DNA from: Cytidiella melzeri
Taxonomy: Eukaryota > Basidiomycota > Agaricomycetes > Polyporales > Irpicaceae
Assembly (NCBI GenBank): GCA_022592445.1
Contig: JABYQR010000188.1
Coordinates: 1 to 64,000 of the forward strand
DNA length: 64,000 nucleotides
Direction of reading: 5' to 3'
Shown here one piece after another: positions 1-64,000 of the stretch. The translations under genes were made by a program, and so were the position numbers. The notes under the pieces are model-generated. The model ran no database searches, was not told where the DNA came from, and was given only the letters and a program-made list of their open reading frames with translations. Numbering within the stretch: position 1 is the stretch's first letter; each line of letters opens with the position of its first letter.

Positions 1-1
1 A

Positions 2-283
2 TCCGAGAACCACAAGAAAAGGGACTCGAAGCACCCTGACGACCCAGTTTGCAACCACTGTGGTGGTACCGGTCACTGGGGGGCGGTTTGCCTGAAAAGG
101 CTTCAAGGCGTCCCTAAGGGACAAAAAGTTGCTGCAACCTCGTCGACCTCGTCGACCACTACTGCGCCAAAGCAAGACGCGTCCAACGACAAGGATGCTA
201 AGATTGCTGCGCTCAAGGACATGCTTGACATCCAGAAGAAGCAAATGGATGAGATGGCAGCAAAAATCAATGCGGTTTTTTGA
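2..283 (+). CDS. gag: Gag C-terminus with CCHC zinc knuckle, partial
   Basis: Frame 2 is open from the window edge to TGA at 281-283. It encodes one retroviral-type zinc knuckle, C-X2-C-X4-H-X4-C, at nt 50-91 (CNHC, then GH, then C). A Thr/Ser-rich linker follows, then a charged helix that could form a coiled coil. Gag packages element RNA into virus-like particles in the cytoplasm. The pol frame is -1 relative to gag and overlaps its last codons. A run of six T (276-281) lies exactly at the overlap, so ribosomal frameshifting there is plausible but inferred. Confidence 0.8.
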   Translation, partial: SENHKKRDSKHPDDPVCNHCGGTGHWGAVCLKRLQGVPKGQKVAATSSTSSTTTAPKQDASNDKDAKIAALKDMLDIQKKQMDEMAAKINAVF

Positions 284-3200
284 AACGGACTCGTGACACA
301 GCCGCAGCTGCGAGTCCCCCTGATACCCTGTCCTTGTCTCCTTCGTCGTCCTCCTCGTCTTCTGCCTCGTGTACCATAGCAACTCCGTGCCCGTCATCTA
401 CTGTCTCTGCATGTACTATATCATCTTTAGACCGGTTATCGTCCCATTTCCGAATACATGTACTAGTAAAAGGTCTGAATAGAAGCATTCGCATTCCTGC
501 CATGATCGATTCAGGAGCTACAGCTTTATTCATCAGTCATCAGTTCGTCAAGAAGCATAAGATTATTCAGCACCCGCTCGAAAGGATTATCTCATTGCAT
601 AACATTGACGGAACTAAGAATAAAGCTGGCGGATTAACGCACTTCGTTCGCCTTACACTCACAGTTGGAGATCACACGGAAAAAGCAGAATTTCTCGTCA
701 CGGACTTAGGTCCAGAAGACATCATTCTTGGGCTACCATGGCTCAAGCGCGTAAACCCTACCGTCAACTGGGAAAAAGGAGAAATGACAATTCCGAGCGG
801 CTCGGAAGAATCTCCTGACGAACCTTTCCAGAAGGTTGACGGTAATCGCAAAGAACGTAGGCAGTGGGTCAAAGCCGGTATTATCCAAGACACCACTGAC
901 GAAGTCTGGTGTATGGCCGGCTTCACCTACTCTACTAAGCTTGCTGCCGAAGCAAACGAAGCTAAAGCTCATCGCTCCTTCGAAGACATTGTTCCCTCAG
1001 AGTACCATAGACACGCTAAAGTCTTCTCTGAGGAAGAGTCTAATCGGCTACCCCAGCATCAGCCCTGGGACCATTCGATTGATCTCAAACCAGACGCTCC
1101 TGAGACCATCAAATCGAAAGTTTACCCTATGCCCCTGAATGAACAAGCCGAGCTTGACAAGTTCATCCAGGAGAACCTATCCAAAGGTTACATCACGCCT
1201 TCCAAGTCTCCGATGGCTTCTCCAGTCTTCTTTATCAAGAAGAAGGATAACAAACTCCGACTTATTCAGGACTACAGAAAACTCAATGACATCACTGTAA
1301 AGAACCGCTACCCTCTACCGCTTGCCACCGACATCATCAACAAGCTCAAGGGTGCAAAGATCTTCACAAAATTCGATGTTCGTTGGGGATATCACAATGT
1401 CCGAATCAAAGAAGGAGACGAGTACAAAGCAGCGTTTGTTACCAACCGAGGACTCTTCGAACCTAAGGTCATGTTCTTCGGTCTCACAAACTCACCCGCT
1501 ACCTTCCAAGCTCTGATGGACAACATCTTTGCCGACCTCGTCGCCGAGGGCAAGGTGGCTGTCTATCTAGATGACATCTTGATCTGGAGCAACAACCTGA
1601 CAGAGCACCGCAAGGTTGTACATGAAGTCCTCGAGCGACTTCAGCAGCATGACCTCTACCTTCGGCCGGAAAAGTGCGAATTTGAGAAATCTGAGATCGA
1701 ATACCTCGGGTTGATCATTCGTGCCGGCGAAGTAGCTATGGACCCTGTCAAAGTCCAAGCAGTTTCTACGTGGCCCACACCCAAGAACCTCAAAGAAGTC
1801 AGAGGATTCATCGGGTTTGCCAACTTCTACCGCCGCTTCATTCGAGACTTCTCAAAGCACGCACGGCCTCTACACGACCTGACTAAGAAGGACGTACCGT
1901 TCGTCTGGGGTCCAGCACAGCAGACTGCCTTCACGATGCTAAAGAAGGCCTTTACCACTAAGCCTATCTTGGCAGTCTGGGACCCTGAACTCCCTACACG
2001 TCTAGAAGTCGATGCCTCGGGCTATGCGACCGGTGGAATCATCTCCCAGAAATCAAAGGAAGATGGATTCTATCACCCTATCGCCTACCGGTCCGCATCT
2101 ATGACTGAAGCTGAACGTAACTACGAAATCTTTGATCGGGAGATGTTAGCCATCACCGAGGCTCTCAAAGATTGGCGCCACTACCTTGAGGGGCTCAAGG
2201 AACCGTTTGAGATCTGGACAGATCACGCAAACCTGCAGTACTGGAAGACTGCGCAACACCTCACTCGACGTCAAGCACGTTGGTCATTACTCTTGGCTGA
2301 CTTCGACTTCGTGTTGGTACACAAGCCCGGTAGTACCATGATACATGCTGATCCTCTCTCTCGTCTTCACTCTCACGCTGTCACGGACGAAGAAGACAAC
2401 AAGGATCAGGTGGTACTGAAACCGGAACACTTCCGGATCCTCGCTACCAGTGCGCTCGCCACTGCTTCTCCACTCGAATCAAAGATCCGAGAATGCACGG
2501 AGCAAGAAGCAGAAGTCGCACAAGCTCTCGCTACCCTTCGCAAAAAGGGTCCTCGCAAACTTGTCGGCGGTTTACTCGAATGGGAAGAGAGTGACGGGCT
2601 CATCTATTACAAGGGAAAACTCTACATCCCTAACAACAAAGAGCTCCGTCACGAAATCGTCAAATCTTGCCATGACACACCCGCGGCTGGTCATCCGGGC
2701 AAACACGGCACCATAGAGCTAGTCTCACGACACTATTGGTGGCCGAAGATGAATGCCTTCATCGAGACTTACGTACTAGGTTGTGATCGCTGCCAACGCT
2801 ACAAGTCAGCTCCACACCCTAAAGCAGTACTACAGCCTCAGGAAACTCCGGCCGGACCTTGGGAACACGTCGGAGTAGATCTCATCACTCAGCTGCCACC
2901 CTCTAAGGGATTTGATTCGATCGCGGTCTACGTCGACCATTACTCCGATCAAACGCACATCATCCCTACTACCACTAAGGTTAACGCTGAGGGATTGCCG
3001 ATCTACACTACAAGGAAGTATTCCGACTTCACGGCATTCCCAAAAAGGTGTTCTCTGACCGAGGACCCCAGTTTGCAGCGCGCTTCATGCGTGCGCTCTA
3101 TCACCGCCTGGGCATAGAGACTGGTTTTACGACCGCCTATCATCCGCAAGGAAATGGCAAAGTCGAACGCAAAAACCAGGATATCGAACAGTATCTGCGT

Positions 3201-4079
3201 CTATTCTGTCAGCAACGACAAGACGACTGGGTCGATCATCTACCGGCGGCTGAGTTTGCACTCAACTCGCGAGTACACGCGGGTAACTCCCAAACACCGT
3301 TTGAAGTCATCTATGGATATCGCCCCGACTTCACCATACCAGTCGGCAAGCGAAGCAATATCCCATCACTCGATGAGCGCCTTGACAATATGGCTCGAGT
3401 ACGAAAGGAGACCGAAGCAGCTCTTCGTCTAAGCAAAGAAAAGATGAAGCAACTCTATGAGTCTGAGAAGCGCTCTCCACGCGTCTTCCAAGTAGGGGAC
3501 ATGGTCTGGCTGAACGCTAAGAACGTCCAGATCCACCAGGCTACCCCTAAACTCGGTCCTCGACAACTCGGCCCGTACAAGGTCATCGAACGCATTGGCG
3601 ATCTCGATTACAAACTCGATCTACCCAGCTATCTCCGAATCCACCCCGTCTTCCATATCAACCGTCTAAGTCCCTGGCACGACAACGGCAAAGACGTACC
3701 TCCACCTCCTGATCCTATCGTCATAGAAGGAGAAGAACAGTACGTCGTCGAAAAGGTGCTAGACAGCAGGCTACACGGACGTTGGAAGAAATTGCAATTC
3801 CTTGTCAAATGGGAAGGGTATTCAGACGGACACAATAGCTGGGAACCAGTAGAAAACCTCGAGAATAGTCAAGAAGCGATTGACGACTTCTACAAAGCAA
3901 ACCCCGGAGCGCCCCGGGTCATCAAAGCTTCACTCTTCGCGGATCTCCGCTCGCACTTTCGGGAATTCAATACCCAGACCGACCCCGCTTTCCTTCGCAC
4001 GATCTATCCATCTACATACGATCTTAGCTGGGATGAAGGCAAACACATCGGTCTGGATATCTCAAGAACATCACACTGA
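277..4079 (+). pseudogene. pol: Gypsy Pol polyprotein with frameshift in integrase
   Basis: The first open segment (to 3117) encodes an aspartic protease with DSGA near residues 77-80. It continues with reverse transcriptase (YLDD at about nt 1565-1576), RNase H (EVDASG, WTDH) and the integrase H2C2 finger plus the first catalytic Asp (VGVD). The second segment, in another frame and open to TGA at 4077-4079, carries the second Asp (SDRG), the Glu (GKVERK) and a terminal chromodomain (VKWEGY...SWEP). Frame 3 already reads as integrase from about 3012, so a lesion of about 1 bp lies near 2994-3003. Without it the protein would be about 1,265 residues, normal for this family. The chromodomain probably steered integration to marked chromatin. 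Confidence 0.88.
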
Positions 4080-4231
4080 CGGGTAACGTCGAGTCAACGA
4101 CACCAGAAGGGGAGAAACTTCCTAGCATCCTTCTGACTAGACAATCGGGGCAATTCTGCTGAATCCCTGTAGACGGGTAGAAGACCTCTATCACCACAGC
4201 ACAGTGATGCTTCGCGAGGACGCTCGATTTT

Positions 4232-4241
4232 AGGAGGGGGG
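4232..4241 (+). other. Polypurine tract of the first gypsy element
   Basis: AGGAGGGGGG sits just before the proposed LTR start (TGTCAT at 4245). This is the usual position for plus-strand DNA priming in LTR retrotransposons. Confidence 0.65.
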
Positions 4242-4244
4242 TAA

Positions 4245-5163
4245 TGTCATGGATGGCCTGACTAGCCCTTAATTTTCGCAATTTACCTCTTGTTTTTATC
4301 TGTAAAACTCCGGGCTACAACCTAGTTTCAATTCTCTCTGCATAAACTCCTTTGCACGTCTATTAAGCGCCCGTATCACGTGGCTTAGACGCTCCACACG
4401 GTCACATTACTTGCTACTACGTCACACTGGCATGTGACTTAGCTTAAGTAAGACCACATGGCTACAACCACATGGCTCAGCCCATAGCTAGGGTTTGACG
4501 TCATAGATACGTCCACATGGACTCCTTTTGTTCTTTCCTTATTGTTCTCTTTATGGAAGGATGTTCTCACAGGTGTGGGAATGGAATACAATAGTTGGTC
4601 TCCTTTTAGATAGATTCTCTCACGGGTAGAGTTCTTGGCAAGGTCTAGACAATAGCTATTGTTCTCCTTTAGGTAGTTCTTTTGTTCTTCGTTCACACGG
4701 CTTCTTGCAAAGCCTGCCCTCAACATGGTCTGTGCGCAGGTCCCTGAAGTCTATATATACTGCTACATGTACGCTCCTAGCCCCTCATCTCGACCTCTTG
4801 GTCTTTACTGGGCTAGGTAAGCAACCCACTCTTGTACTACATAGCTGGTAGTCACAATACTAACTTGGTCTTTACTGGGCTAGATATCTGTATAAGGTCT
4901 ATAGCTGGTGAGAGCATTGTGCTATACGCCTGCCACCACCTCGTCGTCGTCTTCCACTCCGTGTCCCTAGTTGTTACGTCGAGCTCCGTCTCCGTGACAA
5001 CGTGTAACGAGGCACAAGACGGTTCAAGAACTCACCAAAGGGACTTCTACAAGGCATCACGAGGGCAAGAGGCTATACGAGTACTGGTGCGAGTGACGAG
5101 GGTGTCCTCGCAAGCCACAAGAATGGTTGGCTTCTTGCGCCTGCCCTGCACTCGGGTCCTACA
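4245..5163 (+). repeat. Putative 3' LTR of the first gypsy element
   Basis: The LTR starts TGTCATGG after the purine tract. It contains a TATA-like TATATATAC near 4752. Downstream, about 66 bp is tandemly duplicated: both copies contain CTTGGTCTTTACTGGGCTAG (4797-4816 and 4864-4883), followed by ATAGCTGGT. The 3' end is uncertain because no second LTR is in the window; TCCTACA at 5163 is the best TGT...ACA match. Confidence 0.5.
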
Positions 5164-5787
5164 CGAGGCGAACACCTGACAAGCAGCAGCCTCGCGGCAG
5201 CAGCTGTTTATTCCCAACAGATGGACAACCATGTTCTGATCAAAGTGACAGAGTCACACCCAAACAAAGTCCAATCAAAAGCACCATCTCCGCATCAAGC
5301 CACGTTGGCCACTCTCTCGCTCCGGATTTCCGAGCCCAGCGCTTCAGCTTGCGAGTACCCTCGAATTTGCCTCTGTGTTTCTGTTACTCTCGAGGGGCAC
5401 CGCTCGTTGCACACAAGGACTCGTCGCATTGGATACACGGATCTCGGACAAGCTAAAAAGGGCACTGCACTCCGTTTTGGCCAACCTTGGTCAGAGGGAA
5501 CCTTTTCACGACATGTCTAGCCCAGTTCTCTCGCGTGGACTTGCATTGCCTGGAGTGATGCTATAGAAAATCTTCCAGTTGTTTTGTTTCAGGCATTAGA
5601 TATCTAACTACAAACTTTGTACTACGAGTAGCTCAGAATACGACCCCCCGAGTTACCACCCAAAAACCTTCCCACTTCTTGTTCGCGTTAGCTCGCTCGT
5701 GTCCAAGACTAGCGTCACTGTGTTCTCGTCCTGCGTTCTCGTGTCTCTCAACCATCCTTCTCAACTCCCAAAAACATTGTCTCATTT
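5164..5787. other. No convincing gene
   Basis: Only short overlapping open frames with no recognisable motif occur here. The stretch could be LTR remnant, a 5' flank of the following open frame, or neutral sequence. Confidence 0.4.
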
Positions 5788-6402
5788 ATGCCAGTGTTGA
5801 GCTCGGTATCTGAACCTGCTGTCAACAACCCTTGCCACTACTGTGGCCCACCAGAACCCACGTGTTGCCCTGAAAGAGCAGCTGACCTCCCCGCAAACCC
5901 ACCTTGTATTTTCTATAACTCACCCAATTTGCCCATCACTGTCTCGTTGAGTTCTCCCACCTCCGAGCCCCAACAAGACAACAAGTCTGAACTCGAGTCC
6001 TACCAAGACTCAGAGATATACTACGAGAATCCACCGTGTCACACTATCGCTTGTCCCCACAAACGAATTAGGTTAATACTGCTTCTGTTCGAGCTATACG
6101 AGGACCCCAACAACTTCCTCATCTAAAACCCTCCGGGCCCAGCACTGTTGCCGCAACCTTGCGAGAACTGCGAACCTCGCGTCTACGCCATTGATCCCCA
6201 CCTCGACTGCAACCTGAGCACCCGCTCCTACGACCGTCCATACGACCCCGAGTGCGAGGTCAACGTCATTGAGATTCTACTGCCCCACGTCGCGCATCTC
6301 GTGGTTCATTCTTGCGCTACCCACCCCGGCACGTTCGCCGTGATCTGCCAATACAGAGAGTCCAAGTACGTCGCGGGAAGGATTCCTGTTCCTGATCAGT
6401 AG
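5788..6402 (+). pseudogene. Hypothetical Cys-rich open frame with one internal stop
   Basis: Two open segments in the same frame (5788-6126 and 6127-6402) are separated only by a TAA at 6124-6126. Together they would encode about 204 residues. The first half has CHYC, CC and C-x4-C motifs and is Pro/Ser-rich; the second half contains CENC and a hydrophobic segment (IEILLPHVAHLVV). I do not recognise a family. It could be a decayed gene, a remnant of a transposon accessory frame, or chance. A TG-rich tract follows at 6420-6560. Confidence 0.3.
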
Positions 6403-6671
6403 GTGTCCCAGAGCAAGAAGAGTCTTGTTTTGTTGTGTTATATACTGTGTCGTGTTCCTTATTTCACTGCATCGTGTTTATTCAAGCTTTACTTTTGTAG
6501 TGTCCGCGTTTACTGCATTCTTTTCTTGTCTTGTGTCTGTGTTTGTGTTTGTGTCCTTCATCTGCCTTATCGCACGACGCAAAGCTCGTTTACATGCGCT
6601 ACTTCTAAAAAGCCTACTGGCTGCACTCGTTGCTACTTGTGATACCTTTCTTGTTACCTTTAGCAAAGCTT

Positions 6672-7190
6672 AGGACTCTTCAACCCACTCGCACACTTCA
6701 CACACAGCCCCACACAACTCGTTCACGTGATTGCCTCTAAGAGGTCTGGTGTGCTTGTTCCTGGCCCCTTTGTGTCCAGGGTGGTTGTTAGTGTTTCAAC
6801 GCCTTGTAAATCCCTCAGTGTGCATCACTGTTGTTTCTTGTGATTCCCTACATACCTGATCCCCTCCTCTTGCCCCTAGTTGTAGTGCGGCTCCCACCTA
6901 CCACTGGCACTCCTCACATCTCGTCACTTTGCGCTGCATCTTGTTGATTTGAGCCACATCTCGTTGCTTTGCGCCGCATCTTGTCGTGTCTTGTTGCCTC
7001 TTGCCACATTGCATCCCCTCTTGTTTGTGTTCAGGTGCAGCCTGGGACTCTTGGACCCACTCGCATCACATATTCACTCCACCCCTGTTACCACTCACAC
7101 ACGTGATCACCTCCCTCGAGGTCTGGTGTGTTTGTGCCTGGTCCCTCCGGGTCCAGGAGGTGTGTTAGTGTCTCATCGTCAAGGGCCTCT
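6672..7190. repeat. Diverged direct repeat pair of about 140 bp
   Basis: Positions 6672-6808 and 7045-7190 share GGACTCTT-x2-ACCCACTCGCA, an ACGTGATnnCCTC core, GAGGTCTGGTGTG, CCTGG and GTTAGTGT in the same order with many substitutions. This is an old duplication. Nothing resembling a gene is seen within it. Confidence 0.55.
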
Positions 7191-7199
7191 TTGTCCCTA

Positions 7200-9300
7200 T
7201 TATACTTGGACTTCCCTTTTGTTCAGCAAATCATTGTGCTGATGAGCATGAGGCAGTTCAGACGTCAACAGGACATATCTAACTTTTTGTGGAAATTCAT
7301 TCTAACAAGACATTTTCAGCTCCTATGATTTTGGGGCATATATTCAGAACACAGCCTGTGGCAGCGCTAATAAGCATGGGGCAGTTCAGACATCAACAGA
7401 CATATCTAACTTCATCTGGAAGTTGGTTCTCACAAGACTTTTTCAGCTCCTATATATTAAGGGCATATAAATTTCTAGAACACAGCCTGTGGCAGTTCTA
7501 CTGAGCATGAGGCAGTTCAGACATCAACAGGCATGTCTAACCTTTTCTGGAAGTTGGTTCTGACAAGACATTTTCAGCTCCTATATTTCAAGGGCATATA
7601 CTTGGAACACAGCCTGTGGCAGTGCTGATGAGCATGGGGCAGTTCAGACATCAACAGACATATCTAACTTGATCTGGAAGTTGGTTCTAACAAGAATTTT
7701 TCAGCTCCTATATTTTAAGGGCATATACTTGGAACACAGCCTGTGGCAATGCTGATGAGCTTGAGGCAGTTCAGACATCAAACAACATGTCTAACTTCAT
7801 CTGGAAGTTGGTTCTTCAGCTCCTATATATTAAGGGCATATAAATTTTTAGAACGCAGCCTGTGGCAGTACTACTGAGTATGAGGCAGTTCAGACAGTTA
7901 CAGACATATCTAACTTCATCTGGAAGTTGATTCTTCAGCTCCTGTATATTGAGGGCATATAAATTTCTAGAACACAGCCTGTGGCAGTTCTACTGAGCAT
8001 GAGGCAGTTCAGACATCAACAGACATATCTAACTTCATCTAGAAGTTGTTTCTAACAAAACATTTTCAGCTTCTATATTTTAAGTGCATATAAATTTTCA
8101 GAACACAGCCTGTGGCAGCTCAGACATCAACAGACATGTCTAACCTTTTCTGGAAGTTGGTTCTGACAAGACATTTTCAGCTCCTATATTATAAGGGCAT
8201 ATACTTGGAACACAGCCTGTGGCAGTGCTGATGAGCATGAGGCAGTTCAGACATCAACAGGCATGTCTAACCTTTTCTGGAAGTTGGTTCTGACAAGACA
8301 TTTTCAGCTCCTATATTTCAAGGGCATATACTTGGAACACAGCCTGTGGCAGTGCTGATGAGCATGGGGCAGTTCAGACATCAACAGACATATCTAACTT
8401 TATCTGGAAGTTGGTTCTAACAAGAATTTTTCAGCTCCTATATTTTAAGGGCATATACTTGGAACACAGCCTGTGGCAGTGCTGATGAGCTTGAGGCAGT
8501 TCAGACATCAAACAACATGTCTAACTTCATCTGGAAGTTGGTTCTTCAGCTCCTATATATTAAGGGCATATAAATTTTTAGAACACAGCCTGTGGCAGTT
8601 CTACTGAGTATGAGGCAGTTCAGACAGTTACAGACATATCTAACTTCATCTGGAAGTTGAGTCTTCAGCTCCTGTATATTAAGGGCATATAAATTTCTAG
8701 AACACAGCCTGTGACAGTTCTACTGAGCATGAGGCAGTTCAGACATCAACAGACATATCAAACTTTATCTGGAAGATGGTTCTAACAAGACTTTTTCAGC
8801 TCCTATATTTTAAGGGCATATAAATTTTTAGAACACAGCCCGTGGCAGTGCTGATGAGCAGAGGCAGTTCAGACATCAACAGACATATCTAACTTCATCT
8901 GGAAGTTGGTTCCCACAAGACTTTGTCAGCTCCTATATTTTAGGGGCACATATTCAGAACACAGCCCGTGGCAGTGCTGCTCAGCATGAGGCAGTTCAGA
9001 CATTAACTAACTTTATCTGGAAGTTGGTTCCCACAAGACTTTTTCAGCTCCTATATTTTAGGGGCACATATTTAGAACACAGCCTGTGGCAGTGCTGATG
9101 AGCATGAGGCAGTTCAGACATCAACAGACATATCTAACTTCATCTGGAAGTTGGTTCTAACAAGACTTTTTCAGCTCCTATATTTTAAGGGCATATAAGT
9201 TTTCACAACCCAGCCCATGGCAGTTCTAATGAGTATGAGGCAGTTCAGACATCAACAGCCTACCTATGCAACTTTTTCTGGAAGTTGGCTCTAACCAGAC
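7200..9300. repeat. Tandem array of ~120-130 bp units, about 17 copies
   Basis: A unit containing GAGGCAGTTCAGACATCAAC recurs with starts near 7250, 7380, 7509, 7636, 7763, 7882, 8001, 8113, 8239, 8367, 8493, 8612, 8731, 8861, 8988, 9107 and 9238. Spacings are 112-131 bp. Each unit also has TCTGGAAGTTGGTTCT, TTTTCAGCTCCTATAT, AGGGCATATA and GAACACAGCCTGTGGCAG. The spacing series 128-126-119-119 occurs twice, from 7509 and again from 8239, so a block of five units was duplicated with a 730 bp period. No long open frame runs through it. Confidence 0.92.
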
Positions 9301-9865
9301 ATTTTCAACTCCTATATTTTGGGTGCACATAGTGGTTTGTGTTCCATCAGCAGTGAGCACAGCAACCAATTGTTGCACAAAGTTTGACAAACATTATTTG
9401 CTTTCTGACCAAGAGTTACCAACCAAAGACAGCCTGTGTAGTTCCCATGAGGATGAGGCTGTTCATACACCAACAGGGAACATCTAGGATGTTCTGAGAG
9501 TGGATTCTGACACAACAATTCCAGCCTCTATATTTCTACAGCATGTATATTGTTTTGTTCTGATTTGCATCAGTAGCACTAGCAAGCTCACATCAAGCAT
9601 TATAACCACGTGTTGTGTCAGGAGTAAACACAGTTGTTCATCTTCTTAGCATTTGATGATATGACATGAGAAGCCACTGCATGTGTAAATTCTTGCAATG
9701 CAATGCAATGCACCATATTTCAGCCACTGTGCATTTGTTGCACATAACAACCTTGCAGTGCTTTTGGGGTGGCAACTAATGCAATGATGCATTGATGTTT
9801 GGATACAGGAGAAATGTCTTGTAAGTTTTTTTGTGATGGGCCGGAAGCCCTGATTCAACCCATCT
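9301..9865. repeat. Decayed edge of the tandem array, otherwise empty
   Basis: Around 9430-9545 the array order is still recognisable in degraded form (CAGCCTGTG, GATGAGGCTGTTCA, CACCAACAG, TTCCAGCCTCTATAT), so this is an eroded eighteenth unit. A short (GCAAT)n-like run lies near 9694-9711. No gene was seen. Confidence 0.6.
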
Positions 9866-9874
9866 GTATAAAAA
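9866..9874 (+). promoter_or_regulatory. TATA box of the secreted-protein gene
   Basis: TATAAAAAC lies about 170 bp upstream of the chosen ATG and is followed by a pyrimidine-rich stretch, as in many fungal promoters. Confidence 0.5.
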
Positions 9875-10040
9875 CCTCCCTTTCAGACCCTGTAACTCCA
9901 AATTTTTGCATCGCGCAGGTCGGTATGTATTTTGTTGTTCTACTGTCCTTTCATCGTGGGCTACCAAACTGAAATCATTGTTACAGCTGACTTCTAGTCT
10001 TTCCAAATTGTCTTTCATTGTCCTCTTGCTCGTTCAAGTC

Positions 10041-10730
10041 ATGCGTCTCTCAATCCCTTTTGTGTTGTCCACTGCCATTGTCTTCGGCATGTCCCATATG
10101 ATGACTGTATCTGCCATTCCGAACAATAGTCAAGGTTCTGGTAACCACGACAACTCGGAGAGATCAAGCGCAGACAAACCTAAGGTCACAGTCCTTCCCC
10201 CTGTTTTCCCTACGGAAGGCATGAGAGGTGACTACAGAGAGTTGCGGTAAGTAGTATACATGCTTCAGAATATATGATGAATGAAAGTTGTCTCTGATAA
10301 TCTTCTCATTCAAAGCATTCCAGTCGGCGAGTTCAACAAGCAAAGGCGGTCACCACCTCACTTCGATCATAGTGACGACCCTCGGGTGCAAAAGCAGTTT
10401 GAGGAAATTTGGAAGCATTTGGATGTAACGCAAAAAATTATACTAGAAGACTTACAGGGCGTGGGGAAAAGCGCCCCGAAAGATTTCCCCCCTCCGACCA
10501 ACCGTCCAGGTCACTTGGTACTCGAGGACGTTTTGGCCAAATGTGATTACGTTGAGGGCTTGGCAGGTAGATATGAGGCGGCAAGAGAGGGCCGTCCGCC
10601 GCCAGCCTTTCCCACCACAGCCAACCGTGAACATGAGAGCTTCGCCCCGCTGCCCGAGGAGGTCAATCCTCTCCCCAGATTAAAAGCGTTGGCATACAGG
10701 ATAGCAGCTTGGCCACGCCGTTGGCCGTAG
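10041..10730 (+). CDS. Predicted small secreted protein, two exons
   Basis: Exon 1 is 10041-10246 and exon 2 is 10316-10730. The 69 bp intron starts GTAAGT and ends CAAAG, and the frame is continuous across it. The product is 206 residues. The first 25 form a signal peptide (basic MR, hydrophobic core, cleavage likely after VSA before IPNN). The rest is polar and Pro-rich with almost no Cys, and its middle is helical (KQFEEIWKHLDVTQKII). An upstream in-frame start exists at 9906, but the 10041 ATG gives a clean signal peptide. I recognise no family. It lies between a satellite-like array and a transposon nest, a setting where fast-evolving secreted proteins occur, but a role as effector is not shown. 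Confidence 0.6.
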
Positions 10731-10932
10731 GTGCAGGGTGCTTGAGGGACCTTCGGAACTTATGTTTAGCCAATTTGCTATACACAGTATCAATTCTCAC
10801 CTTTGTCCCACCATTTTGCACTTCTGTCTGAACCTCGTTGCCGACACAAAGGCATTTCTCAGTGCGACGAATAGGGATATAAGTACAGTACATATATACC
10901 ACATAAGGCGCACCTCATGCAAGTAAACCGAG

Positions 10933-10986
10933 CCAAGCAATCTTGAACGACTAGAAATCCGCAAAGAAGAGAAACGTCTGCGGCAG
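10933..10986 (+). pseudogene. TRM61-like fragment, piece 1
   Basis: The bases just left of Plavaka-1 read LERLEIRKEEKRLRQ in one frame. If the element and one AG copy are removed, this frame runs into the TRM61-like frame that resumes at 17301. An in-frame TAA at 10924 means the exon would have to begin after it, for example at the AG acceptor at 10931-10932. No methyltransferase motifs are visible upstream. Confidence 0.45.
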
Positions 10987-11004
10987 CATCAGGAAATCCG
11001 TAAT
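10987..11004 (+). repeat. Left terminal inverted repeat of Plavaka-1
   Basis: CATCAGGAAATCCGTAAT matches the reverse complement of 17283-17300 with one mismatch. A perfect hairpin, CCAGGAT-AATC-ATCCTGG, follows at 11013-11030. Confidence 0.88.
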
Positions 11005-11169
11005 TTCCTACTCCAGGATAATCATCCTGGAATATCGCGATTAGCTCGAATACTTGAGAATAGAGAGAATACCTCAAATTATCCAATTGGTAGCAAAAGT
11101 ATTTGCGGAGCTTGCGAGGTAGTGGAAAATATGACAAGAGTACCTACTATTATCCGGGATAAAAGTACA

Positions 11170-14100
11170 TCAATATAAAGTGCGATACATGAATTTACTA
11201 CTGAAGGGATTAATGTAAAAAGTCCGGCATTTATCGAGTACATTGAAGCTCGTCCACTCTGTGGGAGCTGATGCACCAAACCTTGGGAATAGATGGACAC
11301 TTTGACGGATGTCCTTGACAGGCACAATGCTGCAGATTGGATCGCCGCGCTCGTCAACGAGGCGTGAAATCTTGTATAGACGATGGTTGGGTTCCGGTTG
11401 AGATCCAGGCTTGGTATACCATTCAACATACGCAAGGTGGGTGGGAACGGAATGCTCGTGCGGGAACAGAATCGAACGTGCCGCTTTGGGCAGCGAGAAC
11501 ACAACTCGGACTCGTCCAACATGATAACCTGGATAAGAAATGAGTATCAGAAGCTGAACCAGAGCTTCAGCAGCGCACCTGTGATTCCTGTAATACCACC
11601 TGAACCCTCGTTGACGAGAGCCGTATCAAACCGGCCTGGAACCTCTTTCTGACGTGAATCCGTTCGGATTGGCTGAGCGTGTATGGAGTCGGCAGTCTTA
11701 AACTTGAGCGTGAGAGGATCCTGCTGTACGAACTTGATGCGATGCCATACGCTGACCTTGCGGAATGGTAGGTGGATGTTCCAAATGGCCTCCTCAAGCC
11801 GCGCGCGACTAATCCCAGGTTCGTTTGTTAGTGTTATGAAGCGTGCAAGCGCCTCTCTGAAGAACCGTGCCCCATACTTTGTCACCACATGCTCTACAGT
11901 CACACCCATGACAGATGGATGCTTTGCAAGGTGAAGACGCCGGCCGAGATCCAATCCTGGTGGTGACCACTTCAACGATCGGGGTTCAGGCGGAGCGCCG
12001 CATTGAACGAGCCTCCACTCGACAAACTGGGCATGTCGATGCATTTTCTCGCGGCGCTCCAGCCACTTAGTCATCTGCGTGAACTCGTCCTTCCGGTTTG
12101 TTGCTCGGTAGGCGTCCTTGGTGAAGTCAATGTGCAATCGCTCGGTGTACTCAGTGTTGAAATTATCCATAGTGCCGAAAAGCCGGATTGACTGTGAATA
12201 GTGCAACGCGAAGTGGAGCTTGGGAAGGTTGAAGCCTTCACGGATGCCGAGGTCAATGAAAACCTGCTTATCGGCGTGGAATCGAGCGAGCGCCTCGTCA
12301 AGCAGTGCTAGAGTGTCGTCGGTATGGATTGGATACTGTGCCAAATACAAAAAATCAAGAATGGCGCGCACGCAACGGACGACAGGGGCGGGCGAAATGG
12401 TTGACTCGAGAGGTGGCATATCGAGGACCAAAGCGAGTAAGATGCGGCAGAGTTGATCATGTTCGTGGCCAGTCACCTTCGAGAGTGTGCTGATTCCATT
12501 CCCAAAGATTTGGATGTGGTGATTGGGGGCAAGCGACGACAGCGAGCATCAATTTCCGCCGCACCGTAGACCTCGATCAGCCATGCTACAAGGTGCTTGA
12601 TGATGCCTTGGTAGAGTTGATGAAGCACGTCAGGCGTGATCGAACGAAAAATGTGTGTATATGGCAGGTTTATCCAGAATGGGTCGATGACGGGTTTTAT
12701 ACCAGCTTCTGCGCATGACTTGAGGAAGTCCTCGGGACAAGCGTCGAACGAATCCAATATGTCGAGGATGGCGGTGAGGTCTCGTAAGTCAGCGGCGATT
12801 TCTGGAGCGTGATCTCCGAGGTTTTTGTGCGAAATCTTACAACAGGCGCACTTTCCTGTATAGCCCAACGTCACCAGGATTTGCTCGGGATAGTCACCTA
12901 AAAAACAAGCGAATATCGGATGAGCTCGATAGGTGGTGCCATTTCCGGTTACCACGCTCAATCCTGAGATACCGGTGCTCTCGAGAGGTTGCAGGACCTT
13001 CTTCATACAAGCATGGTAGAGGTTTGCAATCATCCGTCGTCGTGCTGCTTTGTTACTAACGCGCTCCAGCTTTGTCGTTGGCAGATATGCAAGCAAAATG
13101 TAGGTGCGGGAGGATGGTTTTCGACGGATTTCCTTTGGAATGTTCCCGATGGTCATGTACACAGGGTATGCGGTCTTGTTGCGGAACAAGGTAAGCTGTG
13201 TTTTATCGCTTGAAATAATGATAGGAATGATTGTTGCCCCAGGTTTTTTGCACTCCACTTCTTCCTAAATCACCCTCAGCCCAAACTTGAAAGTCGTGCA
13301 AAACGACAGCTGACTTACCTGGGTTGCCCACCACCACCTGCCAGTGTGCATGTCGTGATACATACGCTGGGTTTTCCGAGCATCTGTGTAGTGTTTTTCA
13401 GGGGCGAATACAAGGTATGGTGTGAAGTCGGGATCTCCAAATATGGCTCTAACACACGCGATGATGTCTCGATAGAAGACCTCGCAGACTTCGTTACCAA
13501 TCAAGACCTCGTGGCAAACGAAGCGTGGGAGCCCAGGCAGCCTCTTGTCGACTATCTCGTTCAGCTCATCCGCCGTATAGAACGACAAACCGAGGTGTTC
13601 AGGGACCTATGTATCTTGTAAGATTGATTCGCTACTACAATTCAAAGCCCGAAGTCCCACTCACTTCAGGTATTTGCAGGAGCTCTGTCAGTGCCATAGA
13701 GCCAGGGCCTCGAAGCTTTGCCCATCGTGCTAACTCCCAATCAATACGCAATGAAAATGGAGCATTAGGGTTGTTTGCTGTGGGTATCCCGCTCGCATAC
13801 ATATCGTTCTGTGATCCTGACATCCCGCTGGGTTTTCCTGCTGCACCAGGAAATGTCACAACGTGGGGTGTGTACCGCAATTGCCGCTCTGCCCCCTCTC
13901 GCTGAACTTGTGCTGTGCGCACATTAGCGTCATCCTCTGCAGACCTATCCGGCTGCGCCTGGGTTCCTTCGAGCGGATGTGCTAACCGTTGCGGCTCCAA
14001 TGTAACACACTCATCCTCGCCACCTGACTCCTCATCCGTCTCTACAAAATCTCCTAGACCAACCTCCGAGTCATCGCTATCATCCTCCTCCATCTCGATA

Positions 14101-14444
14101 TCACCTTCATTTAGGAGATCGTAGTCGCCCAGAGCATCGCCAGCTGGGTCGATTCCAAGCGCAAATTGTTCGGAGTCGGATGCGGAGTCGGTGTCGTCCT
14201 TGTCCACAGCATGCCCGAAGATGATTTTCGGTAGCAATCCTGATTCATCGTTGCTCGGGTCATCGTCGCTTGAAAGCACATCGGAATTGCTCGTGTCTGA
14301 TTGGAAGTCGCTCTTGTGTTGTTCTGATGACGTCGTATGGGCCTTCCAGTAACGACGACAAAGTAGATCCTTCGTAAGCCGCTTGTGATGCTTGAGGCCG
14401 CTTTTACTGAAGACTGAGCAGCATGCAGGACAAGTTGAAGGCAT
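11170..14444 (-). pseudogene. Plavaka-type transposase, frameshifted
   Basis: Exons on the minus strand are 14444-13665, 13606-13319, 13264-11579 and 11528-11170, with GT-AG introns of about 50-58 bp. The N-terminus has a C2H2-like finger (CPACC...HHKR) and an acidic linker. The core has the segments typical of Plavaka transposases: IIISSDKTQL, YPVYMTIGNIPK, TPDVLHQLYQGIIKH, and KLHFALHYSQSIRLFG followed by TERLHIDFTKDAYRATNRK. The C-terminal exon has YVEWY and WTSFNVLDKCRTFYINPF. Near 12521-12530 a run of five C (minus strand) marks a 1 bp lesion: the frame before it ends in TGA, and the matching frame continues with FGNGISTLSKVTG. This copy is probably inactive. The enzyme family cuts and joins transposon ends in the nucleus. 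Confidence 0.88.
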
Positions 14445-14699
14445 TTGTTCACTGAGTCAAAGGGTATTGCGAACAGGGAGCATGTACGTTGGGTTGAGTC
14501 GCGGTCCCGTAACTTATGTGTTTCAAATTCAAGCTTGAGTTGATATGCCCAGTTTCTTTAGAGGTTCTCTCAGTTTCCAACGGTCCTCAACGTGCTCCCA
14601 GTTCATCTGTTTCTCATTGTTTGCATCCATCCCTCCCTTTACTCATTCACACCTTAGACCACTCAAAATCGACACGAACAGACCTCAGCAGCATCGATC
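14445..14699. promoter_or_regulatory. Shared divergent promoter region of Plavaka-1
   Basis: 255 bp separate the two start codons, so both genes must share this control region. It contains pyrimidine tracts (around 14605-14640) leading to the DUF6532-like gene. No TATA box is obvious. Confidence 0.6.
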
Positions 14700-16918
14700 A
14701 TGTCGAACCAAGCCCTAACTCCAGCGCAAAAGGCTCAAATCACAAAACAACGCAAGAAACTTGAAGAACAGGCGTATGCTGCTTGCCTCGAGGAGCAGGG
14801 TAGAGGTATCTCTCAAACCTTACTCATGTTCATATATTTGACTAACACGATACGCTTCAGGCGCTCAAACAACCAAGACGAAAGCACTCGATAACGCTGG
14901 TATGCCCTTTCTCAGTTACGATGCCACCATTTTACCTGGCATACTGACATCCATTTCAGTCTGGCGAGGAGCTGCACCAACGGGGCATGCTCCTACGCAA
15001 AAGCAAAGCACCAAAAAGCCAGCTCAGCAGCGTCGTCGGTTGCCGCCATCAATCGCAAGCTCTGGCGATTCTGACGAATATGTCTCTGAAGCTCCCCAGC
15101 CACCCAAGCGACCACGCTTAGTCAACACTGCTGAACGCCTCTTCGATGATGACAGCAATGTCGATCGGCCAGTGCCAAAACCTAGAAAGCGAAGCAAGCC
15201 GGCCATTGACGACGAGGATGCGGACATTGAGGAAGACTACCAGGATTATCACGGGCCAGGCGAAGACGATAGCGCTGACGAAGGTGCCAATAGCCAGCCA
15301 GAGGATCAAGATCTTATAGGTATTACTACAACGCAACTGCGTTCACAACTGCGTAACAAGGTATGACCTTTTTGTTGATGATGTGCTCTATCTGACATGG
15401 AAGTATCTACAGGTACCACACCTCGAGGCCGAGGGGCCCAATACCGAACGAAGCCCATCGCCCGGGATCAATATCCCAGATGTTGATCTTGAGATGACTA
15501 CCACAACGGAGTTCGAAGACTTCGACAACGCCAATCAAGATGATTGTGATGATGCAGCTGCACACGCAAACATGAGATCCAGGTCAGGTAAACGGTGTAA
15601 ACCCTCTGGCGGACATCGTGCCCAAGCTCGTCGCTCGGAGGTAAGAGGTCGTGCTGTTCTCAATCAGATACTAATGATGTACCAAATGAATCAGAAACCT
15701 ACATTCTCAGATGGAGCCAACGTTCTGAACACCAACTGCTATCCACAGCCCGACATGCAACCAAACACCACCTCTCAATCTTCCGCCATCTCAGGCGCGC
15801 ACTCGAGCACTGACACCAACTCGCCAAACTACGGTTGGCCAGTCGCCGCACACTATGTTGCGCCGCTGCCAAGCCTCCCTGTCTCGCTCAAGGTCCAGCC
15901 ATCACTGCTTCAGCAAATCATACGTACCGCGATTTGTTCGGCTACTGGTGATTACCTGTTCAAGACGGCGTATCCATCTGACAAGAACCATTGGAAGGGT
16001 CTTCGCACCATTCTTCGCCGATGCGCAACCCGCCTCGAACTCAATGAATATGCTGAACGCTTCGAGAAAGATGTTGCTTTCAGAGAAGATATCGCCCAAA
16101 TTGTGAGTGGTTCACCCTGCTGTCTATCTGTTTTCTCATATGCTGCACAGCTGGTTGCTTGCTTTGCTAATTGCCGTGGCGATGTCAAATCTAATGCATC
16201 CACATGCGCCGCTGGGTACTATAGCCTTCTCCCTGGCGAGGAATGTAAGGACCGCGTCAAGGATCTAACCGAATCTTATACGTATATTTTCCCTGAAGAG
16301 GTGAGTCATCAAATAGGAACTTAGATATGATATGAGATTAACGGGCTTAACATTCACTCACAGGCTGGTGTCATGAAGCGGAATAAACCGTTCAAGCACC
16401 CCTGCATCATCAAGGTCATCACAAAGTCCTTCTTCAAAAGTGGCCGTGGCGGTCGCAGCTTGCTTGCTGACAAGCATAGCAAGCTATTCTCGTCAAGCTG
16501 CGAAGAAGGGCCGAAGAGGGATGAGCTGGAATTGCCCATCCCTATTGTTGCTTTAGCGGCTACTGCGGTACGATGGGTTTCCTTTTATGTGGCGCACCAT
16601 TACTAACATATTCCTTTGAAGGTCCACTGCGCTCTACTTGAGTGGAAGACCGGCGAGCACAGCAAGCTCTCGTTCCACGGCGACACCTATCAGCCAGTTT
16701 ACAAACGCCACGTCAAGGTTCTTGAAGACATTCGAAACGATCATGCCAAGTATCACCGGATGATGGCTGACTTGTACAAGACAGTTTCATACGTCCTCTT
16801 TTGTCGTTTCTGCTGATCAACAATTAACTCATCCAACTCTTCCTGTAGGCGCGGTAAGAACACGGCTGGTGAAGTCAATACAGCGGCTCTTGTGGATCCT
16901 GCCGCTATGGAGGAGTGA
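14700..16918 (+). CDS. DUF6532-like protein encoded by Plavaka-1
   Basis: Probable exons are 14700-14805, 14861-14899, 14960-15360, 15413-15640, 15695-16102, 16151-16300, 16364-16567 and 16622-~16773, with a last short exon ending at TGA 16916-16918; the last donor is uncertain. The N-terminus is helical and charged. A long acidic, basic and Pro-rich linker follows, with KRPR and KPRKRSK patches that could serve as nuclear localisation signals. The C-terminal half matches the basidiomycete DUF6532 pattern: FKHPCIIKVITKSFF, then PIPIVALAATAV, then ALLEWKTGE and MMADLYK. The function of DUF6532 is not known. Its place inside the transposon, back to back with the transposase, suggests a role in transposition or its control. 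Confidence 0.75.
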
Positions 16919-17282
16919 TCGTGTCAAACAGACTCAGTACTGTAGTCCGCACAAAGTAGCATAGCCATGTTAATGAATACAAACCTCCGCTCATCACAAA
17001 TTCTTGTCACTGAAAGCCTCGAGTTCTGTGCATCAATTTCATAGTTTATCCTTCATCTCGCACAACCCACCCACTCATTGGGCTTAAGATAGCATATATT
17101 ATCAACATTCTGTGAGTAAATATCCACAGAATATCTGGAAATATTGTCACACGAGTAAGAGGCAATTTATTCTAGGCTACTTTGATAACTTGCAATATTC
17201 TCACTACTCTGTATACTCCACATAAACAAGGATATTAATAGGTAATAACAGCTATCAAAGACAAATTCTCCCATAGTATCAG
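16919..17282. other. Right subterminal region of Plavaka-1
   Basis: AT-rich non-coding DNA between the DUF6532-like gene and the terminal repeat. It contains an inverted repeat, ATTCTGTG (17107-17114) with CACAGAAT (17125-17132). GAGAATA-type motifs, read on the inward strand, resemble those inside the left end. Such regions in related elements bind transposase, which is inference here. Confidence 0.5.
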
Positions 17283-17300
17283 ATTACGGATTCCCTGATG
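17283..17300 (-). repeat. Right terminal inverted repeat of Plavaka-1
   Basis: ATTACGGATTCCCTGATG; its reverse complement equals the left end apart from one base. The similarity weakens beyond 18 bp. Confidence 0.88.
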
Positions 17301-17728
17301 AGATCGCCCAGGCTCATTGCAGAAAGCGCAAACGGACCACAACCGACAACGACGACAACGAGAAACTGGAAGAAGAAGCAGATCCTGCCGTTTCCTCTTC
17401 TTTTGCGCACTTTAAAAATGCAAAGACAACCAGAGAAAACGACAAGAAAGAGGACGGGGACGTCAAGATGCTGTTGTCCGCAACAACTTTGTCCGAGGAA
17501 CCGATGGCTGTCATCGCCCCCTCTCAACCTTCTTCCGCAGCACAGCCCGCACAGGGCCTATCTCGCCGACCTACACCGGAAGACGTCGACGAATCCGACC
17601 GTGTAAACATCAGCGTGTCAAAGGCGTTTCCAGAGGTCCGCGGTCACATGTCGTACCTCACGTTTGCGGTGTTCTTCCTGCCGTCAATGACCAGCAGTGC
17701 GAGTGAGGCAAAGGTCAGCACTGCCCCC
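17301..17728 (+). pseudogene. TRM61-like C-terminal fragment, piece 2
   Basis: The frame beginning IAQAHCRKRKRTTTDN runs through an acidic and Ser-rich linker to VRGHMSYLTFAVFFLP. That last block resembles the conserved C-terminal strand of TRM61/Gcd14, the catalytic subunit of the tRNA m1A58 methyltransferase. The N-terminal Rossmann methyltransferase domain is not in this window. The frame is cut at 17728 by the copia LTR, whose first bases supply an artificial TAA stop. It would continue in frame at 34057. Confidence 0.6.
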
Positions 17729-18157
17729 TAATGACGAGTTGAGAGAACTAGTCACTTAGGCAAGGGTGGATGCGCTGTCGTAAACCCACTGCAGACTGTA
17801 GGGACCTAGTACACACGGAGACGAGTTAATCCAGGTGCGAAGATGAGAGCACAATGATGAATATAGAATGTACCTAGTACACACGGAGACGAGTTAACTA
17901 GGTAACAGGCATATGAGCATACAACATAACGCAAGAGCAATGGGGGGAATACTCACTCCAGGTGCGAAGATGAGAGCACAATGGAGGAGTAGAGAACCAG
18001 GGTGAAAGGGTTATATACTACAAGGAAGCTGGCAACGAGGCAGTGTCCGCGTGATGAAACAAAAGATGCAATCATACTACAAAGGAGTCATGAGACAGGA
18101 GACAAAAGAGTGTCTGATAGGGGCGAAGTCCATGAGTAGCGCCGCAAAAGTCCATTA
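17729..18157 (-). repeat. 3' LTR of the copia element
   Basis: Its ends are TAATG...CATTA in inverted orientation. Two modules are duplicated inside it: CCTAGTACACACGGAGACGA and CCAGGTGCGAAGATGAGAGC each occur twice. The last bases of pol and its TAA stop lie at the junction (18155-18157), with a purine tract just upstream on the minus strand. Confidence 0.92.
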
Positions 18158-21100
18158 CTCCCCCTCGGCGAGACGATACTGGACGAGTCCAAGAGCCTTG
18201 CAATGTCGAGCGTGAACATCATGAGGAAGTGGCTTTGTAAACATGTCAGCAGGATTATCGGTTCCAGGGATTCGAATCAGTTCGACGAGGCCTTCGTTGA
18301 AGCATTCGTGTACTGCGTGCGCCTTGACTCGGGTATGTTTTGAGCGGTGTTTGACATTTGGAGATTTTGAAGCGTCGACAGCACTCTTGTTGTCGCAATA
18401 AAGCGTGATAGGAAGGTTGAGAGGGATGTCAATTTGGTCTGCCAAGTCATTCAGCCATTTGAGTTGTTTGCAGGCTTCATGTGCTGCGTAGTACTCAGAG
18501 TTGAAGGTGGATTTGGCAACGGACTGCTGCTTGCGAGATGACCAGCATACAGCTCCATTGCCGAGGAAGAAGGCCCAGCCTGAGGTTGAGAGAGAGTTGT
18601 CGGTGTCGCTGACAAAATCAGTGTCGGTGTATCCAACAAGTTGGTCTTCTCGAGTGTCGCTGTGGCCTAGACAGAGTCGGAGGGAGGATGTGCCACGGAG
18701 GTAGCAAAGGACGTGTTTTGCAGCCTTGAGATGAGACTGCGTGGGGTTTGACTGATATTGACAAAGCCGAGCGACTACAAAAGCAATATCAGGGCGAGTA
18801 CCGAGCATGGCATACATAAGGGAGCCAAGAAGACTGCGGTATTCATGAATGAGTTTTGGATCGCATTGTGAAGGATCCTCTTCGTTCTTCTCCAACTTGA
18901 TACCTGTTGGGAGAGGTGTTGACGCAGGATTTGTGTCCTTGTGTCCGAAGCGCTTGAGAACATTGTTGATGTATACCTCCTGGTCCAGGTATATGCGGCG
19001 GCTCCCCCTATCCCTAGTGATGCGGATAGCGAGATAGTGCTTGAGTTCTCCCAAGTCCTTGAGTTCGAAGTGCAAGCGGAGCGCGGTCTTTGTTTCCTTC
19101 AGCAGAGCGATGCTGTTGCCCATCATGGTAAGATCGTCGACGTAAACAATGAGAATTTTGAGGTCTCCCCCTCGTCGACAAACAAAAATAGAGACGTCAC
19201 CAGTGTCATGACAGGTGAATCCAAGTTGTTCGAGGCATGCCTTTAGCGTGAGGAACCATTGGCGTCCTGCTTGCTTGAGGCCATAGATTGCTTTCCGAAG
19301 GCGACATACTTTGCCTTTGGCCACCACGAAGCCTTCAGGTTGCTCCATATAAACCTCCTCGTCCAAAGATCCGTTTAAATACGCCTGATGGAAGTTGATT
19401 TGGTGGATTTCCCAGTCTAGAGTGGCTGCCAGGGCGACAAGATATTGCCAAGATTCCAGACGGGCGACAGGAGCGAAGGTGTCTTTGTAGTCGATGCCTT
19501 GAATTTGCTCAAATCCTTTAGCTACCAGCTGTGCCTTGTAACGGTCAACATTGCCGTCCTTGTCGAGTTTGAGCTTGTATACCCATTTACTCTTGATCGC
19601 CTTGCGACCTTGAGGTAAATCGACGAGGTCCCACGTTCCTGAGTCCTGGAGACCTTTGAATTCAGTCTCCATTGCCGTGTACCAGTCATCCTTGTCCTCA
19701 GAACCCATAGCCTGTCTGTATGAATGAGGCTCCCCCTGAGGTGTTACAGCTGCCGCTAGGACTAAGTCAGCTTCGTCTGCGAGGACTGCTGCTGCTCGGT
19801 TTTTGCGGTTGTAAGGGAGCTTGTTGCCTCGAGATTGTGTAGCCTGTTGAACATCATCCTCACTTGCTGCCTGCCAGATGGAATCCAGTCGCTTCTGTTC
19901 GCGTGTAGTGCGGCGGGGAAGCTGATGAGCAGGATTCGATATGGGCAGATAGTCGTGTGCTGAGGGACGATTGGGATTTGGTTCAACTTTGGGTGATTCT
20001 ACAACTCGAGACGACAAAGGGGTTGGTCTGGACGGTGAGGATGAGAATTCAGTCTTCGGCGTGAAGAACTGCTCTGGTGCCTTTCCTTTGCCCTGCGAGA
20101 TGCTAGGGTATGGTGAAGGTGTGGCTGGCGTGGATGGTTGAGGAGTGGAAGAGGGGCGCGGTATCTGTGACGGCATCTACGAGGATGGTGTCCGTTCCAT
20201 ACGAACGTCCGTAGATGGTGCGCTGAGAGGAGGCAGTTGCTGAGTGGTAGGCACATGTGGCGTGATAGTAGCCGGCTGCAGAGAGGGCGTGTGAAAGGAT
20301 GCAGTTTCAAGTTTGAAGTAAGTGGGCGGTGTTGGTTGAGGTGCGCTCGAACGCGGGGGTGTAGAGTTAGGACGGTTAGGAAAGACTGTTTTGTCGAATA
20401 CTACGTCTGTACTCGCAACAATCTTATGGGTATGTTTGTCCCAGAGGCGGTAACCTTTAGAACCCGCTTCATACCCAACAAAGACAAGAGGTTGAGCGTT
20501 AGGCTCCAACTTCCGTCGATGATCCTTGTGGATGAGGCGATAGGCCAGGCAGCCAAACACACGAAAGTAGGATACATCCGGTGGTGCGCCTGTGAGTCTC
20601 TCGTATGGTGTCCTCCAGTTCAAGGACTTCTTAGGAGCCCGATTACGAACGTGCACAGCTGTCTTCACAGCTTCCTCCCAGAATCCCTTGGACAACCCTG
20701 CAGCATGGAGCATGGCTTTCGCAGATTCGACAATCGTACGGTTGTAGCGCTCAGCTTTTCCATTCTGTTGGGGTGTGTCAGAGGTTGTGCGTTGGTGGAA
20801 TATGCCAAGATTCTTCAGCCGTTGAATGAATCTCTTCGACTGGTATTCTCCCCCCCTGTCGGAGCGGAGGATCTTGATGTCGCAACCAAACTGTGTCTTG
20901 ACCATAGCGCGGAAGTCCTCGAACCTCTGTTCTTGCTTGTCTTTGTGTTTAAGAAAGTACACCCAGACGTCGTCGGTGCAGTCATCAATGTACGTGAGCA
21001 TGTACAGATTTCCGCCGTTGATAGACGCGGTCTGCATGGGACCGGCAAGATCAGTGTGAATGAGGTCGAATGGTCGAGATGCACGAGGAGTGGAGGATGG

Positions 21101-22243
21101 AGGGAAGGGTCGCCTATGCTGCTTTCCCAAAGCACAGCCCTCGCAGACGTGTTTGGAACGAGGGGCCTCGCTGAGAGCCAGTCCCTTGACAGGAGAGTCT
21201 TCAGAACGTAGCTTTTGAAGGGCTTCGAAGTTGAGATGACCGAAGCGTTGGTGAACGAGGTCAATGGGAGCAGTGGCAGAGTGCGTGGAGGAGGCGACGT
21301 TTGGAGTTGAAATGGTGAGTTCCAACCAATACTGGCCGCCCCTGAGAGAACCTAAGCCGTAGGTCTTGTTTTCTTTATAGATCCGAGCTCCCCCGTCTGA
21401 AAAGACAGTGGAGAATCCCTTGGAATTAAGGCAGGAGATAGCAATCATGCGTTCAGCGATGCTCGGGCAGTACAAGACGTTGTCAAGCTGCACTGTGAGC
21501 TGCCTTCCGTCGACGGTTGTAGTGCCAGACACGCGACCTGAACCAAGTGTAGACATCGTAGTCTTAGGCGAGTTTGCCAGCGTAGCGAAGTGCGGCGTAG
21601 CAAATGCCTTGTACTCAGTGAAGTCGTTGATGTCGTTGGTAATGTGTTTCATGCAGCCGGAATCAAGCATCCATGGCATAGAGCCAGCGGTGTACCAGTA
21701 AACAGCGGCGTTGGAGGCTTTGGACTCGGGGTCCTCAGCAGAAACTACATGTACAGCGGCGGAACCATTCGACGTAGAACCAGACGACTCCTTCCCCTTT
21801 CCTTTCTCCTTCTCCTCCTTGATGCCCTTGGAGGCAGCAGCCTTCTTCCTACACTCCCCCTCAACGTGACCCGTGTACCCACAGAAGTTGCACTTCTTCT
21901 TTTTCTTCTTGTTGGCGTTCAAAGCCGAAGAAGCCTGCTTGCCTGCCCGGACAGCAGAGACGTCTGACGATCCCTTGCGCGAAGCCTCGTCGATGAGGCG
22001 CGAGCGGATGTCGTCGTACTTGAGGTCCTTGGGGGCGGTGACAGCGAGGATGGGTTCAACAATGTTGCCGAAGGAGTCAGGGATGACCGAGAGGAGGCCG
22101 AAGATCTTGAGCAGCTCCTTGTTGTCGAGGATGCCAGAGTCACTGACCTCCTTCCATAAGCGACCACGTTCCTCAATCTGCTCAACAAACGGGTGAGAGC
22201 CGTCCATCTGAGAGAGGAAGTACTGCTTGAATTTGAGGAAGGC
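18155..22243 (-). pseudogene. Copia Gag-Pol, major part
   Basis: Read from 22243 downwards, this continues the gag begun at 33501. Domains in order: zinc knuckle CNFC...GH...C, protease WMLDSG, and integrase with an HxxxH-CxxC finger (HQRFGH...CEGC). Next come integrase Asp (HTDLAGP), Asp (SDRGGEY) and Glu (NGKAER), reverse transcriptase (AFLNGSLDEE-like AYLNGS, VYVDDL), and RNase H (YTDTDF, CDNKSA). One in-frame TAG at 20177-20179 splits pol between integrase and reverse transcriptase. RNase H has YTDTDFVSD where YTDADxAGD is usual. The element would make one polyprotein, cut by its own protease. Confidence 0.9.
22239..22243. repeat. Target-site duplication of the nested gypsy (left)
   Basis: AAGGC on the left matches AAGGC at 33125-33129. 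Joining the two sides keeps the copia gag reading frame open (LSAF followed by LKFKQYF). Confidence 0.93.
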
Positions 22244-22527
22244 TGTAAGGGGTGTCTTCTTGGATGCACACAAGGTAAGTATGACCGATATGTATTCGGA
22301 ACCTACATGTGTACAAGATAAAAAGATGTCCTCTAAATCTACCAGATCTCAGTCCTAAATACTGAGATCTGCTACTGCGTAGTACTACTATATGCGGTAT
22401 GCTATTTTCTCACAATGGGCGCTGGCCCACTATCTAATCAGTACGAGTAAAAGGCCAGATCCACTGATCTGGCCACAGGATGCTTGCGCATCAGGTAGTG
22501 CTTGCGCACATGTATCAAACCCTAACA
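22244..22527 (-). repeat. 3' LTR of the nested gypsy
   Basis: It contains two perfect inverted repeats. One is CAGATCTCAGT (22343-22353) with ACTGAGATCTG (22361-22371), loop of seven. The other is GGCCAGATC (22453-22461) with GATCTGGCC (22466-22474), loop of four. Both are also present in the other LTR copy. Confidence 0.93.
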
Positions 22528-22536
22528 CCCTCCCCC
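22528..22536 (-). other. Polypurine tract of the nested gypsy
   Basis: CCCTCCCCC on the plus strand, that is GGGGGAGGG on the coding strand, directly abuts the 3' LTR as expected for plus-strand priming. Confidence 0.75.
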
Positions 22537-22633
22537 TAGACGAGACATCAGGTATACGATGGAAGTCGAAGAACCAGCAGTCGGTGATGTATGTAGTGTG
22601 GCCTTGCGGCCGAGTGTATGCGATGATGGGTCC

Positions 22634-23500
22634 CTACATGGTAGGGCCCAATGGTTCTGACTTCTCCGAGCCGTGGTCGGAGGGTGACGGTGACCTCGAA
22701 GGTGGCAGGGGGGACAAAGGTGAATCCCGCGGAAACACGGCCGACAGCCAATTGTTGATCTCAGCGACCTGTGGCAAGGTGATGATCTCGATGTCGAGGG
22801 ACAGTAGTTCACCTGTCACCCCGCGCAGCCATCGACGGACATTGTCCTCCGTGGGTTCTTCGGTCATGGCAGTTGTCTCGAACAACTGCGATGCCGTGGG
22901 CTCGATCTCCTCCTTGCCAACCGCGACGAGAGCTTGAATGAACTCGACGGATGGCGTGGTCGACGAGGACGGTGGTCCCAGGCGGGCAACTCTGATCATC
23001 CCCCTGAGACGGTCCGAGTTTCCTACTCGGCGAGTGACTGGGTCCCTTTCGGTTCCAGGAATCTCGACGTTTGGATTCGCGTTGAGATGACGAATCCAAG
23101 TCTCGATGACCTGGGGTGCTAGACTTGCGCCCGGGTCACTCGTGGGCACCATTGGGGGTGCGGGCCTTGTGTTCGCCTGCCGGCGAGGGGGACGGTTTGC
23201 AGGTTGCCCTGCGCGAGTAGTGTGTTGTGCGGGTTTCCCCGCGCGTGGTGGTAGGCGCATCATGTTGGATGGCCCGGAGGGAGGCGGTCGGCTCTTGATG
23301 CTGGCGAGCCATTCCTCGTGTGTGCGCGTGGACGGTCCCGGCGCGAAGGGGTTGTGTTGAGGGGGCGAGGACGTGGACGAGGCAGCGGGTTGACCTGCAT
23401 GCGACGTCTTTGCCTTCTTCTTCTTCTTCCCCTTCTCAGCCTGCTGCTGAGTCCTGTCTGGCAGTGGGTACCAGGTAGGCCTCGGTAGGGACTCCCTCAC
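22634..23500 (-). CDS. Extra ORF of the nested gypsy (288 aa)
   Basis: An open frame of 288 residues between pol and the 3' LTR, sense to the element. It has a Lys-rich patch (KGKKKKKAK), a Pro/Arg-rich low-complexity middle, then a more ordered segment (VIETWIRHLNANPNVEIPG; FIQALVAVGKEEIEP; VRRWLRGVTGELLSLDIEI) and an acidic, Ser-rich tail. It begins 24 bp after the stop of the previous extra ORF, so both may come from one transcript. No family is recognised. The position is that of env in retroviruses, but there is no signal peptide or membrane span. Confidence 0.6.
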   Translation of the reverse strand: MRESLPRPTWYPLPDRTQQQAEKGKKKKKAKTSHAGQPAASSTSSPPQHNPFAPGPSTRTHEEWLASIKSRPPPSGPSNMMRLPPRAGKPAQHTTRAGQPANRPPRRQANTRPAPPMVPTSDPGASLAPQVIETWIRHLNANPNVEIPGTERDPVTRRVGNSDRLRGMIRVARLGPPSSSTTPSVEFIQALVAVGKEEIEPTASQLFETTAMTEEPTEDNVRRWLRGVTGELLSLDIEIITLPQVAEINNWLSAVFPRDSPLSPLPPSRSPSPSDHGSEKSEPLGPTM

Positions 23501-23524
23501 GGCTTCCTGTTCGGCAGCCGTTCT

Positions 23525-25222
23525 TCAATTGCGGGGGACCTGGTTACAGTGATGGACGTAGAGCTTCCAGAACTCGTACGCCTCAGAGTTGCACTGATCG
23601 TGCGCAACGTCGCGGAGGTGCCTAACCTTGCCGACGGTCCTGGGGAACAGCCAGTGCCCAGGGTTCTGTCCATTTGACGCGTACAGCTGCAGAGCTCTGC
23701 GGCTGTCGTCGCGCTGCCTCAGCAGACTGGGCCTCACGCGTGTGAGGCGCGTGCGGTCAGGTCCCACCGCACCCCGACGTACGGTCCCTAGACCAGTGGT
23801 GAAGCCGTGCCGCTCAGACTCGGTCTGGCGGCCTAGTGGCCAGTGGGCTGGGTAGCCCGGGAACCCGTAAGGGTAGAGCTTCAGCTCGTGCTTCGTCCAG
23901 TTCACCTCCGTGATCGGATTGATCATGTTTTCGTTTGGGGGTGTGTCTGGCAGGCGGTCCTCACAATCCACTGGGATACCGTATATAATACGATATCCTC
24001 GGTTCACCACGTCGGGGCCGATGATTATCGGTACGCCCTGTGGGTCCCTCAGTGGGATGAGCCTGTCGTACACGCTCGTGTTACTGATGTGGACGTGGGC
24101 GTTGGGGTCCCTGGCTCCCGGGGCGCAATACCAATCGATGGTTGGGGGCCGTTGCTGTGAGGCTGGCTCCAGTCGTTGTGCGAGTGCAGCCCCTTGCGGG
24201 GCGGGTGTGATACGCTCTGCGAGCGATATTGGTGGAGGCGTTGCCTCGCGAGGTTCAGTCTCATCGACTGTCATGCGCTCCTCTAAGGGTGCGCGCGGGG
24301 GAGTTGCCTCCGGGTGTAATGTCCTGGATGGACCTGCCTGTCTCTCCTCCTCATCAATCTGGCGGTCGTACTCCTCCGCCTCCTTTCTCGCCTTCGCATG
24401 AGCCCTCTTTGCCCCACGCTTCGTGGTTGGCTCATCGTTGTATTCGCTCCAATTCTCCTCCCACTCGTCCCGCCCTTCTCCGTAGTGGTCGCGAGCGATC
24501 TCGAAGTGGTGGATCTGCTTCTTGAGATCCTCCGTCGGGACCGTTGCACAACAGTTCGACGCCGCTTCCCTAGATTGTGCGCATCCACGCTGCGCAAGCT
24601 CCCTCCGTAAATCCTCACTCTTGAACTCCTGGTACTTGAGTTCGGATTCCGAACGGCCCAGAGCGTCCTCGGTCCCGCTGAGGCGTTCCTCGCAACGTCG
24701 CAGCTCCTCTAGATAGTAGTCGCGGTCGTGCCGTAAGCGGTCTACGTCGTCGCGTAGCCGATCGTTCTCCTGACGGAGGCGATCGAGCTCGCGCGAGTTG
24801 GCTCGTGGTGCTGTGACGGTGTCCCGTCGATTTTGCCGTGTAGGCAGAGATTGTAGTCGCTGTTCCGCCACAAGGGCGTTGTTGAATGAGGCAGACTGGG
24901 CATGGCTGGCCCTGTGCGTCATCCAGTCAGAGCAAATGGGACAGCCGATGGGGTGTACAACTCTTACACCTGGGATGTGGGCCCAAGGTGTTTCGTCGTC
25001 GCCAGACGGCAGTGAGGAGCTCCTCCTACGCTTCCGTGAGGAGCGGGAGGACTCTCCTCTGGACTGCTGTGAGTCCCGTGAGCCGCTTGCGCGGCGATCC
25101 TCGCGTGAGCGACGAGGGGGTGTTGCACGGTCTGTGCAATTTTGAGGGCGGCGAGGCGAGCGGTCTTGCGACCGTCCTCGTCCTTGTCCGTCCCGAGATC
25201 CTTGGCTTCTGTTTGCTGACAT
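23525..25222 (-). CDS. Extra ORF of the nested gypsy (565 aa, coiled coil)
   Basis: The frame is open further upstream, overlapping the end of pol, but the first ATG is at 25222 (MSANRSQG). The N-terminus is rich in Arg-Ser dipeptides with KRRRSSS. A CPICSDWMTHRASH segment could bind zinc (C-x2-C-x5-H-x3-H). A long coiled coil follows (RELDRLRQENDRLRDD onward, about 90 residues). The C-terminal 200 residues look folded (HVHISNTSVYDRLIPLRD; NRGYRIIYGIPVDCEDRLPD; LKLYPYGFPGYPAHWPLG). I do not recognise a family. A nucleic-acid-binding or capsid-associated role is possible inference. Confidence 0.65.
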   Translation of the reverse strand: MSANRSQGSRDGQGRGRSQDRSPRRPQNCTDRATPPRRSREDRRASGSRDSQQSRGESSRSSRKRRRSSSLPSGDDETPWAHIPGVRVVHPIGCPICSDWMTHRASHAQSASFNNALVAEQRLQSLPTRQNRRDTVTAPRANSRELDRLRQENDRLRDDVDRLRHDRDYYLEELRRCEERLSGTEDALGRSESELKYQEFKSEDLRRELAQRGCAQSREAASNCCATVPTEDLKKQIHHFEIARDHYGEGRDEWEENWSEYNDEPTTKRGAKRAHAKARKEAEEYDRQIDEEERQAGPSRTLHPEATPPRAPLEERMTVDETEPREATPPPISLAERITPAPQGAALAQRLEPASQQRPPTIDWYCAPGARDPNAHVHISNTSVYDRLIPLRDPQGVPIIIGPDVVNRGYRIIYGIPVDCEDRLPDTPPNENMINPITEVNWTKHELKLYPYGFPGYPAHWPLGRQTESERHGFTTGLGTVRRGAVGPDRTRLTRVRPSLLRQRDDSRRALQLYASNGQNPGHWLFPRTVGKVRHLRDVAHDQCNSEAYEFWKLYVHHCNQVPRN

Positions 25223-25473
25223 GTTGTTGTAGTGATTTGTAGAGCTTCTTAAAGAGGGGTGTGGGGAGGCGTGAGCCTGAGTGAATTGGTTGGGAGGTGG
25301 TGGTCGTTGGAAAGAGAGGTGGCCGCTTGCAGCATGTAGTAAACGGCAATCAGGGGCGTCTGCGCATATCCCAATGTGGGATTTGCGCCCCTGAGCGCCC
25401 AAATTTTCCGCCAAGTGAATGAAATTGACGGGACCTCGGAGATCCGAGATGTTTCGGTGGTGTCCCGTCGATC

Positions 25474-28400
25474 TTATCTTATCCGGGATAATTCTTGCAC
25501 CGAATTCACCCCTTGGGTGTTGAGGTAGTTGTCGAGTGCTGAGCACTCGTCTACATTGGCGAGTGGCTCCCAAGTCTCGTCTCCTAGATTCCATTTGACG
25601 TGGAACTTCAAGGACCTGTCGGTCCATTTGTGGTCATCGATCTCTTCGACCAGCCACTCCCCTTCTTCGAGGTTCCCCATGTCGTAGAATACCCGCGTTT
25701 CCCGGTGAGGGAATAATACATCGTCGTTCCTCTCGTGGCGTCTGAGTCGACTGATGTGAAACGTGGGATGGATCCGTCGCCGGACTAGGTCCTCCGGCAG
25801 TTTCAGAGTGTAGTTAGAGGTGGTTGGGTGGGCCACTTCGATCTCGTAAGGGCCAATAAATTTTGGTAACAACTTTTTAGCCCGGCCTTTCGGCAGGTTT
25901 AGATTCTCGGTGGAGAGATAAACGTATTCCCCTTCTTTCAGGGGTTTGGGTTTCCCCTCGGAGAGACTTTTGTCTCGACGCCTGTTATTGGCATGATAGG
26001 TCTGGTGGACCCGACTATCGATTATCGCGTCGTGCGCGAGCATGAGGTTATCGAGTGCCTTTTGGGCAAACGACTGAACGCCGGGCAGCTTACTGTCCGG
26101 TATAGCCCTGCTCATGCGGGGTATGTGTCCCCCAGTAAGTTCGAACGGTGCGAACCCGGTCGAACTACTGGCGGCTGCATTCAGGGCGAACTCGGTCATG
26201 GGAAGTTGGTCTACCCAGTCGCTCTGGTCAGGTTTAATCAGGGTGCGAAGCACCTGAGTAATGGAGCGGGTAGCCCGCTCAGTAGCCCCATCCGTCTGAG
26301 GATGAAAGGCTGTCAACATTAATAGTCGAGTCCCTAATAGCCTTTGTACCTCCTTCCAGAAAGCTGAAGTAAACTTCGAGTCCCTATCGCTAACAATGGA
26401 CTCGGCGACACCATGTAGTTGGACTATGTCCTTCATATAGAGCCATGCGAGTTCGCTTGCCTTGATCTTCGTAGTGACTGGAATTAAGTGTACATTAGAC
26501 GTGAGTCTGCAAAGTACTACCCAAAGGTAGTCCAGCCCTTGACACTTAGGGAACGGCCCCAAGAAGTCCATCGCTATGGACTGCCAAGGGTACGCCGGTA
26601 TGGGCAACGAGTGAAGTAGCCCTGCCGGTAGCGTGTTACTGGTCTTCGTCGTTTGGCAGAGTCCGCAGCTGAGGCAGAACTTAATCACGTCCTTCCCTAG
26701 CGTAGGCCACCAGTACAGTTTCCTGATGTACTCTGCCGTCTTTCGATGGCCATAGTGCCCCAGTGTAAGGTGGGCGTTGTCAATGATGATGTTGACGAGC
26801 ATTCTCCGCCCAACTTTGATCCTGGGGATACAAAGTACTTCGTTGCCGAAGCGGTTCTTGGTAAAGAGGAATCCATTGCGCTCTGTGAACGCACGGTATT
26901 CCGTTGGTGCCTTTTCGACCTTCGAGAGTGTGGGGTCGGACTTGTATCCTGAACGGATAATGCCCTCGAAATTATCGAGCAATTTCATCCTTTCGGATAG
27001 TGGTGCGATGTCCTCGCTGGGCTCTATGGCAGCTGGGTCTTTGCGATGCTCTGCAAGTTCGTCGGCCTCCGCGTTGCGTTCTTCGAGTTCCTCGCGAGAA
27101 CGATACTTAGTCGAGGGTTTCCCCACTTGTGCAGATCGGAGTTCTGCTCTCCTTTCCTTGGGTAGTTCATGACCCTCTGGGTCAAAGCGGATGTCGGCGT
27201 TGACATAGTCGTCGAACGGGTGGGTTTCCCCAGGGTTGTCGTTCGCGTAATAGCGAGATAGGCAGTCGGCCACCTTATTTAGTTCACCTTTCACGTAGAT
27301 TATCTTGTAATCGAAACGTTCGAGGTACTCCATCCAGCGAGTCTGCCGTGGAGAAAAGTTAGGCTGTGTCTTAAAAAATTCTAATGCCTTGTGGTCTGTG
27401 ACTATGCTGATGGGGTGACCCATGAGTTTGTCCTCCCATTTCAGTAGGGCTTTGAGTATGGCTATGGTTTCCATCTCGAATACGCGGTAAGCGTGTTGTG
27501 CCACGGTGAATTTCTTCGACATAAATCCGGCTGGTCTACACGAATGCCATTCGGGACCTTGCCCGTATACGGCTCCAACGCCATAGATGGATGCGTCGCA
27601 TATGACCCATATGGGTTCCTTGAGTCTGGGGTCTATCGGCCTGAGTATAGGCACCCTGCACGCGAGCTCCTTGATGGACTGAAAGCACTTCTCGTGCAGG
27701 GCCTTCCAATGGAAGACGTGGCCGTTCCGCGAAATTTCGGCGAGTGGTCCAGTATATGAAGATACGTCGGGCATGAACTGTGCTAGGTATTGCACCAGTC
27801 CGAGGAACCTCTGGATATCACCGTAGTCCCTGGGTGTGCGCCACTCGCGCACCTTGGCCATTTTATCAGCACTTGCGTGCAGGCCTCGATTGTCTACGAT
27901 ATGACCCAGACAGTCCATCCTTTCGGAGTAAAGGTCGCATTTGGACGCCTTGAGATATAATTCGGCGGACCTGAGGTGTTCAAATATAAGTTTGAGGTGT
28001 CCCTCGTGCTCGACAATACTGTCTGAGAAGACAAATATGTCGTCGAGGTATACATGGACGAAGCGTCCTATGTAGTCTCGGAAGATGTGCGTCATGAGAC
28101 GCTGGAAGGTGGATGGTGCGTTGCAATCTCCTTGTTGCATAACAAGGCTGAGCATTGTGCCATACACTGTAGCGAATGCGGTCTTGTGGACGTCCTCTGG
28201 GACTATACGCACTTGTTTGTACGTGTCGGAGAGGTCGATCTTTGACCTGTATTTAGCCCTTGCTACGTCCATGCGGATTTGTTCCTGGTCAGGGAACGGG
28301 GACACATCGTGTACGGTATTGTCGTTTGTTGACGGCAATCGAATACGGTTCTTAACGAACCATCCTTCTTGGGAAGGCAGAGCATTGGCGCGGCTTGGGG

Positions 28401-29321
28401 GACGTTTTGGAATGTCCACCATCCTGCTCGTTCGTATCTTTCGATTTTTTCTAGCAGCTTGGGCTTGAGTGCATCTGGGCACCTCGGGTGGTGGTACCGG
28501 TATTTATGACTTTCGTCAATGATGGGAATCGTGTGGTTTATTTCACGTATAGGAGGTAGTTTCTCCGGTACCCCGGACATGATGTCCGCATAGTCTGAAG
28601 CCCAGTGGGCTCTCAAGTGGGGTAGGTCCTTTTCGGACAATTCGGGAGGGCCTTTCGGCCTGTGTAAGGTGATATTATGGAAACGTTCACGAGTTGAGCT
28701 CGCTGCTTGTACCGCTATAGAGTCCAGCTCTGATGCGGTTGGTGGGGGGCTTGCGCCCTTCGATAGTCAATCCGTTTTTGAAGGTTTGGGTGTGAGCTTT
28801 CGCTCCCGCGTGGATTTACGCGTTATTTTCTCGTCCGTCCCTTCCCCTTCAAGAGTAGGCACGGGGTCTGTGCCGAATCGTATTGTATTTCGCGTGAAGT
28901 CCATCACCACGTTGTGCTCTCGCATGAACGGCATGCCGAGTACCATGTCGTAGTGGTCGATATTAACCACGTCGAAGTAGAGGTCGAAGGTGGAACTTCC
29001 CACCTTCAACTTCTCCTGTACTCCGAAGTTGATCTTTGAACGGCTGCCTACGCAGCCCAACTGGAGCCCAACAGGTTTTTCTAGTGGGAAGGCCGTGATT
29101 TTAGCCACGCAGGCGTATGACGGGCTTATCGCATTTATCGAGGACCCTGTGTCCAGCAAGATGTTGGCCGTGAGGCCGTGTATCGTGCCATGTATGGTTA
29201 CACAGCGTGACTTCAACTTCGGGCGAGGTCTAGCTTCGCTCGTAGTTCTCATTGCTGCACGTTGTCCGTGCTCGTCTGCAAGGCGAAAAAGGGTTTCCCC
29301 CGTGGTGGGTATCACTCGCAT
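25474..29321 (-). pseudogene. pol: Nested gypsy Pol: protease to chromodomain
   Basis: Read from 29321 downwards. Protease has LLDTGSS and GMPFMREHNV. An in-frame TGA at 28767-28769 interrupts it, and the same frame continues into reverse transcriptase (LPKKDGSLR). A 1 bp frameshift near 28320-28340 separates that from the rest: KIDLSDTY, YLDDIFVFSD, RNase H (CDASIYG, VTDHKALEF), integrase H2C2 (HLTLGHYGH...CLSCGLC), and Asp-Asp-Glu at AMDFLGP, SDRDSKF and GATERA. A C-terminal chromodomain-like segment follows (FHVKWNLGDETWEPL). Both breaks look like decay, not design. The TGA is compatible with a CGA-to-TGA change. Confidence 0.9.
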
Positions 29322-30382
29322 TCCAAATGCCGTTTCCGGGTCGGGATAGTTATCCCCTTCGTCGTACCAGTCGTCGTAGTCCCCCCGTTAGCGGTGTCCT
29401 CCTGGAGGGTATATTGGACAATGTCGTCGGCATATTCCGAGACCATCGACACCCTGTCGTCGAAGGATTCATTTACTGACATTGGTATCAGGTCAGGTAG
29501 TTGTTCTTCATCAATTCGTTGGCGAGTATTACTCGTCAGGTCGTGAAGATTGCTGGCGGCCTGTACGGCCATTTCACCCGGGGAGGGTCGAACTCTTTCG
29601 AGCATACCGTCCCATTGTTCGCGGCGGGTACGCTCTCGAGCTAGTACCGACGCTATTGAGGTTTCCCTCTGAAGTTCTGTCACAGGCGACGCCGGGTTTA
29701 TTGCCCGGCTGATAATGGCCATGTCTGTTCGCATAGCGTGGTTTTCTTCGAGTAGTTGCCTGTATATCCTGAGTAGTCGTTCCATTCGCGCGTGGTCTTC
29801 TCGCGACGTGGGCCGTGGTCGGCCTGGAAGTATTCTTCGCCAGAGGTAGTCTATTGACTCTCGGTCTTCATTCGTCACTAAATCGTCTGATGACCGCACC
29901 ACTGTAAGCCCAGTGATGAGGTGCTCTATCGTTGATCGTAACGAATGTAAGTTGAGGCTAGCTGCACTGCTGGCTGTCAGGGAGGCTTGCGCCTGTGCCG
30001 CTGTCGCAGCTGGTATGGGAAGTGGTTGAGAAAGGTCACTTTGTCCTGGTTCGAGACCCTGCTCTTTGTCCGGTTCGTCTTGCTGAGAATACAATCTCAT
30101 GCCTGCGAATCGTCCGTCGTCCGAGTCAGAGCCGTAATCGTCGTTGAGGAGGTCGTGTTCTTCTCCAGCTGCCTCCTCGTTGGAGTCATATTGTTCTCTG
30201 TTGGGGTTGTCCCCCAGTTTGTCTGTGTTCAAGTCCGTTTGGCCCTGCGACTCAATTTCGTCCTTCAGTTCCTCTGTTTCTTCTCCTACGGCGTCCATAG
30301 CGCGAAATCCGGGTTTGTTGTGATTGCTCGCATAGTGACCGTATTTGTTGCATCTGTAGCACTGAACCTTGGACAGATCCAT
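29312..30382 (-). pseudogene. Nested gypsy zinc knuckle and Gag-Pol linker
   Basis: 356 codons starting with MDLSKVQCYRCNKYGHYASNH. The knuckle is C-x2-C-x4-H-x4-H, with His where Cys is standard. An acidic linker and a helical region follow. This frame differs from the capsid frame upstream; the shift must lie near 30410-30470. At its end, a run of six G on the minus strand (29381-29386) is where the frame passes to protease (DDWYDEGDNYP). Either shift could be programmed or a mutation. Confidence 0.75.
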
Positions 30383-31773
30383 TGGAGGTTTCTTTTCACC
30401 TCCGTGGCTCGGCCGTGCTGCAGCGCCTGTGGTGTGGTTCGGGTCGGTCCCGTGCTAGCAGATGTTCCGACTCCTGCGCCCTGGATGGGGCGTCGAGTGG
30501 GTCGGTTACCCGACCGATTCGTGTGCTCTGCACGACGCGGTGGGGGTCCTTGCGGACGTCTGGGTGGATGTCTCTGACCGAATGAGGCGGGCTGCCCTTT
30601 CTCTTTGGTCCGATGGTCATTGGGGTTTCCCCCGCTTGACCTCGAGGGGTGCTCACTTGGTTTCTGTTGGGTGCGAGCACTCTTCTGCCTCTGGAATAAA
30701 CGGGCAGTCTTGTCTGCGTTTTCGATGGATAGGGCCTCCGCTAGGAGTTCCTCTATGATTGTCCCTTCGGCGGTCATCTTGCTATTTCGCATTATGGCGG
30801 TGGAGATATCTTCTGGTAGTTCCCTAAGGAACTTGCGTCGGAACTCGTAGTCACTAGGATGTTCCACCATCTGTTTGGCGCACTTGAGCATGCCTGAGTA
30901 CAGCCCTGAAACGCCGTTTCCGGCTCGGTACTGTACTCGTTCGTACCTTTCGGTCGCGAGTTGTATTGTTGCTTGATGTACGAAGCGTGTGTGAAGTTCC
31001 ATAATCACTTCTGTGAACGTCCAGTCGTCTCGATTACTGAACGGGTCCATAATCTCTGAGTTGTACCAGGTGAGAGCGTTCCCCTTGAGGGACTCTCCTA
31101 GTACCATAACTCTCGCGTAGTCATTGGATAGACCTACGAGCCTGGTGATCCAGAAGTATCTCACCAGGTTCTTCAGCCATTGATGGAAGATCTCAACGTC
31201 GTCCTCCCCGCCATACGCAGCTGGGGCTGTTGCCTTAAACTGCTTGCTTAACTGAGGCAGATCTTCCGGCTCGACCTCCATTATTTGTTTGAGTTGTCGG
31301 AGGATATACTCCGTGCTGTTGTTGTTCAGCTTCGCTGTCGCGGTAGGTGCCGCTCTGTACGCGGATACAGAGTGTGCCGTTACCGGCTGTGGTCTGTGTC
31401 GCGCTGCTGGGGCAGACACGAAGTATCGAGGGTTGACCCCTCTAGTAGGTATGTTGGGAGGGAGGGTCCTCGCCCTTCTCCTTCATGACGTGGGGTCTGG
31501 GGGAGGACCCCTTGGGATCCCTGCGCGCGGGTGCGAGTCGGAGCTTTCGCTACTACCGTCATCTCCATCTCTTGGGAAATTGGATGTACTGATTCGCTGC
31601 TGACTTCTCGTCGAGCGCGTGTAACGTTGGATGGTATATGTGTGGGGCGACCTTTCCTTTGGTGTTGGGCCATCTGCCGCGGTCGCGTTTCCGCTCGCTG
31701 CTAGACCAGCCTCTCTAAGTCGAGTGGCTTGGTCTTTTCCTGCACGAGCAGGCATTGCCCTATCTTCAGTCAT
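30286..31773 (-). pseudogene. gag: Nested gypsy Gag capsid
   Basis: The frame from 31773 has a TGA at 31483-31485 and then continues in the same frame to 30286. Arg/Pro/Ser-rich N-terminal sequence precedes a typical retrotransposon capsid region (FHQWLKNLVRYF; ESLKGNALTWYNSEI; FTEVIMELHTRFVH; EFRRKFLRELPEDI). The capsid resembles the retrotransposon Gag families of gypsy elements. A CGA-to-TGA change would explain the stop. It assembles the particle shell. Confidence 0.8.
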
Positions 31774-31776
31774 CGT

Positions 31777-32700
31777 TCAACGAGCGTGTTCGTCGGAATT
31801 GGTGTACCATGCCTCTTCGTCGCTCGTAGCGATTACTTCGGCACCCGTCATCTCTGGGTTTTCGTCTAATTTTGGGGTAGGGCCCTTTGAGGGTACCTCT
31901 ACTGGTGTTGGTTGCCCAACGTGTTCTTTGGCCGCCTTGCGGCGGCTTACTTCGTCGTTGAGCGCGTCCATATCGAACGCTTCGAAGACGTTGTGTAGAC
32001 CGCGTATGAGCTCGTGGTTCCAGTCTTCAACCCGCTGGAACCTTTCCTCCTGAGCTCTTCGCTCGTGTCTCAACTCTCTGTATGTGGTCCTGCTTTTCTT
32101 CAGACCTTCGTAAGTTTGCAGCATCGCATTAGCGAGTTCTGGGTCTAACAGGCCTTTAGCCCTTCGTTCTTCTCGAACTGATTCAATTTGGCTTTTCGCC
32201 GATACTTGTGGGTCACCTTTCGGTGTTACAAGGTCCCTACGTCTGTCTACGGTGCTACTGAAGGGGCTCTTCAGCGGGGGGCAAGTTGCCCCGTCCCCAC
32301 TGAGAGGTTCTTGCGCTTGCGCGCGTGGGGCCTTCAGCTGTTGCTGTGCCTCCATTGCGTCCGTGAGGACTCCGGTGACTGCTGAGGGTTTCCCCTCGTA
32401 TGCAGCCACCTTCGTGGTGGTGGTCTTGTTCGAAGAAGATTGGGTGGGCACTTTCTCGCTTCGCCGCCCATCTCGGACTTCGGTGATCGTCCGACCCACC
32501 GACTTGGGCTCGTCAGGGTCGCCCTTTCGGGCCTGCGATGGATCTTCTTCGGCCTCGTGCTCGCTCTTGAGCATGATGGCCACGTTTTTGGCGTCGGCCT
32601 CACTGGTCATGTGACTGACAGCTGATATGGACTGGCCGTGAGCCGTTTGCCGCAAATTGGAGGTTTTGCACGATTTTGGGTTCTTCTTCGCGTCCGACAT
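31777..32700 (-). CDS. Extra ORF upstream of gag in the nested gypsy (307 aa)
   Basis: This is the first open frame after the 5' LTR and leader (32701-32840), ending four bases before the gag frame begins. It is charged and low complexity in its first 200 residues. A helical, Arg/Glu-rich segment follows (TYRELRHERRAQEERFQRVEDW, about residues 210-235), then an acidic tail. No family is recognised. It could be the N-terminal part of a larger Gag if the two frames are bridged, or a separate protein. Confidence 0.55.
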   Translation of the reverse strand: MSDAKKNPKSCKTSNLRQTAHGQSISAVSHMTSEADAKNVAIMLKSEHEAEEDPSQARKGDPDEPKSVGRTITEVRDGRRSEKVPTQSSSNKTTTTKVAAYEGKPSAVTGVLTDAMEAQQQLKAPRAQAQEPLSGDGATCPPLKSPFSSTVDRRRDLVTPKGDPQVSAKSQIESVREERRAKGLLDPELANAMLQTYEGLKKSRTTYRELRHERRAQEERFQRVEDWNHELIRGLHNVFEAFDMDALNDEVSRRKAAKEHVGQPTPVEVPSKGPTPKLDENPEMTGAEVIATSDEEAWYTNSDEHAR

Positions 32701-32840
32701 CCGGGGTCTTCAGGGTATGTCCGGTGTGTCGGGATCTGGTATTTTATGGGCGCGTAGATAGCTTTGTGTTGTAGGGAATTGTGGAGTAGAGTGTGATTGG
32801 AGTAGAATGTATGTAGGTAGAATTCGGGTACTTAAAAAAG
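32701..32840 (-). other. 5' leader of the nested gypsy
   Basis: 140 bp between the 5' LTR and the first open frame. It should hold the primer-binding site next to 32840; I could not match that sequence to a specific tRNA from memory. Confidence 0.5.
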
Positions 32841-33124
32841 TGTAAGGGGTGTCTTCTTGGATGCACACAAGGTAAGTATGACCGATATGTATTCGGAACC
32901 TACGTGTGTACAAGATAAAAAGATGTCCTCTAAATCTACCAGATCTCAGTCCTAAATACTGAGATCTGCTACTGCGTAGTACTACTATATGCAGTATGCT
33001 ATTTTCTCACGATGGGCGCTGGCCCACTATCTAATCAGTACGAGTAAAAGGCCAGATCCACTGATCTGGCCACAGGATGCTTGCGCATCAGGTAGTGCTT
33101 GCGCACATGTATCAAACCCTAACA
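32841..33124 (-). repeat. 5' LTR of the nested gypsy
   Basis: 284 bp, differing from the other LTR at three positions, all transitions. It ends next to AAGGC (33125-33129). Confidence 0.93.
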
Positions 33125-33501
33125 AAGGCGGAGAGAGTGGTAGTGGCAGAGTAGTTGGCATGCAAGGTGGCGTAGATCTCGGCAGCGGTTTTGGTCTCGG
33201 TATCGACGAGGTGGTGGAGTGTGGGGTCAACGGTGTTCAACAGGACGAGAGAAACGTTTGTGTCAGCAATCTCCCATTTTTCGTAGTCGGCGTCCTTAGC
33301 ATCTGGCTTAGTGAGGGTGCCGTCGATGAGGGACAGGGACTTGGTGACGCGAAGGTACTGCTTGATGACAGCGTTCCATGTCTTCCAGTTGGAAGCACCA
33401 GTCAACTTGGCGATCGATTCAATCTTGATAAGAGGAGGTGCCGTGGTAGAGGCAAAAGAGGAGTTGGCCGCAGAGGGACCTGCAGAGGCGGAGGTGGACA
33501 T
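33125..33501 (-). pseudogene. gag: Copia gag N-terminal part
   Basis: Starts MSTSASAGPSAANSS at 33501 and has the copia Gag pattern: KLTGASNWKTWNAVIKQYL, TNVSLVLLNTVDPTLHHLV, AAEIYATLHANYS. It is interrupted after LSAF by the nested gypsy and continues at 22243. A 121 bp leader separates it from the 5' LTR. Confidence 0.88.
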
Positions 33502-33622
33502 GATCAGGGATATGGATATGGACCTGGATATGCGTGTGTGGACGTATAGGAGCGAATGTGCTAGATGAGCACGGAGCAGGTGAACAGTGTGTGGAGATTA
33601 GAGCTAGGCGGGGCTCATAACC

Positions 33623-34051
33623 TAATGACGAGTTGAGAGAACTAGTCACTTAGGCAAGGGTGGATGCGCTGTCGTAAACCCACTGCAGACTGTAGGGACC
33701 TAGTACACACGGAGACGAGTTAATCCAGGTGCGAAGATGAGAGCACAATGATGAATATAGAATGTACCTAGTACACACGGAGACGAGTTAACTAGGTAAC
33801 AGGCATATGAGCATACAACATAACGCAAGAGCAATGGGGGGAATACTCACTCCAGGTGCGAAGATGAGAGCACAATGGAGGAGTAGAGAACCAGGGTGAA
33901 AGGGTTATATACTACAAGGAAGCTGGCAACGAGGCAGTGTCCGCGTGATGAAACAAAAGATGTGATCATACTACAAAGGAGTCATGAGACAGGAGACAAA
34001 AGAGTGTCTGATAGGGGCGAAGTCCATGAGTAGCGCCGCAAAAGTCCATTA
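33623..34051 (-). repeat. 5' LTR of the copia element
   Basis: 429 bp, differing from 17729-18157 only by TG for CA in the segment AAAAGATG(CA/TG)ATCATAC. It is flanked on the right by the CCCCC duplication at 34052-34056. Confidence 0.92.
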
Positions 34052-34104
34052 CCCCCGCCCAGCCTCAGCCTTCCACCTCGATGGATGGCATTGGCAGTGC
34101 ATGA
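34052..34104 (+). pseudogene. TRM61-like fragment, piece 3 (C-terminal tail)
   Basis: Counting through the CCCCC duplication, the frame cut at 17728 continues here as AQPQPSTSMDGIGSA and stops at TGA 34102-34104. This is the native end of the interrupted gene. The 225 bp from here to the RAD4 stop would hold the two converging 3' ends. Confidence 0.6.
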
Positions 34105-34329
34105 TCAAATATATATCGATAAATTGTCCATGTAAAGGGGGATACTATACGATTCGTAGGTGTGTGGTATGTCGAGATTAAAAGCTAGTGCTCGGTGGTG
34201 TGATCGTACCTAAGCTAAATACAATAGTATACCTTTCGGGACAGCACACCATGTTGTTACGACGAATAGTCAAGGCTTAGTTAGGAAAAAGCGAATAAAG
34301 CTGCACCTCAAAGTTCTCTGTCCTGCATA

Positions 34330-37300
34330 CTACGCCGCTGCTTTTGGCTTGCGAGTACGCAGGACACGGTCTGATACGGGCACAGCAGGTGGAGGGGGTG
34401 TCCGCTGCTGCTTCGACGTCCGGCGAGAGCGCTTCGTCGTATTTGTCTCTTCTCTGTCTTGGTCACGCCCCTCGTAGTATTCACCGTCGTCATCGCCACC
34501 ACAATCGCCATCGTCGGGTTCAGATCCGACCTCTTCGTAATTGCGTTTGCGACCACGCCGTGGCGTCGAATTGACGGAACTTGCGATGGCGACGATGCTA
34601 GACTTGCCGTTGTTGTTGGCTTTCCTACGAGTCGCATTTGACCGTGATCCGTCACGTTTGGTCGCAGTTGCTGGTGTCGTAGATTCGAGTGGCAGAGCAC
34701 TAGAAGACGTCGCGATCTCCTCTGCATTTGCGACGTCAGATTCCTGCTGCTCGTGTGCGGCAACAGCTTCCGCAAGTTCCCTCATGGTCTTTGGTCTATC
34801 ACCCAAAGCTGCAGTCGTAGCTTGAGTCAGGTCAGCTTCTAGTTCCCGGTTGTCCTCGACGTCGAACGTTTCGACCTGCGATGGCATGATAGACACTGTG
34901 GCTCCAGACAAGTCTTGTTCTTCTGCTTGCTTTGACGAGCCTGCATAAGCCTCTTCGACGTGTGAACCAGTCAGCAGTTGTGGCGGGTCGAGGACGACGT
35001 GGACGTTCCGCGGCAACGTGTACGGCTGGACTACAACGTCTGCCGTGTTTAGAAATCCGCCAGCTTCTTGTAGATCCTGTTCCGGCTGGATCTTAGTTGA
35101 CATCGGCATTCCGTGACGAAGATACTGACCTGTTTGACTTCGACTATGAGAGGCTGTGATGCGTCCCTCCCCGCATACTGTTCCTGGAGGCGCTGTCGTA
35201 TTCGCAAACCTTGGACGAGGCGCTGCCACCGCTTGATGACCTGCTCTTGTCGTTTATTCCGCCGTTTCTCTTCCGCCTCGTGTTCGGCCGCCCAATATGC
35301 CTGTTTGTGTAGACCGAAGCAGTTAGCACATTAGCCACACCAACAAGCTTGCAACGACGAGAGGAACAAATCGCGGTCACTTGACTTGGCGCACCTCAAG
35401 AAGCACCTCCTCATTTTCCGCAGCAACAACGACGCCCGTAATCAGAGGAAACGCACGTCGTTTCTTGAACTCAAAGCCAGTCTGACGCAATCACGAGACT
35501 CGTCAGTACATAAAATTAGGTGGGCAGGTGAATACTGACGACTGCATCTCCGACATCGATTCCTATTTGACGCGCAATCTTCGCCACCCCCTTGACTGCA
35601 TGCAGTATCGATGTGACATGTCAGTTTCAACACTAGATAGGCCAAATAGAACACTTGTACGTACATGGTACGTATGCGCCGCCAGCTGGCAGCATCGACG
35701 GCACGTATAGGTCAATGTTTCCAAAGTCGTTCTTCGGCACTTTGCCCTGTGCAGGATGGGTGAGGGATAAAACATCTCTGAACAAATATGATACGCACAT
35801 CGAGTATAGGGTCTGGCCTGTACAGTTCTGTCTGATTCTCTGCGTACATGGCCTGCATCACATCTTTCTCGCTAGAGAACCCCGGTCCTTGGTCCTCGCC
35901 CGCCACAGCAAGCCCATCTCCGTTGCGGTCTGCCATAGCCATCTCGATAGCGCGTTTCTTGTTTACTGTGACGGCATGTTGCTTCACCCATTTCATGGGC
36001 TGACATCCTTCGCGGACTTTGCGACCTTGTCGCATCCAGGTTTCGGCAGTCTTCAGGGTTACGACCGATGACCGTGGATAGACTGGTTCGCCGCGGAATT
36101 TTCCTAGCTCGACGAGCGGATAAATTACCTCGTCTCGTTTCAAATGTCGCTCAAGCACATATCTAGGGGAAATGCGTTGGAACAACGGCAACCACGACCT
36201 AGAAAAAGGCAGCTCACAGCGGATGATTCTTGAATCCAGCCATCGACGTGGGCATCTGCTCCGTCATCTGCTTCACATGCAGCTCGTCGTCCTCGAGGTC
36301 ATCTCGGTTCTAACAAATAAAATCTAGCTGAGTCCTGTCTCACACTCCTATCATCTCAGCTTATTACGCACCAAGCGATAAGGACGTCGTACAATAGCCA
36401 TCACGCGCTCCCACCAGTCTTGCTTGCCCTTACCACCTTGCTGCATCTTCGCCGTCTTTGCACCGAATTCCAGCGCATACCGCGGAGTCACATCTCGCGC
36501 ATAGCCGTCCTCTTCAAATGCCACCACATATACCATGCGATTCTCTACTCTTGCGCCAGTAGACGTGTTGAAGGCCGAACTGGGATCAAAGATCAGGCGT
36601 TTGTTGATTATGAACCGTACAGGGTCAACAGGTAACCATCTGGCATCTGCGCGTGAGAAAACCTCCGTCCAGAAAACCGGTGCTGAACTAGTCGGATCGG
36701 GAGTATTCTCGCCTATGGAATAATGTAAGACACGGAAACACTGACACATGCTGGCAACACAACTAACGAGGTGGCTTGGCGGGGAGAGGAGCAGAGCCTA
36801 ATTTGCGTCCCCGGCTCTTCCGGAGATTGATGACAGGTGCAGCTTTCTGTTTGCCCTTGCCGTTGGACATTGGCGTGCTGCTCCCGCCGATAGTTTGTCC
36901 ATTACCAGGAAATGCGGATCTGGTGACCGTTTCAGAGGAAATCTCGACTTCTTCCATCTCCGACTCGTCGTCTGCGGCTTTCTGCTTTCCCTTGTCATTC
37001 GACTTCTTCGGTTTCTTCTTGACCGCAGCCTTGGGCTTGCCAACGTTCGCTTGCCAAGGAACACTCTGTAAACTCACCACAAGCCGCGCAGGTATCCCCA
37101 GTGCGCGACAAAGTGCAGTGAATAGCTGCGCACTGACATCCCTTGATCCTCTACGCATTAGCGCGTGTTTCATCAGGCTCTTCTCACTACGAATGAGTTC
37201 TCCAGCGTCTTCATCGTCACTTTCGTCTTCAGAGTCTCTAGCGCGACCTTTGCCTTTACGATCTGAAACTTTAGCGGCCTTGGCTTTGAGTTCCTTCTCA

Positions 37301-37944
37301 ACATCTTCGTACGTGCGGTTGCGTATGTGCCCAGTCGGAAGCACCATGAAGGTCTTGTACCACCATTCTACCAGACGTGTCATAGCCGATTCAAACATAC
37401 GCCCTCGTCTGGTTGCCTCCGGGACCCGAGACTTGTGTATCATGGCAAACGCATTTTGGAGATCCATGGGCGCCAGTGACAGAAGTCTGGCCTAATGTAA
37501 CGGCCAGGGCTGTCACAAGACACTCTCAGGTTCACTGACAATGGGGCACTTACCTTGAGCAAGTCGTCGTTCAACCACTTGTTCCGCACACTTGCGTTTC
37601 CCAGTAACAGTATGGTGTGCATCTTATGGCAAGCGAGACGAGCAACCCGTGCCGCATGCACTGCTGCAGCTCGTTTCCTGCTCACAAGCTTAGTTACGCC
37701 TTGTATCACGCTAAGAGCACGATGCTTACTTGGCTGAGTCGTCAACCTTTGGACGAGCGTGTAGGGTGATCTCTATGTTTGGTTTCACTGCGGTTGAAGG
37801 CCCCTCTCCTACACCTTCCTCAGGCTCCTCCGCCACCGCCGCCGCAATGGTTGGATCGGCGACCGGGACGGCGACTTCCTCCCAGTCGAAATCCTCGTCA
37901 CTTTCGTCGGCCAAGTCAAAACTGTTATCATTCCTGGTAGACAT
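34330..37944 (-). CDS. RAD4: DNA damage recognition protein Rad4/XPC
   Basis: About ten exons with short GT-AG introns, starting MSTRNDNSFDLADESDEDF (37944) and ending KPKAAA (stop 34330-34332). An acidic N-terminus is followed by HKMHTILLLGNASVRNKWLND and LQNAFAMIHKSRVPEA. The transglutaminase-like fold comes next, split by a KRKGKGR-type insert, including LFTALCRALGIPARLVVSLQSVPW and PVFWTEVFSRADARWLPVDP. The beta-hairpin domains are BHD1 (MPTSMAGFKNHP, near 36.25 kb), BHD2 (LERHLKRDEVIYPLVELGKF...VYPRSSVVTLKTAETWMRQGR) and BHD3 (NDFGNIDLYVPSMLPAGGAYVP), ending in GFEFKKRRAFPLITGVVV. A basic, disordered tail contains likely nuclear localisation signals. The family detects helix distortion and starts nucleotide excision repair with Rad23. 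The gene looks intact. Confidence 0.92.
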
Positions 37945-38225
37945 AGTCGTTGAGGTTGATGTCGCACGACGTGACGGTTAACGCGTCTGGTCTGGAAGCA
38001 GAGTCAGATCGGACGCGTCGAATGCGCAACCACTGAGCGCATCACAAACGATCAAACCGGCAACATCCGAATTAGCGCTACTCATGACGATGTACTGCGA
38101 CTGAAGAAAGCATCCAAGAAATTCATGTGTCGAAGCTTTTCTTGAAGCACGGAGCCCAGTGGCAGCGTACGGAAGATTGCACGGTACAGATTATTGGTAG
38201 GGCTATACTAACACCACAATCGTCC
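37945..38225. other. Upstream region of RAD4, no gene seen
   Basis: This should contain the RAD4 promoter. No clear TATA box or named motif was found. Confidence 0.4.
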
Positions 38226-38718
38226 TCATTCACGGCATTCAAGTAGGGAGCAAAAGTTGCAGCCGAACGAGAGGAGCGTCTCGCTATGAGACGCAGTGCG
38301 AATATCCGTCGGTGTGGTCCAAGTCCACCAAGTACAGTTGCAGTTCGATATAAGACGGGAGGTCGGGGAGGGAAAGGTAGTCGAGCCAGCCGTCGACCCC
38401 CCTGGCTTTCGTACGCTAGGCAGTTTGCAAAGTACCGCTGTCCAACACGCATACATAGGCACGCATGACAAAGTCATGGTCAAACAGCAACATGAAGGCC
38501 GGCACGTCCCTGTCACAGATATACAATGCATGCGCCTCAACGACGGCATATTGACGACTGGCAATGTTTGCTCTTGCTCTATAAACGCCTATGCTGGCCC
38601 CGTCCTCTAAGATGAGATCTTCAAGTAGTGGATCACAGTGAGACAATGAGGCTGACCTGCTAAACTCGTGGCTGCTACAGCTCGCCAGCACAATAAGGCT
38701 CTGCGTCAACTGGCGCAA
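38226..38718 (-). pseudogene. Unidentified open frame with one internal stop
   Basis: The frame starting MRQLTQSLIVLASCSSHEF (38718) runs to a TAG after DSGTLQTA. It then continues in the same frame as RTKARGVDGWLDYLSLPDLPSYIE and on to a second TAG near 38286. The combined product is about 145 residues with no recognised family; the tail is Leu-rich. It may be a decayed gene or one with an unseen intron around the first stop. Confidence 0.3.
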
Positions 38719-39183
38719 GGATGCCTCATCAGCACTGATGCTTCGCAGGCCAGGCCAGGCAAAATTGCCATTATTGTGCAGCGAGCTTCAGTGCGCGCTG
38801 GCCAAGACTGGTCAAAGCTGCTATTCATGTTGACTCACGAAGGAAATGAACCTACCGCTAAGCAGTGTTTCAAAGTTTCCCACACACGCACACGATACGA
38901 ATGCGTTTCCGACAACCTGGAGTATTCTGAAGGCGGCGAGGGACAAGTAAGCTTATGAGGGCGGAGCGGCGGGTCACAAGTCACTCGTGTCACATTGTCG
39001 GGCGGGGTGGCTGAAAATCCTGTCTGGTAAAACTGTGCAGTCACTGTATAGCCCACTCATGCCGACCCCCGGGCCCGCTTCTGAACCACATCTTCTACCA
39101 CAACTATTACAAAAGGAGGCTGACAACACAACAGTTGGTGACAACGGTATTAGCCAACCAGGTCTGCCCATGAAGGGATTGCG
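38719..39183. other. Upstream region of the H1-domain gene
   Basis: No open frame with a convincing ATG is present. The promoter and the first coding bases of the following gene must lie here. An ATG at 39059 opens a short frame that could be its first exon, but I could not find a splice that joins it cleanly. Confidence 0.35.
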
Positions 39184-41504
39184 TTGCAGCAGTACGCTCA
39201 CACCGCTTTTTTCGTTGTAGAGAATGTTCAGCACCAGAAGAGGACCTACTTGAGTCTGCTTCCGCCTGACCAGATCATCGAGCTGTGTTTGACTTTTGAG
39301 CAACATGTTCCTCTACCCATTAGAGCGAGCTTATGGCCTCTCGACCTCGAGGCTGAGATATCTGAACTTCACAACAACACGAACAACGTGCTGCCTGCAT
39401 ATGTGCTACCTCCAACTACACCTTCGTCAGATCATATAGCTCAGCCCACAAAGCTTGCATTGCCAAGTACACCGTCGCAGCTTGTTCACCCTCCTGGAAT
39501 TCGATCGCCAACTGAATTGCCTGTGCAGCCTTTGGACGCGTCGTTTCCCACGTCGTCTGGGGACACACCTGCTGAAAATGCTACTGAAGCTACTGAAGCT
39601 GGGTCAACAGCGAAAGATGCGCCAATCGCTGTAGATGCTTCGTCTGGCCAAACTGAAAGCTCCTCTGCGGAACAGTTTGGCAGCGGACCCTCCGCTGGCG
39701 AAAATCCGCGGTCGCTCAGTCAAATGTTTTTGGGGACGAAGAAAAAGGATGTATCGAATTTGTCTGCTTCGAGCAAAGAGGACATTGGAACATCGTTGTC
39801 AAAAGTCCTCCTCCCTCCATCTACGTCCTCTGGTACTTCTCAAGGCACTGCGGTTCATCCTGGACCTTATCCTTATGCACCTTACGGTTATCCATTACCG
39901 CCAGGGTATCCTCCGCCTTCGGCGCAAGCTGCGTATCCACATACTCCTTACTACCCTCCTCCTGCCGCTGTCCCGGGATATCCGTCTCACTACCCTGGAT
40001 ATCCGCACTATCCACCACCACCTGGATATCCGACTCATCAGCCTCCACCCCCGCCACCGCCGCCTGTATCAAGCGAAGATTTGCCAAGCTATGAGGACAT
40101 GATTGTGGAGGCATTGATGGCTATTAGAGAACCTGAGGGGGCGGCGCCGAAGGATTTGTTCTCGTGGATGGGTGCGAGGTGGCCTCTACAAACGAACTTC
40201 AGGCCAAGTGCAAGCCAGGCGTTGCAGAAGGCCTTCAGGCGAGGAAGGTTAGAAAAGATGTCTGGAGGACGGTATAGGCTGAACCCTAATTGGGAGGGTG
40301 GGGCGGTCAGTGCTTGTTCTCTCTTTGTCGTGTGCTACGTTCATATTCGTGGATGTGTCGTCACTACTAGACTTCCAAAAGGACGACACGTCGACCTCAG
40401 ACCCTTGCTCAAACAAATTATGCGATGCAACAGTCAACATCATCGCAAACAGCACCTTCTTCATCACCGTTCACGCACTCACCCCTTCCACACCGATCTC
40501 GTACATCCACTCCCCCGCAACACACAGCTCAGCAACAACCATATGGTGCTTACGCTTATGCCTACGGCAGCTTTCCGGGATTCCCGGGCTACACGTCGTT
40601 CAGCGCCCGTCCCGCAGCAAAATCTACGCAGGCTGGTTCTGCTACCTCGACGACCGTCAAATTTACTCTTCCGATCGCAGTAAATACGGTCACAAAGAAG
40701 TCGACATCGTCAACTGGCAAGGAGAAAGATGCCTCTGGTGCCGATGCGGGGAGCGATGCTTGGTTGGCAGCTCAGCATATTCTGAAAGCCATCAACTTCG
40801 GCTCGTTGCAAGATGGCTCCACGGACGCTTCTACTGCTCCATCGAGTTCTCTCAGAGCTGGTACGAGTAGTACTGCACATCTGCCTCCGATCATGGCTAG
40901 CCTTAATATAGATGTTCACGCTGCCGTAGAGGACGACGGCTTAGGCAGGACAACACTAACAGGCGAAGAGCGGGCAGCACTGCAAGCCCAACTCGCCTTG
41001 CTGGCTGCTCAGCTGAGCGAGATTGCTGCTGAGGAGGTCGAGAAGGGCGAAAACGAGGATTCGACTCAGGCTATGGTGGAAGAGCGACCATCACAGCCGG
41101 ATTTGTTCCCACAGGTGTCGCAGATTGTGGTGACTACGCCGAGAGAGTTTCAAGTTCCTAGTTCGAGCATGATCATGGATGTCAATCAGTTTTCAGATGA
41201 TGATTCGGGATTCACTCTCCTCGCTCCGGCTGCAGGGCTTCCTGGCAAGCTGCCCATCGCACACTTCTGCGCAACGCACAATCAACATACGTCTACACCT
41301 GTTACTACGGAAAATATACCAGATGCTCCACAACACCCGGCAGGCCCTGTCGCAAAATCGTCAACTCACGCTCAGGGCGCCCCACCTGCAGAAACCGCGT
41401 CTCCGTCGCCTGACATGGCGCTCGAGGAGGAGTCGGACGAGGATGAGGACATGGAGATGGTTGACGTGGATAGTTATATGCAATCCGAAGGCATGCGGGC
41501 ATAA
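39184..41504 (+). CDS. Linker-histone-fold (H1/H5) domain protein
   Basis: Two coding segments, ~39184-40305 and 40371-41504, are joined by a 65 bp intron (GTCAGT...CTACTAG) with continuous frame. The 5' end is not resolved. N-terminal block: QQYAHTAFFVVENVQHQKRTYLSLLPPDQIIEL-like, seen in other basidiomycete proteins. A Ser/Thr/Pro linker and a PYPYAPYGYP-type Pro/Tyr-rich region follow. Then comes a winged helix matching linker histones (YEDMIVEALMAIREPEGAAP; FRPSASQALQKAFRRGRLEK; GGRYRLNP). A second low-complexity region, a Leu/Ala coiled coil (EERAALQAQLALLAAQLSEI) and an acidic tail (EEESDEDEDMEMVDVD) complete about 750 residues. The fold suggests DNA binding in the nucleus. It is far larger than a true H1 and is probably a separate chromatin factor. 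Confidence 0.75.
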
Positions 41505-42461
41505 GGTCTTTGCGGGTCTGTCTTTGAAATGCTATCGTGACCTTTTGCTGTATGTTTTCGCGACTATCCCATTATCATCCTGTCCAGGCTGCACTCTGCA
41601 CCTCACTGAATACAACTAGCGCATGGAGTATTGGTCATTTTTTATCGTCACGCTCGCTGGCTGCATACTAAAGACGTCACTGGCGCGATTGTTAAGATAT
41701 ACAGTGGACAGCAGCAGAAGGCTTTTCTTTCAGCGCACTACCGTTGCAGCTTTTCATGGGTCACCCTCGTCCAGTTACCCTATGAACGTCGCTGACATTT
41801 TTTGTCATGAAATGCGACCTGACCTCCCTCGCGATCCTTTTCAGGAATGGCCTCATCTAGCGTTTCCTGTTTTGATGCAGTCATCAGCCCGAAAAGAAGG
41901 ACAATAGCGAACACACGCAGGCATGAGTGCGCGCACTGTCGGTTGGTGATGTGTTACGGCATCGCTCTGGAGGTGTTTGAGTAAGTTAATCTGACGGCAC
42001 CCATAGTGTCTGACTGGAGCGGTGGTTTTGTAATTCGCTCGAAGCTTGGAAGTCGCATAATTGAAAATTTTGGAGATAAATACTCTGCGGCTTTGCTCAC
42101 TTGCCTTTTGAGACAATCTCTTCGACTTGCTAGTGAGTACTGGAGTTTAAATAGCCTATATAGGCAAGCACAGCCGTGGTGGCGCATGCGTGTTACTTAT
42201 GGGCGCTCTTTCCAGGAAACAGACACAGTACCGCAAGCTACTGTGCTGTATTTTTATATCGAGATTCAGTCTGCTGTTCTAGTAACTCTCAGCTTAAGCT
42301 TGAAGCTGCGCAAGATTATTGCTCTCGAAATCTGGAGAAACTTCTACGATATCACGTGCCATCAGGAAGTAGCGTGCGTCATCCTGGCGTACGCGTACAA
42401 CTTTATTAGACTTTCAAAGGTACAACTGAGCTTTCCTTCTTCAACTCCCATCTCTCAGCAG
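41505..42461. other. Intergenic region with a possible promoter
   Basis: 957 bp with no convincing gene. A TTTAAATAGCCTATATAGG segment near 42146-42164 could be the core promoter of the next gene, about 300 bp upstream of its ATG. Confidence 0.4.
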
Positions 42462-44891
42462 ATGAGTAAAGTACAACTCTATGTCTACGATCTCAGCAAC
42501 GGCCTCGCGAGACAGCTCTCGAGACAGTTGACAGGCAGGCAAATCGACGGGGTCTGGTGAGCATACGCTTTCCTAATCATTCGGGGCTTCTGTGTTATTG
42601 ACATGAAGTACAGGCATACCTCTGTTGTTGTCTATGGCAAGGAGATCTTTTACGGACAAGGCATATCAATAACCGCACCAGGCCAATCACATGTACGTGT
42701 CATGACCCCTCCGAATGTAACATTCGTATTGATTTGCATGTCATTTCATAGCATGGCCAGCCGCTTCAAGTGGTGGATATGGGGGAGACAGCGATAGATG
42801 AGGCTACGTTCCATGAATTCTTGGACGAGATGAGAGAGCACTACACCGCCGACAAAGTGTGTATCGTAATCTATCGCTCTGTGTACCATAATTGACCTTA
42901 ATTGAAACTAAGTACCATCTGCTAGGTGTGTTCATCCAATCCAGCGACGTTGAATGGGCCCACTTACCACAATGATAGACTTCAACTGCAACTCGTTCAC
43001 TAATGATTGCATCGGTCTGCTCACTGGAGGTTCCATCCCTGACTGGATTAAGGGTAAGCCTTCTCATCGAACAAAGATGAAGATGATGTATCCAACATGA
43101 CATGTCACTAGATCTCCCTTCCGATATCTTATCAACGCCTTTCGGCGCAGCCTTACGCCCCACTATCGATGCTATGTTCCGTAGGCCGGTACCAGGCGCA
43201 CAGCCATCTGTTCCAGTCATCCAGCCACAGGCAGCGTCTGCCGCAGCAGCAGCATCACCCAACCCAGCTCTTGCATCTACACTCCTACAGGCCGTCGCTA
43301 ATCAAGCTTTTTCCTCGCAAAGTGCCACAGCGGCGACCAATGCTCTGTCAAATGGGCGATCATCAAACTCTTCGATCGCCACGGTGGCAGCACCGATACA
43401 CATTTGCACAAACACCGCGTCTTTCCACAATGTCTTGAGCACACATCGAGCTGTCATTGCGATGTTCACATCGCAGACTTGTCCTCCCTGTCGGATGATA
43501 GAACCTGTCTTCGAGAGGCTCGCGCACGAGCGAACACAAAATGCTGTGGTCGGTGGTGGTGGTGGCATAGCGTTTGTAAAGGTCGATTTAGGAGCTGGTA
43601 TGGCGAACACGGTTGCTGGGGAGTATGGTGTTCGCGTAACGCCGACGTTCCTGTTCTTCAAGGATGGTACCAAGGTAAGTTGTGGAATAGAGACATCACA
43701 GTTGCAATTTGATCCTTGTAATGTATAGGCGCACGAGATGAAGGGCGCGAATGCTGCAGATCTCCAGTCGCAGATCGACTTTCTTCTATGGGAAACATAT
43801 CCACGTGAGCATGCTATTATACAGGCCACAAGAATGGATGTGCTGACGACTGTGCAGCCCATCCGCATACTCAGAAGTCCATATCTGCCCTCGACTCTGT
43901 GTCAACCGATCCAATTCTGTTCACCCAAGTCCCCGCACTTGACACTGTCTTAGCGAAGCTGACATCTTTTATCGACAAGTCATCTTTACCGCCGACCTCC
44001 TCCCAGGCTACCAAGCACACACTAACAAATAAGATTGTTCCTTGGCTCAAGGCTCGCTTTCCTGTAATAAAGCCCACGAATGCAGTCAAGACACCACCTG
44101 CATCCAGTCAGCTACTCTCACATTGGACTGAAACGACTCGTGAGCTCTGTGCAGTACTCCCTCCTACGGAACTGTTCCCGCTAGTAGATATGTGGCGTCT
44201 TGCTCTCCTAGACGGATCAGTGGCAAACTACTGCACATCTAGTCCGAGGAGCACGACTGACCCAGTTCAACTCCTCCTAGTTCAAGGTGTGGCAAACATG
44301 GGTCAAGCCGTTCCAGCACGCAATTACACCTTGACATTACTACGGATGCTGTCGAACGTATTTTCTTCTCCTGCGCTAGCTTCGGCTATGGTGAAACGGA
44401 GAGCTCTCACGACCATCCTCGTCAACAATTTGCTACATGATGACGCGGTGGTCAGGACTGCTGCTGCGAGTTTGGGATTCAACGTCGCCGCTTTCGTGCA
44501 GAAGGAGAGGTTGGAGCAAGTGAGGCAGAAATACGGGCCGTTTGCGAAGTCGGAAGAAGATGGTGACTGGGAGGTGGAGATTGTTAGCGCTGTGATTGAG
44601 GCTATACAGAATGAGAAGGACAGTGAGGAAATAGGTGAGTGGTTGTGGCACGTGTATATATGTCATACTAGCTGATCGTCGTCTCTTGTAGTCCATCGCT
44701 TGGTGGCCTGCCTAGCATTTCTTCTGCGTTTCTCTCCGGTCCACGACTCGCACGTTGGGTCACTTCTGGAAGTCCTACAGGCGAAGGAGACACTGAAATC
44801 GAAGCTGAACAGTTCAGGGTTCTCGCCTAATGGTGTTAAGGGACCTGCTCTGCAAAAGCTGATCACGCAAGTAGCTGACCAGCTGTGCTGA
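42462..44891 (+). CDS. PPPDE peptidase-thioredoxin-PUL protein
   Basis: Nine exons: 42462-42556, 42614-42692, 42752-42856, 42913-42925, 42979-43053, 43112-43674, 43729-43804, 43858-44634, 44692-44891. They sum to 661 codons including the stop. The PPPDE (DeSI-like) domain comes first: catalytic His in WHTSVVVYG, catalytic Cys in DFNCNSFTNDC. The linker is Ala/Gln-rich. A thioredoxin fold has the active site CPPC in MFTSQTCPPCRMIEP, with cis-Pro in VRVTPTFLFFKDG. The PUL domain (armadillo-like helices) forms the C-terminal half. DeSI enzymes remove SUMO or act on ubiquitin, and PUL domains bind Cdc48/p97, so a cytosolic or nuclear ubiquitin/SUMO-linked redox role is likely inference. The fusion is known in fungi. 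The fourth exon is only 13 bp. Confidence 0.9.
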
Positions 44892-45105
44892 GAGCGGCGA
44901 TATGATTCGTTCATATTGATGCTGTAGTCGGCCGGCTGGCAGGCAGTAAATCACACCTCAGCAGTCGTGCAGCGTTATATACTTTCCTTCGCGTAACCGT
45001 ATGAATGTACTCTATAAACTTTATATTCAGACATTCAAAACTTTGTACATCATAGCCCATCCGCGCACGGCGTCGGCGCGTTCAACCACGATCTACTTGA
45101 GTGCA
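44892..45105. terminator. 3' ends between convergent units
   Basis: AT-rich sequence after the stop (TATAAACTTTATATTCAG near 45013) suits polyadenylation of the PUL gene. No gene seen. Confidence 0.35.
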
Positions 45106-45510
45106 TCATTCCTGCCAATGTCCATGCACCGAAGACGGCGTAGTACAGATTTCTGGTAGGTCTGTTCTTGTTTTCCAGGTATCTTCGTGGACTACAATAC
45201 CGGTATAGGTAGTGAGAATCGCTGCCAGGTCTTGGTGGCAGTGTCCCATTGGCACCAGGAGGGGTAGCGTGGGTACCGGTCTTCTCGCCTCTAAGAACTG
45301 AATCAGACGGTTGTTGTCATGCATTTTTGAAGTGTTCAGCTGCAGTTCGGCAAGCGACGGGAATAGTTGGACGTTGAGAGAGAGGAGGGCTAGCTAGGCG
45401 TCGATACCCTTGAAGAGGAGTTTCCATACACTCAGTGCCTCAAACATAGTAACTTGACCTTGTCATTCCCAATCATAATCATAGTGTACAGATACTTTGT
45501 GCCTGGAGCG
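45106..45510 (-). pseudogene. Unidentified gene, 3' part, split by Plavaka-2
   Basis: The minus strand encodes ALSVWKLLFKGIDA, a stop, then LALLSLNVQLFPSLAELQLN and LIQFLEARRPVPTLPLLVPMGHCHQDLAA, ending near 45106. The Leu-rich pattern resembles the C-terminus of fungal F-box/leucine-rich proteins, but I see no F-box. The segment nearest the transposon (APGTKYLYTMIMIGNDKVKLLCLRH) joins in frame to the piece beyond 51753 if the element is removed. Confidence 0.4.
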
Positions 45511-45845
45511 CATCAGGGAACAAGTCCGCCGCTACGGGAAGCTACGTAGCAGTTGCAACAGTCGTAGTTATCGTAGACAAGTACCCTATCCTGGAGCGCT
45601 ACGGATCACACCCCCAACTCCGTAGCACTCCGTACCATGTACTGTGTAGCACCGTAGCATTATTCCGTAGCATTGTGATTAAGTTGTCGCTGCTCCGTAG
45701 TACTGGTAATGTAGCTCCTGTAGCTCTCGTAATGCATGTTTCTGGCAGACAATTGGTATTCCATCGCGAACAAATCAATAACATTAGCTAAACTATGAAG
45801 TTATGGTACCCGACTGGTACCGGTTACTGGGGTATCCGTCAAAAT
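45511..45845. repeat. Left subterminal repeats of Plavaka-2
   Basis: The first 12 bp are the terminal inverted repeat. Up to about 45735 the motif CCGTAG/GTAGC or its complement recurs about a dozen times (for example near 45531, 45541, 45560, 45569, 45599, 45621, 45653, 45671, 45703, 45718). On the right side the motif is inverted, as GAGCTAC. Confidence 0.75.
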
Positions 45846-48167
45846 TTAGTTGCTGTCGTCCTCATCCACCCAATTGTCCAAGTCCTGCAGCGCGTTCTCC
45901 TTTGCAACGTCCGAAAGTCCCAGAGGCTTGTCTTGTTTGCGCTCGATGCCCCCGAGGCGGCTGAAAGGTATTGTGAGTTGTGAGACATGCATGTGTTGCA
46001 AACGACGATAAGCGGAACTCACAGGATTTTCTTGAACAGGCTATGGCGAATCTTTGTGGTGATGACGGGGCGTAGCTTGGCCCAGTCTCCGAGCTGGCCA
46101 AGGTGCTCTTTGACCACCTGACCGTAGGTGGTCTCACGGAACTCGGAGCCTTTTTGCTCCAGTCGCCCCGTTGCCCAGCGCATCAAACCAAAACGGACCT
46201 GTGTGTCTTATGTTATCAGCGACAACAGAAGGTTTGAATGATTCTTACATACCATGGCGAGCAACAGCGCGATTGTTGGAAGTGGGAGTGGATCAAATAA
46301 CGCGCTGAATTCGGCGCCAGGAGATGTGTCTCCGCGAAAGACCAGTTCTTGCAATGCGTGTCGAATGATCGATACCTGTGCCAGCCCTCGAGGGGGATCG
46401 AGTGTGAATTCCTGAATGTGATGAGCTTATGTACAAAACCTCGTAGCATTGAACGTACCTCGTAACAATACTGATTAGCGTCCTGAGCCTGTCCGATTGG
46501 CTGCAGTAGCCACGCCACCCGCTCTGCATTGGCTTTGGCGGTAGCGTCCTTTGATGTGTCAGTTTTGAGTCCGTATGTCTCCACTATCTTGCCGCAAATC
46601 TTGTCCCTGAGATGACCGCGAAAGCTTGAAGCACGACCGATAATCTGTTGGGGATCAGCAAGAGCTAACGAGAACTCATGAATACATACCACCAAATAGA
46701 TACCCCTGACTGCCTCGTCGTCAGGGGAACAGCTGCGCTCGACCTCTTCGCAGCTAATCTGGAACACACTTCTTGCCCAAGTGTGCTGCGTGTCGTGATC
46801 TGGAAATGCAGATTCAGTCAATACTTTCAGCTGGTAACATACGATAGCCCGCGATATGATTGTCGCGGTGATGCCGGTGTAATTGCTCTCTTTTGGTCTA
46901 CCGTTGGTCGGCGCGGAGCCACCTTTGTACTCGACAGAGCTGTAGGCTTGGGGCGCTACATCAGACGCAGTACGTGGCTGCTTACGCTGCCTTCCTGCGT
47001 GTTCGTTTGGAGAAGGCCTCACGTGGTGACGGCCACTGGCACCTGTTGACACCGAAGGCTGCGCTTGTGGTCGTCTTCTCACCTCCTGGGCAGCAACAAC
47101 CACAGCGCTGTCCACTCGATCCAAAGGTGACCCTGACCGGACTGAAGATGGAGCTCTTGAGGTAAGTGGAGATGATGCTGGTAAGGACACTTGACCGGAA
47201 GACTCGGAGTAGTGTGAGCGACGACGAGAGGGCAACTGAGAATGGCCATGAGAACTTGAGCGCAGCGGCGAGCGACCACGCGAGCCTGAGTGCAGCAGCA
47301 AGTGACTGCGAGAGCGCGACAATGAGCGCTGACGAGAGGGTGGTGCACAAGAGCGCAACAGTGAGCGCTGACAAGAGGATGGTGCACGAGAGCGTGACAG
47401 TGAGCGGTGTCGAGAGGATGGTGCACAAGAGCGCGACTGTGAGCGCTGAAGAGAGGGTGGTGCATGACAGCGCGACTGTGAGCGCTGACGAGAGGGTGGT
47501 GGCGAGAGCGACTCTGAGCGATTGTGGAGAAACAAAGGTGGTGTTGGTTTGGGATTGTTGACACGATGTTTCAGCTGCTTGAGTGGTTGGACCACGCTAA
47601 TAACGCCTTTCCACTGGAACTAGAGATCATGTAGTGAGTACTGTATCAACGGTGGTGGTGTCGCATCTGTACCTGGGACTCGTAGCCAATAATGTCGTTG
47701 TCTTCGTCTTCAGGTGGCCAGTCATCATCGCCACTGCCACAATTGAGCCCGTTGCTGTTCTCGCCATCTTCGTCGTTGCCTGCAGCGTTATCTGGCTGCT
47801 TGGTTGTTGATGTCGCTGCTCGTTGTTGCTTTCCTGCAGGTGAATCAACGAGAGGTAAGGATATTGTAGGTAATTATGATGTTCTCACCTCGCGTTTGTG
47901 CTCGCTGCAATGTCTTGTTCTCATTCTCGAGCTTCTTGAGTCGCTTGAGGAGCTCGCTGTGGTCTGCAAGTGTTCATAGTCAGCGAAGAGTTGCCCGTAG
48001 TGAGTCAGAGGGTCACCTATGTCAGCCTGCTTCTTGGATTTCTTGCGCTCTCTTCGAGAAGCAGAGCGCACCGGATTTGCTGGCTGTGGTTGCTGGGGAG
48101 TTTGTCCTGTGCCGGAGTCTGAGTCTGAGCCTGCTTTTTGTGCAGCAGCTTTTCGCTTTGCGGGCAT
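45846..48167 (-). CDS. DUF6532-like protein encoded by Plavaka-2
   Basis: At least seven exons, beginning MPAKRKAAAQKAG (48167); first exons 48167-48017, 47963-47889, 47833-47673 and from 47619. Stop TAA is at 45846-45848. A basic N-terminus leads to a coiled coil (HSELLKRLKKLENENKTLQRA) and an acidic linker (DDDWPPEDEDND). A tandem Arg-Ser repeat follows (about 11-residue units, APSSRQRSLSRS-like). The DUF6532-type core then has RGHLRDKICGKIVETYGL, SIIRHALQELVFRGD, EFSALFDPLPLPTIALLLAM and FGLMRWATGRL, ending VTTKI-like RHSLFKKIL and an acidic tail. It is oriented head-to-head with the transposase, as in Plavaka-1. The N-terminal halves of the two DUF6532-like proteins are unlike each other; the cores share motif order. 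Confidence 0.75.
47265..47530 (-). repeat. Coding minisatellite for Arg-Ser repeats
   Basis: Units of about 33 bp repeat about seven times inside the DUF6532-like gene of Plavaka-2 and encode variants of APSSRQRSLSRS. The phase is kept, so the repeat expands the protein without breaking it. Confidence 0.7.
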
Positions 48168-48328
48168 TGCTAGGAGAAGGACGACACCAGGAAGAGCTTG
48201 ACGTGGCAGTAGAGAGACACAGAGATGACGCGCATGAAGCGAACACGTACCCGGTAAAAAAAGCTTGAATCCCCACGGATCACCCCAAACGACTGTACCG
48301 CCAGGTCACAACTCACTTTTTGGTCTTC
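48168..48328. promoter_or_regulatory. Shared divergent promoter region of Plavaka-2
   Basis: 161 bp separate the two start codons. GTACCCGGTAAAAAAAGCTT near 48250 is the only AT-rich core. As in Plavaka-1, a single control region must serve both genes. Confidence 0.6.
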
Positions 48329-51300
48329 ATGTCTTCGACCAGCTTCCACAGATGCTCTTATTGCGGGTGTACGAAACCTACCGTTCAAGGAATCCGAGCG
48401 CACATGAAGCTCAGTAGCTCATGCCGAGATGCGTGGGAAGCAAAGCTAAACAGAAAACAATCGCTGTCAGTCTCGACCAACAATGATGAGGACTCTTTGC
48501 AACGTACCAGCTGTCGTCGTGAAGACACTGCACCCCACTCACCCAATGACCCCGACAACTCTAATACAGCGACAGAGCAGGCTTTTGAACCCTGTGCAGA
48601 GCAGGACCAAGCCGAGGAGGTTGTGGAGGAGGTATATGAGGCGGGGGGAATCCCAGTGAACCCGTTTATAGATGACCTTGACACGAGAAACGCAGGGGCA
48701 AAGCTGGGTCGAGGAGATAATCTATTCGCGAAGATAAACAAAGAGCAAATGAGTGAGGGGTCAAATGAAAACACACCGTGGGCCCCGTTCATCAATGGGG
48801 AAGAATGGGGATTGGTGCAGTGGCTGATGAGTAGTGGGTTGAGTCAATCCGAGATTGACAAGTATCTGAAGCTCGACATGGTGAGTCCTGCGTAAGACTT
48901 TGCTACAAGATTATTGAAAGGGACGTACAGGCACAAAATCGACCAGAGCTCTTGTTCAAAGATAAGCAAACGTTCCTGAACAAGATTGATAGCCTCCCTC
49001 GCGGTCCTGGATGGCAGTGCGAGATTTTTGAAGCAACAGGAGACGAATGTGATGAAGAAGGTAAGGAACATGTGGAAGTGTTTGAGCTATGGAAACGGGA
49101 CCCCGTTGAGTGTATCCGCGAGCTCTTGTCCAACCCGTCGTTTGCATGCCATATGAAATACGCACCTGAGCGCCGTTACGAGGACGAGTGGATGAAGAAG
49201 CCAATACTGAGTGAGATGTGGAGTGGGACGTGGTGGGAGAGCGTTCAGGTACGTCGCGGCACAAGTCCAGAATCAGAATACTCACGGTCATATAGAATCT
49301 GCTACCGCCAGGGGCAACAGTGGTCCCCGTGATCCTCGCATCTGATAAGACTCAATTATCAAACTTCAGCGGCGATAAATCCGCGTGGCCGGTGTACCTC
49401 ACCATTGGGAATATTGAGAAGGCCGTTCGCCGATCACCCTCGTATCATGCAACGGTCTTGCTAGGATATCTTCCGGTGTCGAAGATGGAATGTTTCTCGA
49501 AAAGCAAACGATTGTTAGCTACGTACCAACTTTTCCATGATTGCATGCGCTCCCTGTTAGCCCCGCTTATCAAGGCGGGGAAAGACGGTGTTGAGATGGT
49601 GTGCGCTGATGGCTTCCTTCGCAAAGTGTACCCGGTACTGGCGGCGTACATTGCGGACCATCCCGAGCAATGTCTTGTTGCTTGCTGCCAGCAAAACCAT
49701 TGCCCTCGGTGCCTTGTGAAACCTGAAAGACGAGGTCAGCCAGTCGAATCACCACTACGGAATCCAGCAGAAACGGCTTCAATGATCCGCGAAACCCTCC
49801 GGTCTGGTGGACAAAAACCGCGGGGTTTTGAAGAAGCCGGCCTGCAGGCGATCGACCCATTCTGGAAAAATCTTCCGTATTGCAATATATTCGCCTGCAT
49901 GACACCTGATCTCCTGCATCAGCTTCATAAAGGCATGTTCAAGGATCATACCGTCAAGTGGGCGACAGCGTGTGTTGATGGGAAGGAAGACGAAGTGGAC
50001 AGGCGATTCTGCACAATGCCAACCCATCCCGATCTCCGCCATTTCCATAAGGGCATCTCGTTGGTCTCGCAGTGGACGGGTAATGAATACAAGCATATGG
50101 AGAAGGTATTCCTCGGCGTAGTTGCGGGAAGTGCCGACACAGATGTGGTCAAGGCGGTGCGAGCCGTTTTGGACTTCATCAGTTATGCTCACTTCGAAAC
50201 ACATACCAACGATTTCCTCTCAGGTTTGAACGACGCCTGGACACGCTTTCACTCATACAAGCAGGTCTTCGTGCGGCTAGGAGTACGAAAAGACTTCAAC
50301 GGTATTCCAAAGCTCCATTCCATGACTCACTATCTTGAGTCCATCCGTCTTCTAGGGACCGCAGATGGATACAACTCCGAAGGGCCTGAACGGCTCCACA
50401 TTGACTTTGCCAAAGTTGGTTATCGTGCAAGCAATCGCAAGCAGTACATCCACCAGATGACTGTATGGCTCGATCGACAGGACGCTGTACGCCGGTTCGA
50501 AGCCTATCTCCGCTGGTTGAAACACGGCCGCGTTTCACAATTTCTTCGGACAGGAGAGGAGGAGGATGGGAATCATGATGAGGACGATGGTGAGAACATT
50601 CGCGCTGACCAGCCGGCGTTGGGAGCAGATGCCAGTGAAGGCATCTATACTATTGCGCGGAAGCCTACATTCCCCAACATAGTCAGGACGATAGTTGCCG
50701 AGTTCTGCGCACCGGATTTCGCTCAATGCCTGGAGGACTTTGTGACCAAGACACAGGGTGTTCCGAGTCATTCCTCGCAAGCACCAACAGTAAGTTCGGC
50801 TTCGTCGTTACACGCAGCAAAACACTCACACATCACAGACAACCCCACAGTCTCTGTCTTTCCTTTGCTCCATCAACAGCTACACTACATTCGTGGTTTA
50901 TAAACACTTCAAGAAGGCCTTGCCTCAAATGAGCCAAGTCTCGAAGAAACTCACCTCGGATTCAATACGCGCGTTTCCCGCTCGACTCGGAGCGACAGCA
51001 AGCACACTGCCTCGTCGTCTTTGTGCTCAGGCCGCACAATTCTCCACGGTGCTAGCCTTCAATGGCGCATATGGCGGTACCCGTCCTGATGATGGTACCA
51101 ACACCGGTTTGTATAATCCTATCGATGGTGAGTGGCTTCAATGTGTTCATGAATGTCGGGAACTCTCTAACGTATAGCAGGTCTGACCGTCGCACAAGTC
51201 CGAGTCATTTTTTGCCTTCCGGAAACTGTCAGCTATCTCAGCAAACATCCGCTTGCGTACGTCGAGTGGTTCACGCCGTTCCAACCGTACGGCGATATCA

Positions 51301-51560
51301 CCGGCATGTTTTCTGTTGCACCATCACAAAGAAATCGTCGTCGTCGCGTGTCGATCATCCCCATCACCGCTATCGTACGTTCTTGTCATCTTATACCTGT
51401 GTGGGGTCGTGCTGCCAACATTCACTGGACCTCGGAGAATGTACTGGAGCGGTGTACTCGTTTCTATGTCAATACTTACCTGCGACACACGGACTTTGTT
51501 TTATTTCGATTTCTTGTAGATAGATGGCGAAAAACTTGCAACACTTCATCAATTCTCTAA
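48329..51560 (+). CDS. Plavaka-type transposase, apparently intact
   Basis: Five exons: 48329-48880, 48931-49248, 49296-50789, 50839-51127, 51181-51560; 1,010 residues with no internal stop. N-terminal C2H2 finger (CSYCGCTKPTVQGIRAH), acidic linker, then GTWWESVQ. The core has the segments shared with Plavaka-1: VILASDKTQLSNFSGDKSAWPVY, LTIGNIEKAVRRSPS, CPRCLVKPE, TPDLLHQLHKGMFKDH, GIPKLHSMTHYLESIRLLG, and GPERLHIDFAKVGYRASNRK with conserved acidic residues. C-terminus: LAYVEWFTPF and WTSENVLERCTRFYVNTYL. Acidic residues in these blocks are likely metal ligands of an RNase H-like fold, by analogy. The start at 48329 is the first ATG before the zinc finger. Confidence 0.88.
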
Positions 51561-51752
51561 TAAATCATTCTTTGCATTTTCATGTTATTTACGCAACTAT
51601 GGGGCCCTACAGGTAGCTACAGAGAACAATGCCAAGCTACGTAGAGCTACAGAGAACAATGCCAAGCTACGTAGAGCTACCGCGCCAGATCAATGTCAAC
51701 TGGCGCTCCGTAGTACCGGACTTACTACGTGGTTATTCCCTGTTTCCTGATG
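51561..51752. repeat. Right subterminal repeats and end of Plavaka-2
   Basis: A 30 bp sequence starting AGAGAACAATGCCAAGC is perfectly repeated in tandem at 51621-51650 and 51651-51680. Each copy carries the palindrome CTACGTAG followed by AGCTAC. The terminal 12 bp (51741-51752) mirror the left end. Confidence 0.85.
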
Positions 51753-51936
51753 CGTAGTATCCAGATTTAATGCGTCTGGATTGGGCGGAGGGGGTGATGG
51801 CTCTTAGAAACCACCTAAATTGTGCCATGCAACGTAGCCGAAGTGCTAAAGTGCCGTCGGTTGCAAGAACCTGGGTATCATCGATGTAGACTGTTTCGAG
51901 AATGCAAGTAGAAGCCCTTATTGACACTGGCCCCAT
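51753..51936 (-). pseudogene. Unidentified gene, 5' part, split by Plavaka-2
   Basis: The minus-strand frame MGPVSIRASTCILETVYIDD continues through ALRLRCMAQFRWFLRAI to SRRIKSGYYA at the element boundary. It rejoins the frame left of 45510 in the same phase after precise removal. No family is recognised with confidence; the ETVYIDDTQVLATDG style is like leucine-rich F-box proteins. Confidence 0.4.
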
Positions 51937-52623
51937 GTGAGACGCTTGTCACAAATATGCGTGACAGCTCTGCGGCCCGGGAGATCCTGCAGCTTTGTGG
52001 CGTTCGGCGCCAGGCCAGTTGTGCGCGTCACCCCCATGAGTCATGCCCATAAAAGTGGACGAGACTTCTATCAAAACACATCGGCGGGTGAGCAGACTAA
52101 GTCATGAGTATGTGTGGTTTCAGAGGTACTGCATGTACACGCGTACGATGCAAGGGTTCATCACCGTTCATATTCATGCATAGGAACATAGTCTTACGTG
52201 CTACGTAGAGAGGAAGAAAGAAGTATTGACACACACAGAAAGACAAAGAAAAGAAATAAAGACAAAGTCAAAAAAATGAAGAGACCGGAAGTACACACGA
52301 ATCAACGAAACCACTACTTACACTGGCGCATTGCGAAGAATGCGCGAGGCCAATCGACTAACTGGCAGACAGGACCAAAATAAAGGAGGATGGGACGACC
52401 CGTGAAGAAGGTGCGATGGTAATACCAATGAAATGGTTCAGTGCTTGATACTTGAGGCTTGCGTCGTTATATATGCTTAATGCTTAGCTGGCACGTTAGC
52501 AGGACCTGGCGTGGATCTGTTCTACAGCCTGCCAAGGCCCGGGGCGAGAGTCAGCGCACATTCCCCTTATACCATAGGTATGAATCGCTTACCTCAGCAA
52601 GAGCATAATTACATAAAGACAGT
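51937..52623. other. Intergenic, purine-rich, no gene
   Basis: A purine-rich run at about 52205-52295 (AAAGAAAAGAAATAAAGACA-like) is the only notable feature. It lies downstream of the minus-strand gene that ends at 52624. Confidence 0.4.
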
Positions 52624-55600
52624 CTACTTGTTTACCTGCGCGAATATCTCTGTGATCGTCCTGCGACGCTCCTTGCGAGTTGAATTCAAGGTGAGTGATT
52701 GCGTGCTTGTTGTAGGCATGTTGGCTCGAGGAGCGTCAAGGGAGGCACGGCCTCTGGTCCCGTACGTCCTGGGCCTTTCAGTCTCAGAGCCAGACATAAC
52801 ATCCCTCGGGTTGATACCTCCCGACGTAGAGTCCGTTGAAGCGGTACGAGATAAGTATCCTTGACCAGTAACGTGCTGTTGCAGACCGTTCAGCGCAGAG
52901 ATGGTCGAAGAGCGGGAAAACGTCACTCCATTCGTCCCGCCTGAGCTACGTGAGTTCGTTCTGCTCATCGACGGAGGCGATTCAGAAGTGGCAGAGTTGG
53001 ACACGGTTGCAGTGGTGACAGCGGTTGTAGCGTTCGGAGGTTTGATCATAGAAGGCAAAGATGAGCCTTCTGCACGGATAGTCAGGTTGGAACTGGTGGA
53101 CACCTTACGGCGACTGTTGGTCTCCGGAGAAACTGACTTTCTATTTTCCTTCCTTAACAAAGACTCTGACGGGAGCGTTGGGAGAGATGGAGCTACCGCC
53201 AATGGGGGAAGTGCTCGAGCCCGTCCACCAAGGGAAATGCCTAGTCTAGAGGCAGGGGTGGGTGATGGATCATGAGCGTGGATAGTCTCCTGCGAATCTA
53301 AACTTGACATCATAGCTGCGGTACGAGGACTGGTGTCAGAAACGACCCGCTTCTCTCGTGGAGTATATAAACGGCGAATCGACGCGTTCGGCGCCAAATT
53401 CGCAGTTAACCGCGAAGAGGGAGGTGTTTGCTCAGCGTGTCCACCGCCAGTACTCCTACTCTCGTTACTACCACTCGAGCCACGTGTCAGAGACTGCAGC
53501 GCAGAAGAAGGCCGAGTATTGGCAGTCTTACTCCGTGCAAGATTGGCCAACTTCTCCTTCAGAGCCGAACCAGGCTCGCGAGGGTCCCAACTTCGCCTCG
53601 TCTCTCCACTCTGTCTTCCATCGGAGCTCTTCTTATCGCTCGAGGTCGATGTGTCTGGAGCAGCATACCGACGCGCAGCTTCCTCGTCCAAACTCATACT
53701 ACGCAAATGCAGCGCTGCACCGGCGGTTGCGGGGGCAGAGGTACAATCTCTAAGGACCTTTCCGACGCCAAGCAAGAACTGTGTCGTCGAACGCACAATC
53801 TCGTCACTAAGCCGAAGTTTCTCGCGCTCGTCTGCGCCAATTTGCTGCCACACCTCAGTCAAGCTATCTCGAGTATTGCCAGCGTCTTCAATTTCCGCCT
53901 CGATTTGTGCTTCAAGCGCGGCGCCCGCAGAAGACCGAATCAGGCTGTTCAGCCTGTCGAGTGCGTGCACAAACTGCTGAGAAGTCTGAAAGACGTCCGG
54001 GATCGTGGACGTGGACGTCAGGCCCATGGGAGGTAGCCTAGACAACTGAGACTCAAACATGCCGAGCGCCTCGAGCATAAGTCGGCGATGTTCAGCATGA
54101 GACTCACGGCCGCCCGGCGCTGTGGAGAGTCTGCCTGAACTAGGCGTCTGAAGGGGGCGTTCAGTGCGAGTGGAGCTAGCCAAATCATCCAGTGTGACGG
54201 CAGAAGAACTGGCTTCATGGTCGGATGTAGCCCGATAAGCACGAGCTGCCGGCGGTGCAGTTCGAGGGGAACGGGTGTCGTGATGCAAAGCTGCCATAGA
54301 AGTCACCGGGCGAGCGCCAGGTGTGAGAAACGCGTACTGTCGTTCGTTGTATCTCTGCAGCGCGGTAGCGGGCGTGCGTGGATCAGAAGTACGCGGAAGT
54401 GTAGACGGTGGCCCACCATGATTGGAGGTTGAAGCGGAAGAGATAGGTGATTCCCACTCGTCGTCGCCATAAATCGTTGACCGAGCACCGGTAGAGCGAG
54501 TACGCCGAATTTGTGCGGAAGGTGCACTGACATCTGAATGACCATTCACAAACACGTCATTCCTTCCGCCGCCATCGCGCCTTTTGATACCTGCGGCTCG
54601 AAGACCTTCATCAACAATGCGCTTGCTGGGACTGACATTGTTATCGATGCTTCCGTGCCTACCAAGCTGTCTTCGCCCACTGCCACCGGTATAGTTGGAG
54701 CTGCTGGTCTTTGATCGACTAGGAGTCGCAGGCTCGTCTTCTGCATCTCCATGCGACGCACTCAAATCCTCCGAAAGCCATCGAGTCTGGTGCTTCCTTG
54801 TAAGCTCACGCACGGTGGACGTTCGATTGCTCGAAGGCTCTCGTCGACGCGGGGAGCGCTGCTCATTGAAAACATTTCCTGGAGTATTCGATACGACAAT
54901 GCGTGTGGATGGCGAAGGCGAACGTCTCAACCTTGCATGGGCGCGATCTCGGTGGGGCGTCGCTATTACATGCTGCAGAAAGCGTTATCAACCTCGAACC
55001 CGCATACAGGCGCTATTCTACGCACCTCAGTATTGTCAACTTCATCGCCATCACGAAAAGCCGACGGTAGCAGGTTCCTCGACGTCTTCCCTCGACCAGC
55101 ACTCGCACCGATACTCTCGGCATGTCGGGAAGACGCAACCGCCGCCAAAGCAGCTGCCATGATATCCTCTCCCTCCAGTTCTTCATATCTCTGCCGAATT
55201 TCCTCTCGCTCGACCTGCGTGACAGCATGCGAAGAGCGCTTACGAGGCGTCCTAGCTTGCGAGGGGCCGGGAGTCGGTGTAGGAGATACGTCTCGGTCCC
55301 GTTGCTGGCGAAAGTCCTGTTCAGGTGAAGTTGGTGCTGAGAATCGTCTGCTCTTGGTGAACTGGCGATCTGCTGTAGACGAAACTAACAAGAGAGGGTT
55401 TACTTCTGAGTATACGGATGTCGGCGTATTGGACATGCTGTCTGATGACGAATGTTGATGCTGAGCATACGAAACGCGCCTGCTCTCACGTTCGGTTTCA
55501 GAGCCAGAATAAGTCTGGTTGTTGCCGTGGTAAAGGTGACTTGGGGTGTACGATGCAGAAGGTGATTCTCGATACATGGAAGTAGAGGGACGGGAGGAGG

Positions 55601-56437
55601 AAGTTGAAGAACGGCTGTGTGGTGTGGGTGACGCGATGTCGGGAGAGGAGTGAAGAGATCGAGTACAGTTGGGTGGGACAGGCGAGCTGAGTCGCTGTAT
55701 GGACGAAAGCTTGCTCAGGACCTATGAGTTTAACGTGAGACCAAACATCGAAGGTCGTTGTTTGTTGATGCAAAGCGAAGCGCGTTCATCGAAATCCAGG
55801 ATTAACCATAGAGACCGAGGGATTGTAAGTTAAGATGTGAATAGAGATGGTCAGCAGAAGGCTAGCCAGAAACGACCACTTCGACTCTCACCATGCGGTT
55901 CCGCTCCGTCAGGCTCTTGACTCTCTGCAAGGCAGAACTGTGCGCATCTGCCAGTTGGGGTGCGGATGGTGTTTGGTATGACCGCCTTCGACTCAGATTG
56001 TCAAAGCGGGCCGTCGTATCTTCATCAAAATTGTTGTCATTCTCGTGTGGGGGGTCGTCTTCGTCGTCGGTCAAGTTTGAATGTGGAGTTTGTTCATTGT
56101 TCTTGAAGGTCTTGCTGCTGCGTGAGATATCGGTCCGCCCATCGTACATGTCTATGGATGAGGCAGAATATGAGTTGCGGTGTGTTGCTGTTGATGTCCG
56201 CTTGCGCAGACTCCCGGTGTGCGAGGTGCCAGTGTCGTCGCCGACGCTTCCTGTGGAGTTCGTCGCGGGCGGTGAAGGGAGCCCTGTTTCGGAGGTGTCT
56301 GGTGAACCTCCTGGGCTAGGTGGCTCGGGCAGACGAGGCAAGTCGGGCGGTGTCGAGATGGAGGTCGAGGACCCGATGTAGATGGCGGATAAAGGACGTT
56401 GCTTGCTCTGAACAGCAAGGGGCGGACGAGTGGTCAT
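52624..56437 (-). CDS. Large Ser/Thr-rich protein with helical segment
   Basis: Start MTTRPPLAVQSKQRPLSAIY at 56437; end KERRRTITEIFAQVNK, stop 52624-52626. Segments 56437-~55893, ~55723-~54993 and ~54950-52624 are linked by GT-AG introns. The first junction (GTGAGA...CTCATAG) is clear; the second splice acceptor is not resolved. Total is about 1,200 residues. Most is disordered, rich in Ser, Pro and Arg, with TPSRSK and SPSTR-type kinase sites. Two helical stretches stand out: EREEIRQRYEELEGEDIMAAALAAV, and a longer one beginning RRLMLEALGMFESQLSRLP with LTEVWQQIGADEREKLRLSDE. I do not recognise a family. Cytoskeletal or cell-polarity scaffolds often look like this, but that is a guess. Confidence 0.7.
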
Positions 56438-57900
56438 CGGTGGTCGAAAATTCTACAGCAAGTCATCAAGGAGAGTGAACGTCTTGAGAGACAACGAAGG
56501 CGACCGCGCCGCCGTCAACGGCGAGGGCTGGAGAACACGCAAAGTATTATGGAAAGGAGGAGGAGGTAGAAAGCAACGCAGGAACAACGCAGCTCCCATC
56601 TTCGACAACGCTGTCTGCGCGGATTGGCGCTCGTCTTTTCTTGTTTACTTTCATCTTCCAACTACCAAGGGCAGCTCAAACCTCTACAAAGCATCCATTG
56701 GCAGCACATATTGCCATCGGGAACATGAAGTATATGCCGATTTCAGGCGGTTCGAGGTATTCCTTGACTGCTCACATCGACGGCCAAACCGAGCAGTGCG
56801 CATAATGCAAGGATAAGAGACAGGTCGCATACGTTCTTCAACAATGGTCAAAGGTGAGTGCATTGTCATTCAAGCAAGTCGCCTTCGCTTCTGTGCCAGT
56901 TAACGTTGATCCTCGTCCTCTGAGACCTGCAAACTGCTACATGCGGCTTTCTCGCTTTCTGTGTGTTCGAGAATGCCAACAGCCACTCTCGTACTCCTTT
57001 GTGAGGCTGTCCACCCTTGGACGAGCTCAACCTTGCAACGGGAGTTCGGGTCCGCGCGTAGGACAGACGGCCGAGCCACGGGCTTTGCTCTCGTGGATCA
57101 CGTCTTCCACGTGTGTCCTCAAGTTTGGATAGACTACGGCAAGATGAATGTTATCGTCGAGTGGTTACTTTGTACGACGAAGGCCTCTGTGGGGACTCCT
57201 GCCAATGCGAGGCTAGTGCTGGAACTTGGGGTAGTATATGAAGCCTACATTTCTTTCCGTCGTTATCAGGCCTTGTCATTGGTACGTAGCAATATACCAC
57301 ATAGTTGTGTCTGTTGTGAAATACATTGACCGATTACACGAGCAGTGTTCCTCTCTTGCTTACACTCACATGTACTGTAAGTCTGTTATGTCCTCCTGCG
57401 ATGACTGATCGGAGCGGAGGGGACTGGCTTGCTCACCGCGGGCCAACTCCCGCGTTGAGTGGCTCGGACGAACTTCGTCGATGTAATGTTGCAGTCTGGT
57501 TCGAGCTCGCTGCAAGGCTGGGCCAGACCGAGAATACCCACTGCTTTGCAGCTGGTCTGGGCACGGCACGTCCAAGCGCCGAGCTGAACCACAGATTATC
57601 TGCGCCGTGCAATCGCATCTCGCCGCTCCTCTCGACGTCCTCAACGCTGCAAAGCTCGGTGTCGAGCAACATGTGTGCGTAAAAGATATGTATAAGTAGC
57701 AAATGTCAACCGCCGTTTATACACGAGAACTATATCTGCGTCAGCGATGATGATACCGGTCTCATACGACGAGCAGTGTCTGCCTGGACAAGCCGAATAC
57801 AAATTCTTAAAACAGACACCAGACCTCTGCTCCAGACCACCACCACCTCTGCTCCAGTCCATCACCACCTCGCCAAGCTCTCTCCGTCCTCACCACCATC
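56438..57900. other. Divergent intergenic region, no convincing gene
   Basis: About 1.5 kb between two genes read outwards. A frame at 56961-57329 has no recognisable motif. The PDC promoter must lie at its right end, where two CTCTGCTCCAG repeats (about 57824-57834 and 57847-57857) and CACCACC runs precede the TATA box. Confidence 0.4.
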
Positions 57901-57908
57901 TATAAATT
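57901..57908 (+). promoter_or_regulatory. TATA box of the PDC gene
   Basis: TATAAATT lies 111 bp upstream of the ATG, followed by a pyrimidine- and CCA-rich leader, typical of strongly expressed fungal glycolytic genes. Confidence 0.65.
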
Positions 57909-58011
57909 CTCCAGCACCAAGACAAGCTCCCTCACCACCATCCATCTTCATCCCTAGACACCTCATAGAACAACTAGACGGACATCAACTCCAACTCTAC
58001 AGCAGACAATC

Positions 58012-60172
58012 ATGTCGTCCCAGACAGTCGCATCTCTTCAGGCATCCGTCAAGCACCTCAAGCATGAGCTTGCCACAATGCAGGTGTCCGACCAGATCCC
58101 TGCAGCAAGCAGCTCGGTCACCGTCGCTGATTATCTCCTCGAGCGTCTCCATCAGCTTGACGTAACGGTGCGCAACCATCGACTCACCTCCGCATGTCTA
58201 CTCAGCCTGATCACACCTTTGTAGACCATGTTTGGTCTTCCTGGGGACTTCAATCTCGGATTCTTGGATTACGTCGAGGATCACCCAACAATCGAATGGG
58301 CAGGAAACTGGTGAGTTGCTTCTGCACCTGATACTCGTAGACGCTTATCGTTAAATATAATGGTCTTTCCGTGCAGCAACGAGCTCAACTCGGCATATGC
58401 TGCTGACGGATACGCTCGTGTCAAAGAACGCAGCATCGGTGTCCTGCTCACGACCTTCGGTGTCGGCGAACTGAGCGCAACAAACGGCATCGCAGGTGCT
58501 TTCTCCGAGCATGTTCCCGTCCTCCACATCGTTGGTGTACCCTCCACCACTCAGCAAAAGAACAAGCCCATGCTGCATCATACCCTTGGCGACGGCCGCT
58601 ACGACGCGTACCACCAAGCGGCCAAGAACTTTGCTATCTCCCACGCGTCTCTTACGGACAAGGCGACCGCTGCAGCCGAGATTGACCGTGTCCTTACCGA
58701 ACTCGTCGTCCAGGCCAGACCTGCCTATCTCATGCTTCCCACCGATCTCGTTCATGAACACATTTCTAGCAAACGTCTTCTCACGCCTCTGAATACCGAG
58801 CCACCCGAGAACGATGCCGAGATCGAGAGCTTCGTTCTTAACGAGATCTTGAGCCTCGTAGAGAAAGCGGAGAGGGATGTCGTAATTCTGCTCGATGCTT
58901 GTGCTATCAGGCACGGTGTCCGAGAGGAGGCAAAGGCCTTTGCTGAGAAGACCAGACTCCCGGTGTTCGCAGCACCCATGGGCAAGTCCGCAATCTCAGA
59001 GCAGTATGAGCGCTACGGCGGTGTAAGTGCATGTTTGTCGATCAAAGCGAAGCTTGACTGACAATGTCCCGTGTAGATCTACGTCGGAACGATCAGTCGT
59101 CCGGAGGTGAAAGCCAAGGTCGAGAGCGCGAAGCTCATTATTACAATTGGTGGCATCAAGAGCGACTTTAATACCGGTAACTTTACCTACGAAATCCCCA
59201 CCACCAACATTGTCGAGGTAACCATCGCTGACATCGATATACCAGTACCTTTGCTGACATTTTGCCTCCAGCTTCATTCGGATCACACCAAAATACAATA
59301 TGCCGTGTACCATGGCATCGGCATGAAACGTCTCCTCCCCAAACTCACAGAACATCTCGAAGCCTTCAAGGAGGAATCGCAAAAACTCACTGTACCTCAC
59401 TTCACGCTACCCGTCCCGGAGGAAGCCGACGGCGCGATCACCCACGCATGGCTCTGGCCGCGTGTTGGTCAATTCTTCAAGAGTGGCGATGTCGTCGTCG
59501 CGGAGACCGGTACGAGCAGCTTCGGCGTGCTTGACGTGCCCCTCCCAGAGGGTGCCATATTCGTCAGCCAGATCTTGTGGGGAAGCATTGGCTGGGCACT
59601 CGGATCCACCCTGGGTGCCGCTGTTGCTGCGCGGGATTTGGGTCTCAACAGGACGATATTGTTCATTGGTGACGGTAGCATGTGAGTCCCTCTTTCGTTC
59701 ACCCACCCCACTTGCCTGAATGATTAATCATTGCTCTTCGATAGTCAATTGACGGTGCAAGAACTGTCGGTGATGATGCGGATGGAACTGAAGCCAATAA
59801 TCTTCTTGTTGAACAACAGTGGGTACACGATTGAGCGGTACCTACACGGTGAGAAGAGAAAGTACAACGACATTGTCAACTGGTCAGTGGTTTCCTCCCT
59901 TCCGCTCTTACCGATAGTTAATCAACTCCAACAGGAACTGGACAGCACTTCTCAGCACCCTCGGAGGCATTGAGGGCAAGAGCTGTCAATCGTATACGGT
60001 CAAGAACAAGACTGAGCTCTCCAGCCTCCTCGACAACACCGAGTTCGCAAAGGCAGACAAGATTCAGCTCGTGGAAATGTTGATGCCTCAACACGACGCC
60101 CCGCGGGCGCTGAAGGTCCAGGCTGAGCTGAGCGGGAAGACGAACAAGTACGGGGCGATTGGTGTCAACTAA
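58012..60172 (+). CDS. PDC: Pyruvate decarboxylase
   Basis: Seven exons: 58012-58167, 58225-58310, 58377-59022, 59077-59217, 59272-59681, 59745-59882, 59935-60172; 604 residues. All six introns are 51-66 bp GT-AG. About 35 extra N-terminal residues precede the conserved VTVADYLLERLHQL. The thiamine diphosphate and active-site segments are present: FGLPGDFNL with the following catalytic-type Glu (PTIEWAGNCNELNSAYAADGYAR), GDGR with His-His (MLHHTLGDG), and GDGSIQLTVQELS...LLNNSGYTIE for the Mg-diphosphate site. The enzyme turns pyruvate into acetaldehyde and CO2 in the cytosol, the first step to ethanol. The gene appears intact. Phenyl- or indole-pyruvate decarboxylases are the nearest alternatives. 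Confidence 0.95.
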
Positions 60173-60761
60173 CGAGACAAAAATAATTTGAACATGAAGC
60201 TCAAAGCAACAAGTTGTACAACATGACCTTGTGTAGGAAGCACACTCTGAATTCCCCCGCTCTCCTTTCTCTCGTTTTACTCGTTAGATCGGATGTGACC
60301 AGTACCTTTTAGTGTTGTATTCTAGACTGTAATATATTAGATATGTTGTCTCTCAACTTCGATGTAATGTTGTATGAGTCCTATGCGCCGGCTAACAATG
60401 GGTCTAGCTCCAATCCCCATCTCTGTCCTGATCGATGCTGCGTCTGCGAAGCAACAACGGCTTTTCCAAGAGTTTGTTCTACGGGCGATCAAATTTGGAG
60501 GTAGCTCTCAGAGTTTTGTTACCGTGTACTGGGAAGAACGCTGGGGCCAAAACATTCGCGGAATTGAGGAAGAACGTGGGTATGTGGGAGGCACCTGAAG
60601 CTTGTTTGTGAACAGCCCTTAGTGAAGCAAAAGCTACCGCGCAGAAGAGGAGGTACCGGCTAACATGTATGATATCGATATTCGACAGACAAATATCAAT
60701 GTGATTCATATATCTGCCCGACAATTACTTTACTCTCAACAAACACCCCGACGGTTTCGCT
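60173..60761. terminator. Convergent 3' region between PDC and the arrestin gene
   Basis: AATATATTAGATATG near 60332 is a plausible polyadenylation region for PDC. A short frame at 60374-60598 has no motif and is likely chance. Confidence 0.4.
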
Positions 60762-62221
60762 CTAATCCTCATCGCGGTGCCATTCTGCTACTGTATGATA
60801 AGCTCTGCAAATGGCGGTCAATATCAGCTCCGGATGACACTTCGGGTCATCAAAAGTGTAATCTGCAACTCACGGTGGTGGGCCAAGTTCTGGAGGGGGG
60901 CCGTCCCATGCAACAGCTTGCTGTCCAGCCGGAAGAGGTCCCACGCACGATCCGATCTGGACAGGAAACTTGATCTTGAGGTCATTCCCAATGCCAGGGA
61001 AATCTACCGAGAGACACAACATGTACTGTGGCAGTTGATAGTCAGCCAGGCAGACTCATTGTGTGATGGATGCCATTCCGTGAGACATACAGTTACGGCC
61101 ATGGTCTGGAAAGTGAAAGTGGGCGGACAAGTGTACTGCATAGAGGACTTGAAGATTACTTCCTGCTTCCACTGTCCTTTGCAATGCGTCTTCTTCTGGT
61201 CTGACACGGAAGGAAGCCATTCCTTGTCCATCACTTCGACCTCCACAGCCTTGTATACTGTTGCAGGGAGAGACGGACCCATACCTCCAACGTAGCAAAC
61301 GAGATGATCTGAACTAGTGGACTCATGACCATTCGCGCAGATGTACACTCGTTGTTCTAGACAAAATTCCAAAGCATCCGGGGTTAGAGGAGGTGCAGGA
61401 AAGATCGGCTTGTCGGATGGGCTGTCGTCTTTGTGGTCAGGTTTGGAGAGGGTCACGATATTCAGTGTGAAAGGAATGTTCGTAAGGACGGGTAGAATGG
61501 GAATATCTGGCATGACTAGCTGGAAAGATGACATATCTCAGTCCACTGTCTGTACCAAGGAACCACATCGATGGACTTACTGTCATCTTTACATGCGCAT
61601 AATCTCCCCAAATACCCCTCCGAATTTCCTTCTGATCTTCCCTGACTTTCCACGGTCCCTGCCATCCGGCTCGAATAGAGGCTCTCAGCAGCGCACCAGG
61701 AGAGCTCGATTGCATAACGGAGATCGGGCAGAGAATCCGTTTGTCCAAGTGCAGCGCACCTCTCCTCCCTACCACCTCAATGAAATACGCAACGATACCC
61801 TGCTCTGCGAATCCGGTGAATTCACAGGACGGCGGGAGATTGTGCGGTAAGATGAAGTGGAAGGGGAGCCGGAGGACGTGTGAGTCAGGAGGAGGGTACA
61901 CAGAGCTAGATTGTTGCCATAGGGATATAGTGTCGTGAATTAGCCCGAACCGTTGCGTCCTATGGTATTCTGTTTCGCCCTGCCTTCGAGGCAGTTTGCT
62001 ATATAATCAAGTAGCTCGAATTATTTGCTCAACAGAACACGATGAGGAAGAAGGACGCACGTATAAACGGATCCACGTAGTTTGATGTGCACCTCCTCCA
62101 CCTTGCTCTTCGTCAAGACGGGAAAGTTCAGGTGTACCTCTCCTTCGAGAACCTCTCCTGCAACTCTTAAGTTCTTGGCAAACATAAGAGAAATTGCCGG
62201 TGGAACATCTGAGTTGTCCAT
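60762..62221 (-). CDS. Arrestin-like protein (alpha-arrestin family)
   Basis: Minus strand, about five exons, ATG at 62221 and TAG at 60762-60764. Exon 1 has AGEVLEGEVHLNFPVLTKSKVEEVHIKLRGSVYT, the start of an arrestin N-domain. Exon 2 continues with the matching C-strand pattern (LRLPFHFILPHNLPPSCEF, then GIVAYFIEVVGRRG). A third exon (from about 61530, LVMPDIPILPVLTNIPF) is the arrestin C-domain, with YTCPPTFTFQTMAV. The last exons give DFPGIGNDLKIKFPVQI and end PPPAYHTVAEWHRDED; the phase of one internal splice is not settled. The product is about 380 residues. Alpha-arrestins recruit Rsp5-type ubiquitin ligases to membrane transporters; no clear PPxY is seen, only PPAY. Confidence 0.8.
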
Positions 62222-62238
62222 CGCAGAAATGTTTCGTG

Positions 62239-62281
62239 CTAAGAGCGTTACGTGCGTTCTCCTTCGTAGTTATCTACTCAC
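62239..62281 (-). other. Possible 5' UTR intron of the arrestin gene
   Basis: Upstream of the ATG the coding strand has GTGAGT at 62281-62276 and CTTAG at 62243-62239, 43 bp in all. It would be removed before the start codon. Plausible but short. Confidence 0.4.
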
Positions 62282-62318
62282 CTCGTGGTGTGTGTTGAGG
62301 GAGTCTTGAGCCGGATGC

Positions 62319-62325
62319 ATATATA
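62319..62325 (-). promoter_or_regulatory. TATA box of the arrestin gene
   Basis: TATATAT on the coding strand, about 100 bp upstream of the ATG. Confidence 0.5.
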
Positions 62326-62654
62326 CTCCTTGCTGAGGCCCTGCGCCTCCTGCGGGCACGTAGGAATTGGCGCTACGACAAGCCACAAGCCACATTGCGC
62401 CAGTGTGGCAGGCACAATGTGGCAGTCCGAGCGCGACAGCCACAGTCACATCGCTGTAACTGTGTACCTCCAGTGCCCCATCAATAGCGTTCGCGTGAAC
62501 CAAAGTATGGCACAAGGCCGAAGTGGTCAAAAGGCAACATATACTGCTATGTTTGGTGCTCAGACTGTCTTAGCAATTCATGTCTGCCCTGCAGAGCTTC
62601 AAAATTATGTTGTCACGCTGTAACTTGTGTGACATAAAGAGCTCCGTGACGTTA

Positions 62655-62703
62655 CTTGCGCCATTGCGCATGGCGCAAGGAAAAGTTAGAAATGGCGCAA
62701 GGG
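62655..62703. repeat. Perfect palindrome and third copy of ATGGCGCAAG
   Basis: CTTGCGCCAT (62655-62664) and ATGGCGCAAG (62670-62679) are exact reverse complements around TGCGC. ATGGCGCAAG recurs at about 62692-62701. This lies between two genes read outwards and could be a regulator binding site. Confidence 0.7.
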
Positions 62704-62908
62704 TAGAGATGGCAAGAAATATATCAGTAACACCTATCCTACCCGCAATCACGCTCTCGTTAGAGGCCATCAGGTAGCGGGGCCCTTGTAACCATTAGAG
62801 GGAGATGTAGCAATATTGCTCACCCGTAGAGATTCCCCTTCAATATTGTCCCAGATCTAGCAGATCTCAGTTGCCCAAACAAGTATCCACTCACTTCCAG
62901 TCCGAGGA

Positions 62909-63160
62909 TGTACCTGGCACACGTGCCCTGCCCTCCGCTCACGTGCCCCGCCATCTGCTCACCAGATTTGGAAGCTCCGGTGCCTCTGAAAGCCAATCCT
63001 GTGCTCTCCTGCACTTTCCACGTGTTCCCCCCGCGTGGATGTACCTGGCACACGTGCCCCGCCCTCCGCTCGCGTGTCCCGCCCTCCGCTTGTGATATCA
63101 CGCCAGATTTGGAAGCTCCCATGCCTCCGAAAGCCGATCCCGCGCTTCCCCGCGCTCCCC
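62909..63160. repeat. Tandem duplication of ~132 bp with CACGTG motifs
   Basis: Copy one starts GTACCTGGCACACGTGCCC at 62909 and copy two at 63041. They share CGCCAGATTTGGAAGCTCC-like and GCCTCnGAAAGCC blocks with about 15-20% divergence. CACGTG occurs at least four times within the pair and once more near 63316. No gene seen. Confidence 0.8.
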
Positions 63161-63787
63161 CCGCACTCCCTGCCCTCCCCATGCTCTTCTTGCGCTCTCC
63201 ACGCCCTCTCTGTATCTAGGTAACCCCTGCTGTGTCTTGTACAAGCATTGAATTACATTGATTGAACTTTCAGATGCGTGTCAGGGCTCTCCAGCCCATC
63301 AGAGTGTGATGGTCACGTGTGCTCGGGCAATCTCCAGTTTACCAGATGAGCGTGTGAGTTACTGCTTATGGATAATAAAGTTGGCGCTCGCCCGTCGCTG
63401 TCCTTTGTATCACCCCCAGTCAACAGCCGTCCTTGTTATACCTTACAGGTATCGAGGGGATCTCTCTTGAACTTCACAACCACACTTGTCATGGGCAATG
63501 TGCGTGGCAAGCACGGCGGCGCACTTTCATCCAAGGTCAATATACGTATATTGCATCGATGGGGACCGTCGGTTCTAAAGCAGAGATGCACATTGAATCT
63601 AACAGGCGATGCAGAGGCGCGTAAGGATGCAGAGATACAGGCAAGACTAGCTGGTAAGTTCTCCACAAGCTTATTAGCTGAGACTTACCACTCTCAATCA
63701 TGGAGGCTTGAGTACAGAGCAACGCGAGCTGTTGCATGGGGCGGACTTTGCCAATAACAATCCAATGGAAGTCGCCACATATCAATG
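63161..63787. other. Short open frames without recognised function
   Basis: Overlapping frames (for example 63368-63757, with KHGGALSSKVNIRILHRW and GDAEARKDAEIQARLAG, followed by a GTAAGT donor at about 63655) could be exons of a gene running off the right edge. No domain is recognised. Confidence 0.3.
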
Positions 63788-64000
63788 ATGAACATCCCCG
63801 CTGGCGATGAAGCCACGGTCGAGTCAGGCGCAGGAGGGGAGCTTGAAATCTGCCAGGATATATTGGATGAGCTACAAGTAATGCCGTGAGTGTTGTCTTC
63901 TACCAGTGTCAGTTTGTATACTCATCAGTTCAGCAAACAATATGATCCGCGTACACGTCGAGATCGCGTACATCTTCAGAATGTCGCATGGAACGAGCAA
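63788..64000 (+). CDS. Start of an unidentified acidic protein, cut by window end
   Basis: ATG at 63788 opens MNIPAGDEATVESGAGGELE, then ICQDILDELQVMP up to a GTGAGT donor at 63886. After an acceptor near 63930, either of two frames stays open to the window end. Too little is present to assign a family; the ATG may also be internal to a longer gene. Confidence 0.35.

Follow-up and report, generated by a model that had tools for sequence, protein, structure and literature searches.

The window analysed here, a stretch of 64,000 nucleotides of Cytidiella melzeri DNA, contains two Plavaka transposons, each with a gene for a DUF6532 protein placed head to head with the transposase gene. This arrangement raises the question of whether the second gene is a standing part of the transposon or a host gene found beside it, and what its product might do in transposition. 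PF20149 (DUF6532) is curated as a domain of unknown function. The one paper found to name it has a passage on additional domains in two Ganoderma species, where it stands next to PF18759 and no link is drawn (PMC8955403), and our literature searches found no paper connecting DUF6532 with Plavaka. The first element is made up as follows.

10987..17300, no strand: Plavaka element 1 (W1), ends CATCAGG..CCTGATG, target duplication AG/AG (2 bp)
10987..11022, + strand: W1 terminal inverted repeat, transposase side, 36 nt, 78% complementary
11547..14444, - strand: Plavaka transposase gene 1, with PF18759, a C-terminal PF20722/DUF6830 and an N-terminal CxxC..H..C finger (by eye)
14445..14699, no strand: W1 shared intergenic region, ATG to ATG, 255 bp
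14700..16816, + strand: DUF6532 partner gene 1, 8 exons, about 576 aa, end of last exon uncertain
17265..17300, - strand: W1 terminal inverted repeat, DUF6532 side, 36 nt, 78% complementary

The second element is made up of these parts.

45511..51752, no strand: Plavaka element 2 (W2), ends CATCAGGGAACA..TGTTTCCTGATG, target duplication CG/CG (2 bp)
45511..45760, + strand: W2 DUF6532-side end with subterminal RTAG repeats, 250 bp, 10 inward and 4 outward
45846..48167, - strand: DUF6532 partner gene 2, 8 exons, 650 aa, C-terminal DUF6532
48168..48328, no strand: W2 shared intergenic region, ATG to ATG, 161 bp
48329..51560, + strand: Plavaka transposase gene 2, with PF18759 and a CxxC..H..C N-terminal finger (by eye), 3' exon limits approximate
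51503..51752, - strand: W2 transposase-side end with subterminal RTAG repeats, 250 bp, 8 inward and 6 outward

In both elements the PF18759 and PF20149 genes diverge over the 255 or 161 bp between them and lie together inside CATCAGG termini, which is the layout given in the preliminary description. Its picture of W1 stands for the pairing and the ends, but not for the transposase, whose reading frame is broken near 12.5 kb. PF18759 matches the W1 transposase with 343.8 bits and that of W2 with 315.2 and 92.5 bits over two exons (cut-off 26.3). The spliced partner proteins 1 (576 aa) and 2 (650 aa), whose exon models use splice sites picked by hand, match PF20149 with 141 and 118 bits (cut-off 24); residues 386-593 of one correspond to positions 1-194 of the 194-position model, and residues 341-549 of the other to positions 6-194. 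BLASTP between the two partners yields a single significant segment (50 aa, 38%) within DUF6532, and the N-terminal halves, described earlier as unrelated, indeed give no alignment. Partner 2 has an N-terminal leucine-rich, coiled-coil-like stretch, as well as Ser/Arg-rich 13-aa repeats, and the Arg-Ser repeat previously noticed in one partner is encoded by a 39-bp tandem repeat in W2. The families of W1 and W2 comprise six and seven both-ended members, respectively, these two elements included.

By PF18759, termini and target duplications, W1 and W2 appear to be two-gene PlavakaB transposons, members of the CMCT clade with DDE transposases. Termini of the form 5'-CATCA..TGATG-3' occur in W1, W2 and two further elements, C384 and C200, and all four have 2-bp target duplications (AG, CG, TG and TA). 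Both transposases contain DKTQ, D[YH]PEQ..CxxC and ERLHIDF blocks, recognised by eye. PlavakaB as described by Kojima (2025; PMC12730594) likewise has PF18759, CATCA..TGATG ends and 2- or 3-bp target duplications. The extra gene reported there, in a few families, encodes a TET/JBP dioxygenase, whereas that of W1 and W2 encodes a DUF6532 protein, and the paper is not among the full-text matches for DUF6532.

The pairing extends across the C. melzeri genome. A DUF6532 match lies within 6.5 kb of 39 of the 69 Plavaka loci, six further pairs are found at 8-14 kb, and the upstream DNA of 19 match-less loci contains 11 clear and three weaker partners, all divergent. In total 59 of the 69 loci have a partner, divergent in all 59, the 69 including five without an upstream reading (C333, C378 and C637 at contig edges, and C705 and C712); nearest pairs less than 15 kb apart are divergent in 45 of 45 cases. 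Five of the 19 loci read have no recognisable partner upstream (C19, C290, C550 and, twice, C711). Two of these five are visibly cut, and two resemble halves of one gene. Both this census and that of DUF6532 are lower bounds, with PF18759 scored on 123 of 207 candidates and a six-frame PF20149 search that overlooks some partners (C667 has the partner protein P0004 yet gave no match).

Counted from the other side, of the 56 DUF6532 loci 39 are no more than 6.5 kb away from Plavaka, against about 1.1 expected (random placement, 2000 trials; mean 1.14, maximum 6 of 56), which bears out for C. melzeri the expected enrichment beside transposases. A DUF6532 match occurs within 15 kb at only one of 65 typed KDZ places, taken from 97 matches of which a few may be exons of one gene. 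This control and the random placement rule out chance co-location in transposon-rich regions. Sequence of both genes is present in each of the 15 elements for which the two ends could be placed, although some have insertions or a partial transposase; the case considered earlier, in which most intact elements would lack DUF6532, is thus not the one found in this genome.

The two genes also largely share a history. For 14 elements with DNA of both genes, out of the 59 paired loci, transposase and DUF6532 distances give a Mantel r of 0.91 and a rank correlation of 0.65, or 0.74 and 0.50 (p 3e-4) with one pair per family. The congruence of trees suggested as a check is largely present: nine of 11 splits are common to both, and the conflicting DUF6532 splits have support 60 and 36. 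Values of dN/dS, which are rough owing to the high dS between families (about 1.0-1.8), are 0.14 for the W1 partner against C128, C187 and C380 (523-525 codons), 0.29 for the whole W2 partner against C346, falling to 0.12 when only the last 300 codons are compared, and 0.06 and 0.14 for transposases between families; C322 was left out, its dS being saturated. The C317 copy gives 0.22 and has 11 in-frame stops. With 22% identity between the W1 and W2 DUF6532 domains, the pairing has outlived deep divergence, as the preliminary description had supposed, and the partner is under purifying selection between families.

In C. melzeri, DUF6532 is therefore a co-inherited second gene of the transposon, neither a captured host gene nor a neighbour. 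As a standing second gene that evolves in step with the transposase, it probably aids movement of the transposon. A domain annotated in basidiomycetes thereby gains a first functional context, and one large group of DNA transposons is seen to be a two-gene system, at least in this fungus. The "lineage-specific expansions" of DUF6532 in gene counts may partly reflect transposon numbers.

Some element ends carry a second kind of repeat. Within 250 bp of the two ends, the motif RTAG, picked post hoc by eye after the ends had been viewed, occurs 10 and 8 times in W2, 10 and 9 times in C384 and 10 and 4 times in C200, densities that are matched by at most one of 500 shuffles and are 5-9 times the interior rate. 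The ends of W1 are not RTAG-dense (3 and 3, equalled in 379 of 500 shuffles), and its relatives C187 and C322 have counts of 5 and 4. Two more lineages, represented by C644 and C512b, show 12 RTAG apiece at the end on the DUF6532 side, where the background would be 1.7. Inward orientation is no general rule, because the transposase-side end of C200 has four RTAG against eight CTAY. The repeats in three of four elements are compatible with end binding, by either protein.

We lean, at little better than an even chance, towards the DUF6532 protein being an end-binding or transpososome accessory protein. The two genes would be expressed jointly from the shared intergenic region, and the N-terminal zinc finger and catalytic core of the transposase would act on the CATCAGG termini. 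The DUF6532 product, a putative nuclear accessory protein of transposition, may bind the transposase, family-specific subterminal repeats (of the RTAG type in one clade), or both, and might aid the pairing of both ends, as TnpA does with TnpD in En/Spm. Against this mechanism, the zinc finger might bind the ends unaided, the W1 ends lack RTAG enrichment, and the net charge of the DUF6532 domain is not strong (-2 to +10), nor does the domain have a fold match or a DNA-binding family match. Pfam on both spliced partners, at E up to 1, returns PF20149 alone, with no TNP1, Ptta or Myb/SANT, and searches by Pfam, PDB-sequence profile and Foldseek match the DUF6532 domain to no known DNA-binding family. 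AlphaFold2 gives a pLDDT of 38 for the full partner P0004 (16 rows) and, for the DUF6532 domain (13 rows), a mainly helical model with pLDDT 55.7 and pTM 0.52, for which Foldseek against PDB and BFVD finds nothing at E <= 0.001. The best PDB-sequence profile match, TbRSP63 (E 0.0057), was taken as noise.

The closest known analogue may be the plant En/Spm (CACTA) system, to which Plavaka would be a possible fungal parallel. Its TnpD and TnpA are likewise two element proteins, its termini are likewise short and conserved, and, as here with DUF6532, the second protein diverges faster than the transposase (PMC2613891). CACTA elements also carry family-specific subterminal repeats, which TnpA binds; the RTAG-dense ends of W2, C384 and C200 resemble these and are a candidate counterpart. 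The systems differ in that TnpA arises by alternative splicing from one transcription unit, whereas the Plavaka transposase and DUF6532 have a gene each, transcribed divergently; nor did DUF6532 show homology to TnpA. PIF/Harbinger (Nuwa) elements also pair a transposase with a second protein, in Nuwa a DNA-binding Myb/SANT protein (PMC12730594), whereas the W1 and W2 partners lack Myb/SANT by Pfam. A stronger version of the accessory role, which we hold only tentatively and think rather doubtful, makes DUF6532 a new, mostly helical class of transpososome protein that recognises subterminal RTAG-type repeats and whose co-evolution with Plavaka transposases is older than the split of the lineages seen here. 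Were this so, basidiomycete DUF6532 genes would be mainly transposon genes and not host genes.

Other roles have been weighed against the same data. A co-inherited and selected DUF6532 protein could counter host silencing and take no part in the transposition reaction, as Kojima (2025; PMC12730594) proposes for TET/JBP genes in several fungal transposon groups including Plavaka, and a fast N-terminus beside a slower domain would suit such an arms race. According to that paper, however, TET/JBP genes are spread among many lineages of transposons, while DUF6532 accompanies most Plavaka loci, is rare around KDZ and largely tracks the transposase tree, so that we regard an anti-silencing role as unlikely, if still a serious candidate. 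Somewhat less probable again is a regulator of the element, which would bind the intergenic region and control both genes, or repress transposition. A divergent pair over 161-255 bp would suit self-regulation, and En/Spm TnpA regulates besides binding ends (PMC2613891), but regulation by itself does not account for the presence of RTAG repeats at both ends of W2, C384 and C200. Selection of the target site instead of end binding has nothing specific in its favour and seems very improbable; no preference is visible over the four sites given above, which are too few for testing.

The least probable reading, and one that we disfavour, is that DUF6532 is a host family repeatedly captured by Plavaka or a preferred landing neighbour. 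It draws on the nine of 56 DUF6532 loci without a Plavaka piece (C451, C492, C512b, C534, C669, C723, C83, C184 and C189), of which six (C451, C512b, C669, C723, C83 and C184) show no transposase match in 3-10 kb of DNA each, C189, C492 and C534 standing outside that test. Against it are the single orientation of near pairs, the position of the partner inside the termini and the largely matching trees; moreover, an element terminus lies downstream of DUF6532 at the orphans C184, C451 and C512b. C184 and C189 sit close to contig ends.

Beyond C. melzeri, the transposase profile gave 38 pattern matches in viral contigs and 132 in bacterial and archaeal genome contigs, none of them confirmed. The transposase protein search yields no pairing rates, because 120 of its 3185 matches are listed. 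Two DUF6532 protein searches yielded at least 16 different proteins, of which 14 belong to C. melzeri, one to Gloeopeniophorella convolvens (P0008) and one to Hohenbuehelia grisea (P0016); absence from other fungi is meaningless here because scoring in the second search was confined to the 7992 candidates with the most words in common. In H. grisea, the one other species compared, transposase and partner bear the consecutive tags HGRIS_001597 (84% over 771 aa) and HGRIS_001598 (55% over 407 aa), with contigs of equal length, an order that agrees with the pairing in C. melzeri.

The two Plavaka transposons of the window have a common architecture, in which a transposase gene (PF18759) and a partner gene for DUF6532 (PF20149) are divergent, with 255 bp (element 1) or 161 bp (element 2) between them. 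Domain matches, ends and flanks bear out the preliminary description, which placed both genes within the termini. Two further elements, on contigs C384 and C200 of the same genome, were delimited directly, and target duplications were examined in these four:

10987-17300: element 1, starts CATCAGG, ends CCTGATG, flanks AG/AG
45511-51752: element 2, starts CATCAGG, ends CCTGATG, flanks CG/CG
C384, 15245-21543: directly delimited element, target duplication TG/TG
C200, 52143-58233: directly delimited element, target duplication TA/TA

After hand splicing, the partner proteins are 576 aa (element 1; PF20149 score 141 bits) and 650 aa (element 2; 118 bits) long, with DUF6532 on the C-terminal side. 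The two do not align outside this domain, in agreement with the description of their N-terminal halves. A 39-bp tandem repeat (47309-47503) encodes the Arg-Ser stretch of partner 2; in the annotated relatives P0001 and P0002 this region seems to lie in a different frame. The element 1 transposase frame is broken near 12.5 kb. At 12473-12520 it breaks at the same PP motif as the related C187 (copy L006), and other copies (L003, L007) run through the motif without a break; this could reflect damage that the two have in common, a change that recurred, or an error of assembly. Adjoining element 1, a 673-aa open frame (18155-20176, minus strand) resembles by eye a Copia-type reverse transcriptase/RNase H.

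Across the C. melzeri assembly (49.7 Mb, 731 contigs), profile searches gave at least 69 Plavaka loci (129 exon matches; 123 of 207 PF18759 candidates scored) and at least 56 DUF6532 loci (88 matches). A DUF6532 domain lies within 6.5 kb of 39 of the 69 Plavaka loci and at 8-14 kb from six more (C196, C354, C446, C527, C727, C91). All 45 pairs are divergent, and the sole remaining same-contig nearest pair is convergent and 65 kb apart. The proposed enrichment of DUF6532 genes beside transposases is therefore present, since random scatter would leave only about 1.1 of the 56 DUF6532 loci at 6.5 kb or less from Plavaka. An effect of transposon-rich regions was tested with KDZ transposases (65 places typed out of 97 matches), which have DUF6532 within 15 kb at one place and Plavaka at none. 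On C727 (L042), an insertion of several kb splits the DUF6532 gene into domain pieces at local positions 1233-1406 and 6914-7560.

Upstream DNA was read for C354 and for 19 of the 24 Plavaka loci without a PF20149 match, the other five being C333, C378, C637, C705 and C712. With known partners as TBLASTN queries, 11 of the 19 loci (C177, C212, C243, C344, C351, C396, C423, C518, C635, C667, C692) and also C354 proved to have a divergent partner, the match in several cases being limited to the N-terminal part. Weaker evidence exists for three more: C414, C706 at 72 kb, and C716 (translated comparison with a paired relative). Neither method found a partner at C19, C290, C550 or the two C711 loci. 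C550 agrees with paired copies as far as the intergenic region, where a different repeat starts; C290 is 99% identical to the paired C6 over 321 bp at the transposase start and then diverges; the C711 loci resemble halves of a single transposase. Partners or their remains thus accompany 59 of the 69 loci (39 + 6 Pfam-based, 11 by TBLASTN, three weaker), every one divergent.

Genome searches for the four element ends of the window (E ≤ 1e-10) yielded six both-ended members of the element 1 family (C99, C56 twice, C146, C38, C579) and seven of the element 2 family (C99, C557, C90 twice, C446, C52, C81); short two-ended copies without genes were not seen in either family. PF20149 lies between the ends in 15/15 delimited elements, the reverse, in this genome, of the majority of intact elements without DUF6532 that had been named as counter-evidence. 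PF18759 does so in 14/15, as a fragment in C446; the exception, C52, has a partial transposase seen by TBLASTN only. In this copy (C52:92453-99657, L030) part of the transposase closely follows the DUF6532 gene, as in an internally deleted copy. Lengths of 10-16 kb imply insertions in C579, C446 and the first C90 copy, and this accounts for the 10-kb gap in C446. On C56, two element-1-type copies (86728-93048 and 93311-99631) lie in opposite orientation, 262 bp apart. Unpaired ends occur on C550 (element 1 family) and, for element 2, on C184, C451, C501, C523 (DUF6532 side) and C185, C356, C614 (transposase side). Genome-wide profile searches gave no PF18759 or PF20149 match on C501, C356 and C614, whose single ends may be broken copies or short derivatives. 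Of 30 DUF6532 loci inspected, 22 have a CATCAGG terminus immediately downstream of the gene.

The two genes also appear to have diverged together. Over the 14 elements with both domains recovered, identities range from 36 to 98% (transposase) and 16 to 96% (DUF6532), and distances correlate (Mantel r 0.91, p 5e-5; rank 0.65), also without near copies (r 0.87; rank 0.51) and with one element per family (nine elements; r 0.74, p 3e-4; rank 0.50). The maximum-likelihood trees are largely congruent, with 9/11 splits in common; the conflicting splits have support of 60 and 36 in the DUF6532 tree and 87 and 90 in the transposase tree. Codon comparisons indicate that the partner is under purifying selection between families: dN/dS, a rough value because dS is about 0.9-1.8, is 0.14 for element 1 against C128, C187 and C380 (523-525 codons; stops 2, 0 and 1, respectively) and 0.22 against C317, which holds 11 stops; for element 2 against C346 it is 0.29 across the entire gene and 0.12 for the last 300 codons, with 0.06 and 0.14 for the transposase. 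Recent copies differ by very few changes, and their ratios of 0.4 to 2.4 are expected of copies decaying once inserted.

The element ends may bear on the role of the partner. The inward-reading motif RTAG occurs per 250 bp 10+8 times at the two ends of element 2, 10+9 in C384 and 10+4 in C200, five to nine times the interior rate and matched by at most 1/500 shuffles, figures to be read with the choice of motif after inspection of the ends in mind. The reverse orientation is rarer in element 2 (4+6) and C384 (1+5) and commoner at the C200 transposase-side end (8 vs 4 RTAG). DUF6532-side ends hold 12 RTAG each in C644 and C512b (background 1.7), 10 in C446 and 8 in C196 (family members of element 2 and C200, respectively), and 5 and 4 in C187 and C322, relatives of element 1, whose own ends (3+3) are not enriched. 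Within the transposase-side end of element 2, a perfect 30-bp tandem duplication (51615-51674) doubles the RTAG sites.

In CACTA elements, subterminal repeats of this kind are bound by TnpA, which En/Spm requires besides TnpD, and TnpA-like proteins diverge far more than the transposase (excerpts of PMC2613891). The anatomy of element 2, C384 and C200, read here from sequence, looks similar in that a second protein accompanies ends rich in the motif chosen from them; by this analogy, DUF6532 would bind the ends or act in the transpososome. The repeats may instead be read by the transposase: by eye, a CxxC..H..C finger opens the transposases of both window elements, C200, C70 and C384, and several relatives among the matches listed are named Zn-finger protein, Pfam giving a weak zf-C2H2 hint alone (E 0.033, element 2). 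Action of DUF6532 against silencing is a less likely reading, and a regulatory function slightly less likely still; structure prediction with fold and profile searches was too weak to inform the role.

No paper on DUF6532 as an accessory gene of Plavaka turned up in the literature searched; an earlier mention is possible in the 2014 paper that reportedly named Plavaka. For DUF6532/PF20149, the literature search found only a Ganoderma domain list, excerpts of which place PF18759 and PF20149 among the additional domains of two species (PMC8955403). PlavakaB is defined by ends and target duplications in excerpts of Kojima (2025; PMC12730594), which is absent from full-text results for DUF6532, a search outside supplements.

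Beyond C. melzeri, the evidence comprises this Ganoderma list, which names the two domains together, and one locus of Hohenbuehelia grisea. There, the transposase HGRIS_001597 (84% over 771 aa) and the partner HGRIS_001598 (P0016; 55% over 407 aa, beyond which the gene model departs) bear consecutive locus tags and lie on a contig of 4308213 bases, a record of adjacency and not of orientation. This species belongs to Agaricales, and the 84% identity of its element-1-type transposase (P0022) to that of C. melzeri would make horizontal transfer between orders possible. Among the 120 matches listed, other named non-Cytidiella members of the element 1 group reach about 50-65%, and the metagenome protein P0020 also 84%.
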